Source: Micrasema longulum
Lineage: Eukaryota; Arthropoda; Insecta; Trichoptera; Brachycentridae
Assembly (NCBI GenBank): GCA_022494885.1
Contig: JAGVSM010001340.1
Span: 1-64,000, forward strand
Length of the DNA stretch: 64,000 nt
Reading direction: 5' to 3'
Shown here: positions 1 through 64,000 of the stretch, piece by piece
Position numbering within the stretch: position 1 is the stretch's first letter
How the letters are laid out: each line of letters begins with the position of its first letter
Program-made: the position numbers and the translations under genes
Notes under the pieces: model-generated
Told to the model about the DNA's origin: nothing
What the model saw: the letters and a program-made list of their open reading frames with translations, nothing else
Database searches by the model: none

Positions 1-860
1 TCTTAGCTGTTATTTGAAAAAACATTCCATCAATAAGTTGGCTGAGGTCTAATAGCTACTTTTCTATGTCGATGTTAAATGTGCATTTGAATCGACGAGG
101 TCTTTTCCTTAAGGTTGACTGCCATGGCATCATCTGACAACTTCGCGACGCATCTCTGACTCTTTTCTTCTCGTATGAGTATTAGTTTACTGTCTTCCTC
201 CGTGACAATGGAATCAACATTCTTCTTCTCAATTTTTTCGGTCGTCTAGATATTCTGAAATCAGAACAGTGAATAATAATAAGAGTACCAATTTACAAAT
301 TGTACAAGAGTGCGCGTGTAATCTTGAACATTTTATCCCTGCGCACTCATGCACAGCGGACGAACATTATAATATACAAAACATGCTTCTACCTCCATAA
401 AACGCATACTTAAAGTTCTGTCGTTTGATAGCTATGTTCACGCCAGCTGGTGCAGGATTCTCGCGTCGATGGTCTCGCTAACCTCGGGTGACATGTAAAT
501 TAGGAAAAATACACAGTTACTTCAAAATACTATTTATTATCCAAATTCCGCAATGTCACATAAATCACAATTGAAAACAGTTTGAAAAAGTTGAGCGAGC
601 ACAGTCATTAAATACACAAATAAGCTCGAATAAAACCACAGGGTAATCACACCCCCACACGCGTAACACTCGAGGATGCGAACAAGCCTCACCTGTCACT
701 TAGAACCTTCTGTTATCGTCTATAGAGGCTCACTAATCAATGTCATAGAAATAATCATTATTGCAACTGTTCTAAAAGATAACCGCAGTTTCTTTAAATG
801 ATTTTGTAGGTAAACACATTTACCTAATACACGTAACACTCGAGGATGCGTACACTCCTC
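1..860. other. Intergenic DNA, no gene seen
   Basis: No open frame of note and no recognisable repeat. The only structure is a direct repeat of CGTAACACTCGAGGATGCG near 663 and near 833, about 170 bp apart, the second at the edge of the LINE that follows. Confidence 0.5.
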
Positions 861-904
861 GCCTGCTACGGTCTGACTTTCTGTCAGCAACTCTACAAGC
901 GCAC

Positions 905-2950
905 TTCATCATCAGTGGTGCTACAGCCCGTTGCGGGCCCTGGCCTCCTCCGGAATGTGTCTCCATTCGTCCCTGTACCCCGCGGATTTTCTCCAGTTCG
1001 TCAGGCCAATCGCTCTAATGCCACTTTCCACATTATCCAGCCATCTTAATTTTGGTCTGCCTCTGCTTCGTCTGCCTTTCGGAGTGATATAAAGAATCTT
1101 TTTTGGGGTGCGGTTATCATTCATTCTGTGCACATGGCCCAACCATTGTAATCTTCTTATGTTGATGTATTGTGCAATATTGGGTTTGCCATACAGTGCA
1201 TCTAATTCATGATTAAACCGTCTTCTCCACAGTCCATTTTGGTTGACAGCACCGCATATCTTCCTTAATATTTTACTTTCGAATACTAATACCATATTTT
1301 CATCTATTTTGGTCATAACCCAGCATTCGGCACCATTTGTAATGACCGGTCTGAGGAGAGTTTTGTAAATAATGGTCTTAGTTTTTCTATTGAGCAATTT
1401 GGATCCCAGATATTTAAACAAGCCATAATAACATATGTTTGCTGCCGATAGCCGTGCTCTAATCTATAATTGTTTTCATTAGTCATTTCAGTACCTAAAT
1501 ATTTAAAGGAATTGACATTGTCTATGTGGTGTGACCCAACGTCATTTGCCTGTTGTACATAGTTTATTTGTGATATTCTTGCAAACATATATTTAGTCTT
1601 AGATGTATTTCTTTTAAGACCCATGTCATTTGCAGCCATTTCAAGCTTTGAGAAATCATCTTTTAATCCCGGAATAGTTCTGGAGATTAAGTCCATCTGC
1701 ATGAGCTAATATCTGGGTGGTCTTTTTTAAAATAGTTCCCGTTGTTTCTATTCCTGCATCTCTTATGAATTTTTAAAGAGCAATATTAAACAACAGGCAT
1801 AACAGTGCATCACCTTGCTTTTGACCGTTGTACATCTGAGATGGATTTGCTATTTTGAACCTTCACCAAGCATTGTGTTTTAGACATTGTCATTTTAGTG
1901 AGTCTTATTAGCTTTTTAGGAATCCCCAATTCCACCATTGCCTCGTACAGTTTCGATCTCTTGATACTATCATATGCCACTTTGAAGTCAATAAACATGT
2001 AGTGAGTCTCAACGTTATATTCCAGCATCTGTTCCAGTATGATCCTCTATGCAAATATTTGGTCAGTTGTCGATCTATCTGGTTTGAATCCACTCTGGTA
2101 TTGTTCTTCTATATTTTCGACATGTGGGTGAAGTCTTTTAAATAAGAAGGCAGCAAAGACTTTGTACGTTGTGTCTAACAGTGTATACCTCTGTAATTAC
2201 CACAGTTCATGGCATCTCCCTTTTTGTGCAGGGGGCATATAGCACCGATGTTCCAGTCGTCTGGCATCGTTTCCGTTTCCCATATTTTAATCATTAAATC
2301 ATGTAGTTTTGTGCAAACACCACTTCCGCCATATCTGAGCAGTTCTCCAGGGATATTATTATGCCCAGTTGATTTATTGTTTTTAAGACATTTGAGTGAC
2401 ATATTTCATCCAATGTGGGTGGTGTTTCAGTATTATTGTCTTCACTTAAGTCTACATCTATTGTATAACCTATTGTGTCAGAGATTTCATTAAGCAGCTC
2501 ATTAAAATGTTGCATCCAGCGCCTTAGAATATCTGTTTTGTCATTAATAATAATCACCATCTTTTGATCTGCATGCGACAAGTCTTGGTTTAAATTCCTT
2601 TCTCTGTTCATCTGCTTTTGTAAAATTTCCTTGTTTCGGCTTGTGATCTCGTTGTTTCAAGTTCACGTATCTGTCCTTGTTCGTATCGTCTCTTTTTCAC
2701 TTTATGCACCCTTTTCTCCTCTCTTCTCCTCTGTTTATATTCCTCCTCTGCAGCTCTAGTTTTTTTCTGTTACATGGCTAGGTAAGCTTTGTTTTTCTGT
2801 TCAGTCACCTGTTTGCATTCATCATCGAACCAAAGTGACCTTCTCTCTTGCCTCTTTATTCCAAGTACCTCATTGGCCACACTCTTTATTGTGTTTTGAC
2901 ACTAATTCCAAACCTCATTTATATCCTGGTTTTCATTTATGTTTTGTAGG
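905..2950 (-). pseudogene. RTE-type LINE (endonuclease-reverse transcriptase), 5'-truncated and broken
   Basis: Successive minus-strand frames read in order as parts of one RTE-type non-LTR retrotransposon. Near 2690-2860 is the basic linker (WFDDECK, TEQKNKAYLAM, EEEYKQRRREEK). Near 2175-2402 is the start of the reverse transcriptase (NKSTGHNNIPGELL, then DDWN, then CPLHKKGD, NYRGI). Near 1810-2028 is FIDFKVAYDS, near 1500-1700 NTSKTKYM and FKYLG, and 921-1421 holds the C-terminal part (LRKICGAV, RRLQWLGHVHRM, RGRPKLRWLD). At least four frame changes separate these pieces and the catalytic FADD box is not readable, so the copy is dead. The 3' end, read on the minus strand, runs into a short TGATGATGA tail near 905, as RTE elements do. 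A second copy of the same family lies at 51590-52390 on the other strand. The 5' limit is approximate. Confidence 0.85.
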
Positions 2951-4738
2951 GACAAGCGCACTTGCAGACTCCAATATGAAGACTGTGGCTTGTTATTCTC
3001 TAACAAGCTTTCCAAAACCTATTTCAATTACATTTCACAAAAAATAATACTGACATTCTAGTGTCAAACAAAATACTTCCGAGACCCTTTTAAACTATTA
3101 CTAGATTTCTCTTCCCCAATACATCAAATTATACGTGACATCCTAGAACAAAAAATAATAAACTAAACTAGGATATTAATACTCAAGTATATGACAAATG
3201 CCCAGTTCTTTGAAATATTACAAAAAAGTATACACAGTAAAATAAATATCTCATTTTCAGTAGAAAACATTAAAAAGGGCATAAAACAATAATTCACGAT
3301 ATACGACACTTTTGAGGGAAATTTACAATATGAACATGTTGCGAGGCAGAGCAACAACATCAGAAATCACTAGTCGGTATTAAAAAAAAAACAATAAAGT
3401 GCTCTTTGTAAGGCATTATTTTCCCGCCAAATCTTTGGAACGAAGTTGTTCGTGATTTGAATGCGTTCTTTACAAAATTTAAGTATTGATAAATTTAATT
3501 TTGGCCCGAACAGCTAGTGACGTAGATTTGTAATAGAAATAACAACACAAGACTCTCATGAGAGAGTTTCCAGAACCGATAAATATACACATGGCTCGCA
3601 ACGGTCAAATAGAATGATTATTCTCGCACACTGCGCGCTCTTGCACCACTCTACCCTAATGCTATTATTGAGCGTTTTTCGTGACTACAATATTGTATTA
3701 GCTGCCGCGGTTTATTCCCGACGTAGGTATTTAGTATAGGTAGGTACGTAGCGCCATTTAAGTACGACGGTACCCCGAGGGCGCTTTACAAAAGTTAAAA
3801 TATTTCATATTTACTTCATTACTAAGGACTCGTTCAAACGATTTAGAGAACCGGGCTAGTATTCTAAATACACGAGATAATACGGCCGCGTGAGCGTTTG
3901 GAATTCCAGTCCTGGTGGGGTTTAAAGTTTTTTTTCCGAAACATCTCTTCACTCCACAATTTCGCACCTCTGCCTCTGCCGGGAGAGCGCTCCGTGATCT
4001 ACGACGACCGTGACAGGACGAGACCTGCAACCGCAAATGCACGCTCGCCGAATTTAATGCGCCGAGCGCTGAGCCGCTCGGTGTTTTGTTTCATACAACT
4101 TGGCGCTGAAAATTCCCACTCGTGACTCGTGACATGTATTTCATACTACCATGAATTTTTTTTCCAAAATACGTTATTTTTAACTGTATCATAATTCACC
4201 GAAGTAAATACTTATATATATTAAATTATTATTATTATGTATTTTAAATTCTTTAGAAATTTTAATCTACGTAAAAGCATGTGTTTACATTTTTTATTTA
4301 AAATTTATTCACACCACCATGTTATATCATTGAACACTCCCGAAAGCGTATCGATAAAATTCGATAAACTCTTCTACGTTAAAAAAGCATCTTGCTGAAA
4401 ATTAGTGTCTGAGAAATATAAATATTATGCAAAGAGTCGCGACAAAAAATAAGTGTGGTAAGTTAAGTATTCGTTATTTTATACCTACAGATAAAAATAA
4501 TTCCAAACTCTCGAGAAGTTATTAAAAAAAATTACGTATCTACTATAAAATTATCGAATTTAAATAACCATGAATAACTCTTTATTTTTTTTATATAGTA
4601 GCATAAATTAAATACATTTTTAGATTGAAAAAAATACATCATAATGTACTTTCCAAATAAGCCAAAAAAAAAAAGTTCGAAATGAAAAATAAACACTTAA
4701 AACTGAAAATACATATTTGATCTTAGAGCGACAATCTA
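2951..4738. other. Intergenic AT-rich DNA, no gene seen
   Basis: Only short chance frames. 3750-4125 is locally more GC-rich with an overlapping open frame on each strand, but neither resembles a known protein and no splice or start context supports one. Confidence 0.45.
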
Positions 4739-5502
4739 TCTATATATATAAAAATGAATCGCCGTGTTGTGTCTCGCAAAAACTCGAAAATGGCTAGCTT
4801 AAAGTTTACAAATAATAATATCTTTAATATGTTGAGTGGAAAAAAGTTAGAAGCATGTATGTGCTTTCATCGATTTTCCAGGGTTGCATTCGACTGAAAT
4901 GCATATATTAAAAAATTAGGAACATATTGTTCTTTTTGCATATTAAAAAAGTTTGAATTTTAACGTTTACAAACAACAATTATTTTTAATAGATGATAAA
5001 TTGAATTTTGTTTTTACAATTTCTTAATTTCTACATATGAACAGATTTTTTACGTATTTTGAGTAATGCTTAAATAATTTTGACCGATATTTGATACATT
5101 TTTTAAAAACGGATTCTTACACAAAATACACCACTGTCGGTAAATAGCGCAGAGTTTGACATTAGCAAAAAGAATTTTGTATTTGAAAAAATATACATTT
5201 TATGGTTTAGAATTCAACCATAAGCAAGTACCATAAACAAGTACCTACCTGCTTAAATTCATTATTTGAATATAAATGATTTTTAGTTTTAGAATGCAAT
5301 CATACACTTTGCAATGAAAAGTCTTTTTTCTTTTATACGGACAGTTTTTACACACTTTTACTACACAATTAGGCATTTTTCTTCCATTCTACTATCCATT
5401 TTGTTGAATGGTGATACTAATTATTCTGAGCATTTTTACAAGTACAAAACGTTTGCTTTTCGTTTGCTTGCTTTTATTTATGCAATTTTAGAAAACAAAA
5501 CA

Positions 5503-7430
5503 TGCTGGGCAAAATTATCTCCACTTGTTGACAATTTTGCCCACAGTTTTATCATCCTTATCATACGGTTTATTACTTCTTTTTGGGCGAAAAAAACTGT
5601 TTATGTTTAAACAATAGCATCATTGAGGCATCAACATTATAAAATCAATGCAAAAAACCGGTGGGCAAAATTGTCGACTATTTCCTCAATTTTTCTATAC
5701 AATGTGGATTTGTGGGCCAGAGTTGGCACATAATTGGATTTTAACAAAACCAAAGGAGTTCATCTCGAATCCTTTAATTTGTTCGTGTTTGACTATGCAT
5801 AAGCCATTTTTTTTTTTTTACAAACCATTTCAGTTCTGACGCGATTTTTGTAACTAAGGGAGCTTGCCCCCAAAACGATTTTTCTTTAAATGTGTATGTA
5901 GAAAAAAAAACGATCTTTATTTTTTTTTGTACAGCGTGCAATTATTTGCTATATTACCTATACTTTGAAATTGTATTTTATGTACAGAATTCATAATATT
6001 TTGTATGTTTTATTTTCTTCTTTAGACTGTTAAAAATATTTATACAAAAAACATTTAAAATAAAAAATAAGTCTTCATAATTTCACAAAAAGCTGGCAAA
6101 TTAAATAAATAAAACTTTCTAAAATGTGGTCCGATATTCTTACATTTTTTTTAATGGTTTAAATTATTTTTGAATGGTAGATATTAAAATTGGTTTTTGT
6201 AAGACAATTTTTAATTTACTCACAGAAAATGACTCAATCTTGCAGTTTTTAAGATTTACATTGAATTTATGAAAACCTCGACGCAAGATTACAGGTTCAG
6301 GTAAAGATTTCACTATATTCCAATTAAATACATCAGCAATATCCTCAACTTGAGATCACACAAAGCTCCATTACGTTTGCGTCTTATAAATGACATAACA
6401 ATATTAAAATTGTGGTAGTTGATGCGCTGATAACTTAACCGACATAATATTTGTCATTTTGCGTATCAACAGAGTTAAATTTTACTAAAACGAAAGCGTC
6501 TTCTTCACCGCTATTAATTTCAAGCGGATCAGACACTGTTTTATCGTTTTCCTCGGCCGAAGATTCGGAAGCACGTTGTTCATATTCGTCGTAATGACTT
6601 ATGATAAATGTCTCGAAATCTGTTTATTCATCAACTGAGTAGGCATCAAAGTCTGTTGTTTCCGTGTCGCTGTGACATTTTTTTCAATGTTCTCCTCTAT
6701 AAGGTGTAGGTATCTTTTCATCCTGATGGCAGAGAAAAATCGGATGGATTGTTTACCAATTGCTGTGTGGTATAAAAAGTTTAAATGAACAGAATAACAG
6801 GCTTGTCATTTTCACCGTGTATTTGAGTTGAAACCCCCATCAGGTTTTTTAATCTTATTTGTTAAATCTTTGTCAAAAAATCTGATTTATATTTGAACAA
6901 AACATCCCGTTACCTCGTTTAAAATCATGTTTTTGCCATTTTCTTTTATATTTTCTACTTTCTTGGATAATGTTTTTTCAATGTAGTATGTAGCGACAAC
7001 CCTAGACGTGGGCAAAATTGTCAAAACACTAGCTAAGAAATCTAAGAAAATTTTTCCCCCTTAAATATCTATTGTGTTTGTTCAAATAGACATACAGAAA
7101 TACAATGTATAGCGTCTTTATTATGTATGCAATGAAATATATAAAACTTACTTGCCTCCTTTCAACACAAACTCCGCAACAAAAAAAGTTTTGACAATTT
7201 TTGTAGATATACACAAACAGACCTTTAAGTTCAACTTCAAATTTCAAGTGATCAACTGAAGCTGGCGGTAAACTAAATATTTAGTTTTGCCATGGAACTA
7301 TCAAAATATACTTACCAAATGTAATTTTTATGATACCAGTAACTTTTCTTACTTTAAAACTTGATTTTGTTAAGGATTTTGGCAGTGGGCAAAATTGTCA
7401 TGGCTGGGCAAAATTGTTATGTTTGACGGT
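5503..7430. repeat. Foreign insert in the Helitron with repeated GGGCAAAATTGTC motif
   Basis: The word GGGCAAAATT[GA]T[CT] occurs near 5506, 5655, 7010, 7390 and 7407 in direct orientation and near 5543 in inverted orientation (GACAATTTTGCCCAC). The inverted copy at 5543 and the direct copies near 7390-7420 bracket the decayed coding remnant at 6200-6690. They could be terminal or subterminal repeats of a DNA transposon that inserted in, or was captured by, the Helitron. The exact ends cannot be fixed. Confidence 0.45.
6200..6690 (-). pseudogene. Decayed transposon-type ORF with a YYVG motif
   Basis: Read on the minus strand, the region gives acidic, coding-like pieces between stops: DFETFIISHYDEYEQRASES, then EENDKTVSDPLEINSGEEDA, then FVLVKFNSVD and KYYVG. 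Farther on come SLPEPVILRRG-like and FSVS pieces. A layout of acidic stretch, F-VL-V-KF, YYVG-VI and then LPEP resembles unnamed transposon-linked proteins frequent in insect genomes (memory of family appearance only). At least three stops or frame changes make it non-functional. It lies inside the Helitron, between copies of the GGGCAAAATTGTC motif, so it probably belongs to that inserted element. Confidence 0.4.
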
Positions 7431-8600
7431 AGTGATTTTTGCACGATTTTGATTTGAGTACGACGAGGCCCCTTAGCCAATCACACGAAGAGATAAAACG
7501 AAAACTTAACCCCCATTACGAACAAATAAATAGCTCAAAAAAGGCAAAAATAAATAACGTGTGTCCTTATTAACGAAAAAATGTTTGCTGAAGCTTATAG
7601 CAGGCAAGCCAACGTTCAAGAATATTAATATTTTTTTGTTTTGGAATTCAATCATAAACAAGTACCTAAGTACCTACTTATCAATGAAAAGTCTTTTTCC
7701 TTTGAAACGGACAGTTTTTGCACGCTTTCACGACACAATCAGGAATTTTCCTTTTCATTTACTTTGGTTTCAAATTTAATGTAAAGCTCACGTCAAAGCA
7801 CGGCTGGCGGTTAAATAATGGCTAAATTCGCGTTGAGCATGAGTTGAGTGTCATAATGTTAGAAGGCTCAGGGTAAAACGCGGTCTGATTTTTCTTCATT
7901 AACACGTATTCACGTATTTTCTCCATAGATTTTGGCACTAGAGTAGTGGTTTTTGCTCGATTTTAATTTGAGCACAATCAGGCGTCTTAGCCAATCACAT
8001 GTGGAGATGAAACGATAAACAAATCCTTGTTACAAATATATAAATAGCTCAAAAAAGGCAAAAATAAATAACGTGTGCCCTTATTAACGAAAAAACGTTT
8101 GCTGAAGCTTATAGCAGGCAAGCCAACGTTCAAGAATATTAATATTTTTTTGTTTTGGAATTCAATCATAAACAAGTACCTAAGTACCTACTTATCAATG
8201 AAAAGTCTTTTTCCTTTGAAACGGACAGTTTTTGCACGCTTTCACGACACAATAAGGAATTTTTCTTTTCATTTACTTTGGTTTCAAATTTAATGTAAAG
8301 CTCACGTCAAAGCACGGCTGGCGGTTAAATAATGGCTAAATTCGCGTTGAGCATGAGTTGAGTGTCATAATGTTAAAAGGCTCAGATTTTTGCTCGATTT
8401 TAATTTGAGCACCAGCAGGCGTCTTAGCCAATCACATGTGGAGATAAAACGATAAACAAATCCTTTTTACAAATATATAAATAGCTCAAAAAAGTCTAAA
8501 ATAAATAACGTTTGTAATTAATTACAAAAAAATGTTTGTTCAACCAGCTAATAGCAGGCAAGTCAACGTTCTGGCAGGACAACGTCTGTCGGGTCAGCTA
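7430..8600 (+). repeat. Tandem repeat of about 0.5 kb in the Helitron 3' part
   Basis: Three successive units: about 7430-7940, 7944-8386 and a partial third from 8387 to the Helitron end. Units 1 and 2 contain nearly identical 72-codon frames 514 bp apart (7561 and 8075), with differences only at a few bases. Each unit has TTTTGAGCTATTTAT-like and GCAGGCAAGCCAACGTTC-like segments also found in the Helitron copy at 56050-56117. The frames are repeat sequence, not genes. Confidence 0.75.
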
Positions 8601-8619
8601 GTGAGAGAATAAAGGCAAA

Positions 8620-9180
8620 TTGTGATTCCAAAAAATATTTATTCTTTCGGATGCACCCATTAGTTAACGCTTGTATTAGTCATCCAAACAAAGCGAGACT
8701 TTATTTTGGTAAATATCTGGGAATACCTATATCCATGGCATCACATCTTGTTTATTTATCGTGTATATGGGGATTCACTACAAACAAACTAATTTCTGAA
8801 ATTCAAGTTCTTCAAAACAGAGCTTTGAGAAACATTCTTGGTCTGCCTTAGAATACACATGTAAAAGATATTTACAGTCAAACAAAAATACTTCCTTTTA
8901 AAGTAATACTTATGCATAATATCACAAACACCATGTTAAAAATTTTGAATTTCTCAACTCATACAAATTTAAAGTAAATTTTTAATAGCGATATCCATAG
9001 CCCAATACACGCAGCTCGAAAAACCTGCATATACCAAAATTTCATTCTACCAAGTTTGGTAAAAAGTCCTTGAAGAATATCTCTCGAACTACCGACCAAA
9101 ATTAAATAAAAAAATGCGTAAATTACAAAGCGTGGCTCTCAAGGCCTTTTACCTAAACCTTTTCTTGAAAGATCTGAGTA
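8620..9180 (+). pseudogene. Non-LTR retrotransposon RT C-terminal fragment
   Basis: The frame at 8651-8851 reads SHLVYLSCIWGF, then LQNRALRNILGLP, the end-of-RT region of jockey-type LINEs in which a row of NRALR residues precedes IYNxTKILP. After a stop the same frame goes on with DIYSQTKILPFKVI. The upstream catalytic part is missing, and the Helitron ends just before it. Dead fragment. Confidence 0.6.
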
Positions 9181-9209
9181 GAAATTATTTTTAAAAGCTT
9201 CTTTTTCTT

Positions 9210-9595
9210 CTTCTTGGTTCTTGGCAAATAGTTGGGATTTCGTGAGCAATGGTATAGGGGATTCTAGAGCTGTCCATTCCATTGACGTAATCTCTCCATA
9301 ATCTATTTACCATGCCTTGGGTATCGCAAGTCCGTCTAACTTCTTGACTCCGCATCCTGTTCCTTAGGATTTTCTCTGCAAGTTATTTAGTTTTTGTACA
9401 TAATCTTACGATTGTTTTTTCTCTCTCTGTCTATCCTCGCTTCTATTCCATGCACCATGATCGGTTTGACACACGTTTTGTTTATATGAATCTCATTTCC
9501 AATCCGCGTGTGTTCATCGTACCATACGACATTTCTTAGGCATCCAGATGGATGAGATGGATATGTTCTAATCATAATCATCACTGCCACTATGG
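9210..9595 (-). pseudogene. Possible RTE-type LINE 3' fragment
   Basis: The minus strand gives TCVKPIMVHGIEARI and RKIMYKN, followed in another frame by WIDYGEITSMEWTALESP-like text. Position and spelling fit the YGAE-W region that follows the RT of RTE-type elements. Very degenerate, so the assignment is tentative. Confidence 0.35.
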
Positions 9596-9619
9596 CTGCA
9601 CCGTCTGCGTGGCATGTGA

Positions 9620-11090
9620 TGTTAACGACCTTATCTCCCTTAGTCGATTTACTACTTCCTTCATTCTTGAAAATGTTTTTATATATTTATTCTGCTTGTA
9701 AAGGAAAAGGTATCTGGCTTATGTATTGTTGCGTCATATTTAATTATAAAGGTGCTAAACTTGCGTTGTTTCTTTGTCGTTCTCAGGGGTAATTTATTAA
9801 CGTTTTTATCAAATTATTTAGTGGGGAGGAAAATGAGTCTAAAAATAAAGAATTCATTAAGTCTAGCGAGGGAATGTTTATCAGGGGTGCCACAAGGGTC
9901 TATATTGGGTCCTAAATTGTATATAATTTATGTATCAGTGATTTGCAACGTTTTTAAAGAAGTAAGGAGATTTATTTTTGCAGATGACACCGCACTAGTT
10001 ATTTCCAATAAAAACCTATTAGAATTACAAGAGATATTGCAAAGTGATTTCAATAAATTGTTAAAATGGGCTCGTGACTATTGCCTCATTATAAATGCAG
10101 AAAAGACTAAATGCTTATACATAAAATCTCCTCATGCCAAAAAATATGTTTTGCCTAATATTATTGCTCATTGCACAAATTGCTTGCATGATGGTATTTC
10201 TAACACATGTAATTGTGAACTCATAGATTTTGTGGAGGAGTATAAGTATTTGGGTATTTTTATTGATCATAATTTTAAATGGGATCGTCATATATTTCAA
10301 CTTTGTGATCGATTGCGGACTCTTGTGAGTACTTTTTATAAGTTACCTATCTTTTATTTTGCCTAAAATCACTCTTAAAATTATTTATTTTTCTTTAGTA
10401 GAATCAATAATAAGATATGGTATAAAGTCGTGGGGACATTCGACTAAAACTAATATTAAAATGATCCAGGGTCTACAGTATTCTATAGTTAAGCGAATTG
10501 TACCTGCAGAGATTTACGAACAAAGAAGTAATAATGATCTCCTGTACAAAACAATCAAAACTCTGCCTGTTCGAGGACTACTGTGGCTTTGCATCATTTT
10601 GGAACAATTTAATAGTAATACATTCAAGTTTCCTCTCAAACATAACCATAATACACGCTTCACGTCAAATGATGGCTTGGTAGTACCAAAAGTATGTAAT
10701 AAATATGGAAATAGAACTCTCAAATATTTGGTACCTAGAATTTTTATTTATTACCAAAAGAACTTAAATTTAACTCACATTGTAACAAGAGCAAAATAAA
10801 AGAGTGGCAACTCGATCAAGAGTTCATATATGAATAGTAGCTTAGGTGTAAGTATTTAAATTTTTTATATATTTTCTTGTATTTAAAAAATAAATTTATA
10901 TATTATTATTTGTATTAACATGTTTACTCTGATCTTTCCGGCTGTTAATTTTTATCTGTTATTTATTGTTTTTATAAATGTAAATAATATTACTAAGTCA
11001 GTATAAATATAATCTTCACCAACAAGCTACAAAAAGTGGCTTGGTGGGATTTTAGTTTTAGTAAAAATATAACAAGTGAAATTTTTTTTA
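9620..11090 (+). pseudogene. Jockey-like LINE, 5'-truncated, with 3' UTR
   Basis: Frame 9752-10366 contains RT landmarks in order: NLLTFLSNYLVGRK, CLSGVPQGSILGPKLYIIY, then FADDTALVIS with the two catalytic aspartates, then LLKWARDYCLIINAEKTKCL and YKYLGIFIDHNFKWDRHI. A frame change near 10360 leads into 10359-10799 (VESIIRYGIKSWG, then IVKRIVPAE), the normal C-terminal continuation. A 3' UTR of about 280 bp follows, with the segment AAAGTGGCTTGGTGGG near 11033. The upstream finger domain is broken and no endonuclease is seen. Confidence 0.8.
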
Positions 11091-11893
11091 AATTGTAAAA
11101 ATGTAGAATTATGCTATTAAATTAAAAAATATCTTAAAGAATTATGGCGTGAATTGTGTATTTTCACAAGTCAAGAATCACGTTGAAAATATAATATATA
11201 TATATTAAGAGCAATTTTTTACGGTTCTGATGATGACGTATGACAATAAATAATTTGATTTTTTTTGTTTAAAAAAAAAAATACGTGCTAAAAAAATGCT
11301 TATATTATTTAAGTCCCGAATTAAGTTTTTGTAACTCCTGGGAATGTAATTCATATGTATTACACTAGTAAAATACTTAGTGTTCTATAATTTATAAATA
11401 AATTAAAAAATTCTAGCGTCCAGCTTGTATGAAACGAAACACGGTTGATGAATTTTCTGGGCAGGGAAAAATTCATGATTTATTGATTGTATTTCCATTT
11501 ACATTACTTAGTAAGTAGGTACCAGTGCTGCAGTACTATATATTACGTAGTCACATGTTACGAGACGGTTTATCGCATCCGCAGTTCAAACTGGCACATT
11601 CGCGGTAGGTACCCATTTAATTTTATATATTATACCGTGGCGTAAGGTGTCAGTCGCGGCAATCAGGAGCAGGAGCAGGAGCAAGGGCCAGGGTGATGGA
11701 TGTTGAAGGTTTGTGTTGAGCAATTTGGAGGAATCCAATTAATTTATGAGTTTTTTCTGATTAATTCGGTAAACGTGAGCGACATAGGTACACTCCTGCA
11801 GTCTGCAGTGTGGAAACCTCCAGCTGCGAGTTACGAAGGTACTCGTACCCACTTGCAATATTGCATGATCAACATTTATGATTACCGCACCAT
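11091..11893. other. AT-rich spacer, no gene seen
   Basis: Low-complexity A/T runs and a short GGAGCA run near 11665. Two overlapping frames at 11700-12002 share no resemblance with known proteins and run into the Tc1 element, so they are not called. Confidence 0.4.
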
Positions 11894-11934
11894 GTACCCA
11901 TGTACCCAGGTACCCAGGTACCCAGGTACCCAGG
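11894..11934. repeat. Short tandem repeat of (GGTACCCA)n
   Basis: About five copies of the octamer GTACCCAG, the first slightly varied. Confidence 0.9.
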
Positions 11935-12330
11935 ATAGCTTCATAATTTAATTGATTTCGATGTAAGTACACCGCAAGACAAATAAATTTACGAGTTCTC
12001 AAAAAAAACTAAAATTGACATATAATGAATTATTCTTGATATTTAATTAGTTTTTTTTATATTGTTTGACATATGTGATGACTACTCGTTATTTCAAGGT
12101 TAAAATAAAAATCTTACTCATGAATTGTACTTAGAAATTGCCATTATATATCAGGTATCAGATTACCCGAACCTTAGAGACCCATAACGGTTCATTTATG
12201 GTCGAGTGTTTGTGATGGAATAATAAAAGACATGTTATTTTTTAATTCATATTTAAGAAGTAGGTTCTTATCGCTTTATTTTAAATTAAAGTATTTTACA
12301 TTTAAACATATTTATAACATTTAAAAATAT

Positions 12331-13431
12331 TTAGTACTTAGTGAATTCACCTTTATTTTTTATAACATGTAAAATTCTATTATTTAGAGAAGCGTAAAGC
12401 GAATCTAAAATTTCTGATGTTATTTCTTCTTCCCAAACTTGAATTAAGTTTTTTTTTAATTCCTCAATGTTTTTTGATTTTTTTTTCCCGACTTTTTTTT
12501 TCATAATCGCCCATAAATTTTCTATCGGGTTCAAATCAGGGCTATTCCCGGGCCACGTCAACGATTTTAAGCCAATTTTCTCCTTGAATTCATTGATCTA
12601 TAAAAAAACAATAAATTATTTATCATGTGGTCACAAAATGCATTTAAAAATATATATATTTGTACTCACAGTGCGGGCTCTATGGCACGGCGCAGAATCG
12701 TCCTGAAAAATTGGGTCCGCGGTATACTGCGTAATGTCCTCGATTGTTGGAATAATATGTTTTTTTAACACTTTTTTGTACTGAATGGCATTCATCGTAC
12801 CCTGTACAAAATTTAGAGGTCCTAAACCGTATGCTGTCATGCACCCCCAAATCATCACGTAGGGTGAATGTTTAACGGTTCGAGTGACGCACGACGGATG
12901 ATATCTTTCCCCACGTTTTCGTCGAACTATCTTTCTGCCGTCTGGACCAAAAAGGTTGAATTTTGATTCATCAGAGAAAACAACATTTTGCCAATCCTCC
13001 AAGGTCCAATTCTGGTGCTCTTTCGCCCAATCCAGTCTAGCCTTCTTCATTTCGTCCGTGAGTAATGGTTTCTTTGCGGGACTCCGTGCTTGGAAACCAT
13101 GCTCCAACAGCTGCCTGGACACTGTTTTTACTGAAAATGTTGATGTGCTGGTAGACTGCACCTCTGCGTGTATTTCAGGTGCCGTTAAAAATCGATCGCG
13201 CATAACAATTTTTTTTATTAAGCGATCATCTCGGGCAGATGTCACGCGCCCCCGTCCGCTTCCTTTTTTCCGTTCTATGGATCCAGTTTCTTGGATTTTT
13301 TTAAATAAAAACCTCACTGCACCTTCTGAATACCCAACTCGACGAGATATTTCACAATTAGATATGTTTTCTTGCGACAATGTGATTATTTTGGATTTTA
13401 TCGCAATCGACATTTGCTTTGCACTTTCCAT
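12331..13431 (-). CDS. Tc1-like DD34E transposase, two exons
   Basis: Cut-and-paste transposase acting at the ends of its own element. Exon 1 is 13431-12670 and exon 2 is 12597-12331. The 72-bp gap (12598-12669) begins GTGAGT and ends TTATAG on the coding strand, lies between two whole codons and removes in-frame stops; with it removed the protein is 342 residues, normal for Tc1. Residues about 15-95 form the paired-like helix-turn-helix region (NISNCEISRRVGYSEGAVR) with a GSGRGR hook. Catalytic residues are D154 (VFSDESKF), D245 (FQDDSAPCH) and E280 (NPIENLW), with exactly 34 residues between the last two only when the intron is removed. The ATG at 13431 is preferred; an in-frame ATG at 13470 would add 13 residues. 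No inactivating change is visible. Without an RNA read, a deletion-type gap cannot be wholly ruled out, but the splice borders make an intron more likely. Confidence 0.85.
12598..12669 (-). other. Predicted 72-bp intron in the transposase
   Basis: Donor GTGAGTAC and acceptor TTTTTTTATAG on the minus strand, phase 0, AT-rich. It falls between the second and third catalytic residues. Confidence 0.75.
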
Positions 13432-13920
13432 GATTGTTGTGTTATGTTCACTCAAACGCGGGTAAAACAAGACTGTTGAGACATTTTAAAATGTAAATAT
13501 TGTAGAAAGGTGACACATAGTGTCCTTAATTTATTAAACAAAAGAAAGAGGTATCGATAAAGGATTTCTTAGAAAAAGGGTTCAGTAAAGTCAAGGGGCG
13601 CGGTAGCAGGTAAACTCGTAATTTTTTTTTGTCTTGCGGTGTATGTTTTTAAAAAAAAAAAAAACTAGTTATCTAATGAATTTATTTATTGTGTTTTTGC
13701 GATTATTTATGAATTACGTTTATACTTGTAACAAATTTTCTAAATATTTCAACAAAAAGCATAATTTTACTGGTGTGGTATATTATTGAATAATTTAGCA
13801 TTTACCACACGTTTACAAACAAAAACTAATTACGACGCTTATAAAACAAGAAACCGTTGAAAATGTATCTATTCACTTTGTCAATGTTCGAAAGGTCGAA
13901 AACAACTCAGGCCGGAAAAA

Positions 13921-14005
13921 TGAGAATCGAGTTGTGGCAGAGTGAGATTCGAGCGTCGGGCCTTTAATACGCGAGTCCGCAACACTACCGCGAGACCACG
14001 AGCCG
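13921..14005 (-). repeat. SINE family B fragment (tRNA-like head)
   Basis: Complement of GTGG-C-xxGACGCGGACTCGCG-type sequence with GGTCCxxGGxTCGAA-like box B and a terminal CACAACTCGATTC. The same family is at 18755, 34635 and 35947. It is derived from a tRNA but does not fold as a working tRNA gene. Confidence 0.55.
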
Positions 14006-14077
14006 AGATAAACAAGGCAGGGTCGCGGGGAGGGGGGAGGGGAGAGTGCCGCTGCCGGCCGGCGATAGCAGTCGTCA

Positions 14078-14430
14078 GGGCCTCGATTATGATGGGAAGA
14101 TAAAGACGTCATACCTTCACCTTGACGGTATTGTTGAAGATAAATTCGCTCTAGCGATTACAAAGATTTACTACCGACCCCCCACCTTCAAGTTTTGGGT
14201 AGGTACATCGATATGAAACAAGGGGAAGCGTACGTCACGGTACACATAGCTACGCTCTAAAATGGCATAGCTTCAATATTACGTCATAGTTAAAGATAAA
14301 ATTCTCCCGACCGACTACAATGATATACTATCGATACCCCCATTAAGTTAACCATTAAGTACACCATTAAGTTTTGATGTAAGTACATCGGTTTATACCG
14401 ACGGCTCTAGAACCCCTCGATAAGTTTATC
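14078..14430. repeat. Diverged direct duplication and short repeat edge
   Basis: GGGCCTCGATTATGATGGGAAG at 14078 resembles the end of the inverted-repeat element at 37095. From about 14130 on, a stretch with GATAAATTCGCTC, TACTACCGACCCCC and GTAGGTACATCG recurs in weaker form about 180 bp later (GATAAAATTCTCCCG, TACTATCGATACCCCC, GTAAGTACATCG). No coding sense. Confidence 0.4.
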
Positions 14431-16298
14431 TCCGCATTAAAAGTGACAAAAATTTCTTTCCACCTAGCATTTTTTTCTTTAATTACGATTAATTTAAATT
14501 TTTAATCGTTTTAAGTTTGGCATTTTTTTTTTAAAAGCCTATTAAAAATATGAGAGAGAAATAAGTAAGTTTCAAAGTCGAATTAAATTCCGACATAATT
14601 GTCACTTTAATAAAACGAACGCCTAGATGTGGAAATAATGTCGCTTGGTTCTCTCCTATTGACAAATAAGAGTATCTAGGCGTCAGGCACAGATTATATG
14701 CGTCAGAAAGTTACCACGCTAAAAAAAAAAATAGTTACTACATTTTTTCCAAAGTCATGCAAAATTCATGTTCAAGCGAGCATTTTTTGCTTGAATTGGG
14801 ATTTATTAGAGTTTATAATCGCTTTGAAGTGAGCACTTTTTATTAAAGAAGCCTATTAAAAATATAAATGAAAACTATTTTAAATGCTAATAACGTAAGG
14901 AATACAGAATAAAATACTGTTTATATTTTAGTTATCTGTTCTTGCTATTAACTTGTAAATATTTTAATGTATTAAACTGTAAATACCTAGCTTGGAACGA
15001 GGTATGTACCCTTGTTAGCTGGGCAAAGTGAAAAAAATGTATGTATGATAAAATATATAAATAAGCAAATAAAAAAATAAACTTCATAATCGTTTTCCTT
15101 ATTCTACTGTAGTCTAGAAATAAAATATTAAAAAATTTCCGATAAGGAAAATTATAACTCGCGAGTTCATTATGTATGTATTCGGGAGTTTCTTTATCTT
15201 TTCACCAACTTTGAGGGATTACTATTGTTCCTCATCAACAACTACATAAGTAATAAGAAGTATTCGCTTAGTAAGCAGAATAAGCACTGAACTTATCAGC
15301 TGCGCGCTGTGATGACGCTCTCGACGTCATTCTCATTGAAACTGATTCACTATCGCTGGACCCTGAACTTCCAACTTAGCAATACCTGCATGCTACACGC
15401 TGGTAGGCAGTAGGTACCTACACAATACACACACATACGGAACACAGATATGACTCACATGACACATGACAACATGACGCATCATAAGCATGCAATGTAT
15501 AGTGTATATCCATCAACCTAAATATATTCATAATGAACATTACGTACCTAATTTCATATGAGTGATATGGCGTTTTATCCTCTCTGCCTACTCCTACGGG
15601 GAAACGGCTCGATGGCTTATTTGTTTTTAAAGCTATTTTCTTAACACAAGTCCTACTGAACTGCTTATTTGCAGTTCATCGGTAATATATATAATACCTA
15701 TATCAAATTTAAATGTACCTGTAATTACTAAGAAGGTAAGTATATTATATTGATTACTATCACTTAAAGTAATTAAAATATGAAAGGTAATTATACTAAT
15801 CATACTGATTATGATTACCTACATATCGATTCTTTCCGGATTACAACAAATCGCTTTATAGACACGTAGGATTTATGCTTGTGGAAACGAGGGGCACCTA
15901 CCCCAGTCGACAGAAAAAAACAACGTTTTCTGGTACGTATTTATTACGTGTTAAATAATGTACAGAATCGGTCATGGAGAGTCAGAGTTACCGACTGATT
16001 CACTGATTGAACTAAGTGACAGAACTATATAAGCGTTTTAACTGATGGTACCTAAGGGTGCAACTGCTTTTACAGTGGGTAGTTGTCCATAATGTTCTCT
16101 TCAGCTCCCAGTGGGGAATCAAGGTCATTTTCTATTTCCCTGACTGCCAGCAATTCGGCATACGAGAGGGGTACTCTACTTACAGTAATTTGGATGTTTT
16201 TATCACTACACAGACGCATAAAACTTTACTTTTATTTGTCACTTTATTCACGTTCCGTAATGAATATGATTTTCATCCCCAACAGTGCGCTCACTCAC
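14431..16298. other. AT-rich intergenic DNA, no gene seen
   Basis: No protein-like frame, RNA gene or clear repeat. A LINE-like tail (GTATGTACCCTTGTTAGCTG, then A/T repeats) ends near 15080. Confidence 0.4.
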
Positions 16299-16300
16299 TA

Positions 16301-16667
16301 TACAGGGTGTTCTTTAAACCCTGTCACATCCGAAACCACAATGATCAGTATGAGAAAGAAGACATATTAGCATATTGAAAAAAATATTTAGAACAAAGAT
16401 TTTAAAAAAAAAAAAATATATTAAAAAAACAAATGGTTGCTTACTTCGGCAGGGGAAAAGTGAGGGAAGCGCGGCGCAGTATCGGATTCCCCCCTCCCCC
16501 TCCTCGTTTCTCCCCTGCAGAAGTAAGCAACCGTTTGCTTATTTTTTATATTTTATTTTTTAAAATTTTATTCGTTCTAAAAAAATATTTTAATGTGCCA
16601 ATATGTCTTCTCGCTCATACTGATAATCGCGGTTTCGGATGTGACAGGGTTTAACGAACATCCTGTA
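16301..16667. mobile_element. Foldback (hairpin) MITE, arms span the whole element
   Basis: The left half (TACAGGGTGTTCTTTAAACC, GTCACATCCGAAAC, then TATGAGAAAGAAGACATATT and GGTTGCTTACTTC) returns as its complement in the right half, ending GGGTTTAACGAACATCCTGTA. The GC-rich centre is around 16480. TA flanks both sides (16299-16300 and 16668-16669), compatible with a TA target. Arms differ by a small number of substitutions. Open frames within it are by-products of the palindrome. Confidence 0.88.
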
Positions 16668-16669
16668 TA

Positions 16670-18754
16670 ATAGGTAGTTACCGGTGACTCGGTGAGGAGT
16701 GAGGACTGAGGACCCACCTTCATGCAGGCAGGTGCCGGTATATAATATTATCGGTATCGCAATAAAAGTGATATAAGAAAGCTCCGCTCCATTTATCTCC
16801 GTTCATGGCATGTGTCATGTGCGGTTAATTTTATCAGGCGCAGGTACCTGCAGCAGTGGCGCACTCGAGGAGGGAATCGACTTCAAAACCAACCAATCGC
16901 GTTTTATAAATTATTTGAAAGAAGGGTTTACAAAACATAAATAATTTCAAAGTTTATTATCAACAGATCCTCTCAACCTTTCCGAAGCTACTATGAAAGA
17001 ATTTGAAGACCTGATATTCAGGTAGACAGGTACTCTCCACGAACTGAAAGTGGAACTTCAATTTTGCACAGATAAATTGCTAGACTGGAAAAATACCGGC
17101 GACCAAAAGATGCCTTAACGGCTTTGGCGTATTGCGAAGAGACGCTGAAGCTGCCAAATATTAAAACATTGTCGACCATGACTGTTTACTATCTTTAAAA
17201 TAGGCACCTATGTAAATACTTAGGAAATTTAATACCCCCGCCAGAAAAAAAATCCCCCGTGCGGATGTGCGGATGTGCGCCACTGACCTATAACTATCGG
17301 TATAATTTAACGACCGCGAATTTCTTTTTCGCGAGTTACGAGATTTCCCTCGAACAGGATTTTAGTGCAATACTTAAATTATTGTGTTTAATACGTAATA
17401 TTATTATACAGCTTACTGCGCTTACAAAATTAATAAATACCCCCACCTGCTGCGTCCCGCTGCATCCTGCTGCGCTGAAATATTCTCGCATCTCTCTGTT
17501 TTTGAAATTGCCCAATATTTAGTTTAGTTTCGTAATGTGAAGAGGAAGACTCGTCTCCTGCAGACTGCAGACGATGCAGGCCGCATCCTACTCAACCGCA
17601 AATTGTTACCCAATCCTAATGACGAATTTTTGGTAGACTTTTCCTTTTTGGGTTAATCTTTTTCACGTTTCGTGTTCAGTATCTTCTTTCCCCGAACTGT
17701 TATGGTCAGATAGCCAAACATTTGAAAAAATGTTTAAGACACGAAGTATATTATATATTTATATTCTTACAAACTAAATTGATCGCGAAATTAAAAGTAT
17801 GTATATAATTATGATTAAATAAATTGTTTATTACTATTTCATTGATCAGCCCTGTTCCGCAAGTCGTTAAATATTGTCAACTCTTTCGTTCAATTATAAT
17901 TATTGCAACAATAACTTTGGTAAATTAAGGCGTGTATCACTCAAATTCGGGTGCGTTGCCGAGTAAAAAACCGAACACTGTATTTATTGAATTATTTACG
18001 AACATTGTCCACGTATAATATTTACCAGTCAGAAGATGCCCATTAGAGAGTGAAAGAGTATCTTTAATTTATTACTTGTATAATGAATAGATATATTATA
18101 CATCGTTTGGTAGAGAGAAACAACCACCACGTCCATTTCGATGTTCGTGTGTTTGTGACAATATCAGACTGCAAACATTATGTAGGGTAGGTGGGGTACT
18201 AGGTACCTGTGCCCTTCAGAGTAGTAATTCTCCAGAGAAGCCTAGAACAAAAGCGTTCCAAATTTAAGGTTTGGTTTTAAATTGGTTTTTAGTTTAACAA
18301 CAAACGTGTAATTGACGGTTTCGGTTTGCGCTCGCAATTCTCAACCCAAGTACCTACGGCCCGTTCGATTGCTGTAATATGTAGCTAAGTTCGTGATCAA
18401 TAAGCGTAGAAGGGTTTTTCTCCGTATGGGCGACTCTATTAAGTTTTTACTTTAGACTGTACCCTAACATAAACGTGGCGTTAGTGCCTATTTCAGTTTC
18501 GTGTTAGGTACATTTAAGGGAAATGACGATGTTGCGTACATTTATTATTAACTGTGTCCGCAATTTAACTATGTATATTTAAGATTTATAATAATAATCA
18601 CCATTATTATTAATACAGTTTCGTTATTTTATAAAGGCACTTAATGAAAAAGAAAAGTGAACGAAGCGAGATGTATATCAACTTTTAAAAGCCACTAATT
18701 ACCAAATAAATAAGACGGCAAGGGATTTTGAAATGAATAATTAAAATATGAATC
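16670..18754. other. Intergenic DNA with one coding-like relic
   Basis: At about 16960-17180 the plus strand reads LNLSEATMKEFEDLIFR, then HELKVELQFCTDKLLDWKN, and after a frame change LTALAYCEETLKLPNI. This looks like an old protein-coding or transposase relic, but I do not recognise it. The rest is AT-rich with no gene seen. Confidence 0.35.
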
Positions 18755-18910
18755 GGCTTGTGATCGTGTGGCTGGTATCGTGGGCTCACGGATCAAAGGT
18801 CCGAGGCTCGCACCCCGCTCTACCACAACTTGATTCCCTTCAATTGGTGATTAAATAACTAATAGTTAGTTATTTACAACTCATTAAAAATGACAACCGA
18901 AATTAAAATA
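18755..18910 (+). repeat. SINE family B copy
   Basis: tRNA-like head with GTGTGGCTGGTATCGTGGGC, then GGTCCGAGGCTCGCACCCC and CCACAACTTGATTCC, followed by the body TTATTTACAACTCATTAAAAATG, which is shared with the copy at 35947-36075. Confidence 0.65.
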
Positions 18911-19439
18911 ATAAGAAAAATTGTAAGAACCCAAATGGTTATTTTTAAAAAAAATAAAAAATATAGTCGTCTTTGCAATTTACCTAAATATTTAAATTTT
19001 GGGGGCATTTTTGAATAAGAAAATGGGAATTATCTCGGAAAAGATCGAGGACCTCGACCTCGGCCTTCTCGGAGTCCGCGGCAACTCGACACTCGACACT
19101 CGACTGTAATAATACGAGTATAAACAAATAAATATACGAGTACGCCATTATACGTGTTATGGCGTACTCGTATATTATAAAGTTTATCCGTTGAAAATAA
19201 ATAAATGTAACGCAGAAGTAATACAATATACCCACCTTGATCATCAAATAAAAACACTATTATTTAATACCACCATTTGTGAATGTCCTCATAATCCACC
19301 GGTGCGGGGTTGCGTTGAATTCAGAGAGGGCCGGTTATTCTGAAAACGATTTTGGCATCTTTTGTCTTATATTCTGATCCATTTAGAATATAAGACAATA
19401 CGCAATACGCAATACGCAATACGCCATAAAAACCAATAA

Positions 19440-20060
19440 ACGTATAACAGTGATCAAAGACTGGCTAGATCAGAATCTCCTTTCTCTTAATTGCGAAAAC
19501 ACTTTCTTCGGACATTTTTACAATTCTAAATCGTCAGCCCCTTCTTCTGACCTTAACATTATGTTTCATAATAAATACCGTAACATTGATGTATGTACTC
19601 ATAATAACTGCAAAAAAATAAAACTGAAAAGTCGATAAAAACTTTGGGAGGAACGTTAGACTGTCAACTCAAATGGACTAATCATATTGAAAACATCGTT
19701 AACAGATTGAGATATTTGACCTATGTTTTCAAACGTTTGACTAGTTATGTTCATCCAAACACTGGCAAAATGGTTTATCATGCTCTCGCACAGTCTTCTC
19801 TTTCGTATGGAATAATTAAAAGGGGAGGAGCCTATAATAATCAAGTTAAGCCTTTAGAAACCGTACAAAAACTAATTATTTAAATTATACGAGTACTTCA
19901 CAAAAATTCAACTTTTCCCTTCAACCAATTATTTCAGGAAGCTGAACTTTCAAAGCTACGAGAAATCTATTGCCAGCAATCTCTAAAATATGTTTTAATG
20001 CGCCAGAATTTATTTCCTAAAAATTTCAATAGATCTAGTCAAAGATTGAATATATTTTTA
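19440..20060 (+). pseudogene. Jockey-like RT C-terminal fragment
   Basis: Plus-strand pieces read IKDWLDQNLLSLNCENT and, after a frame change, TLGGTLDCQLKWTNHI, LRYLTYVFKRL and MVYHALAQSSLSYGI, then PLETVQK. These are the post-catalytic region of jockey-type reverse transcriptases (YLG-xxD--L-W--HI then the YHAL-QS-L-YGI segment). The catalytic core is absent, and stops follow. Dead 5'-truncated copy. Confidence 0.7.
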
Positions 20061-20094
20061 TTTATATCCCTACAGAGATGAGGTAGAATTTTTT

Positions 20095-20175
20095 TCAAAT
20101 TCAGGATTATGGATATTCGAGCGTTTACAGGGCTTATGACCTGTCATTGGCTGGGTTAAGTGGCCACTTTAAGTA
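20095..20175 (-). repeat. Short interspersed repeat D
   Basis: The complement reads AGTGGCCACTTAACCCAGCC, ATGACAGGTCATAAGCCC and TGTAAACGCTCGAATATCC. It recurs at 36220-36325 and 38325-38412. Family unknown. Confidence 0.5.
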
Positions 20176-20509
20176 GGTACTACAACATTCCCATTGGGAG
20201 AAATCCAGATTTGTGTATGTACAAATACACGTACCAAAATAAAGATTGAATAGTTTACTTGAAACCCCTTATTGTAAATCCAGACTCTGGCAAAGACACT
20301 CATTTTTTATAGCTTCAAAACTGTCCGATGCATTTCATATGGACAGTATGATAGATATGATTTATTTTAATATATTTCGATGAAAAAATTTGTATGGATA
20401 AAAAAACGGATTTAATTACCTTATTTTTTAATGAATAGAATATACTTTTACTATAATTTTCTCATTTTTAGTGACAAAAAAATTGTGCTTTAATATCAGC
20501 AAAAAAATT

Positions 20510-20596
20510 CAGATACACTGTGATTGGTGTACCGATGCAATGCCCTATGCACTATTAGGTGCGAAAGGGAATGATGATGATGATGATGAATATCAG
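20510..20596 (+). repeat. SINE family A 3' fragment
   Basis: Carries TGATTGGTGTACCGATGCA, TGCCCTATGCAC and a (GAT)n tail, the 3' portion of the SINE seen more completely at 52751-52990. Confidence 0.6.
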
Positions 20597-20829
20597 CACT
20601 CTATTGATATCCCTATTGTATTCTTCCAGCAGCCTTTATTTCAATTAAAAATAAAATGTATACCCACACAGGCCATGCCTTTGTGGGATTTTTGTGTTAA
20701 TGTATTATTTTTTTTGTATTTGTAACTAATGTATACCTATTGTAAAATGCAAAAAGAAATTATAATAAATAAAAATAAAGAATAATTTAAAAAACGTGTT
20801 TGGTTATGTGTCAATAAAAATCTATTCTT

Positions 20830-22050
20830 TTTTTAGAACATAATAAAAATATGTATGTTTTAGCTGTGTTTTTGGACTTTAAAAGGGCATTTGAAACAAT
20901 AGATCGAAAAAAATTACTACAAAAACTTGAAATAATAGGACTATCAAATGAGGCTCTCAATTTATTCAAAGAATATCTTCAAGGAAGAAAACAAGTAACT
21001 AAAATAGAAAACAAAATATCTGAACCATTGGAGAATAATTTAGGAGTTCCCCAAGGATCAGTTCTAGGACCAATTTTATTTATAATATATATAAACGACA
21101 TCACAAATATAACAAAACACTGCAAACTACAATTATTTGCCGATGATACATTAATCTATATAGCGGGAGAAAATTATACAGAGACTTTACAAAAATTAAA
21201 CGAGGACTTAAACAGAATATCTGAGTGGCTCAAAACTAATAAACTTCAGCTTAATGTTGGAAAAACAAAATACATGGAATTAGGAAGGAAAAAGCCAAAC
21301 CCAAGGATGAATGTACTTATTGATAATGAAACCATAGAAAAGGTTAATGAAATGAAATATTTGGGGATAATACTTGATTCAAAATTGACATTAAATGCAA
21401 ATTTTGAACACTTTAATAAAAAAATATCAAAAAAAATATTTTTCCTTAGTAGATTGAGAAATAAATTAAATAAAGATACTGCAGAACTAATTTACAAAAC
21501 AATCATTCTTCCACATATAGATTACTGCTCAACAATATTATTTTTAGCAAACGAAGGAAATTTAAATAAACTAGAAATTTTACAAAATAAAGCGATGAGA
21601 ATAGTTCTTAAGAAAAATAAATATAGCAATGTAAAAAAATGAGAGATGAACTAAAATGGTTATCTGTAAGAAGGAGACTTAAATTTAATATGTTGATATT
21701 TATGCATAAATTTTTTCACGATAAATTACCAAAATATTTTAAGGATATAGTTGTCTTAAACAAAAATTGTCATGAATATGCTACTAGACAAAATGATAAA
21801 ATAAGACTACCAATAATGGTTTCAATAATGAAAAGAGCTGAGTCGCAAAATTGTTTGATGTATAAGGGTTTAAAAATGTATGATGAGATGCCTGAATGTA
21901 TGAAGAATGAAAAGTGTCTGAAAGAATTTAAAAATAAATGTATAAGTTACTGTAAGGAAATGTAAATATATATAGATGATGTAAATGTACATAATAGTTT
22001 ATATTAGTTTTAATGCTAATTTAAGAAATAAATTTAAAAAAAAATAAATA
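20830..22050 (+). pseudogene. LINE reverse transcriptase, 5'-truncated, one frameshift
   Basis: The best-preserved LINE in the window. Frame 20851-21642 (263 codons) starts inside the RT palm: VFLDFKRAFETIDR (first catalytic D), NNLGVPQGSVLGPILFIIYI, LFADDTLIYI (catalytic DD), LNVGKTKYM and MKYLGIILDSKL, then LPHIDYCSTILFL and LQNKAMRIVL. A one-base change in an A run at about 21635 moves the reading to 21639-21965, which ends the protein with LPKYFKDIV and TRQNDKIRLP. An A-rich tail is near 22025. Cut at its 5' end, so it has no endonuclease and cannot move by itself. The sequence fits jockey/CR1-type LINEs; the exact clade is not determined. Confidence 0.88.
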
Positions 22051-22059
22051 AAAAAATAA

Positions 22060-22698
22060 TAGAACTATAAAATGTTTTTGCGATAAATGTATTTATTATG
22101 AGCAGATAGTATTTTAAGATTTAAAAAATAAACAACGAAGACTTTCTTTACAGCTCCGAAGTTGAATGATGCGGAGAAGGGAGGGCATAGGCATAACGGG
22201 GACGTGGGGCATAAGGGGGCTACCCACAATGAGGATGTTCAGTGGTTTTTTTTATTTTTTTTTTATTCGTTAATAGACTATTACTAAGCCAAAAAAATGT
22301 TATTTCAATTTTTATATATCGTATTATGAGCGCTACGATTTTTTAAAGTTTTGTATTTCTGAGTGACGTCGAAGGTTATTTCCGCTTATTCTCATTCGGT
22401 TCTTCCATTGGTCCAGAAGCGACAAGCAGGCCGGAAATCTTCCATAGCTCTCAGATCATAGGTTGATTAATATGAACCAGTGACGTCATTCAAAGTTGTG
22501 CGTTTTTATTTTTCATTATTTTTTCCGTCCATTTTCAAGAAACTTTACCGTACAATTTAATGCTCTAATTTTTACCCCACGCAAGAAAACATTTTTTGTA
22601 TCCGATTTCCCGTAGGGCTGAAGTTCCTCATTGTATAAGCTGGAGATGCTCGCTGTGTGTTGCGCAGCAGGCCATTTAAGATCGACGTTCAGCTTTCA
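22060..22698. other. Intergenic DNA, no gene seen
   Basis: Near 22190-22240 are GGCATAACGGGGACGTGGGGC and GGCATAAGGGGGC words like those at the centre of the following inverted repeat, so it may contain an edge of the same element. Confidence 0.35.
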
Positions 22699-23268
22699 GA
22701 ACGGAAGCGACCAGAGAAGAACGTGCACGCGGCCATTTTTTAAGTAAAAAGAAGATTTTTACTGTTTTTCTTCCTATTCTCCGTGAATACGAAAAAAATA
22801 TGAAAAGGCAAGCACTACACCACCTATTGTGATATTTTTTGTGTTTATTTATTAGATATATTCTGCTTAAAATCAATGTGCAGTATTTTTTGTTTGTAAA
22901 AAAAAGTTTCTGTATTACTAGAAATAGGGACATAACGGAAACAATGGTACGGAGCATGATGGTGTACCATGGTGTGGGACATTATGCCCAGTAATGGGGT
23001 ACACCATCGTGCCCCGTACCATTGTTTCCGTTATGTCCCTATTTCTAGTAATACAGAAACTTTTTTTTACAAAACAAAAAATACTGCACATTGATTTTAA
23101 GCAGAATATATCTAATAAATAAACACAAAAAATATCACAATAGGTGGTGTAGTGCTTGCCTTTTCATATTTTTTTCGTATTCACGGAGAATAGGAAGAAA
23201 AACAGTAAAAATCTTCTTTTTACTTAAAAAATGGCCGCGTGCACGTTCTTCTCTAGTCGCTTCCGTTC
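22699..23268. repeat. Large inverted repeat, arms about 270 bp
   Basis: The left arm starts GAACGGAAGCGACCAGAGAAG and the right arm ends with its complement (one mismatch). The arms stay nearly identical inward to GGTGTACC at 22961 and GGTACACC at about 22998, with a spacer of about 30 bp. The same 60-residue frame is therefore open on the minus strand at 22700-22957 and on the plus strand at 23091-23270; neither is a gene. The right arm leads directly into a pogo-type transposase start, so the arms look like two head-to-head copies of the 5' end of one transposon. Confidence 0.9.
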
Positions 23269-23326
23269 ATCCATTACTCATTTTAATAATAATAAAGTTA
23301 TTGTACCTGTTTTTTAATGTATTAAT

Positions 23327-24322
23327 ATGGTACGGACATATACGAAAAGATCTACGAGAGTGGATTGGTCTGTAGAAAGCATGAAACAGTTCGCAGATGC
23401 AGTTTTAAGCAAAACAGCTAAGTACAGAAAAGCAGCACAACTGTATAGCGTAGGACGGACCACGTTGGAGCGTGAAGAAAATAGAGAAAGGTGAGATTAG
23501 AGCGAAAGTGCGCTACCGCTTATAGAGCCGCCCATACGCACAAAAAATTTGCAACAGTTTGCAGCAAAAAATGGGCCGTAGGTACTTAGTTCGAGAATCG
23601 CCAAATAGATATTAATTTGGATTGTAATTACATTTAAATATACCTATGTACTCATGTTTTCACACCAGAATATTGCATAGTCCCTGGACTGGTACCTGAA
23701 GCGATAGACTGATTATCGTAAGATAAGGTAAGGTAACTTCATGTAATACAAGTGATCAAGATACGCTGCCATTGGTGTTCCGATTCAGTGCCCTATGCAC
23801 CATTAAGTGCGGAAAGAGAGTGATGATGTATTCATTGCCTCAAGAGGTATGTATAATATGTTTATTATTACAGGGTTGTGCCAATTTAAATTTGTGTAAT
23901 TCTTTTCTAATAATTGAGTTAAATAAAACCAAATTTGGAACGCTTTTGTTTCTGTGCATTAAAGCTAAATAGCATCTCTATAATCAGGCAGCGCGTGATT
24001 ACTCTGAGGTTATTTCAAACCAGTGTTTTTTTTTTAATAAAGAGTAAGAGCTTGTGAAATACAGGACATAAAAAAACATATTTTTGGATTAACTACCCTC
24101 GTCGTTCGGAAGATGGCATATTAACTTGTTGTAAAAAAATATAAGAAACACAATTTTAACTCTGATGAACAAATGGCAGGCGTAGATCAGATTAATGGAT
24201 TTCTGAAGCGTCATCCAGATTTGTCCATCGGCAAGCCAACAAAGTGGCAGAGGATAAATTCCACCTTTGTTCGGGAAAGTGTATGATAAATATAAACTGG
24301 CACCATACAGAATATTCTATTG
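23327..24322 (+). pseudogene. Pogo-type transposase remnant
   Basis: From the ATG at 23327: MVRTYTKRSTREW, then after a frame change SMKQFADAVLSKTAKYRKAA and QLYSVGRTTLERE, the psq/CENP-B-type N-terminal helix-turn-helix of pogo-like transposases. At 24174-24322: AGVDQINGFLKRHPDLSIGK, close to the family pattern AG-DW--GFL-RHP-LSIRKP, and after stops KYKLAPYRI. Nothing of the DDE catalytic core remains. The copy is broken by frame changes, by a SINE A insertion at 23655-23831 and by a truncation where the RTE LINE begins. Confidence 0.75.
23655..23831 (+). repeat. SINE family A body (headless copy)
   Basis: TTTTCACACCAGAATATT, CCTGGACTGGTACCTGAAGC, CAAGATACGCTGCCATTGGT, GTGCCCTATGCACC and a GATGATG end, matching the 34771-34945 copy closely. 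Inserted in the pogo remnant. Confidence 0.75.
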
Positions 24323-24423
24323 ACTAAACTTGAATGTCGAGCGCTTCTAAAACCGAGAGAAAATTACAGCTTCTTCTTTCTGTACCATATCAGGTCTCCC
24401 CGACGTTGGCGATCACTCTAGAG
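24323..24423 (-). pseudogene. 3' end of the RTE-type LINE split by the hAT element
   Basis: On the minus strand this continues the frame that ends at 27436: after DRNAYSR the reading goes on VIANVGETWYGTERR, the usual C-terminus of the RTE-type protein (IANVRGxD-like). The hAT transposon and one copy of its target duplication lie between the two pieces. Confidence 0.75.
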
Positions 24424-24705
24424 CAGCGTTTTTTAACATTTTTCATGACACGATCCCCCTAGTATCAAAAAATATTTCACGACCCCCCAACCCTTTTTTC
24501 CATGTGTGTTAAAAATATATAATACTTACAAAAATTTTAGGCGTTTGCGTTATTTGCAATCTGATATAAAAATATAATTAAGTATTAGGTACGTAAAACA
24601 TATAATTTTTAATTGAATACGTGGCCAACTGATAACTAACAAACAAATACAAACATATTAGATGTATATAAATAAATAAAATATATCGTTAGGGTTAGAC
24701 TCCCA

Positions 24706-24767
24706 GCGCCATCTGTTGGTAACACTAAGAACTAGTGCAGGCTCCGGATGTTAGCAACAGATGGCGC
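24706..24767. promoter_or_regulatory. Inverted pair of CTCF-like motifs
   Basis: CAACAGATGGCGC occurs at 24755-24767 (plus) and as its complement GCGCCATCTGTTG at 24706-24718. Both fit the insect CTCF consensus YANNAGRKGGCGC. Together with flanking bases they form an imperfect palindrome upstream of the transposase ORF. Binding is an inference; the motif could also be only a subterminal repeat of the transposon. Confidence 0.45.
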
Positions 24768-25107
24768 TGGTAGTCCGAAAGATCCACAAGTTTCGAGACG
24801 TTTCTTTACGCTTCGAGATAATTCTCGCTAGAATGCACTGGCCTATAAATACGGCGGTCGACCGCGGCCATGGCAGTTAGATGCAAGACAGCGAAGCAAG
24901 TGGAATCAGAAGCAATCCCGATAAGTGGAAACGATTCAGAAGTGTAAATTCGGTGTTATGTGGACTGTAAGGTGCCTTGGAGTTGGAGTAATTATAGACT
25001 GATTTGTGAGCGTAAGTCACGCGTGGTCATGTCTGCTGTTTAATTGTTTGAAGAGCGCGAACCATTTATTTTACGGTACGCATTAATTTGAGTTGTTGTA
25101 ATTGAAA

Positions 25108-27145
25108 ATGGATAAATTCCTGAAAAGATCATCAGAACCATCAACGTCTAGCGGGAGTAGTGGAATAAAGAAAAAACGTCTTTATGACGACATTTATTTA
25201 AAATTTGGGTTTACTGTGATTGACAGTAAACCGCAGTGCGTAATTTGCTTTGACATTTTGTCAAGAGAAAGCATGAAGCCATCGAAGTTGGTACGCCACC
25301 TAAACACAAAACATCCTAATGAAAAAAATAAACCTGTGGAATTTTTTGAGCGAAAATTAAAAGCTCTTGGACGTCAAAAAACTGCTATAGGACAAATGTC
25401 CAACCTGAATGAGAAAGCGTTGCTCGCTAGTTATCGAGTAGTTTTTCGTGTGGCTAAAGCAGGTAAATCTCACACTATTGCCGAAAATTTGATTTTACCA
25501 GCGGCGTTAGATATAGCAGAGATTATGTTTGGCAAGCAAGAGGTCGAAAAGCTCAAAAGTATACCTCTCTCTGACAATACCATTCAACGCAGGATAAGCA
25601 ATATAGCGACCGATGTTTGTGATCACGTCATAGAAAAAATAATGAAAAGTTCTTTTGTATCCTTGCAATTTGATGAATCAACGGATATTGCGAGTTGTGC
25701 GCAATTTGTAGCTTTTGTGCGTTTTGAATCCAATGAAATAATAATGGAAGAAATACTATTTTGCAAGGCACATCCCAAAAATACTACAGGTCAATACTTG
25801 CATGACATGTTCCTTGAAGCTACGCAAGATATGAATATCGATTGGGCACAAAAATGCATTGCTATTTGTAGTGACGGAGCAAAAGCCATGACTGGTGTGA
25901 AGAGTGGATTTATTGCTAGACTGAAAGAACAGATGCCAAACGCTTGTTGGATGCATTGCTTTCTCCATTGCCAAGCTCTTGCAGCCAAATCCTTACCGCA
26001 AGAATACAGTCAAGTTCTTAATATTATTATTAACATTGTAAATTCTATTAAAGGAAAAGCGTTGCAGACTCGATTGTTTTGAATCATTTGTGAAGATATG
26101 GGGACACTACACCGTAATTTGCTTTACCATACAGAAGTTAGGTGGTTATCAAAAGGCAAAGTACTGACCAGAGTTATAGAACTTCGCGCTGAACTATTAG
26201 TATATTTACAGCAAGCCAAGTCACATTACTCTGAATTCATTTCTGACCCGGAATTCCTTTTAAAATTGGCTTTTCTTTCTGACTTATTTGAACATTTAAA
26301 TAACTTGAATAAAAGTCTTCAAGGGCGTGATGAAAATGTCATTACAGCAAAAGACAAACTCCATGGCTTTGTAAAAAAAATTGAATTGTGGTCATCATCT
26401 ATAAATCAAAACAACTTTGATTCATTTTCGTGCACACAGTTTTTCATTGAAGAAGTCGGAAGCGAGATCAACATCAACTCATATATATCTGGTATGAAAA
26501 TGGTGTTACATAACATTGGCGGCCTCCGTGGTGTAGTGGTCAAGACGCTTGACTCACAGACGGAAGGTTCCGGGTTCGATTCCCGGTGAGAACACAAAAA
26601 TTAAATGTGATTTTTCTCAAGCCTGGGTGTTCTGTGATGTAATTCACCGCTGTAATTGGGCCTCCTGGCCTGTTGTGGTGCAAACAAAATATAAATATAA
26701 TATAATATAAATAATGTGAAGAAAGAATTGTGCCATTACTTCTCACTGCAAGAGATATCGGATAACACTGGACAAAGATGGATCTTAAATCCGTTTTTAA
26801 ATGCAGCTATAAACGAGGCAAATTAAGCAACTAAGCTCAAAGAGAATCTGCTGGAACTATCTGCCGATGGGATGTTACACATGGAATTCAAATCTGAAAA
26901 TTTGGATACGTTTTGGTTAAAAAGAAAAACAGAATACCCGGAATTAACAACCGAGGCTTTGAAGTGTTTGATTCCATTTTCTACCTCGTACTTGTGCGAG
27001 TTGGCATTTTCATCAATGGCGCGAATAAAATGTTAACTAAGAAATCGCTTAAATTTGGAAAACGATTTAATACTTAATGTGGCAAAAACGGATCCACGAT
27101 GGGAGAAATTAATTGAACAAACTCAAGCGCAACCTTCACATTAAA
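25108..27145 (+). pseudogene. hAT transposase (ZBED5-like), interrupted
   Basis: Starts at the ATG of MDKFLKRSS at 25108. Residues about 40-75 form a BED-type zinc finger (CVIC ... HLNTKH). The RNase-H-like core follows, with FDESTDIA (first acidic residue), ICSDGAKAM (second) and CWMHCFLHCQALAAK, a block characteristic of the ZBED5/Buster group. An in-frame TGA at 26080-26082 is the first break; the same frame continues from 26083 with EDMGTLHRNLLYHTEVRWLS. A tRNA-type SINE at 26519 is the second. The frame returns near 26711 (VKKELCHYFSL), stops at about 26823, and a shifted frame still shows the C-terminal dimerisation motif STSYLCELAFSSM near 26985. The protein is therefore not functional, although much of it is well preserved. 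Confidence 0.9.
26519..26711 (+). repeat. tRNA-derived SINE (family C) inside the hAT ORF
   Basis: The head contains A box TGGTGTAGTGG and B box GGTTCGATTCC at tRNA spacing, followed by a body with GGGCCTCCTGGCCTGTTGTGG and an ATAAATATAATAT tail. Removing it restores the neighbouring hAT reading. The head is tRNA-like but the body differs from families A and B. No certain target duplication can be defined. Confidence 0.82.
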
Positions 27146-27435
27146 ACGAACGAATATAAGCAAGCACAGATGTAATCATTTTCTATTTAAACACATTTTT
27201 AATATTTATTTTCTTTGTAATAACATGTTTTGAACTAGCATTTTTCTGACTTGTATAATTGATTATAGGGATATTTTGTTAAATTTAATAATTTTAACTC
27301 TTATCGACTTTTTATTTAAGTCTCACAAATTATATGTTGTTTAAAAAAACTAAAGTTTTCTCGACCTCTCGCGACCCCCCTACAGAGGCTCCGCGACCCC
27401 CCAGGGGGTCGCGACCCACAGGTTGAAAAACAATG

Positions 27436-28441
27436 CTCTAGAGTAAGCATTCCGGTCCTGTGCCAACTGAAACAGCGCTTTAACCCCGCGCACTCCCGTC
27501 CAGTCGCGGATGTTTCTCATCCAGGACATCTGTTGCCTTCTAACTCCACGCTTTCCCTTCCCCCATCATGATGAGCTGTAGACGGGCATATTTGCTTCCG
27601 CGCATATGGCCCAGATTTGCGAGTTTTATCTGTTTTATTGAGGACAGTAGTTCTTTTTCGGCACTGGCTCGTCTCAACACCTCCACGTTGGTCACTAAAT
27701 CTGTCCACGGAATTCTCAGCATTCTCCGGTGAAGCCACATTTCAAAAGGCTCTAATCAGTTCATGGAGTTCACCTTGAGAGTCCATGTTTCAACCCCGTA
27801 GAGCAGTATTGACCACACATAGCACTTGATCATCCTCTTGATTGAATGCTGATCGTGCTATCTCTATTCTGCATCTAATTTCCCTATTTGGACCCAGATC
27901 AGAAGTGATTTGACTGCCGAGGTATTTAAAGCTAGTCACTCTCTCGATTGTTTGACCATTTATTCGCAATACAGCATTATTGTGAGAGTTTCGGCTAAAC
28001 ACTATCATCTTTGTTTTGGCCACATTGATGTTCAAGCCCATTACTCTACTAGCTTCGTCAATTTTACTAAGAAGTTCCCGAAGGACACATGCGTTGTCAG
28101 CCAGGATAACGGTATCGTCAGCACATCTGATGTTATTGATAATTTCACCCTTAATTATTATTCCTTTCCTGACATCAGAGAGAGCATTCTTAAATATCTT
28201 GTCCGAGTATAAGTTAAAAAGTAAGGGCGATTATATGCAGCCTTGTCTCACTCAACGCTTAAGTGCAATATTTCTAGTTACATCGTGACCTAATCTTAAC
28301 ACAGCTGTCTGCTGCCAGTAAAGATTCTTTATGAAGTTAACATCCCTGTCATCCAGCTGGCACTCCTGTAACAGTTTCAGTCATTTTGAGTGCTTTACTC
28401 TGTCGAATGCCTTCTCGTAGTCAATAAAGCAAGCAAAAACG
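27436..28441 (-). pseudogene. RTE-type LINE, 5'-truncated, hAT-interrupted
   Basis: On the minus strand from 28441: FACFIDYEKAFDRVKHSK (palm with catalytic D), then a region around 28100-28250 with CADDT-like text broken by changes, MGLNINVAKTKMIVFSR and TSFKYLGSQITSD (27790-28041), then RRMLRIPWTDLVTN and LANLGHMRGSKYARLQLIM (27540-27740). This is the RT and C-terminal region of RTE-type elements. The 3' end continues beyond the hAT insertion at 24323-24423. Several frame changes; dead. Confidence 0.8.
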
Positions 28442-28806
28442 TATTTACGCAAAATGACAGCAGAGAAAATAAATGAAGAAAACAGGATGATTCGCTGTTT
28501 TTAGCAGAACAGGAACATACTACCATAGTCGAGATATACTTTAGTGCAGCTGGAACCCTTGATGATATTCCCGTGACAAAAAATGATACCAAAACTCCTT
28601 CAGGAACCACAATATAATGTAATTGTCGCGGGTGGATGATCAGTGAGATGTTTCTGACCTGGTTCAAGCAGTTTATCTGTTTTTTGGCGCTTCGCTCAGC
28701 ATGTGCTGCTGCTTTTGAATGGTCATGTAACAGATACGAAAATATAGAAGTGATTTTAATTGCGAGCAAAAATACAGTATTTAGCTTTTACCCCATGCTC
28801 CCCCTA

Positions 28807-31053
28807 CACTGCATGGTGGTCCCGCCGTAGGTCACAGCCTTCCAATAGTCATGTCCAAATTATGATGTGTCACTGCTGGTAATTAGTGACTAAAAGCCAA
28901 ATTTACTGATAGTATAAAAACAATTTAGGATTTCTAAAGGGTTCATCTGTATTTTAGCATCGAAAGTGAGTTCATCCAAGGAAATGCTAATTACTGTAAT
29001 CAGTGCGCTTATTAGTCACCGTGTTAACTGTACCCTATTTCTCAGAATTAGTCATTGATGTGTGTTTTTTTGTAATGGAAATTTAAGTTGAAGGTATGTT
29101 TGATTATTTCTATATACTTTGAAGCGTAAGTGAATAGAAGTTTTTGAAAAGTGCCCCTGCTACATAATGCACAAATTTTGTTTAAATTAAAAAATATATT
29201 TTTGTTTCCATAAACTTTTAACTATTTGACCCCGCTCGGCCCCCAACTTTATTTACTACATAATGTTCACAAGAACATTGCTTTTATGATATTTATATAT
29301 TTGTCTGCACAACTCTGCTCCGGGGTTTAGTATGAGCCGTACCTACACTCCGTACATTGCACACGAATAAAAAAATTAGGGAAAATTACATGCCTGACTT
29401 TTTTGCAATTTTTTTTTTTTAGGATCTCTTTACAAGTGTTTATTTGCGCGAGTGCATTTGTTTTGACATTTGGCTAGCTAAAAATGGAAGTAATGTGGAA
29501 AAAAAAACGCCATACTTTACATGTGTTTGCCAAACAAATACTTGATGTCGAAAATATCGACACAAATAACTTTAAAAATCCTATTGATTACATATACAAA
29601 AAAAAACAAGTATTGGATGCCAAAAATGGTCGGTAAATATTCTGATTGGTAGAATGTGACAGAAGAATGCGACCTTTCGGGATCCACGCAACGTACAGGA
29701 AGTCCAGGAGCAGCTACAAGAGATGCCGTTTTTAAATGATCGACACATGAAGAATTTCGCGGACTGTAGCAAACGATCAAAATGTAGAAGGTTAGCAATT
29801 TTATTAAAAGTAGACGATTCTGCCGTAAATACTTTATTAAGGTACTCCGATCAATCTAATATATCTTTTTTACAAGTCAGTGCTGACGAAGTAGTATCTC
29901 TCATTGTATAAGCAAAGTTAACTAAACATCAGTATTTATTAATAAAACAATGTGTGCATTTCAAAAGAGCTGCTTATACTCTTCCATCTTACCGAAATGT
30001 ATTAAATGCAAAAAGCGGTGTATGCATCGGAAAAAAATCGTCTGTCACAGAATCGTCTGCCGAAATAAAATTGCAATCTTTGTTAGATCACACCACAAAC
30101 CGTATACGTGAATCTCAAAAGGAAGTTTTAGAAAGTATTAAGTGCTCTGACTTGTTATATAATTACGGCCTTAATAAGGATTTGATAGACAGGTGTTGCC
30201 ATTTGCTGCAATGTTTGTCATCAGGATATAATATAAATAAAGTTAAATATAGGGAGTACACGTTACAAACTGCTTAACAACTAGTTCAGGAATATCCATG
30301 GTACTACTTGCCAATTTTCTGTCCATAAAATACCTATTCATAGGTCTGAGGTGATTGAGCATGCATTATTGTCTATTGGAGAGTTATCTGATGAAGCAGC
30401 GGAATCAGGCAACAAAAATATTAAGCTTTATAGGCGCGATAACACACGAAAAATGTCACGAACTTTATCTAATACCGATCTCTTACATAGCCTTCTTCTT
30501 ACTTCAGATCCCTTAATTTCAAGCCTTAGGAATTTGCGTCGTAAGAAGTCTATTTTGTCAAAAGAGTTTGTTATGTGTTTAATTTATTTTTTTAAAGTGC
30601 AACTAATAGTTTTTAATATTTTTCTTTGAAAATGTAGAGTTTTGTAAATATTAAGTGCAGACATTTTTATTTATCTAAAATGACAACACCTACACTAGAT
30701 TTTTAATAAACCGTTATTTTTTTGTACGTTTAGTTTTATATTTGTACTTTGTACTCTTTCACTATGTATTTTTGTGTCAAAATGTAATTTTTGTATACCT
30801 ACTAAATAAACCGAAATAAAGAAATTATAAAATTTTGATATGTTTATACTAATCATCATTGTTTTAATTTTTTTTCCCATTTTATTTAACTAATAAACTA
30901 TATATTTCAATAAAAATGAGTTGTTTTTTTCTGAAATTAGTCATTCTTATGAAAAAGTATTTTTTAAAATACAGTAGCATATGCTTTGAATGTTTTTTAC
31001 AACAGCAAAAGGCTATGACCGCCCCTCTATGAACGCGGGACCACCGTGCACTG
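28807..31053 (+). mobile_element. DNA transposon of unassigned type with TIRs
   Basis: CACTGCATGGTGGTCCCGC (28807-28825) and the complement of 31035-31053 (CAGTGCACGGTGGTCCCGC) differ at two positions. Further inward GGTCACAGCCTT and GGTCATAGCCTT also match. Just outside the right end is GGGACATTATGGG, a word also present at the centre of the inverted repeat at 22983. No target duplication is clear. The interior contains one broken ORF. I cannot place it in a superfamily. Confidence 0.65.
29484..30629 (+). pseudogene. Broken ORF of the 28.8-31.0 kb transposon, unrecognised family
   Basis: Pieces in order: MEVMWKKKRHTLHVFAKQIL (ATG 29484, stop 29634), then LNDRHMKNFADCSKRSKCRR, LLKVDDSAVNTLLRYSDQ (29723-29911), an in-frame TAA, then KLTKHQYLLIKQCVHFKRA and LPSYRNVLNAK (29912-30277), another stop, YPWYYLPI, and after a shift HRSEVIEHALLSIGELSDEA followed by NKNIKLYRRDNTRKMSRTLS and LLTSDPLISSLRNLRRKKS. 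I recall similar unnamed proteins in insect and hydra gene sets (WY-LP---HKILIHG-E, LLPIG-LSEEA, NK--R--R), but I know no function. No DDE, RT or tyrosine-recombinase motif is seen. Confidence 0.55.
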
Positions 31054-31134
31054 GGACATTATGGGTTTTCTTAGGGTTGGGTAAAAACATCTTTAAAAAA
31101 GTGATTTAATTAGTTACTTGTAAAAATATGCAAA

Positions 31135-32412
31135 ATTTTTGTTAAATCTATCTATCTGACAGGTCTCTATATGTAAAGATCAAAAATGTAAAATCAGACT
31201 GTTTCTCTGCCTCTAGTGGTCTTCCACAAGGTAGTCACCTTGGGCCTGTTCTGTTTCTATTTTTTGTAAATGACATTACATCCTGTTTCCGTGATGTCGA
31301 AGTTTTGCTTTTTGCGGACGATATTAAAATATTTAAAAAAATATCGGACATTGATCATTGTGAAACTCTGCAATCAAATATTAATCATTTGTATAATTGG
31401 TGTGAAAAAATAATTTATTTCTTAATATTGAAAAATGCAAAATTATGACATTCTGCCGCAACAGGAATCCCATCGTTTTCAAGTATTTATCATTAGAAAA
31501 AATTACAGAGATGACAGACTTAAGTATCCTTTTTGACGAAAAACTGAGTTTTATTAAACATATACAAAACATTACAAATAAGAGGATGAGAACCTTGGGA
31601 GTTTTGCTGCGAACAATACGGGATTTTGAGTCTATAAACATAATGAAAACATTGTATATTGCCCTAGTGCGAAGTCAACTCGAGTACAACTCAGTTATGT
31701 GGTCACCGCATTACTGGGTTCATGTTAAGGACATCGAAAGAGTTCAGCATAAATTTTTGCGTTTTATCAATTTTAAATTAAGTATACCGATTGAATACAT
31801 AAATTACACATACTTAAATGATTATTTAAACATCCAAACTTTAGAAAACAGACGAAAATTAAATGACTCGCTTTTTTAGTTTAAAATAATAATATCAATG
31901 TTCGATTGTTGTGAACTTATCAATTTGATTAATGTGCGAGTGCCTGGTCGAGTTACCCGATGTAACACTCTGTTCTACTGCGGTCCATCATCGACCAATT
32001 ACAGCGCGAATTCACCAGTAATGCGGATGCATGTACTCGCGAACCAATATGCTAACAGCATCGATGTCTTTAACGTGAGTCTTGTAAATTTTAAATATCG
32101 ATGTATATGTTCCATATCAAATAGAACTTAATATTCTGTTCATATTGTATTTTATAACATTATGTAGCTAGCTGCTTTAAACCTTTAACCGCATTTCTTT
32201 AGCTTTTTTTTCTATATTTTATCACTTTATATTGTATTTCTTTTAACTTATGTTTTTTTTTATACCAACTTTACTTCTAAACACTGTTCTATCTTTTGTT
32301 GCTATTTTTGTATTTTTTAAATTTAATGTTGTTTATATACTCATATTTTATATAACTTTCATGTATGTAAAAGCCTTATGGGCGTGAAAAATTAATAAAA
32401 TTAAAAAAAATA
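31135..32412 (+). pseudogene. Jockey-like LINE, 5'-truncated
   Basis: Near 31200-31330, in broken frames: GLPQGSHLGPVLFLFFVNDI and VLLFADDIKIF (RT motifs with catalytic DD). The next frame, 31445-31879, gives LSILFDEKLSFIKHI, LYIALVRSQLEYNSVMW and RVQHKFLRFINF, the standard post-catalytic segment. A short 3' UTR ends in an AATTAATAAAATTAAAAAAA tail at about 32400. The 5' end is missing, and at least two frame changes make it inactive. Confidence 0.82.
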
Positions 32413-32464
32413 AGTAACAGAACTCCCCCCCTACTTCAAGAAGTTCACACTGATAGCCAAAATA

Positions 32465-32560
32465 ATTTATCAAATCAAATTGTTACGCCGAGGTAAGGTG
32501 ATCAGTTTTACGCTTCAAGTGCCAGTCCAGGAAGAGTGAAATATTTTACTATCCTTATTT
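32465..32560 (-). repeat. SINE family A body fragment
   Basis: The complement reads AATATTTCACTCTTCCTGGACTGGCACTTGAAGCGTAAAACTGATCACC in pieces that match the SINE A body at 34790 and 52860. Confidence 0.55.
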
Positions 32561-34463
32561 TCCCTTCCCGCTATCTCTTTGATTTGTCGATATTTATTTT
32601 GTTTTAAGTTTTATCAAGAATATTGTAAAATTTATTTTATGTTTTATATAGTTCAAATAGTCCTTTTATTTTGTAAAAAGTCAATACATACAGTCGGAGG
32701 GCCTATTGTGTATTATTTTTGTTTGGAATAAGCATTGTAACCTGTAGGTACATTTGTTTATATTGCAAAACAATATGTCGTAAGCTCGACAAATTACCTC
32801 AAATGCACCCGCAGTTCTGATATACGTACCAACACCAGGTACTTGTAGGAGTCAGCGCAACACTTCCTATTTCCTTAGAAAGAAGAACTGTTCTGTATTT
32901 ACTGAGATATTTTTCTGTTTAAAATTAGCCATGTCCTGTATTTTATCATACATGGCCTAATATAATCTGTTTCTTTCTAATTATGGAACCAATAAGAGAG
33001 CGGTCACGGTACCCGCGTGGCCAGGACAAAACCCACTAGCGTGGGTTTTATACGACTGTGAATGGGAGAGTCAAAATGGATGGCTCACTTTACAGGATAC
33101 AGATTTTAGTGTTTTTTTTTAAAAGAACCCATCATATTTGTGAGTGATAAAAAAAACAACATATTCCTGAACACTTGTGAGGCAATTAATTGTATATGTT
33201 TATTATTTAAGAGGAATACCGCACTAGATACTGCTATACAGCCGTTCGTACGGACAAAAATCAGGGATTATCAATAATGGAGTTAGCTATAGTTAACAGC
33301 GAAACAATCGTCTGTTGTTAAACCAAACTGAAAAATTTGTTCTATGCAATAGAGCAAAATGGCATCTCGAAGCTGTAGCGTGTTATCACTCCGAGGTTTA
33401 TTACCTCTTCCCGTATAGTATATCCGGGAGGTTATCTGTTCATGCACTGGACAGTATTAGGGGAACCCTTCTTCCTTATCTGGCTCTGTTGGCTATTATT
33501 AATTACAGAGGACAGAATTCCTCTTACTCTGTGGAATTTTACGGCAACACAATTTGATGCTTTGCACATGAATTCTTTTTTTAGTAATGTAGTAACTCTT
33601 TCTATGAACAGTATAGATATGGACTAGTAGAAAGATCTTATTCGAAAATTAAAAATCCTCGAGTGAATGTTGGCACTTTTTTACAAAAGGACAAATGGTT
33701 TAGCATCGCGGTAACTAGTCAGATATCCTATTGCGAGTGGATGTGGACCAGCATATCGGAGACATAGATACCCTAGGGATACCGTCCTATCTTGCAGTCT
33801 TTCCTTTATTTATCTATTTATTTCAGGAGAACAAACAGCTTTACAATAATATAAATAACACATCACTCAAACAAAATCAGTAGCCGATGGCCCACCTGTG
33901 AGTAGAATTGATTGATATGTGAATTAAAGAGTGAATCAGGCCAAACAAATAACAAGGTGTTTTAGTTTGTAATTGTTATATGATTTTATGATGTTTATAT
34001 TCAAGGCATGTTTCAAAATTATGTAAAATGTTTCCCTTCGCATGGGACACCCAATGAGGGAACATTATCTCTAAAAAATGAATACAAAAATCGTGAAAGA
34101 ATAAATCACGAACAAAGACATGAAAATTAAATATTATAATTCCCACACATTGAGAATTTTACATAATCATACTTTTTTAATTCAGTATTGTGAGAAGTTA
34201 TAGAAAAACAGTACATCAATTAGGGTTCCATAGCCGAAAACCATTGGAAATCCCCGGTTTAGAGAATGCATTGATATTATATATTACCCACTTTTTAAAG
34301 TGGTGTGACCAAAAAGAAGAAAGTTCAAAGAAAGGGTTGAGGATAACGAAGGAAAAGGGAGATCAAGTCTATTACAACCCGGGGGAGATGAGACGAGGTG
34401 CTCTCTTGGGTCTGTCAATAATATGGCTAAAATTTGTGGATTTCAATGAGTGGTTATAAATAT
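32561..34463. other. Intergenic DNA, no gene seen
   Basis: AT-rich, with some short frames (33315-33627, 34190-34459) that resemble nothing known and lack a supporting context. Around 33800-33900 a LINE-like 3' edge (TTATTTATCTATTTATTTCAGGAG) may be present. Confidence 0.4.
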
Positions 34464-34945
34464 GTCGGCCTCGTGGTGTGATGGTCAGCGCGTTTGCCTA
34501 CTATGCAAGAGGTCTCAGGTTTGATTCCCGACATGGATATGAAATATACATAATTAAAAAAAATTAAAAAAAGAATTTCTAAAAAGAAAGAAAGAAAAGT
34601 TCTTTTCACTTACTAAAATATTTAAATTTTCAGATCATTTCCTAAAAGTCGTAAATAACTTGCGCTGGGAAAATGGAAATCAAGTTGTGGTAGAGTGGGA
34701 TTTGAACCTCGGACCTTCGGCTCGTTAGTCCACAATACTAGCACAGGATTACAACCCGGTTTTCAATTTAAAGGGGTGTTTTCACACTAGAATATTTCAT
34801 AGTCCTCGGACTGGTACCTGAAGCGTAAGACTGATTATCTTACCTTAATGTACCAAATTTATCAAGATACGCTGCGATTGGTGTACCAATGTAGTGCCCT
34901 ACGCATCGTTAGGTAGGGAAAGAAATTATGAAGATAGATACATAA
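34464..34945 (+). repeat. SINE family A copy split by a SINE B insertion
   Basis: Head at 34464-34555 with A box TGGTGTGATGG and B box GGTTTGATTCC, like the head at 52751; body at 34771-34945 (GGGGTGTTTTCACACTAG, CTCGGACTGGTACCTGAAGC, AGATACGCTGCGATTGGTG, GTGCCCTACGCA). Between them lies a minus-strand SINE B. Confidence 0.72.
34635..34765 (-). repeat. SINE family B nested in SINE A
   Basis: ATCAAGTTGTGGTAGAGTGG, TTTGAACCTCGGACCTT and GTCCACAATACTAGCAC are the complement of the family B head; AAGTCGTAAATAACTTGCG upstream is its body. Boundaries approximate. Confidence 0.6.
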
Positions 34946-35946
34946 ATTAAAAACTAAATAATTTGGAACATATTTAATTTTACCTCAGGAAAATCGGATA
35001 AATTTCCAATTGAATTTCACAACACAATAAATTGTAAAAACATTCTTACAGTGTAAACATACTCCAATATTTACCAAACGTCAAAAATTGCTCAAATAAT
35101 TATACAAACTGAAGAAATGCTAAGAAGCCACATTTCCATAACGCAACAAGCGGTAGCTCTAGATCGGTGCCTACCCAGGCCCTACTTGGATACGGGGACA
35201 GTAATACTGGGAACACAGACATATCTACATATATAAGATATAAGGGATACATAATACCGAGGAAGATTCTCAACGGCGCAACTCTTGCGCCAGTGTCTAG
35301 GACGCATGTTGTATCCCGTAGTACAATGTCACCACTTGTAATGAACTGACGTTCATTCAGCGATGACTCCGTTACGAAATAAAACACAAAATGGCGTGGC
35401 ACACAAATTGAATCGGTCGTAAAACAATATATTGTTTAATAAATAGTTATAGCTTAATTACATCTATCCGACTGTATTTTGTCTCATATCATCCGCATCA
35501 AGGAGAACATCACACCGGTCCGAGAGACGACTTCACGATGATGATCATCATTTTAATGGATCAGAAAACTGAACAAGTATCATACGGTACAGTTTACCCT
35601 TTCTATTATTCAGTAAACCTAAATTTGACAAACGAGTCATCGCTGCAGCTGCAACAAAACAGAGAATTTCGTCGGTATACAGGTGTGATAAATATGATAA
35701 AACAGCGTATAATATGACTAAACAAGTAAAAAACGCAGTTACATCATTCTTCGGGGTTTATCAACTGACAAAATCCTCAGAGATTTAGTTTCAAAGTGAG
35801 CGTGTATAGAAACCATCATGTTTTCTGGTGAAAACTATTCATTCCAATGTTTCGAGTAGGTCCAACCGACCGGTATAAGAAGTAAGAACTGTCGCCTAGT
35901 AGGTGAAATAATTCAGCGAGATGAATCTCACCCGCGTCAAGCATCC

Positions 35947-36075
35947 GGCTGCGGTCACGTGGCTAGTGACGCGGACTCGCGAATCAGAGGTCCACGGTTC
36001 GAAGCCCACATTACCGCGACACGATTCCAATTTTTAATTAATTATTTTTATTTACAACTCGTTGAAAATGGCCCC
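35947..36075 (+). repeat. SINE family B copy
   Basis: GCGGTCACGTGGCTAGTGAC, GCGGACTCGCG, AGGTCCACGGTTCGAAGCCC (good B box) and CGACACGATTCC, then TTATTTTTATTTACAACTCG. Best copy of this family in the window. Confidence 0.7.
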
Positions 36076-36219
36076 CAAAATACAAAATATCTGAGTAAAT
36101 CATAATGCAAATATTTATTTTTTGTGAAAAATAAATACAAATTAAGGTATCGACTCTTTTACTTCGGAAAAGTCAACAGACGGAAGAGTCGAGGAAATGT
36201 GGATTTTTAAACATAGGCA

Positions 36220-36325
36220 GAATGGTGAATGTCACACACTGTACCGAGTGGCCACATAAACCAGCCAATGACAGGTCATAAACTCTGTAAATGCCTAGAC
36301 TTCAATATTTTCTTCTCAAAAATGT
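36220..36325 (+). repeat. Short interspersed repeat D
   Basis: GAGTGGCCACATAAACCAGC, ATGACAGGTCATAAACTC and TGTAAATGCCTAGAC; see copies at 20095 and 38325. Confidence 0.5.
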
Positions 36326-37094
36326 TTTCCCTCTCAGTTGTGACAAATCTAGACTATAAATTCCATTTAGCGGATATTTTTTAAATATCTAAGCTATTGA
36401 AACTATTTAAAGGAACCAATCGACAAGGAACTAGTAGATGTCGATCTTTCGGCGGAACCGAGGCGAGCCCGCATAGGAGCGAATGTGGAAAATGAAGAAG
36501 GCTTCGTAAGTATGCGTGCATCACACATATCAAGGAAGACCGGAAAAGGTTTTCGTCGAGTCCAACATTCTAATAGATTATTCTCAGTACAGGCTATAAT
36601 GCATTTAGAGGGTTTTATCAGTATCCTTATAATATTATACAGTACCTGTAAAAGTGTCCACTGCGTTACAAATGATAATTAATGTTGTAATTATTTCTCT
36701 ATCTATTATTATGGCTTTACATGGGCACAGCCTAAAAAAAACATAAGTTTATGAATATATATTATGTAGGCTGTAACTTAACCCTTATCTTGGCAAAACG
36801 AACAAATATTTTTTTTTTGTTTTAATCAAAGTTTATTAAGAATTGTGATTATGCAATTAAGAATGAAAAATATGGAAAAGCAGTTTTAACTGAATGCTGC
36901 CTTACTCGTGTTTTAATTTGTGAGATCATTTGTATCCTATAGGATACATTGCTGAGAAAAGGGTTAATTTGAAATAAATCAACCTCAAGCGTTGTATCAT
37001 TTTGTGTGGATTTCTTCTCCGATTTCATGTTGCTAAACTGTCACATTCTTACAAACTCGGTATTTGGAGGACTAATTCAGGAGGTCTTCTACCC
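36326..37094. other. Intergenic DNA, no gene seen
   Basis: A 65-codon frame at 36485 shows no similarity I can name. The rest is AT-rich spacer. Confidence 0.4.
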
Positions 37095-37331
37095 GGGCCC
37101 CGATCATAGTGGGAAGTTAATATTTATCTTCAATTTTATCTGCAAAGTAAAATTAAAGTTTTCTGTCTGAAAAGCAGAATATGCGAACAATTTTTTCTTC
37201 TAAGCATGTTCAATTATAGGTTACCGACGAAAATACTTTAAATGTTCATGCAAATATACTCTTTTTCGTACACAAATATCGGTTTTTTTTTATAGACAGT
37301 CAAAGATAACTTCCCATTGTAATCGGGGCCC
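37095..37331. mobile_element. MITE with GGGCCCCGAT inverted ends
   Basis: GGGCCCCGATCATAGTGGGA followed by AGTTA at 37095 is matched by the complement of 37307-37331 (GGGCCCCGATTACAATGGGA followed by AGTTA). The 237-bp interior is AT-rich and non-coding. A diverged relative of the end is at 14078. Confidence 0.75.
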
Positions 37332-38324
37332 AGATATTAACCGACACAACATTCTCTCGTCCAGTTTTCTAACCCATACATGTACATGTAAAACGGGCTT
37401 TAATAATTATATAATACTTGTAGATATACAGTAACCGAATATGCTATGGCAATTAGTGAAATCTTTACGCGGGTATGTATACACGTCGTGAGGAATTAGC
37501 TGCTGCTTGTCTGCGTGTGCGTACATATTACACTTAGTACGGGAAGCGGAGACTAAATAGAGACATTGACCGCTCACCGTGTCGAGGCGGTACTCACTCG
37601 CATCGTAAAATAAAAGATACATCGTTCCGATAAATTCTTAACACCTATAGATGACATAAATACTTTTTACTTAATCAACAATATTTGAGTATGACCAAAT
37701 CTTTATAAACAAGTACTGGATTTCACCAAAATAGATATTTCAACAGAGATGCGAAAACATTTTTTAAGGAAATAAATATGTAAGTCTAGGCACTTACTGG
37801 TAATTAAAGCGCAAGTTTAATTCTATTTTATTCCGGTATTCCCTAATTTCAATATGTATTTGGGAAGAATCTCAGTTACGACGGAGCTGCTATTACAAAC
37901 GCATTTATAGTGCGGTATAGCGCACTTTTAGTACATAAACATGCGTTCATAATACCACCCCAGATAAATTTAAGTTCAATAGATTTTAATAAAATTAATA
38001 CGTCTTTTATGCGCCACTTTATTTTTTAAATTTATAAACCAACTAATTTTGGCAAAACATTCTTCTTCGTTTTAATAATATGAAATTTTTAAAAATTCGA
38101 AAAGTTTTACTAATTAACCCCGATGAAGAGGATGTGTAGCCAAAACTAGTTAAAAAAAAAAAAGGGGCGCCAAAAGATAAAACTAATTTTACAAGAACTT
38201 TGCTCTAATACTTGTACACGAAAGGTTCACAATTCAAATGAAGAATTTTCCGAAACTCGCGCGGTAAAGTTTTCAAGGCAATAAACTTATTAGCACACAA
38301 ATCTAGTATAGATGTTCAAGACGG
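37332..38324. other. Intergenic DNA, no gene seen
   Basis: AT-rich spacer with no coding or RNA feature recognised. It lies downstream of the GlcT gene and may include its 3' UTR. Confidence 0.4.
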
Positions 38325-38412
38325 GTTAATATCACACGCAATGTGTCACTCGGCTCAGTCAGATCATAAGCCTTGTAAATGCCTAGATTTTCACATTTTC
38401 TTTTTCAAAAAT
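38325..38412 (+). repeat. Short interspersed repeat D
   Basis: ACTCGGCTCAGTCAGATCATAAGCC and TGTAAATGCCTAGATTTTC; the third and most diverged copy. Confidence 0.4.
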
Positions 38413-38766
38413 AACATAAAGCGAATACACGTAATCGGGTGGCAGGCTCAGTACTTATTCCCTTCAATTTCCCATCGTATCGTAACTTGTACATTCGCAT
38501 CTATTTCTAGTAAAGTAATAAATTATCATAAAACAAAACCTTCTCGATCTCCGTTCAAATATCCGCAAACTAGCGTAGTTTCAAACTGAATTTAACATAC
38601 TTAGGAATAAAATCACCGTGGCGAAGCTGAAATACACTTCATTCGTAATAATTATAATACAACCGAATGTGACTAACGTAAATACGTAACCGAGTGGATG
38701 TGCGCGAGGGCGGTGACAGTCGGGGTCAGCTCACGTCGGGGGAGTAGAGTAATATCGCAGTGGGTT

Positions 38767-39954
38767 TCAGTACTTGACCTTGGGGGAGAGGGCCAGCTCC
38801 GTGGCGCGGCCGCCCCAGGCCAGGCGGTAGCGCCGCGCGCGCCAGCGGACCGTGGGACGCAGCAGCGCCAGCACCAGCAGCACTGGGCCCGCCGCCTCGC
38901 GCAGCAGCCACGCCAGCGCGAACCACCAGCGCGGGAAGGGCGGGGGGCCCGCCTGCGCCGCGCACAGCAGCAGCCAGTCCAGCAGGAACCACAGCAGCGC
39001 GTGCGTGGCCAGCACGGCCGCCGGCTCCCAGCCGAGCAGCGTGTGCGCCGCCCAGGCCGCGGCCGCGCCCAGCACCAGGCACTCGGACAGCGGCTCCAGC
39101 AGGATGGTAGCCGGCAGCATGGCGGCGCGCAGCTGCGCCCAGCGCAGCAGCCGCGCCGCGAGCGCCCCGCCGTTGCAGCCTGCAAAGGGCTGCGAGCTGA
39201 CGGCCAGGCGCCAGCCGCGTGCGCGCAGCGCCGCCGCCAGAAAGAAGTCCTCGGCCAGGTAGTCCGCCACGGCCGCCAGCCCGCCGGCCGCCTCGAGCGC
39301 GGAGCGCCGCACGAGCGACGACATGCCCGTGTGGCAGTTGATGCGCAGGAAGTCCGCCGCCAGGTACATGCGCGCCTGCGCCGTGCCGAAGTAGACCTTC
39401 TCCAGCGCGGCCGCGAAGCCGGGCCGGTCCGCCGCGAACGGCATCTGGTGCACGAGCCCGACGCGCTCCGTGAGGTGCGCCACCATGTCGAGCAGCGTGT
39501 CCTCGCGCATGCGGATGCCCGCGTCCGAGATGAGTAGCAGCTCGTGGCGCGCCGCCGCGAGCCCGGGCTGCATGTTGTTCACCTTGGGGTTGACACCCAC
39601 GCGCGCGCCGCCCAGCAGCAGGCGCGCCGGCACGTCGGGGTGGCGCGCCATCAGCGCCTGCGCCACGAGCGCGGCCGGGTCCTTCTCGTCCTCCACGCAG
39701 AACAGCAGCTCGTACAGCGGGTACTTCATGGTGAAGAACGTGTCCAGGTTCGAGCTGAGGTTGGGGTCGTCGCCCAGCAGCGGCTTGATGACGGAAACCC
39801 CGGGCAGCGCCGCCTCCGGCGACGGCATCGCGACGGGCCGGTGCAGCTTCCACCGCGAGTGGACTAGCGCTATGAGGTGAATTATCCACAGGCAGATCCA
39901 TGTTATGAAGAAGAATACGGCGAAGCCGTAACGCGTGTATATCATGGTGGTCAT
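38767..39954 (-). CDS. GlcT: Ceramide glucosyltransferase (glucosylceramide synthase)
   Basis: Transfers glucose from UDP-glucose to ceramide, the first step of glycosphingolipid synthesis, on the cytosolic face of the Golgi (family knowledge, GT21). The uninterrupted frame of 395 residues nearly equals the vertebrate enzyme length. Residues about 10-31 form the N-terminal membrane anchor. Then LPGVSVIKPLLGDDPNL-NL (50-70), VGVNPKVNNMQPG (119-131), ISDAGIR (142-148), GLVHQMPF, LEKVYFGT (184-191) and TGMSSLVRR follow. The family aspartates are at D92, D144 and D236 (AEDFF), and the RxxRW motif is RLLRW at 268-272. C-terminal hydrophobic spans are near 285-335 and 350-372. Odd points: no intron, very GC- and CpG-rich coding sequence in AT-rich surroundings (which opens long shadow frames on both strands), and Gln at position 193 where the mammalian enzyme has His. 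The start ATG at 39954 is followed closely by a second in-frame one (M4); it is chosen because the length then matches the family. Confidence 0.95.
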   Translation of the reverse strand: MTTMIYTRYGFAVFFFITWICLWIIHLIALVHSRWKLHRPVAMPSPEAALPGVSVIKPLLGDDPNLSSNLDTFFTMKYPLYELLFCVEDEKDPAALVAQALMARHPDVPARLLLGGARVGVNPKVNNMQPGLAAARHELLLISDAGIRMREDTLLDMVAHLTERVGLVHQMPFAADRPGFAAALEKVYFGTAQARMYLAADFLRINCHTGMSSLVRRSALEAAGGLAAVADYLAEDFFLAAALRARGWRLAVSSQPFAGCNGGALAARLLRWAQLRAAMLPATILLEPLSECLVLGAAAAWAAHTLLGWEPAAVLATHALLWFLLDWLLLCAAQAGPPPFPRWWFALAWLLREAAGPVLLVLALLRPTVRWRARRYRLAWGGRATELALSPKVKY

Positions 39955-40734
39955 GACGGAACGGAGGGGTGTCGCTTCGACCGTCTGACGGTTAACATGA
40001 CTGCCTCGGTTAACATGAGCGAGAGAAACGTCAAATCTGAGATTCCCGCATTATGACACGATCGAAAAATACATAGCGATGCAATTAACTTCGCGGAAGA
40101 GTTCACCGCGCACTGTACACACCGTACTCCGTAATCCGCCACCGTCAACGACAGGCGCACAGGGGACAGGGGACCTCGAAGACTTGAAGCCAATTTACGG
40201 CATTTGGCATTTATATACGCTATAATACGCTGATAAGAATAAGACACGCTAACAGTGTATTGCCATAATATAAAGAATAATTTTAATAATGTTAGTACCT
40301 ACTAGGAAGTATCATGTACCTATTGAATTATTTATGTACCTATTATAAATTGCCAATTTTACTAACAAGAATGAAGCATGTATGTAAAAATGTTTTGTTT
40401 ATACTACCTATCCTTAGAATAAAGATTTACTGAGTTATTTATTGAATGGACGTAGTTCTGACCATTTTCAGATCCCAAATAAAGTGTTTATTCCCCAGAA
40501 CTAGGTAATTAATCTACTTACTTACCGTGTCCCCTTCAAATCAATTTTCTATTTTCCTAACATTAAAATTAACATTGGAAACATTACACCGTCCATCGTA
40601 TATGTGAAACATTTATCTTTTTTTTTTTATAATCTCGATATTTAACACTTCATAAAATTAATTCAAAAAATAACAAATGGGATTGATTCATAATAACAGA
40701 AAATAGGTGTTTTGCCTTTTTTTGCTCTTTATTT
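39955..40734. other. Upstream region of GlcT, no further gene
   Basis: 39955-40250 probably contains the 5' UTR or promoter of GlcT (less AT-rich); no core promoter element can be asserted. The remainder is AT-rich. Confidence 0.4.
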
Positions 40735-41032
40735 CTCGTCATCAAATTAAATGCAATTTTCCACTTTTTCTTTCTTTTATTCATTCTCTGCCACTTTTTA
40801 ATCTCCTTTCCACTTTTTTCTTGTTTTGTTCATGTTTCTTTGATTTTTAATTTAAAGTATTATTTATTTTTTGTATAATTTAAACCGTCATCGCTTTATT
40901 TTAATATATTTAAGTGAAAAAATGCTATTGGATAGCAGGCCCTACTATTTATGTTTATAGATATTTTTCATAATTTCTATTTATAATTATTTTACGTCTA
41001 CATTTGTTTGTATTCTAAATAAATAAATTGAA
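40735..41032 (+). repeat. LINE 3'-UTR-type repeat E
   Basis: ATTAAATGCAATTTTCCAC, CTTGTTTTGTTCATG, AACCGTCATCGCTTTATT, GGATAGCAGGCCCTACTA and TTTGTATTCTAAATAAATAAA. Four further copies occur at 42068, 42475, 49990 and 59283; the last is attached to an RT C-terminus, which identifies the family as the 3' end of a LINE. Confidence 0.65.
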
Positions 41033-41586
41033 AAGTGATTCTAGTTTGAAGAAGTGAGCTTAAAATTTTGTGAATATTATTTTGTTACTTTAAAAATTAT
41101 AAGTATATTTATTTAGTTTAAAATGCTATGCCTTACGTTATTTTAAAGTTTTGAAGATAATTTTGTTTTATAAAGTAGAATTGGCTCTGCACTGCGTAAC
41201 TATTTTACTGTATTTAAAAAAAACACGCATTCAGTATTTTATTGTACAACGTACAACACGACAAAAGAGGCTCTTGTATGGTGGTCAAAATTTGTTTCCA
41301 TTATTAAACTACCTACCCCTAATATTTAACAGTACCACCGGGCTAGAGACTTTGAAAATATATATCCGATTAGACTGGATACGCCGTTTTTCGTGTTTGA
41401 TAAAATAGCGGGAAGGAAAAAACTGATTTTGTTTTCATTTTCCATATCTAACAAATATCAATCGTGTCTTATTATAGGCGTTAGTTATCTTTTGATTGTT
41501 TCACCAATATAAATTGTTCTCTGTATATCATGTGATCAATGTGATGGTTAAAGAATGCAATGTGTGATATTTTAATTAAGTACAAA

Positions 41587-41739
41587 ATGGATATTACCAT
41601 GAAACTGAGTGAAGTAAAAACTTTAAATGATTTAAATCGGCTAAAGGATGAAACCATTGATTCTTTACAGTTTGCAGACATCCATTTGAGTAAAAGTTTG
41701 ATGAATAATTTGCAAAACGTGTTATTTTTCGACTTCAAA
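41587..41739 (+). CDS. SYCP2-like exon 1
   Basis: Encodes residues 1-51, [19 protein letters not shown] to LFFDFK. Donor GTAAGT at 41740, phase 0. The ATG at 41560 in the same frame is an alternative start; the one at 41587 is chosen arbitrarily, as neither has a clearly better context. Confidence 0.65.
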
Positions 41740-42424
41740 GTAAGTAATGTATTTATTTTATTTTATTCTCTTTTCGGCATTGAATTTTATAAAATATTGA
41801 AAACGATGATTTTTTTTGGTTTTTAGGATGGTTTATTAAAAAAATGTAAACCTGAGTGGTCTATTCGTATCTTCCACAAAATGTTATCATCAAAAGAAAC
41901 CACAGCATTCGACGAATATGCAGATGAGATAATAGATTTGCTAAAATATGTATTTAAACAGAGTGAGGAATATTTCTCGAAAGGCTCGCAACTATGGTGG
42001 AGTTTAGTTGAGGATATAGTTCCCTTAATTACGGTAGGTGAAACAAACTTCAAACAAATTTTATTTACTTCGAATATAAACAGATGTACAGGTTAAATGG
42101 TTATAAATAAAAACTATAAAAAATGTATACATAGTAGGGCCTGCCATCCAATAATATGTATTCACTAAATTATTCTACAATAAAGCGATGAGGGTTTAAT
42201 CTATATGAAGATTTTTTTCAATATTAAAACGTAATGCCTTGTAGGAGAAGACTCGTGCTAAGGCAGACTGACTAGAAACACGCCATGGGATGTAGTAGAC
42301 TCGGTGGAAGTGGAAGCGGGAGAGAGGTGTTCGTTTGAAAGAAGACAACTGTACATATGTTTATGTATGCATCTCCATATACATACACACACACGTGTCC
42401 ACCCCTATAAACATTCATACACAT

Positions 42425-42461
<37 letters not shown>

Positions 42462-45400
42462 TTCATTCATAATTCGTTTAATCATTAAATCAAATGCAAT
42501 TTTTCACTCTCACTTTCCTTCAATCATCCTTTACCACTCCTTATCAATTTCTTTCTTTTCCTTTCCACTATCTCCTTGTTTTGTCGATATTTATCTTATT
42601 TTAGTATATAGTATATTTATTATTTATAAAGTTTAAACTTTAAGCCGTCGTCGCTTTATTACAGTATTATTTAGTGAATACATATAATTGGATGCCAGGC
42701 CCTACTATGTATACATTTTATGTAATTTTTTTTTTTAAATATTCATTTAACCTGTACATCTGTTTGTATTCGAAATAAATAAAATAAAAAATAAAATAAA
42801 ATATATTTCAATTTTATCCTTCTTGTCTTTGTATCGTATAGTATTTAAATTGTTGTGGACAATATTAATATGAATATGACTGGCCTTGTAATGTAATTTA
42901 ATAAGCTTTCAGTTTCTTTTCTTCATAACTTAATAAGCTACTGGGTTATTTTATTTTTTGTATAGTAGTTACATCGTGTTGGGTAAATAAAATATCTTTA
43001 ACCTTTTTATAAATTCTAGGAGCCATAAAGCTAAAAGATCTCTGTCCGACTCGTCTTCGGCACAATGTGTTTGTGTGACGTCACTCTACGAGTTGATATA
43101 CGAGTATTGTGCGCTGTTAAGACGTGGCCAATTTTATTATTGCGATGATGAATTATTATTGTTTTAGCATACAATTGTTCAACGTCCAAAACATTAAATT
43201 CCATAAAGAGTTGCTCCGAAGGATAGCGATATGGTTTTTTATTTATTACTCTAAGTACAGACTTTTGACACTTGACGAGAGGGTCTTGACAAGACAATGA
43301 CGCACCTCCCCATCCTAAGATACCGTACGACCATACACTTTGTGCAAGCGCAAAGTACGCGATTTTTATCAATGAGGTTTTTTGTAGAATTTTGAAAATG
43401 TATATTAATCTTCTTAATCTATTGGTTGTTTCCATTAAGTATATGATTATCCCATCTCAAAGAATCATCTAAGTTTTAATCGAGGTATTGAAAAGATTTG
43501 ATTGCCTCCAAAATAGTACAGTCGCATGTTGATGGATCAGGAGTGACATCACTGTCGGTGGATCTTTATTGTTTCTAATGACAGCTGGTTATATTATTTC
43601 GGATTTTGAATTTAATAATTTCAGTTTTTTTCTCGTTGAGAGTCAATAAGTTATAATTTAACCAGTTTTTGTACTAATCTTAATCTTTTTTCACATCTAC
43701 TATTTACTTTGTTCCACGTTTTGTCAGAAAATACAATGGCCGTATCATCTGCAAATGACACTGCTTCTTCACCATCAATGTCTATATCTAGAAGGTTTTA
43801 GTGTGTTGTTACCACCTTTATGTAGGCACCTAGTTGGTGGCCTAATTTTGTGATGTACAAAGTTATGTGGGTGCACAGAATGAGAGCAAGTAAAACAGGG
43901 TACTTACGTTTTACACAAAGATTTATTCACGAAACTAAACTACTGAAGCTAACACATTGAAAGAAGGATTCTTATAACTATATTAGGCAAAATAAAATGA
44001 AGTTGGTAAATCTAAATTGGCAGTAATTTTGTGCCTCGAAGACGCGTGCGGTGAGGTCGGAATCCGGTAGTTTTCTCCCTCGCCGGTTTGGCCCGTTCGT
44101 ACGCTCTACGTCGGCGTTCGGCAATGTTCGGCTCGTGCCGTCGTGGTCGACCCGCCACACAGCCCCCTTCCAAGTTTTGAAATCTGTTTTTCAAAACTGA
44201 CGCTGTATCACCCTCCTGCCGCTACGCGTTGTGTATGCCGGTTGTTCTGTTGGTGTTTCCGTTTCTGCTGGACTGGCTCGTTCTTCCGCTGTCTGGAACG
44301 CCGGCTTGCACCTGTCCAGCGAAACCTTTTTATGTTCGCCATCACGTCCAGTGTTACCGTCTTTTCCGCCCTGGTGATGACCTTGTAGGGCCCCTTGTAG
44401 TTCGGCATCAGGGTTTTGTACACTCTGTCGTCCCTCAGAAACAAGTGTGTGGCTCTCTTTAGTTCCGGGTGGATGAAAACGTTACCTTTATTGTGGTGCT
44501 CGACTGGCCTTGGTTTGACGTTTTGCATGAACTTTACCAGTTGCCTAGTGTAGGAGTCCGGGTCAATGTAGTCGTTCGTCTGCTCCAGGATGTCTGCTGG
44601 TAACTTTAGTTTGCACCCATACAGCATCTCTGCTACTGAGTGCTCTGCATTCGTGCGCAGTGTGGCCCTCAGTCCGAGTAGTATGGTGCTGATAGATTTT
44701 GTCCACGGAACAGGGTGGTGAGCTTTAATGGCCGTCTTCAGCGTTCTATGAAATCGCTCGATCATGCCATTACTTTGTGGATGGTAAGGCGTCGTGTTGG
44801 AGTGTGCTATGCCTGATCTGGAACAAAACAAGTTAAAATCCGTAGACATGAATTGCCTACCCTGATCAGTTATAATTTTCTCCGGTACGCCGTATCTCGC
44901 AATCCAGTTGTCCCAGATGGCTCTGATGATTGTGTGGGTCTGGATATCTGCGATAGGGATTACTTCCGCCCATCGAGTGTATCGGTCGATACATGTGAGG
45001 CAGTACCTCAGTCCCTCTGATGGTGGAAAAGGTCCGAAGAGGTCGACATGGACCACGCAGAATTTCTGTCTCGGCATGTCGATCTTGATGATCGGTGTCC
45101 TCGTGTGTTTGTTGACTTTGCTCTTCTGACAGGGTATGCAGGCCTTCGTCCAAGCTGCGCAGTCTGCTTTCATATTTTTCAGACGCCTCTTTGACTGATG
45201 GTCTTGGTCGTGGCGTCGGCTCCTGCATGGTTGAGGTTATGCACTTGGTTGAAGAAAGATCTCTGTAGCGTTTTTGGGATGTACGGTCGCATGTTGCCTT
45301 TGTTGAGATCGAAGACGATTTCTTGTCCCTGCATGTTGGTTTTGATCAGGTTCAGAGCAGTGTTCTTGTCGTCCAAGAGTGCGAGTAGTTCGTTGTCCTG

Positions 45401-48400
45401 CCTTTGTTCTTTATGGATCTTTTCAAACGATATGTTTGCCTCTTGTTCGATCATGTCGATTCTTGATAAGGTATCGGCGTCGACGTTGTCTTCTCCTTTT
45501 ATGTATTTGATGTCCGTGCTGAACTGTGAGATGTAGTCTAGATATCTGAGTTGTCTGGGGCTTTCTTTGTCGTGACTTTTCCTTCTAAACCCGAATTGTA
45601 GTGGTTTATGGTCCGTGTATATACAGAATTCTCTGCCCTCCAGATAATGTTGAAAGTACCTTACAGTCTCAAAAATGGCTAGTAGTTCCCTGTCGTACGT
45701 ACTATATGAGCACTGAGCCTTGTTCAACTTTTTTGAGAAGAAACTTATCGGTTTGTAGTTGATGCCGTCTGTGGTTTGTTGTAGCACGCCCCCGATTGCG
45801 TAATCTGAGGCGTCTGTCCCCACTGACATCTTGCTGCTTTCCTCTGGGTAGCTAAGCTTAGTGGCGTTGATCAGCGAGTTCTTGACCTCTTCGAAATCGT
45901 GTGTAGTGACTTCGTTCCACTCTACTTTTCTGTTGTCATTCTTTTGTGCTCCCTTGAGGTAATCGTGTAGTCGTATCAATTTGTGTGCTGCTCGTGGTAT
46001 GAATCTTCGGTAGAAGTTTCCCATGGCCAAGAATCTTCTCAACTGCTTAATGGTTTCTGGCTTGTTGAGGTTCGTGATGGCTTCCACTTTTGTTGGCGAG
46101 GGTCCGATGCCTTCAGCAGAAATTTCATAACCAAGAAATAACAGTGTTTTCTTGGCAAACTCGCATTTAGATGGGTTTACCACCATTCCATGATCTTGAA
46201 GTCGCTGGAACAAAGCTTTTAAGTGTTCCACATGTGTTTCTTCGTCTGGTGAAGCTATCAATATATCGTCGATATATGCGTGTACTCCTTCTAGACCTCT
46301 TGTGACTTCGTTGATGTGACGTTGGAATGTTTGTGCAGCGCATGATAGTCCGAATGGCATTCTTACAAAATCAAATAACCCGAATGGTGTGGTTATAGCT
46401 GTCTTTTTAATGTCAGTTTCATTAATTGGAATTTGGTGATATGCTCGTTGTAAGTCAATTTTGGAAAAAATTTTACAGTTAAATAAGTCATTGCATATAT
46501 CGTGGATATGTGGCAAGGAATAACGATCAGGTACCGTCTGTGCGTTTAAGCTACGGTAATCGCCACAAGGGCGATAAGTACCATCGCTCTTCTTCACCAT
46601 ATACAATGGAGAGGCCCACTCACTCTTGGAGGGTCTACAAATACCTTGAGCCACCATGTGATCGAACTCTTGCTTCGCCTGCCTCAGTAGTTCTGGGGAC
46701 AGCCGACGAGTCTTACACATAACGGGTTTGCCACGGGTATCTCTATGGTGGATTGTGTTGTGTTTATCCAGCCCTGCGTATGGTTTATTGATATCGACTA
46801 GTTGTGGATACTTCAATATGAGTGAGTGGTAAATGTTGGTTTTGTCTGTTAATGATATGGAACATGTTATGTTGTTGTTTGTGGAGATGTCAAATGCTCT
46901 GACTATCTTGCCGTTTGTATTGTCTACTAACCGTTTGTTCCTAACATCTACTAACAGGTGGAAGTTGTGGAGAAAATCTGCTCCTATAATAGGGCATGTC
47001 GTATCCGCTATTATAAACTTCCATGTAAACATTTGTTTACATCCAGATTCAGTGTTACCGTGGTAACTCCGAAATTCTGGATCGTAGTCCCGTTCGCTGC
47101 ATAGAGAATTAGCTTAGACTTTTCTCCATGGCGTTTGTGTAAAGATCTAGGAATTAATGATATTTCCGATCCGGAGTTAACGAGGTATGACACACCGGTA
47201 TCACGATCTTTAACAAAGAGACGTGTTATGTTGGTTGAATCAGCCGCCTCCGCTATGATTCGACCATCTAGTTTTTTGAAGCTAGATGCGGTTTAAATTC
47301 ACATGGTGTGACGCATTTCTTAGCTTGATCGCCAAATTTTGTGTGGAAGTAACAAAGAATAGTTTTCTTGTTATTTCCGTTGGCCCTATAGCTTGTTTTG
47401 TTGACATTGTTGTTGTATTTGTTGTTATTGAAATTGTTACTGCTGTTACTTGTTGTGTGTTTGAATCTATTGTTATTGTTGTTGTGACTATGCTGTTTGT
47501 TGATTGTGTGAAATAACTTCTCTACCTTATGGGTTAGAGCTTGTACGGACTGTTCTAAACTACAAATGTTATTTTTATTGTTGGTACCTACTACCGCTAC
47601 ATTATCCTGTGTGTACACCTGTATTAGGCGATCTGCTATCGTCGCTTGCCTATCCAGTCATCTTCGCTTATGGCTAAATGCGCTTGGATCGTCTTGGGCA
47701 GTTGTTGTATCCACAAGTATTGCAACGTCGTTTCGTCTATTTGTAAACCTATTGCTAGCGTCCGCATCTCTCTAAGTAGGCTGGATGGGTTTCGATCCCC
47801 CAGCTGTAAGGAAGAAAACAGTTTTTCTCTCCTTCTGTCCTGTGGACAGCCCATGCGTTGGATTATAGCTTCCTTCAGCCTCGTATATTTTGCTCGGTTC
47901 GGTTCCATGAGTAAAATATCTGAAACTTGTTCTATGTGCGTTTGTTCAAGTTTTGACACTAAGTGACTATAACGTGCGTCTTCTGAAACTATGTTTGCAA
48001 CTCGAATTGTGCTTCTATCTGTTTAAACCAAAGTTCGATGTTGTTCACCCATAGCTGTGGTAGTTTAACGCTAATCCTATCCGTGTGGAACATGTTGTTT
48101 GCTGTGTTGATATTTGTCAAGTCAGTGTTGTCCTTGTTAGCCATTGTTTACAGTTTAAAATATTCGTTTTTAAAAAAAAAATTCAGAAAAATGTATGTAA
48201 TAATGATTACAGTATAAGTTAACATATTGAAATAAAAGTATTCAATAATGAGTGTAGTTGTATTAAAAAGTTAAGTTTAAATTATTAGATTTAAATTTAA
48301 ATTTAAATTTCAAACAAAAATATTTATTTTTTAAATGTCAGAGTCACTATTTGTTATGTATGTACTGTGCAAGTTATAGAAAAGAAAATTAAAACAGAAA

Positions 48401-51400
48401 ATTTAAATAATTATTTTACCATACGGCGGAACACATTTTCCAACTATTAGGTATTTGTATTCTTCAAGCCTGAGTGGTCCCCTCAATATTAATATTCCTT
48501 TTGATTGTCCGTTGTACAATATATCAAGTTTAAAAATGTTTATGGTAAAACTTCAAATCTGTAACACATAATAACATGCATAGCCTAGGTTAAAAATATA
48601 AACATATATAGTACAGTCACACGATATAATGTATATAGAAAAAAGGTATGGATACTAATGTCCACGTACTAAGTTAAACATTCGTCGGCTTAGCCGCCTG
48701 AATATCTGTTTGTTTGATAGTTTCAAGTTGTTTACAAAAATAAAATTTTACAAATTGCAAGTATTGTGAACGACTGCGCCAGCTGAAAAATATTTCCGAT
48801 AGATTTCGCTGGTAAAAAAAAAACTTACTCCCGCAGTGCGTTCACAAGGAGAAAACTTTCGGATGCCTACGTCACGCTTGTCTCGCCATATAATATTTGT
48901 CAAAAATAATTATGTTCCGGTACCCTGTAAGTACCTCTACTCAATCTGGCACCCTATGTAAATGTTCGTGTGAATTGTTTGTGTGTTCGACTCAAGAAAA
49001 ATAAAAAAAAATAAAATTTATATGTGTTGTAGGAATGTATTACTCGGCGTGCGATTTTTGGTGAGCGAGTCGCTCGAACGTATTATATTATGTTTGTTTA
49101 TAATAATTTTAGTTAAATTATGAATCACCTGTTTGAATTAATCCCGGCCGAGTAATATTGTTAAGAAATTAATCACAGTTTAATCAATTCACTAGTTACA
49201 TTAATTACATTTACATTAGTTACATTTACATTGAAGATTGTTACCGACAGAAAAATTCACTCGATTCGCTCGGTCTTTGGAAAATCTAATTCTATTATAT
49301 ATTATAATTATTATAATATAATTCTATTATACTAAATTAATTAACCTTACAATAAGTTAACCTTGAAATAGATTAACCTTGATTAATTACAAATAAATTA
49401 AAAGTGCAATCAAATTAAAAATGAAATTTTAAATTTTTCATGTACCGACCGAAAAAAAGTAATTGTTGTACAATTTTGTCAAGCGAAGATATTTCTGTCT
49501 GAAATTTTGCGCAATTTTTATGGAATTTGAATGGGGTCACCGTGATTGATTGTTTAATGTTGTGTTTTCGTGTTCAAACGTCGGGGTATACCACTTTAGT
49601 GTGTTGTTACCACCTTTATGTAGGCACCTAGTTGGTGGCCTAATTTTGTGATGTACAAAGTTATGTGGGTGCACAGAATGAGAGCAAGTAAAACAGGGTA
49701 CTTACGTTTTACACAAAGATTTATTCACGAAACTAAACTACTGAAGCTAACACATTGAAAGAAGGATTCTAATAACTATATTAGGCAAAATAAAATGAAG
49801 TTGGTAAATCTAAATTGGCGGTAATTTTGTGCCTCGAAGACGCGTGCGGTGAGGTCGGAATCCGGTAGTTTTCTCTTGGTTGGTTTGGCCCGTTCGTACG
49901 CTCTACGTCGGCGTTCGGCAATGTTCGGCTCGTGCCGTCGTTGTCGACCCGCCACAAGGTCATTCAGGTATATCAAAAAGTATATATCGTGTTTTAAAAT
50001 AAAATAAATATGGACAAAACAAGGAGATAGTGGGAAGGAAGAGCAGGAAATTGATAAGGGGTGGTGAAGGATGATTGAAGGGAAGTAGGAGTGGAAAATT
50101 GCATTTGATTTAATGATTAAGAGTAAGAAAAAAGACAAAACGTCTATTTTCTGTTATTCTGAATCAAGCCTATTAGTTCTCTTCTATCATATGGAGTGTT
50201 AAATATACCGAGACTATTAAAATTCTTGTTAAATACTTTACATATACGAGGGATGGTAGAACGTTTGATGAATATGATGATCTTCTCACTGAATTTCCGA
50301 GGAAGGACTGTGAAGCCTACATTTATTTATTTATTTGACGGACTTATGCAGTCCATTCTAACGATGGTAAATACAATTTCTTATAATAAATACAGGCACA
50401 AATAAAATAAAATAAAACTAAATAAAATTGAAGCTAGGACAAAAAAAAATAAAATTACTACCTCAAGACAAGATCAGGTCTATCTTAGTGAATTTTTAAA
50501 ACTATAAAGACTTACACCAAAAAAGTCCAGATCTTGTCTCGAGTTTACAATACTACACAATCGGGATGTTGGTGCATGTAAGCCATAGTTTGTGCTGTGT
50601 TGATCGAGGAACGGCACATTATTGAATATACATTGAATACATACCCATTACACATCGATAGCGACTTCTCTATGGCTTCTCAAATTTGTGTCCTGGAAAT
50701 AAATAAACCACGCTGCCCCTCAAATTTCAGCGAAAGAGACGACATTTCTGATTTCATGTTTGCGTGTTCGGGACAGATTTTTTTTTTGCGGAATGTCCCG
50801 GAATTTTCACTGGGATAGAAGCCTTCTATAGCTATCAATATCATCATATCGATTTAGGGTCGATAGCGAACCTCCGTAATCACTTAGGAGAAGTTGCCTT
50901 CTGAGTTTTGATAGTAAGTGCTTGAGGAGAATATAAGGTGGTTCGATTTCATAGCTAACATTGAAGTCCGAGAACAGACGCAGCAGCCTCCCATAGCGGA
51001 TGCTTTGAGGGTCCGGTGGCGGACCTGGCTCGGATGCGGGCTCGGATGCCTCAGGAGCTGTGTCTTCTTCACCTTTACTTACCAAATTTGTAGGTTGTTT
51101 TTTTAATAGATTTTCCAAAAAAATTTGCTATATTGGAGGTAAAGAAAGGGAAATAGGTCGATAATTAGAAACGTTTGTTGGGTCTCAAGATTTATGTATC
51201 GGTGTTACTATACATTGTTTTTTGAATTGCGGGAAACACTCCTGACTCTAAACTTTTGTTTATATTATAAGTATCCATTGACTATGAAATAATATTCTAG
51301 TATTAAAACACCCCTTTGAATAAATATTTCATGTCAACCATGCCGGGAATCGAACCCGAGACCTTTTGGGTGGTAGGCAATCGCGCTGACCTCTACACCA

Positions 51401-54400
51401 CGAGACTGATACAATATACACAGTTTTAATAAATTTCCTTTTACAATCGATCCTCAAATTTACTTATGATGTTATACATTTGCTCGGTGAAGGTCCAAAA
51501 CACCAAATCAGATCCATTCCAGACGTAAAACGTTCTAAGGCTAGGTGAAGCACATGCCGGTGCATGCCGGTTGTTTAATATTGCTCCAGAAAAATCCTAA
51601 GAGATGGAGTAGAAACGACAGGAACTATTTTTAGAAAGACCACTCAGATATTAATTAGCCTATGCAGATGACCTAGACTTAATCTCCCGAACTACCCCGG
51701 GATTGAAAGATGATTTCTTAGCTACAGATGGCTGCAAGTTACATGGGTTTTAGAATAAATACATCCAAGACTAAATAAAAAAAAGTCACAAATAAACTAT
51801 GCGCAGCGGGCAATCGACGTCGGGTCACACCTCATGAACAATGTCAACTACTTTAAATATTTAGGTAATCAAATGACTGATGATAACACAGTTACTAGTA
51901 CGGCTATGGCAGAAAACAGATGTAATTATGGCTTGTTCAAACATCTGGGATCCAAATTGCTCGCAAAAAAAACTAAGACCATTATTAACAAAACTCTCCT
52001 CCGACATTTAGTATTAGTATTTGAAAAAAGATAATTAAGTAAGGTATTTGGCGCCGTCAACCCAAACGGAGTGCAGAGGAAATGGTTTAGTTACAAACTC
52101 GGGACACTGCGTGGCGAGAGCGATTCATGAAAAGAAGATTACAATGATCGGGCCATGTGCGCAGATTGAATGATAACAGTACCCCGAAAAAGATTCTTTA
52201 TACCACTCCGGAAGGCGGACGAAGCGGAGGCCGACCGAAATGAGGATGGCTGGATGATGTGGAAAGCGACATTGGAGTGATCGGCCTGGCAAACTGAAGA
52301 AGAGCCGCAGGGTGCAGGGAGGAATGGAGACAGATTCTGGAAAAGGCCAGGGCCTACGATGGGCTGTAGCGCCACTGATGATGATGTTAAATATTCGAAC
52401 ATTACATACATAATATTCTAACTATCTTTTTAAATATTCTTTTATTATGAAATGTGTTTCCCGTGTAATATAAAGAAGGTCTAACACGCAACATTACAGA
52501 AATATTGAGAAATAGATTTAAGCGTATCAGTTTTAGGCTCCTCGCTTAAAATTAATTTTAAAAAATCATATTATTTGTACAAAATAGCTTTGGTTTTTAA
52601 TATATTAACAACTAAATAAATCTTTCCGTGTCCGGACGGATGAAGAATACAATTCTGCATAAAATAGAATCAGAATCCTGGACGAGCATTTGGGATTCGA
52701 TGGCTGCTCTCGGGTAAAACTCTCGAAAGAAGAAATCGAGCGGGGATAAGTCCGCCTCGTGGTGTAGTGGTTCGCGCATTTGTCTACAATACTCGAGGTC
52801 CTGGGTTTGATTCCTGGGAAAGTGAACAGCGAATATTGTATAAAAGGTGGTTTTACACTGCTATATTTCATTGTTCCTGGACTGGCACCCAAAGTGTAAG
52901 ACAGATCACCTTACCTCCATGTGACAGATGATCAATAAACGCCGGAGTACCGATGCACCACACGGCGGGGATAGAGACACGATGATGAAAAAACATATCG
53001 CCAGTTTAGCGGCCGTCTGCTTTCCATTCATTAACTCCTACCTTCTATTCACAGTCGGCATCACGCGATGGGTTAAACAGTCCTTGAAGCAATGCAGACT
53101 GCGACTATTGTCAAGTAAATAAATATGTGGGCTCAGTATAACACCCATTCGTTCCTTCATCGCAGGAGAGTGCGAGTCGGGGTCCCCGCCTCTGTCACGC
53201 CACCGTCCTTCAGCTGGGGGCGCGCCTGCTGGCCCTCGTGCTCGCCCCCGCGCGCTCCTTCCCCCAGCTCGCCTTCCTGCTCAACCACCTCAACTCTTGC
53301 CTGCAGATGTGGCCCGCGAGCGTGCCGCCCCCCCTGCGCGACGGGTGAGTGTCGTCCGGTCCCGCCTGCCCGTCCCCGTCCCGGCGTCCGCCCAGCCGAC
53401 TCTCACTGACCTCTCCTCTCCCCTCCGCAGGGCGCGCCTGGGCGGCCTGCTGGGCTCGTGCGGGGACTACGGCCTCCAGCTCAACCTGCTGGAGTCCCTC
53501 CTGCTGCTCGGCCTATCCCCCCCGCCCTTGCCGGGCAGTACGCCGCCTCCGACCATCGGTAAAGAAAACTTCGACCAGGTAATCCATTCTGCAGTCTGTC
53601 AGCTTTCTTATATCGCAAACCACAGGCGGAAGTCCCGCAAATATGGCCGTATTACGGCTGTAGGTACACTAGGATAATCGCCATCTTACTATATGCCACC
53701 GCAGGCTCCGGGCCTTCATAGAGCTCGTTCGAGCTCCATAACAGAAAAACAAAAATACAACATTTAATATAAGATACTCATTTACTTAGGGACCAAACCT
53801 CGGGGATATTGTTATTATTATTATTATTCGTTATAGACAGACAGCCTTTGCTGATGCGCCTATATCTCGTGTATTGCTTGACACAACGAAACAAAATAAA
53901 CATAATGACAAACTTATAACAAAATAAAACAAACGAGGTAAGAATGCCATTGTAATCACAATAAACCAGCAATCAAATTTGTTACTAACTGTCACTAAGC
54001 CGATACTATAGGGCTTTCAAATTTCCCCGTTTCCTCAAAATACCCTAAAAAATTCTTATTTTAATAAGAATGTGACAAATTGTGTATTTAAGTGATCCGA
54101 TTGGATGATTAGAGTCTAAAATAACTTAATCTGATAAATACGGGGAAAACACAAATAACTGGCCACCTTGAAAAACCACTCTTCAATTTATCTGGAAATC
54201 TACATAAAACATATATGGCTTATCCCCGATGTACGCGAAACATTTCAATTGAAAAGTGGAGACGCTTCCATCTTCCCCGATGGCAACTAATAAACCTTTT
54301 CAAACCTTATTTATTTATTTATTTACATACATAAGTTTATTGTACATTATTTGAGACATAAGTACAAACTCCGTGGGACTAAAATTAGCAATTAGTTAAC

Positions 54401-57400
54401 CCGGACACGAGTTCCAGTCTGTCTCGCCTGAAATCAACTCCACTTCTCGTTCCATACCCGTGGAAATACTTATTGTACCGCATATATACTCCTTAACATG
54501 TATCCGGGAAGCAGTCTGTCTTTCAACTTGTAAGTAAAAGTCGGAGCACTGAAAAAAATGATCTTTTAATACCCAGGATATTTAATTTCTTTAACATGCG
54601 TTTGGAGCGCACTTTAATAGTAGCGATCGGTGTCGGGCGTTCCAGGAGTGCCGCAGCTACCTGAACGCAGGCAACGCGGCGTGGGGCGGCGTGGTGTCGC
54701 AGCTCTGCGCGCGGGCGTGGGCGGGCGCGCGGCAGCTGCGCGGCCCCCTCTGGCTGGACTGCAACCCGGGGTCGCGCTCCCTGAGCTTGCAGTGCCCCCG
54801 CGCCGCGCTGGGCCTGCGCGGGGGCTGCTGGGAGATGCTGCGTCTGCCCCTGCCGCTCCTGACATCCGTGCACTATTCCGGGTGACTATTCGCCTATTAT
54901 TATTGCTATCTGTTGTAGGCAGCCGGCCTTTGCCGGTGCGCCTATTTATGTATTATTTTATAATTTTGTTTTTTTATTAAAAATAATGTTCCTTCGCCGA
55001 TGTGTCCAGTGCCGAGGGAAACATTTTTTTTAATGTTAAAATAACAGTTTCTCTAAATTGCACGTGAAATGAAATTTCGCCTTTAACATAGATGCTGTAA
55101 AAAGTTGTAAATTTTATTTTTTTTTTAGATATTTTATCGAGAAATCTTGACAAAATAAGTATGAAATTACAAAATGATCGGTATGTACAAAATTAATAAT
55201 AACGTTTCTACCTCTTTAATAGTGTGAAAACTCGTGTTTAGAGGGTATATAATTCTGTACGAGTGATGTCACTGAACTCTTCCTAAACGGCTTAACCGAT
55301 TTAGGTGCAGTTTTCAGCGAAATGTAGATATTAAAATTTTCAATCTAATCCATTGGGTTGTCATCCAAAAGTTGGGAGCACAAATATTTTTTTCATGAAC
55401 TACCAGGGTTGCATTTGACGAGAATGCATGCACAAAAAAATTAAAGGTGTTGTTTTTTTGTGTTTAAAAAAGTTTGTTTTTGAATGTTTACAAACAACAT
55501 TCGCTTTTTATGGATCCTAATCAGATTCTTTCTTTACATTTCTTATAATTTCTTCCCATTTATTTCTTTTTACTGAATTTTTAGAAATACTTAAAAAATA
55601 TTAAATGACATTCGATACATTAAAAAAAATTGCATGTATAAATAAAGTGCACCCCTGTTAGTGAGATGAGCTGAGTTTGACATTTGCAAAAAGAATTCTA
55701 TATTTGAAAATCAATTATTTGATGTTTTGGCATTCAACCATAAACAAGTACCTAGGTGCCCTCTTAAATTCAATATTTCAATATTAATAATTTTTAGTTT
55801 TGGAATTTAATCATAAACAAGTACCTAGGTTTAAGTTTGTAAGTGAAAATTCTTGATGGAAGTTCATTGTAATTTATTATATAAATAAAACACGAGTGAT
55901 ACTTTAATCCACAAATTTGGAATATCCAGTCTCGAAGATGTCGCGAAAGCGATGAAACCGGTCACTGGATATTCCAAATTTGTGGATTAAAGTATCACTC
56001 GTGTTTTATTTACATAATAAAGTACCTAGGTACCTACTTATCAATGAAAAGTATTTTTCCAAGATAATAGCAGGCAAGCCAACGTTCGGGCAGGACAACG
56101 TCTGTCGGGTCCGCTAGTATATTATATAGTATGTATACATATATGTATTTTATTTTATTTACATGTAATTTTTTACTAACAGATTCGCTAAAATTAGTTA
56201 TTATATTCTAAAAGATATACAATGTTCCACTTCATGGAGTTCAGGATAGGGTGGGTTTTGTGTGTTTTTTAAATTTAGAATTAAATGTTTTAATATTTGT
56301 TATTGATTTTAGGATTTCTGGAAGATTATTAATGTTTTTTTTCCCAACATGTGACTAGTGATTTAAAGCTGCAGTTGTATTGCGTTTGTGTAAAGTTAAA
56401 TTATTGTTAAATCTAGAGTTTTGAGAATTTTCTAAATTAGTGGGTTTTTTTTTTCTTTGATGGTTTGTACAATAGATGCTTTTTTTAAGATGTCATCAAT
56501 TGAGTGTATATCTAGTAAGGTAAGTTTTAGGTTTTTTGGGCAATCAAAAGTGGACGTAAATTTTTCTTTTTAATTTTTTAATTATTTTTTTTATTATTTA
56601 TTCGGATAACGAACAGCTATTTTTATCTTATATACAAAGCAAAATAAATTACAAATAAGCCAATTACAGGTTTTCACAAATAGCATCACAGTAAGTTGAA
56701 AAAGATTCTCGAACATAAAATCGTCTTGTAAGCCTAGCCTATGATTTAAACATTCCAATAAAACCTCTTATTAGCTATTTGGTCTGAACCCATCTTCATT
56801 ATCCACTTCTCGATGGTAGTTTTACATATCGACAGTGGAAATGTGGCAGTTTTACAGCCGATATTATGATTTATCATTTTATTAATAAAAAAATCTCATT
56901 TATACCTTTTATTTCGGCGTAATTCCTACATAATTTAAAAAGAAATTTAAAACATGAGATTTTATTCTTATTATTATATTAATTTTCAGCGATGCGCTTA
57001 AATCTATTTTAACAAAAGTTAGTTGTTGGCGCACTTTAACTTTTCCCAACCAAATCTAGTCCATTTTTGAACCCATCGAGACTGCACATTGAGATCAGCT
57101 CTTGTGGCAGCTTATTATTTCAACACGTCAACACATCGCTTGGGAACGTTTTCCTTTCCACCCTTTTTTCTATCTGGCATATTGCTTTTCTGCGTTCTTC
57201 TTTCTTCACAAAAGTAACAAACCAGTTGACCAAAATACAATACACAACCGGGCTCGGCAATTCCCAGTCTGAACGCATACTGCCATATCACAGTAATCAT
57301 TCAGTACCTTAGAACTTTCTATCGAGTTCCCTTTAATTAATTTTGGTAATTTTTCCGGTGATACAAGTCCCGGTGCTTTTAGTGCCTAGTCTGCCGCAGC

Positions 57401-60400
57401 GGGACATCCTTTGGACCGATTGGGGGATTTTGGATATTTCCCAGTGTCCCGATATCCTCGGCGAAGGGGGACTGCTGGTTTGGTATCCGCACTCTGATGG
57501 AGGACTCGCATAGGTCTCGCACTCTCCTCGGTCCCAATTTAAAACTCACCCTGTATTCCTACACTGCCATTTGTGGAAACTAGAATAAGGCGAATGCACC
57601 GACCGTGCGTAATTGATTACAGCAGCGAGAGGTACAATGAAACCTTTTATAGTTTCTTTATTTTGTTGTTTTCACAGTTTGATTGTAGAGAAACTTTCTC
57701 TAATTTAGTTTAGTTTTAGCAATAAATTGATAGTGAATATGCAAAACTGAAGTGAATAAATTTGAATAATTCATTTTATCATATTAACCGGTTTGCCAAA
57801 ATTTATGTCATTATAGTTTTACTGTCACCCGTTACATGAAAGATTGAATGGAGGATTTAATAACAAAAGACGTCGTAGCGCCAAAATAACTCTTAAAAAT
57901 TACAAATTACTAGGTGATCCTTATAGTCTGTCTGTGGTTCAATTCATTAAAATAATTGTTTGTTTAAAACAAAATGTGATTCCATTTAGTTTACAAGACG
58001 GTTGATTAATCTTCATTTCTATCGAGCATTCTACCAAAGGCGACACGGCAGTATAAACAGATATCACGAGATAGGAGAGCAGCTGGTGTTTTCCATTCCA
58101 AACTATTTTTAGGTCTCATTTTTTAAAAATATTTTTTTTCTATAAAACAAACAATGATTTATAATAAAAATAATGTGACCTCACGCTTAACAATATAATT
58201 TATTTTAACTCGACAGTTGGTATGACATATTTTAGGTTTATTATAGAAATTTTTAAACCGTTTGAAAACCCCGAGGCTCTTTTTATAGCAACCTCGAGTT
58301 TACATCATTAGTTTTGTGCTTGCAGTATATAACATACATAGATAGAATTAAAAATATTCACGCAAATTTTTGAAACTCCTCGATAGTGAAACTTCGACAC
58401 GGGCAAGTTAGTCTTTTCAAATAAGGAAATAGACAAACAGGTTTTACATCGTTCCTTAAATAACAACACTGTGTAAGTCATTCTTGCAATTTTTGCAGGA
58501 CCGCGATCAAAACTGCTTTCTTTATTCAACTGGAGTTATACTTACTCAATAGGCGACAGTTTACGCATAAACGTTTAATTTATATGTGTTACAAGTTATA
58601 AGGCGTAATCTAGTTGAGCTTTTCCGACAAAGTGAGATATACATACACAATAACATCACCGCTGTCACTGAAGAGATGATACGACTGAGCGATATTCTTG
58701 TAAATTATTTCGCCTACTGTAAAAAAACAGGCAGCGGCTGGTGTTCGGCGGCGCCCCCCTGGAGGGCAGCAGCCCCGCGGCCCGCCGCTTGCTGAGTGCG
58801 CTCGGCCCCCGCCTGGAGCTGCTGCTGGACGGGCCCTCCCATGCCCTGCTTGCCACCCTGCGCCCTCTACTCCCGGGTAAACACCGTTCACAGATGCGTA
58901 CTAATATTTTTGCACTGTCCTTTCCTTTCGAACGGAAGTAGTATTGCCTGTAAACTTTGTACATACTGTGATATAATTGTCAATTGTTGTATTACTAACA
59001 ATCCTTTCACCGTGAACAGATTTAATGAAAGTGACTACTTTGAAATGAGCGTTAATTGAGTGGTTACAGAATTAATCTTTCGGTGACTTGCACGAAGGAC
59101 GTCGCGACGGTAGGATTAGGCGATCTTTCCAAATAATGACAAGTTGATGTTGTTTAATTTATATTAAATGCCACATTAAAAAGGTCGATAGTCGAGGAAC
59201 TTTTGATAAATTTGTAAAGAAACCGCCTGAAAGTGCTTAAACGGGCCTCAGTAATTTAGTTTTGTTTTGTTTTATTTTTTTCGAATACAGACAGATGTAC
59301 AATGTGCGGGTTAAATGAATATAAATAAAAACTATTAAAAATGTATACATAGTAGGGCCTGCCATCCAATAATACGTATTCACTAAATTATCCTACAACA
59401 AAGCGACGACGGTTTAAACTATATAAAGAATAATATGAACAAAACAAGGAGATAGTGGGAAGGAATAGAAGGAAATGGATAAGAAGTGGTGAAGGATGAT
59501 TGGAGGAAAGTAGGAGTGTACCTATTAAATGGAGTGTTTAATATGTCAAGACCATTAAAGTTCTTGTTGAATGCTTCACACATACTAAGGATGGTAGAAT
59601 GTTTCCTATGGTTAGTTTTAATATTACCAATATAGAAAATATCAGACAGTCTAGTTTCTAGTTGGTATGGAGGGGTAGCGGTAAGCAAATAGATGAATCG
59701 GTTCTGGGGAATCAAATTTATTATTTACAATTTTGTAAATCAGGATCTGATCGAAAAATCTCTTCTGTGTGTTAATAAAATCAAGGTTATGAAATTTTAA
59801 AGAAGCTATATAATTTGGAAAATGCAAAAGAAATTTGTATTTGACTTGTTTCAGGATTTTTTTTTGAACACTCTCGATTCTATTAATATTCAATTTATAA
59901 ACAGGGGACCAGATATGTATATGGATGTATTAATGTATTATTCGTAAATATTTTTTTTCAACATCCCTCCACTTTTGAACATTTGAATTTTGTACAAATT
60001 TTCAGGAATCATCAGTTAAGTGCGAAAGTCAAGGGCCTACTGTATACGCATCCTAAAGGTCATGTTAGAAAGTTTGATTACAGGATGACTATTGACATCA
60101 ATTTAGTTATATCCTGTCAAGTTATTATATGCGATTTTTAAAATGTCCAAAACGCCGTTTCCCTTTTTAAATTTGTCTTTGAATATTTGACCCATTTGAC
60201 AATTTGTATTTAATAAAGTCTTCCTTAGGTAAAATGTTTGTTTTAATTCAGAAAGTTTGGAGTTCTCCCCCGAGGATGCGGGGGAAGGGGAAAGGCTCCT
60301 CAGTGTGGCGGCCTTGCTGCGAGATGCGGGCGGCGAGGATGTCATCTTGCCCACGCCCCCCTCCGCGCCGCGCCGTAAGGTGTCGGTGGCCGCGCTGTTC

Positions 60401-63130
60401 CTGGGCGGGCCCCCGCGCCTCCCGCGCACCTCCGCCGCCCCCCCGCTGCTTCTGGAACGCTCGGGTCCGGATCTTCCGCGCCAATTCGTCAAGCAATCTG
60501 TTACAACTGAGATTTTTATTGACAATTCTGCGAGTGTAAATGGTTTGCGGAGTGCCATTTCCTGGAAATTAAATAACTCGAGACTCACGGAAGGAGATGG
60601 AAAACTTAATGATATTCCGCCTCTCATCGATAATCCGATTTCTAGTGTAATAAAATTTCCAAATAATAAAACTAAAAATGGTAATATCCAACATTCCAGC
60701 CGGGGGGATCCTAAATATCAACCGTCTCCGAAAAGATCTGCCCTCGGTTGTTCTGCTAATAAGAATAATAACCTCGGCAAAAAGAAACCGAAACTCACGG
60801 TTGTCCAGGAATTCGCGAGTCATACGAGGTGTACTAAGAACTCTATTTTGGAAAAATCCAATTGTGAAAATATCCGTGCGGGGAGGAAAAATATTACCAT
60901 CCGTAAAGGAATAAAAACAATTACAATTGCAAAAGCTATACGCTCTCGAGAGATTGAGAAAACGAATGATCCCGAACCTTGTTATATTGCCGAAACAGTT
61001 GATTTTAATACGAAGATCCAATCTCACGAGAAAGATAAAGATAAGGAACCTGTCGCTAACTGTGACTCGGCACAGGCGTCTTGTGACCTTGTGACTTCCC
61101 CTTCTGTAATTCGTGAAAAGACTGAAGATGAGTTTTTCAAAGAAAACTGTATCGCTGGTTGTCAACAGGAGATAGATCCTGATGTGATTAGAAGATTAAA
61201 TCGTTCCACTTCCGAATCTGATTTATCCGTAATGGGAGACATTATTCTCTCCTCTCTGAGAGCCGATATTGTTGGCTCTAGCCCCGTTAGGAATATCTCC
61301 ATCGGAGACAGAAACCGAACTCCCTCACCGTTAGTTACAGTAACGGCGAATAGTCCGAAGGTTGTAAAACCCTCAAAAAAATTCACTCATAATAAAAAAC
61401 TAGCTAAATACGAAAAACAGAAAATATATCAGAAAAAGATAAAAAACTTTTCGTATGAAAACTCGGTTAAAGAGTTTAATACGAAAAAATATATATTCGG
61501 AGAAAAAGACACTATCAAATCACTAAAAAAATGTAATAAGGTGACAAATAGTACGGGGTCATTGGAAGGTGCCGGCTCTCGGCGCAGAAAGTTATTCCCT
61601 ACGAAGGAGAGCAACCCCGACTTGTCCGTCTACCTGGAGCCCCCCTCGGGAGATGAGACTCCCCTCCCTCGTCCTCCGGTGTCCTACTCCTACCGCCCTC
61701 GCATGCTTCGGGCGGCGCAAGACTCGGAGCTGTTGTTCGAGCCCAAACCCGAGAACATCGAGTCTAAAAAGGTCAGAAGATCTGCTCCCTCAGAAAAGCT
61801 AGACCCGACGGTCGTGCGAGCTCTCTCGGACGAGAGAATGAGAGGCGCGCCGCAGCCGGTGGACGATCGCACCGTCTCCCGTCCCGTGCCGGATGTCGGA
61901 GGGTGTTCAGATAATGAATACAACATGCCGCTTAGTTTATTGGTTAAAACTAATATGGTACCTCCACGTTCCTCCGTTTGCACTGAATCCAAATTGAAGA
62001 CTAAAATATCGAATGCCCAAAATAGTATTTCTCTATTTAGTATGGTTAAAACGAATACGGAAAAAAGCAAAATGTCTAGAGTATTCAAAACTAAAAATAA
62101 ACCTCTAATGGTAAAAAAGAACAATAAAAGTAAAGATTATGTTATGGAGAAGTTTTTAAAGAAAGATTCAGCCCCAGAGTTGGAACATTGTTTGACTGTG
62201 GAAAAGGAACGTAGCCGACCTCGTCTCGAGGAGTCGTTCTCCAGCGTAGTATGGAAACTTGCGCAGAACTGTCCTTCCCTAGATACTAGCAACACTTCCC
62301 CGGGGAAAGAAGCTCCTCTCTCCGGTCAGATCCCCGCCGTTTCTTTCCCGGAGGAAGACACTCGTCTCCGGCTAGATCTGGAAAGTGTACTTTCCCAGAG
62401 AGATATTTTTGTTACAAAAAAAACCCTTTCAGAGGCAATTCCTAGCCCTTCGAGGTTAAATAGCCCAGAAGAAGGAGTTATACATCTGTGTGATGGTGTT
62501 AAGACAGATAGATCTCCCAATGTTGACACGTTATTGCGCACAGTTCCCTTGATGGATTGCCAGGTGGTGTTGGAGAAATGCGACATAAATGTGTCGGCTG
62601 AGACTGCCAGATATGACAGTTCATCCGATTTAACCTCTTCATCAGCTTCTTCCGTTAATATGGCGGTCCGAGAAAAAAAACGTTCCATTCCGTATGACGC
62701 AGTATCCAACGACAATTTTTCCTTACTCTTTGATTACAAAAAATACATGAGGAGTATTTCCCCGCTGATAATAGACAACGTAGAGCCCGCCGGGCCTGTG
62801 GAGGGAGAGGTCTCTTCCGCAGCGGAAGATCGTCGATCGACAGTGTCCACCGAGAGCAGCGGCGAGGGAGACGGCAGTAGGGAGCCGCCGCGCAGGAGGA
62901 GCGAGGCGCGCGGCGGAAGGCGCAAGAGGAGCTCCGAGTGCGGTACGGTATCGTCGGACCGCGTCGGTAGTGCGGATCGCTCCGTCGCGTCCTGTCTGGT
63001 AAGTAGTCGCATCGTGTGTGCAGATTTGGAGGCGGAGCTGGACGACGCGGTGACGTATTCCCGGAAAGTCACCGAGTTTCTTCTGTCCATGCAACTGAGG
63101 CAGTGGAACCGACATCGGTTCTCCGATTAG
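41587..63130 (+). CDS. SYCP2-like meiotic chromosome axis protein, seven exons
   Basis: Predicted lateral-element (axis) protein of the synaptonemal complex, acting on meiotic chromosomes. Exons: 41587-41739, 41827-42033, 53166-53344, 53431-53578, 54646-54881, 58731-58876, 60252-63130. All six introns are GT-AG, phases agree, and the sum is 1315 codons plus stop (1324 from an in-frame ATG at 41560). Exons 1-4 (residues 1-229) resemble the armadillo-like domain of SYCP2: DGLLKKC then [11 protein letters not shown] then VEDIVPLI, and [18 protein letters not shown] against the family's GDYELQ--IVEAL. Exons 5-6 (230-357) resemble the Spt16M-like domain: [20 protein letters not shown], then [13 protein letters not shown]. 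Exon 7 is a long Ser/Lys/Asp-rich disordered tail ending in a short helix ([20 protein letters not shown]). Identity rests on remembered family patterns; confirmation needs a profile search. No frame-breaking change is seen. Confidence 0.75.
41827..42033 (+). CDS. SYCP2-like exon 2
   Basis: Residues 52-120, acceptor TTTTTAG, donor GTAGGT, both phase 0. Contains [11 protein letters not shown] and [13 protein letters not shown], armadillo-like helices. An 87-bp intron precedes it and an 11.1-kb intron follows. Confidence 0.75.
42068..42210 (-). repeat. LINE 3'-UTR-type repeat E
   Basis: CATAGTAGGGCCTGCCATCC and AAAGCGATGAGGGTTTAA are the complement of repeat E. Lies just inside SYCP2-like intron 2. 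Confidence 0.65.
42428..42458. repeat. (AT)n microsatellite
   Basis: About 15 AT units followed by (ATTC)n; preceded by CA-rich sequence. Confidence 0.95.
42475..42790 (+). repeat. LINE 3'-UTR-type repeat E
   Basis: ATTAAATCAAATGCAATTTTTCAC, CCACTATCTCCTTGTTTTGTCG, GGATGCCAGGCCCTACTATG and a TTTGTATTCGAAATAAATAAA end. It points towards the jockey relic that follows. Confidence 0.65.
42930..43796 (-). pseudogene. Jockey-like LINE 3' part, cut by the Gypsy element
   Basis: On the minus strand from the Gypsy border: [20 protein letters not shown] (RT catalytic box), then [15 protein letters not shown], and after changes [33 protein letters not shown] and [20 protein letters not shown] (43031-43435). 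It ends near 42930 with an A/T tail. Its 5' continuation, FLIYLNDL, is on the other side of the Gypsy element at about 49961-49985. Several frame changes; dead. Confidence 0.8.
43797..44159 (-). repeat. Gypsy 3' LTR
   Basis: 363 bp; almost identical with 49595-49956, apart from single-base changes and a small difference near 44073-44085. Confidence 0.93.
44208..45173 (-). CDS. Gypsy integrase (open frame)
   Basis: Inserts the element's cDNA into host DNA. The 321-codon frame holds the end of the zinc-binding region (CIPCQKSK), then the catalytic core with D in HVDLFGPF, D in TDQGRQF and E in [11 protein letters not shown]; the last two are separated by exactly 35 residues (D,D-35-E). The C-terminal part ([18 protein letters not shown]) is the usual Gypsy tail domain. 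The frame is separated from the RT-RNase H frame by what looks like loss of one base near 45176, so a fused Pol could not be made from this copy. Confidence 0.92.
   Translation of the reverse strand: MKADCAAWTKACIPCQKSKVNKHTRTPIIKIDMPRQKFCVVHVDLFGPFPPSEGLRYCLTCIDRYTRWAEVIPIADIQTHTIIRAIWDNWIARYGVPEKIITDQGRQFMSTDFNLFCSRSGIAHSNTTPYHPQSNGMIERFHRTLKTAIKAHHPVPWTKSISTILLGLRATLRTNAEHSVAEMLYGCKLKLPADILEQTNDYIDPDSYTRQLVKFMQNVKPRPVEHHNKGNVFIHPELKRATHLFLRDDRVYKTLMPNYKGPYKVITRAEKTVTLDVMANIKRFRWTGASRRSRQRKNEPVQQKRKHQQNNRHTQRVAAGG
45179..47032 (-). CDS. Gypsy reverse transcriptase-RNase H (open frame)
   Basis: 617 codons. Residues about 1-60 hold the end of the protease region ([15 protein letters not shown]). 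The RT domain (about 110-300) shows [29 protein letters not shown] with the first catalytic Asp, and YIDDILIA at about 253 with the YxDD box. RNase H follows with [23 protein letters not shown] and YTDHKPL. The zinc-region start of integrase ([10 protein letters not shown]) is at the end, where a stop occurs after a one-base loss. The upstream end is shifted with respect to the protease frame near 47030. Confidence 0.93.
47011..47265 (-). pseudogene. Gypsy protease, active site altered
   Basis: The frame reads [13 protein letters not shown] where retroelement proteases have a D[ST]G triad, so the catalytic Asp is Asn here. The frame is then displaced relative to the RT frame close to 47030. 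Either change alone should abolish processing. Confidence 0.75.
47268..48144 (-). pseudogene. Gypsy gag, frameshifted
   Basis: Begins at the ATG complement at 48144 ([17 protein letters not shown], then [20 protein letters not shown]), shifts near 47990, continues in 47636-47959 ([42 protein letters not shown]), shifts again near 47630 and ends in 47268-47618 with an Asn-rich stretch and a zinc-knuckle-like [18 protein letters not shown]. This is the structural protein of Gypsy-type elements without a canonical CCHC. Confidence 0.82.
48145..49594 (-). other. Gypsy leader (5' untranslated) region
   Basis: About 1.45 kb between gag and the 5' LTR, AT-rich and without an open frame. Contains tandem TTACATTTACATTAG words near 49198-49230 and a TTATAATTATTATAA palindrome near 49308. 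The primer-binding site is at its outer end. Confidence 0.75.
49595..49956 (-). repeat. Gypsy 5' LTR
   Basis: 362 bp, minus orientation. Directly followed on the plus strand by the AGGT duplication. Confidence 0.93.
49961..50125 (-). repeat. 5' stub of the split jockey LINE, then repeat E
   Basis: The minus strand just before the Gypsy element reads FLIYLNDL, the RT segment preceding the FADDT box at 43760. Farther right, 49990-50125 is the complement of repeat E (ACAAAACAAGGAGATAGTGG, AAGGATGATTGAAGGGAAGT, AATTGCATTTGATTTAATG). The jockey copy thus was truncated at its 5' end and inserted in or beside repeat E. Confidence 0.6.
50126..50799. other. Intron DNA with LINE scraps, no gene seen
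   Basis: 50170-50330 resembles the RT C-terminal region found at 59520-59620 (GGAGTGTTAAATAT, TTCTTGTTAAATACTT), so it is a decayed LINE piece. The rest is unassigned. Confidence 0.4.
50800..51270 (-). pseudogene. Jockey-like RT fragment with an unrelated tail
   Basis: From about 51260 on the minus strand: [14 protein letters not shown], stop, [16 protein letters not shown] and FLENLLKK, the finger region of jockey RTs ([17 protein letters not shown]). The frame then goes on for about 90 codons (50807-51100) with [15 protein letters not shown] and [13 protein letters not shown], which is not RT. Probably a chance fusion after deletion. Confidence 0.5.
51298..51412 (-). repeat. SINE family A head
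   Basis: The complement shows CTCGTGGTGTAGAGGTCAGCG (A box) and GGTCTCGGGTTCGATTCCCG (B box), then ATGAAATATTTATTC and GGGGTGTTTTAATACT, the start of the body. Confidence 0.75.
51590..52390 (+). pseudogene. RTE-type LINE 3' part
   Basis: Plus strand: QISISLCR-like and [21 protein letters not shown] text, then 51834-52034 [16 protein letters not shown] and [20 protein letters not shown], later in other frames [18 protein letters not shown] and a terminal [20 protein letters not shown] segment ending with GCCACTGATGATGATG. Same family as 905-2950 but more decayed. Confidence 0.75.
52751..52990 (+). repeat. SINE family A, near full-length
   Basis: Head TCCGCCTCGTGGTGTAGTGG with B box GGGTTTGATTCCTGGG, then body GTGGTTTTACACTGCTATAT, CCTGGACTGGCACCCAAAG, GATCACCTTACCTCC, GAGTACCGATGCACCAC and a GATGATGA tail. 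This is the reference copy for the family in this window. Confidence 0.8.
53166..53344 (+). CDS. SYCP2-like exon 3
   Basis: Acceptor ATCGCAG, donor GTGAGT. Residues 121-180: [20 protein letters not shown], then [19 protein letters not shown]. Very GC-rich. Starts in phase 0, matching exon 2 although 11.1 kb away, and ends with two bases of a codon. Confidence 0.75.
53431..53578 (+). CDS. SYCP2-like exon 4
   Basis: Acceptor CTCCGCAG, donor GTAATC. Carries the most family-like segment, [18 protein letters not shown], and ends KENFDQ at a codon border that joins ECRSYLN of exon 5. An 86-bp intron precedes it. Confidence 0.8.
53808..53885 (+). repeat. Short repeat F
   Basis: TTATTATTATTATTCGTTAT, AGACAGACAGCCTTTGC, TGATGCGCCTATAT. 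A second copy is at 54889-54965 beyond exon 5. Both look like the end of a LINE or SINE tail. Confidence 0.45.
54646..54881 (+). CDS. SYCP2-like exon 5
   Basis: Acceptor GCGTTCCAG, donor GTGACT. Residues 230-308: [20 protein letters not shown], then [17 protein letters not shown] and [18 protein letters not shown]-rich. A stop follows directly in frame beyond the donor, which supports this exon end. Confidence 0.75.
54889..54965 (+). repeat. Short repeat F
   Basis: TTATTATTATTGCTATCTG, AGGCAGCCGGCCTTTGCCGG, TGCGCCTATTTATG; see 53808. Confidence 0.45.
55240..56117 (+). mobile_element. Non-autonomous Helitron copy, 5' end unsure
   Basis: The 3' end CAGGACAACGTCTGTCGGG, then CTAG at 56114-56117 followed by T, is the same as at 8601. 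AACTCTTCCTAAACGGCTTA near 55278 and CCAGGGTTGCATTTGACGAG near 55404 are Helitron-family internal words, the latter shared with 4875. No TC start can be fixed. Holds a nested hairpin at 55873-56021. Lies in SYCP2-like intron 5. Confidence 0.7.
55873..56021. repeat. Hairpin repeat nested in the Helitron
   Basis: Arms of about 58 bp (TTTATTATATAAATAAAACACG, GAGTGATACTTTAATCC, ACAAATTTGGAATATCCAGT and complement) with one mismatch and a loop of about 32 bp. Possibly a small hairpin MITE. Confidence 0.88.
56118..58730. other. Remainder of SYCP2-like intron 5
   Basis: AT-rich. At about 57050-57110 the minus strand reads [20 protein letters not shown], which fits the end of a LINE RT C-terminus, so 56580-57420 may be a decayed minus-strand LINE. 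No other gene seen. Confidence 0.4.
58731..58876 (+). CDS. SYCP2-like exon 6
   Basis: Acceptor AAAAAAACAG, donor GTAAAC. Residues 309-356: [20 protein letters not shown] then [20 protein letters not shown]. An alternative AG four bases downstream gives the wrong frame. GC-rich. Confidence 0.72.
59283..59535 (-). repeat. LINE 3'-UTR-type repeat E
   Basis: CATAGTAGGGCCTGCCATCC, AAAGCGACGACGGTTTAAAC and ACAAAACAAGGAGATAGTGG (complement of repeat E), directly 3' of the RT fragment that follows on the same strand. Confidence 0.65.
59536..59940 (-). pseudogene. LINE RT C-terminus attached to repeat E
   Basis: Minus-strand frames 59651-59893 ([40 protein letters not shown]) and 59419-59715 ([20 protein letters not shown], then [16 protein letters not shown]) give the known end of jockey-type RT proteins. 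A frame change lies between them. Lies in SYCP2-like intron 6. Confidence 0.75.
60252..63130 (+). CDS. SYCP2-like exon 7 (terminal)
   Basis: Acceptor TTTTAATTCAG, phase-matched to exon 6. 958 residues, uninterrupted: [18 protein letters not shown] at the start, GC-rich for about 230 bp, then a long polar tail with many Ser, Lys, Asn and Asp residues, basic patches (RRRKLF, KKPKLT) and near the end [18 protein letters not shown]. It ends with a short amphipathic helix [18 protein letters not shown] and stop TAG at 63128. In the family such a tail ends in a coiled coil that pairs with SYCP3; only a short one is visible here. Confidence 0.85.
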
Positions 63131-64000
63131 GAATTAAAATATTTCTCTATATATTCACCACTTCCTTTGTATGCTTGTATTGTTCTCATTGCGAATTTAT
63201 TATAAACCCTATGAATAGAATAACAGACTCTATGTAATACAAATCTTTTGGCAATTTTCTAAATCGGTGTCTTTTATTTCTTCTTTTCTTTAAAAAAAAT
63301 AATTAATTTGACTTATTTACCTTTACCATTTTTCAAACATATATATTATGCAATTACATTTAATTAAACTATAAACTTATCTTATATAACTTATGGGTTG
63401 TAAATTATAGAGGATGTAGAGGATGTATCGTCATTTAACTAACAAGAATGGGTAAGTCATTTTGGTTATTTTTACAACACGGTGAAACGGTTTTTGGTTT
63501 ATTTTACCAATTGCCTGCACTATATTGACCGTGTGCGATACGATACTACCTCTCGTGCGAGCTCTTTATTACCTATCACCGCCACCGATGGGATGTCGCA
63601 AAGATCTTCACCCTGGCTTCTGCAGAGCATTATTGAGCGCCCTGAAAGCTGACCGTCCGCATAAAGGGAGTGATAGGAATGACATCTATAGGAGAATATG
63701 TACGGCACGGAGTTTTAAATTTATTCTGTCGCTAATTAAATCTGACGTTGTACCACAACAATTCATTATTTGCATTTGTCGAATATACGAGTAACTCAAC
63801 TAGAAAGACAATATTATAATGTTTGGATAAGTCTACCTAATGAGACTCTCCTGCGGCCGTGGTGCACTAAACTACAATATCAAAAACTTCCGGATAATAT
63901 AATCTCGTTGGGAAACAATTGCCATCGACAGATTGGCCTAACTAAAATATTACCGAGATTAATCATCGAGTAGTAAAAGAAGTAGTCATTAGTTACTAGA
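63131..64000. other. Downstream region, no certain gene
   Basis: Contains the probable 3' UTR of the SYCP2-like gene; no clear AATAAA was found close to the stop. From about 63520 plus-strand frames (63525-63794, then 63770-63973) and a minus frame (63520-63708) are open and somewhat less AT-rich, but none resembles a known protein. An exon of a next gene or a transposon scrap is possible. Confidence 0.35.

What the first reader, a model, noticed from the sequence alone, without database searches (positions are those of the whole stretch)
41587..63130. A hidden seven-exon SYCP2-like meiotic axis gene in an insect
Seven separated open pieces join with GT-AG borders and matching phases (0,0,2,0,2,1) into 1315 codons. 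The N-terminal part follows the armadillo-like plus Spt16M-like layout of SYCP2, with [30 protein letters not shown] and [13 protein letters not shown] as landmarks. Axis proteins evolve fast and insect counterparts are poorly known; lepidopteran females are achiasmatic, which makes the lateral element of this group of special interest. Splice joins and frames are seen in the sequence; the family link is from memory of SYCP2, and the role is inferred.
Basis: partly seen in the sequence, partly recalled or inferred. Interest (0 to 1): 0.9.

Follow-up and report, generated by a model that had tools for sequence, protein, structure and literature searches.

The report
Divergent SYCP2 meiotic axis gene
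The stretch holds a real, hard-to-recognise gene that looks like SYCP2, a protein that helps build the chromosome axis in meiosis; such genes are already known from the silkworm, so this is a new and very divergent member rather than a new kind of thing.

Summary
The seven-exon join is in the DNA as described: six GT-AG introns, phases 0,0,2,0,2,1, 1315 codons plus stop. The family call, made from memory, holds up. Searches with the joined protein in Pfam, PDB sequences and 5.8 billion proteins gave no convincing match. But mouse SYCP2 searched against the whole window ranks exon 5 first and exon 4 second. The joined N-terminus aligns co-linearly with mouse SYCP2, score 84, 28% identity over 251 pairs; shuffles average 33, its reversal scores 53, and 0 of 3000 alternative splice chains reach 70. 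Weak points: exon 3, the rest of the Spt16M-like domain and the published closure motif are not significant alone; a conserved stretch overlaps only the motif's end. The SYCP3-binding coiled coil was not found in the model or downstream, so the 3' end is incomplete or the coiled coil is reduced. The host group was not tested. SYCP2-3 family members in Lepidoptera and Diptera, and Bombyx SYCP2, are in print. New member of a known kind.

The parts
41587..41739 (+). exon 1 (51 codons), start of armadillo-repeat-like domain; alternative in-frame ATG at 41560
   Evidence: exons 1-2 against mouse SYCP2 1-280 score 51, 6 of 1000 shuffles as high
41827..42033 (+). exon 2 (69 codons), armadillo-repeat-like domain
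53166..53344 (+). exon 3, armadillo-repeat-like domain; GC 0.73
   Evidence: alone not significant against mouse (172 of 1000 shuffles as high)
53431..53578 (+). exon 4, carries the GDYGLQ landmark (mouse GDYELQ)
   Evidence: second-best tblastn match of mouse SYCP2 in the window (53378-53500, E 0.72)
54646..54881 (+). exon 5, end of the helical part and start of the Spt16M/PH-like domain ([28 protein letters not shown])
   Evidence: best tblastn match of mouse SYCP2 in the window (54613-54786, E 0.012); hhalign P 6.5e-4
58731..58876 (+). exon 6, rest of the Spt16M/PH-like domain by position (weak acceptor)
   Evidence: residues 278-357 alone not significant against mouse (83 of 1000)
60252..63130 (+). 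exon 7 (958 complete codons, then stop): conserved stretch after the domain, then a long tail in which no coiled coil was recognised
60296..60352 (+). stretch [19 protein letters not shown] after the folded domain, at the place of the mouse closure motif
   Evidence: best local match [13 protein letters not shown] to mouse 411-423 (1 of 300 shuffles; 1 of 1000); overlaps only the end of the published motif 395-414, and against 395-414 alone it is not significant (240 of 1000); the SVA match rests on MAFFT with a gap
42034..53165 (+). intron 2, 11,132 nt, holds a Gypsy-like retroelement on the minus strand (about 44.2-48.0 kb)
   Evidence: reverse transcriptase, RNase H, integrase, DUF7041
63000..63024 (+). 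donor-like GTAAGT and acceptor-like TGTGTGCAG, 25 nt in all, inside the last exon; possible alternative exon end

Best explanation
It is the SYCP2 orthologue (meiotic chromosome axis core protein, Red1/SYCP2/ASY3 kind) of this animal. Shown by computation: an N-terminal region co-linear with the armadillo-like domain and the start of the Spt16M/PH-like domain of mouse SYCP2, then a conserved stretch at the place of the closure motif, then a long tail. Inferred from the family: the N-terminal domain anchors the protein on cohesin-based axes; a closure motif just after it is captured by the HORMA safety belt of the animal's HOP1/HORMAD and so loads it on axes; a C-terminal helix joins SYCP3 (if present) to extend the axis filament on which SYCP1 builds the synaptonemal complex. 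The C-terminal coiled coil was not found and may lie in exons missed by the model.
For: Whole-window tblastn with mouse SYCP2 1-425 (composition correction and masking off): exon 5 first (E 0.012), exon 4 second (0.72), next matches 1.2; exon-5 and exon-4 frames rank 1 and 2 (66, 49; third 47) of 708 ORF segments. Smith-Waterman 84 against shuffle mean 33.5, s.d. 4.4, 0 of 500; exons 4-6 alone 69 against 28, 0 of 500; 71 of 251 aligned pairs identical. Splice-chain control 0 of 3000 at 70 or more. hhalign P 6.5e-4, probability 27%, against at most 0.9% in 60 shuffles, 0.2% reversed and 0.4% for a piece of exon 7. MAFFT puts GDYxLQ, CRxxLN, WxDxNxGSxxLS and WExxxxP in register and runs across the exon 4-5 join. 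Whole Spt16M-like part 1 of 1000 shuffles; stretch after the domain 1 of 1000.
Against: No Pfam hit at E<=10. PDB phmmer gives only four weak cytidylate kinase rows. None at E<=10 among 7993 and 225 scored candidates. A mammal-only HMM lists just the 435-residue N-terminus, 2.5 bits, E 52, out of 303 sequences; the full-length model was not listed. blastp against mouse: no hit. The reversed sequence scores 53, itself above all 500 of its shuffles, so shuffles understate the null. Exon 3 alone (172 of 1000), the far Spt16M-like part (83 of 1000) and the published closure motif alone (240 of 1000) are not significant. The coiled coil is not found. Exon 5 folded alone is low confidence and shows no SYCP2 in the 50 PDB rows listed.
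Confidence: 0.87

Rival explanations
1. SYCP2 orthologue as above, but the protein has truly lost or shortened the C-terminal coiled coil, so its axis is not held by a canonical SYCP2:SYCP3 tetramer.
For: No similarity of the last 200 residues to the mouse coiled coil (score 27 against shuffle mean 31). No coiled-coil exon recognised in the 4.2 kb to the next gene, a minus-strand histone-fold frame. The last 42 codons look coding and GC falls from 0.49 to 0.27 around the stop.
Against: Bombyx SYCP2 keeps the coiled coil. A good donor-like site at 63000 could lead to unrecognised exons. AT-rich fast-evolving exons are easily missed. One peptide from a Bombyx C-terminal primer has its second-best match of 103 kb, both strands, in this very gap (LGYSLYSAHE at 65966, 27 of a possible 56; the best, 34, lies elsewhere), which is weak but not excluded. 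The heptad score is home-made, and its top value in the gap (0.50, a hydrophobic stretch at 63495) exceeds that of the model's own terminal helix (0.38). No transcript evidence.
Confidence: 0.2
2. Two genes fused in the model: exons 1-2 belong elsewhere, or the SYCP2 gene has other exons in the 11 kb intron.
For: Exons 1-2 are AT-rich (0.29, 0.34) and 11 kb away from GC-rich exons 3-6; exon 3 alone is not significant.
Against: Exons 1-2 score 51 against mouse (6 of 1000 shuffles as high), residues 1-180 score 56 (1 of 500), in order and in phase with the rest.
Confidence: 0.1
3. Not a gene, or an unrelated protein; the SYCP2 likeness is chance.
For: No convincing hit in Pfam, PDB sequences or the protein database.
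Confidence: 0.03

Closest known systems
Bombyx mori SYCP2 (XP_037874109.1, 1800 aa; PMC10151401)
   Same: As described there: SYCP2 domain of armadillo repeat + pleckstrin homology, closure motif just downstream, not found by plain blastp with mammalian SYCP2 but by an iterative search
   Different: Longer (1800 against 1315 aa) and has a predicted C-terminal coiled coil; the letters of that protein could not be compared here, apart from two primer peptides
Mouse SYCP2 (1500 aa, N-terminal structure PDB 5IWZ)
   Same: Co-linear N-terminal region, landmark residues, conserved stretch at the closure-motif place; 28% identity over 251 aligned pairs
   Different: Best alignment starts at mouse residue 37 and ends at 316; several short gaps; coiled coil not found
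Red1 / ASY3 axis core proteins
   Same: Same kind of layout in the literature (PMC6349405 passages)
   Different: No sequence comparison made here

Membership tests
SYCP2 | Armadillo-repeat-like N-terminal domain (Pfam PF18581) | tested here: inconclusive
   hmmscan no hit at E<=10; six-frame family search of the genome no hit, but its controls also rang nowhere; direct alignment to mouse: exons 1-2 6 of 1000 shuffles, exon 3 172 of 1000, residues 1-180 1 of 500; exon 4 is the second-best window match
SYCP2 | Spt16M/PH-like domain (Pfam PF18584) | tested here: inconclusive
   exon 5 is the best match to mouse in the window, mouse 249-316, E 0.012, hhalign P 6.5e-4; this covers the stretch before and the first part of the domain (278-389). 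Model 260-357 against mouse 278-394: 1 of 1000 shuffles; the far part alone 83 of 1000. The Pfam model did not hit
SYCP2 | HORMAD closure motif directly after the domain | tested here: inconclusive
   conserved stretch matches mouse 411-423 (1 of 300; 1 of 1000 for 395-424), but against the published motif 395-414 alone 240 of 1000 shuffles do as well; binding untested
SYCP2 | C-terminal coiled coil that binds SYCP3 | tested here: inconclusive
   not recognised in the model nor, by mouse and macaque tblastn, in the rest of the contig to its end; 3' end of the gene uncertain
SYCP2 | Overall co-linear similarity to a proven SYCP2 above chance | tested here: met
   score 84, 0 of 500 shuffles, reversal 53; 0 of 3000 splice chains at 70 or more; exons 5 and 4 rank 1 and 2 in the window
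SYCP2 | Domain fold as in 5IWZ | not testable with these tools
SYCP2 | Localises to meiotic axes / lateral elements | not testable with these tools
   needs cytology

The most novel reading that the evidence does not exclude
This lineage carries an SYCP2 that keeps the chromosome-anchoring and HORMAD-loading half but has lost the SYCP3-binding coiled coil, so its axis must be held together without the canonical SYCP2:SYCP3 filament.
Probability: 0.15. Interest if true: 0.6.

Novelty: new member of a known kind. Interest (0 to 1): 0.35.

Why it matters
It shows that a SYCP2 gene not recognised by Pfam or by large sequence searches can be recovered from raw DNA by splice logic plus a handful of landmark residues, and it gives another, very divergent sequence for comparing how this axis protein evolves. 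If the coiled coil is really absent, it would bear on how much of the axis filament is dispensable.

Tried and rejected
Pfam hmmscan, phmmer on PDB sequences, two protein-database searches with the joined model, blastp and a mammal-only HMM: negative or too weak by themselves. Exon 5 was folded alone and searched against PDB: low confidence, no match at E<=0.001. Coiled-coil search downstream with mouse and macaque C-termini, with peptides translated from the Bombyx primers printed in PMC10151401, and with a simple heptad score: nothing convincing. The best mouse hit (contig about 92.3-92.5 kb, minus strand, E 0.052, 0.027) runs through stops on the wrong strand; the second (contig about 109.7-109.9 kb, +, E 0.12) looks by eye like a retroelement reverse transcriptase. 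Near-coincidence of intron 6 with the mouse intron before residue 395 was noted but not counted: one such agreement is not improbable and mouse phases are unknown. Idea rejected: a retroelement origin of the exons (the Gypsy-like frames are on the other strand, inside intron 2). The host group and the presence of SYCP3, HOP1 and SYCP1 in the genome could not be tested because the genome search answered only once.

Full report
What was checked. With the borders set at 41587-41739, 41827-42033, 53166-53344, 53431-53578, 54646-54881, 58731-58876 and 60252-63130 the join is 3948 nt, 1315 codons and a stop, with AG/GT at all six introns and phases 0,0,2,0,2,1. Exons 3 to 6 have GC 0.70-0.77; GC is 0.34-0.46 upstream of exon 3, downstream of exon 4 and on both sides of exons 5 and 6, while the short intron between exons 3 and 4 is itself GC-rich (0.75-0.76). 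Exons 1-2 are AT-rich (0.29, 0.34; flanks 0.20-0.26). Two acceptors are weak. An in-frame ATG at 41560 could lengthen the protein by nine residues.

Database look-ups with the joined protein fail. Pfam at E<=10 gives no family for the first 435 residues, phmmer on PDB sequences gives only four weak cytidylate kinase rows, and two searches of 5.8 billion proteins gave none at E<=10 among 7993 and 225 scored candidates. The six-frame search of the own genome with PF18581 had no match, but its controls also rang nowhere.

Direct comparison with mouse SYCP2 succeeds. Full-length mouse SYCP2 then came from the protein database as P0092. Searching mouse residues 1-425 against the entire window, both strands (masking and composition correction off), the best hit is exon 5 (54613-54786, E 0.012), the second exon 4 (53378-53500, E 0.72), and the next ones (E 1.2) lie elsewhere. 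By local alignment against all 708 ORF segments the exon-5 and exon-4 frames rank first (66) and second (49), the third scoring 47.

The joined N-terminal 435 residues score 84 against mouse 1-400, 500 shuffles average 33.5 (s.d. 4.4, none as high); exons 4-6 alone score 69 (none of 500 as high); residues 1-180 score 56 (1 of 500). The best alignment joins model 2-276 to mouse 37-316 with 71 identities in 251 aligned pairs (28%). Controls: the reversed sequence scores 53, itself above all 500 of its shuffles, so shuffles understate the null; a piece of exon 7 scores 45 (41 of 500 as high). Random five-exon GT-AG chains from the + strand that avoid exons 3-5 never reached 70 in 3000 (maximum 66), and minus-strand chains never in 1500 (maximum 63). 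With exons 3-5 left in the pool 2 of 1500 plus-strand chains reached 84; those chains were not inspected. hhalign of the single sequence against 20 mammals gives P 6.5e-4 and probability 27%, over residues 222-277, against at most 0.9% in 60 shuffles. A plain mammal HMM lists only the 435-residue N-terminus, 2.5 bits, E 52, out of 303 sequences, and not the full-length model; blastp gave no hit.

Piece by piece the support is uneven: exons 1-2 6 of 1000 shuffles as good, exon 3 172 of 1000, the whole Spt16M-like part 1 of 1000, its far part (model 278-357) 83 of 1000. In the MAFFT alignment the conserved points fall in order: GDYGLQ with [17 protein letters not shown] across the exon 4-5 join with [24 protein letters not shown] with FWIDFNLGSHTLS; WEMLRLP with WEAVTVP; then [17 protein letters not shown] with SVAKTSIHVLFDASGSQILVP. 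The last lies where the mouse closure motif lies: mouse residues 395-414 bind HORMAD2 directly after the ordered domain (PMC6349405, passages; PMC13396342, passages). The significant part is [13 protein letters not shown] with mouse 411-423 (1 of 300; 1 of 1000 for 395-424), which overlaps only the end of the motif; against 395-414 alone 240 of 1000 shuffles do as well. The window's stretch is at 60296-60352. A closure motif is therefore plausible, not shown.

What is missing. The C-terminal coiled coil, which binds SYCP3 in mouse (construct 1325-1500) and is predicted in Bombyx (PMC10151401 section 16), was not recognised in the model nor in the contig DNA downstream. The next gene, a minus-strand histone-fold frame (by eye NF-YC), begins about 4.2 kb on. 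A donor-like GTAAGT at 63000 sits in the last exon, while the codons after it still look coding. One Bombyx primer peptide has a weak match at 65966 in that gap. Either unseen exons remain or the coiled coil is reduced. This cannot be decided without transcripts.

Most likely working. By the family's known biology (mouse, PMC5498334 passages; PMC6349405 passages; Bombyx, PMC10151401 passages) the N-terminal domain pair would anchor the protein on the meiotic axis, the closure motif would load HOP1/HORMAD, and the C-terminus would join SYCP3 into the filament. In Bombyx SYCP2 interacts with HOP1 and, as an N-terminally shortened form, with SYCP3 (yeast two-hybrid), and persists on chromosomes to metaphase I in males (PMC12956816 passages). 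All of this is inference for the present gene.

Novelty. Divergent SYCP2-3 family orthologues in Lepidoptera and Diptera were reported in 2021, with none found in Drosophilidae (PMC8131943 passages), and the silkworm protein was characterised in 2023. Hence a new and very divergent member of a known kind.

Noticed in passing
38767-40050 (-): Single long frame with Glyco_transf_21 (Pfam E 2e-55), by eye a ceramide glucosyltransferase; GC 0.73 in the island 38702-39905 in an AT-rich window.
   Followed up: partly
44208-48022 (-): Gypsy-like LTR retroelement frames (DUF7041, reverse transcriptase, RNase H, integrase) inside intron 2 of the SYCP2 gene.
   Followed up: partly
12631-13485 (-): Tc/mariner-type transposase frame (HTH_Tnp_Tc3_2).
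   Followed up: no
9671-10366 (+) and 20818-21642 (+): Reverse transcriptase frames (RVT_1), by eye of non-LTR type.
   Followed up: no
51335-51407 (-): tRNA-like match (Rfam 32.9 bits, threshold 29), perhaps part of a SINE.
   Followed up: no
about 42080-42210 and 59290-59420 (+): Two similar stretches of about 120 bases, one in intron 2 and one in intron 6, seen by eye; probably a dispersed repeat end.
   Followed up: no
L001:4317-5078 (-): Histone-fold protein (Pfam Histone and CBFD_NFYB_HMF), by eye NF-YC: the next gene downstream.
   Followed up: partly
L003:2178-2519 (+): PHD-finger exon (Pfam E 3.7e-13), by eye of the DPF/requiem kind.
   Followed up: no
60296-60430 (+): The string SVAAL(L/F) occurs twice, 27 residues apart, after the folded domain ([11 protein letters not shown] and [11 protein letters not shown]); a possible second copy of the conserved stretch.
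   Followed up: no
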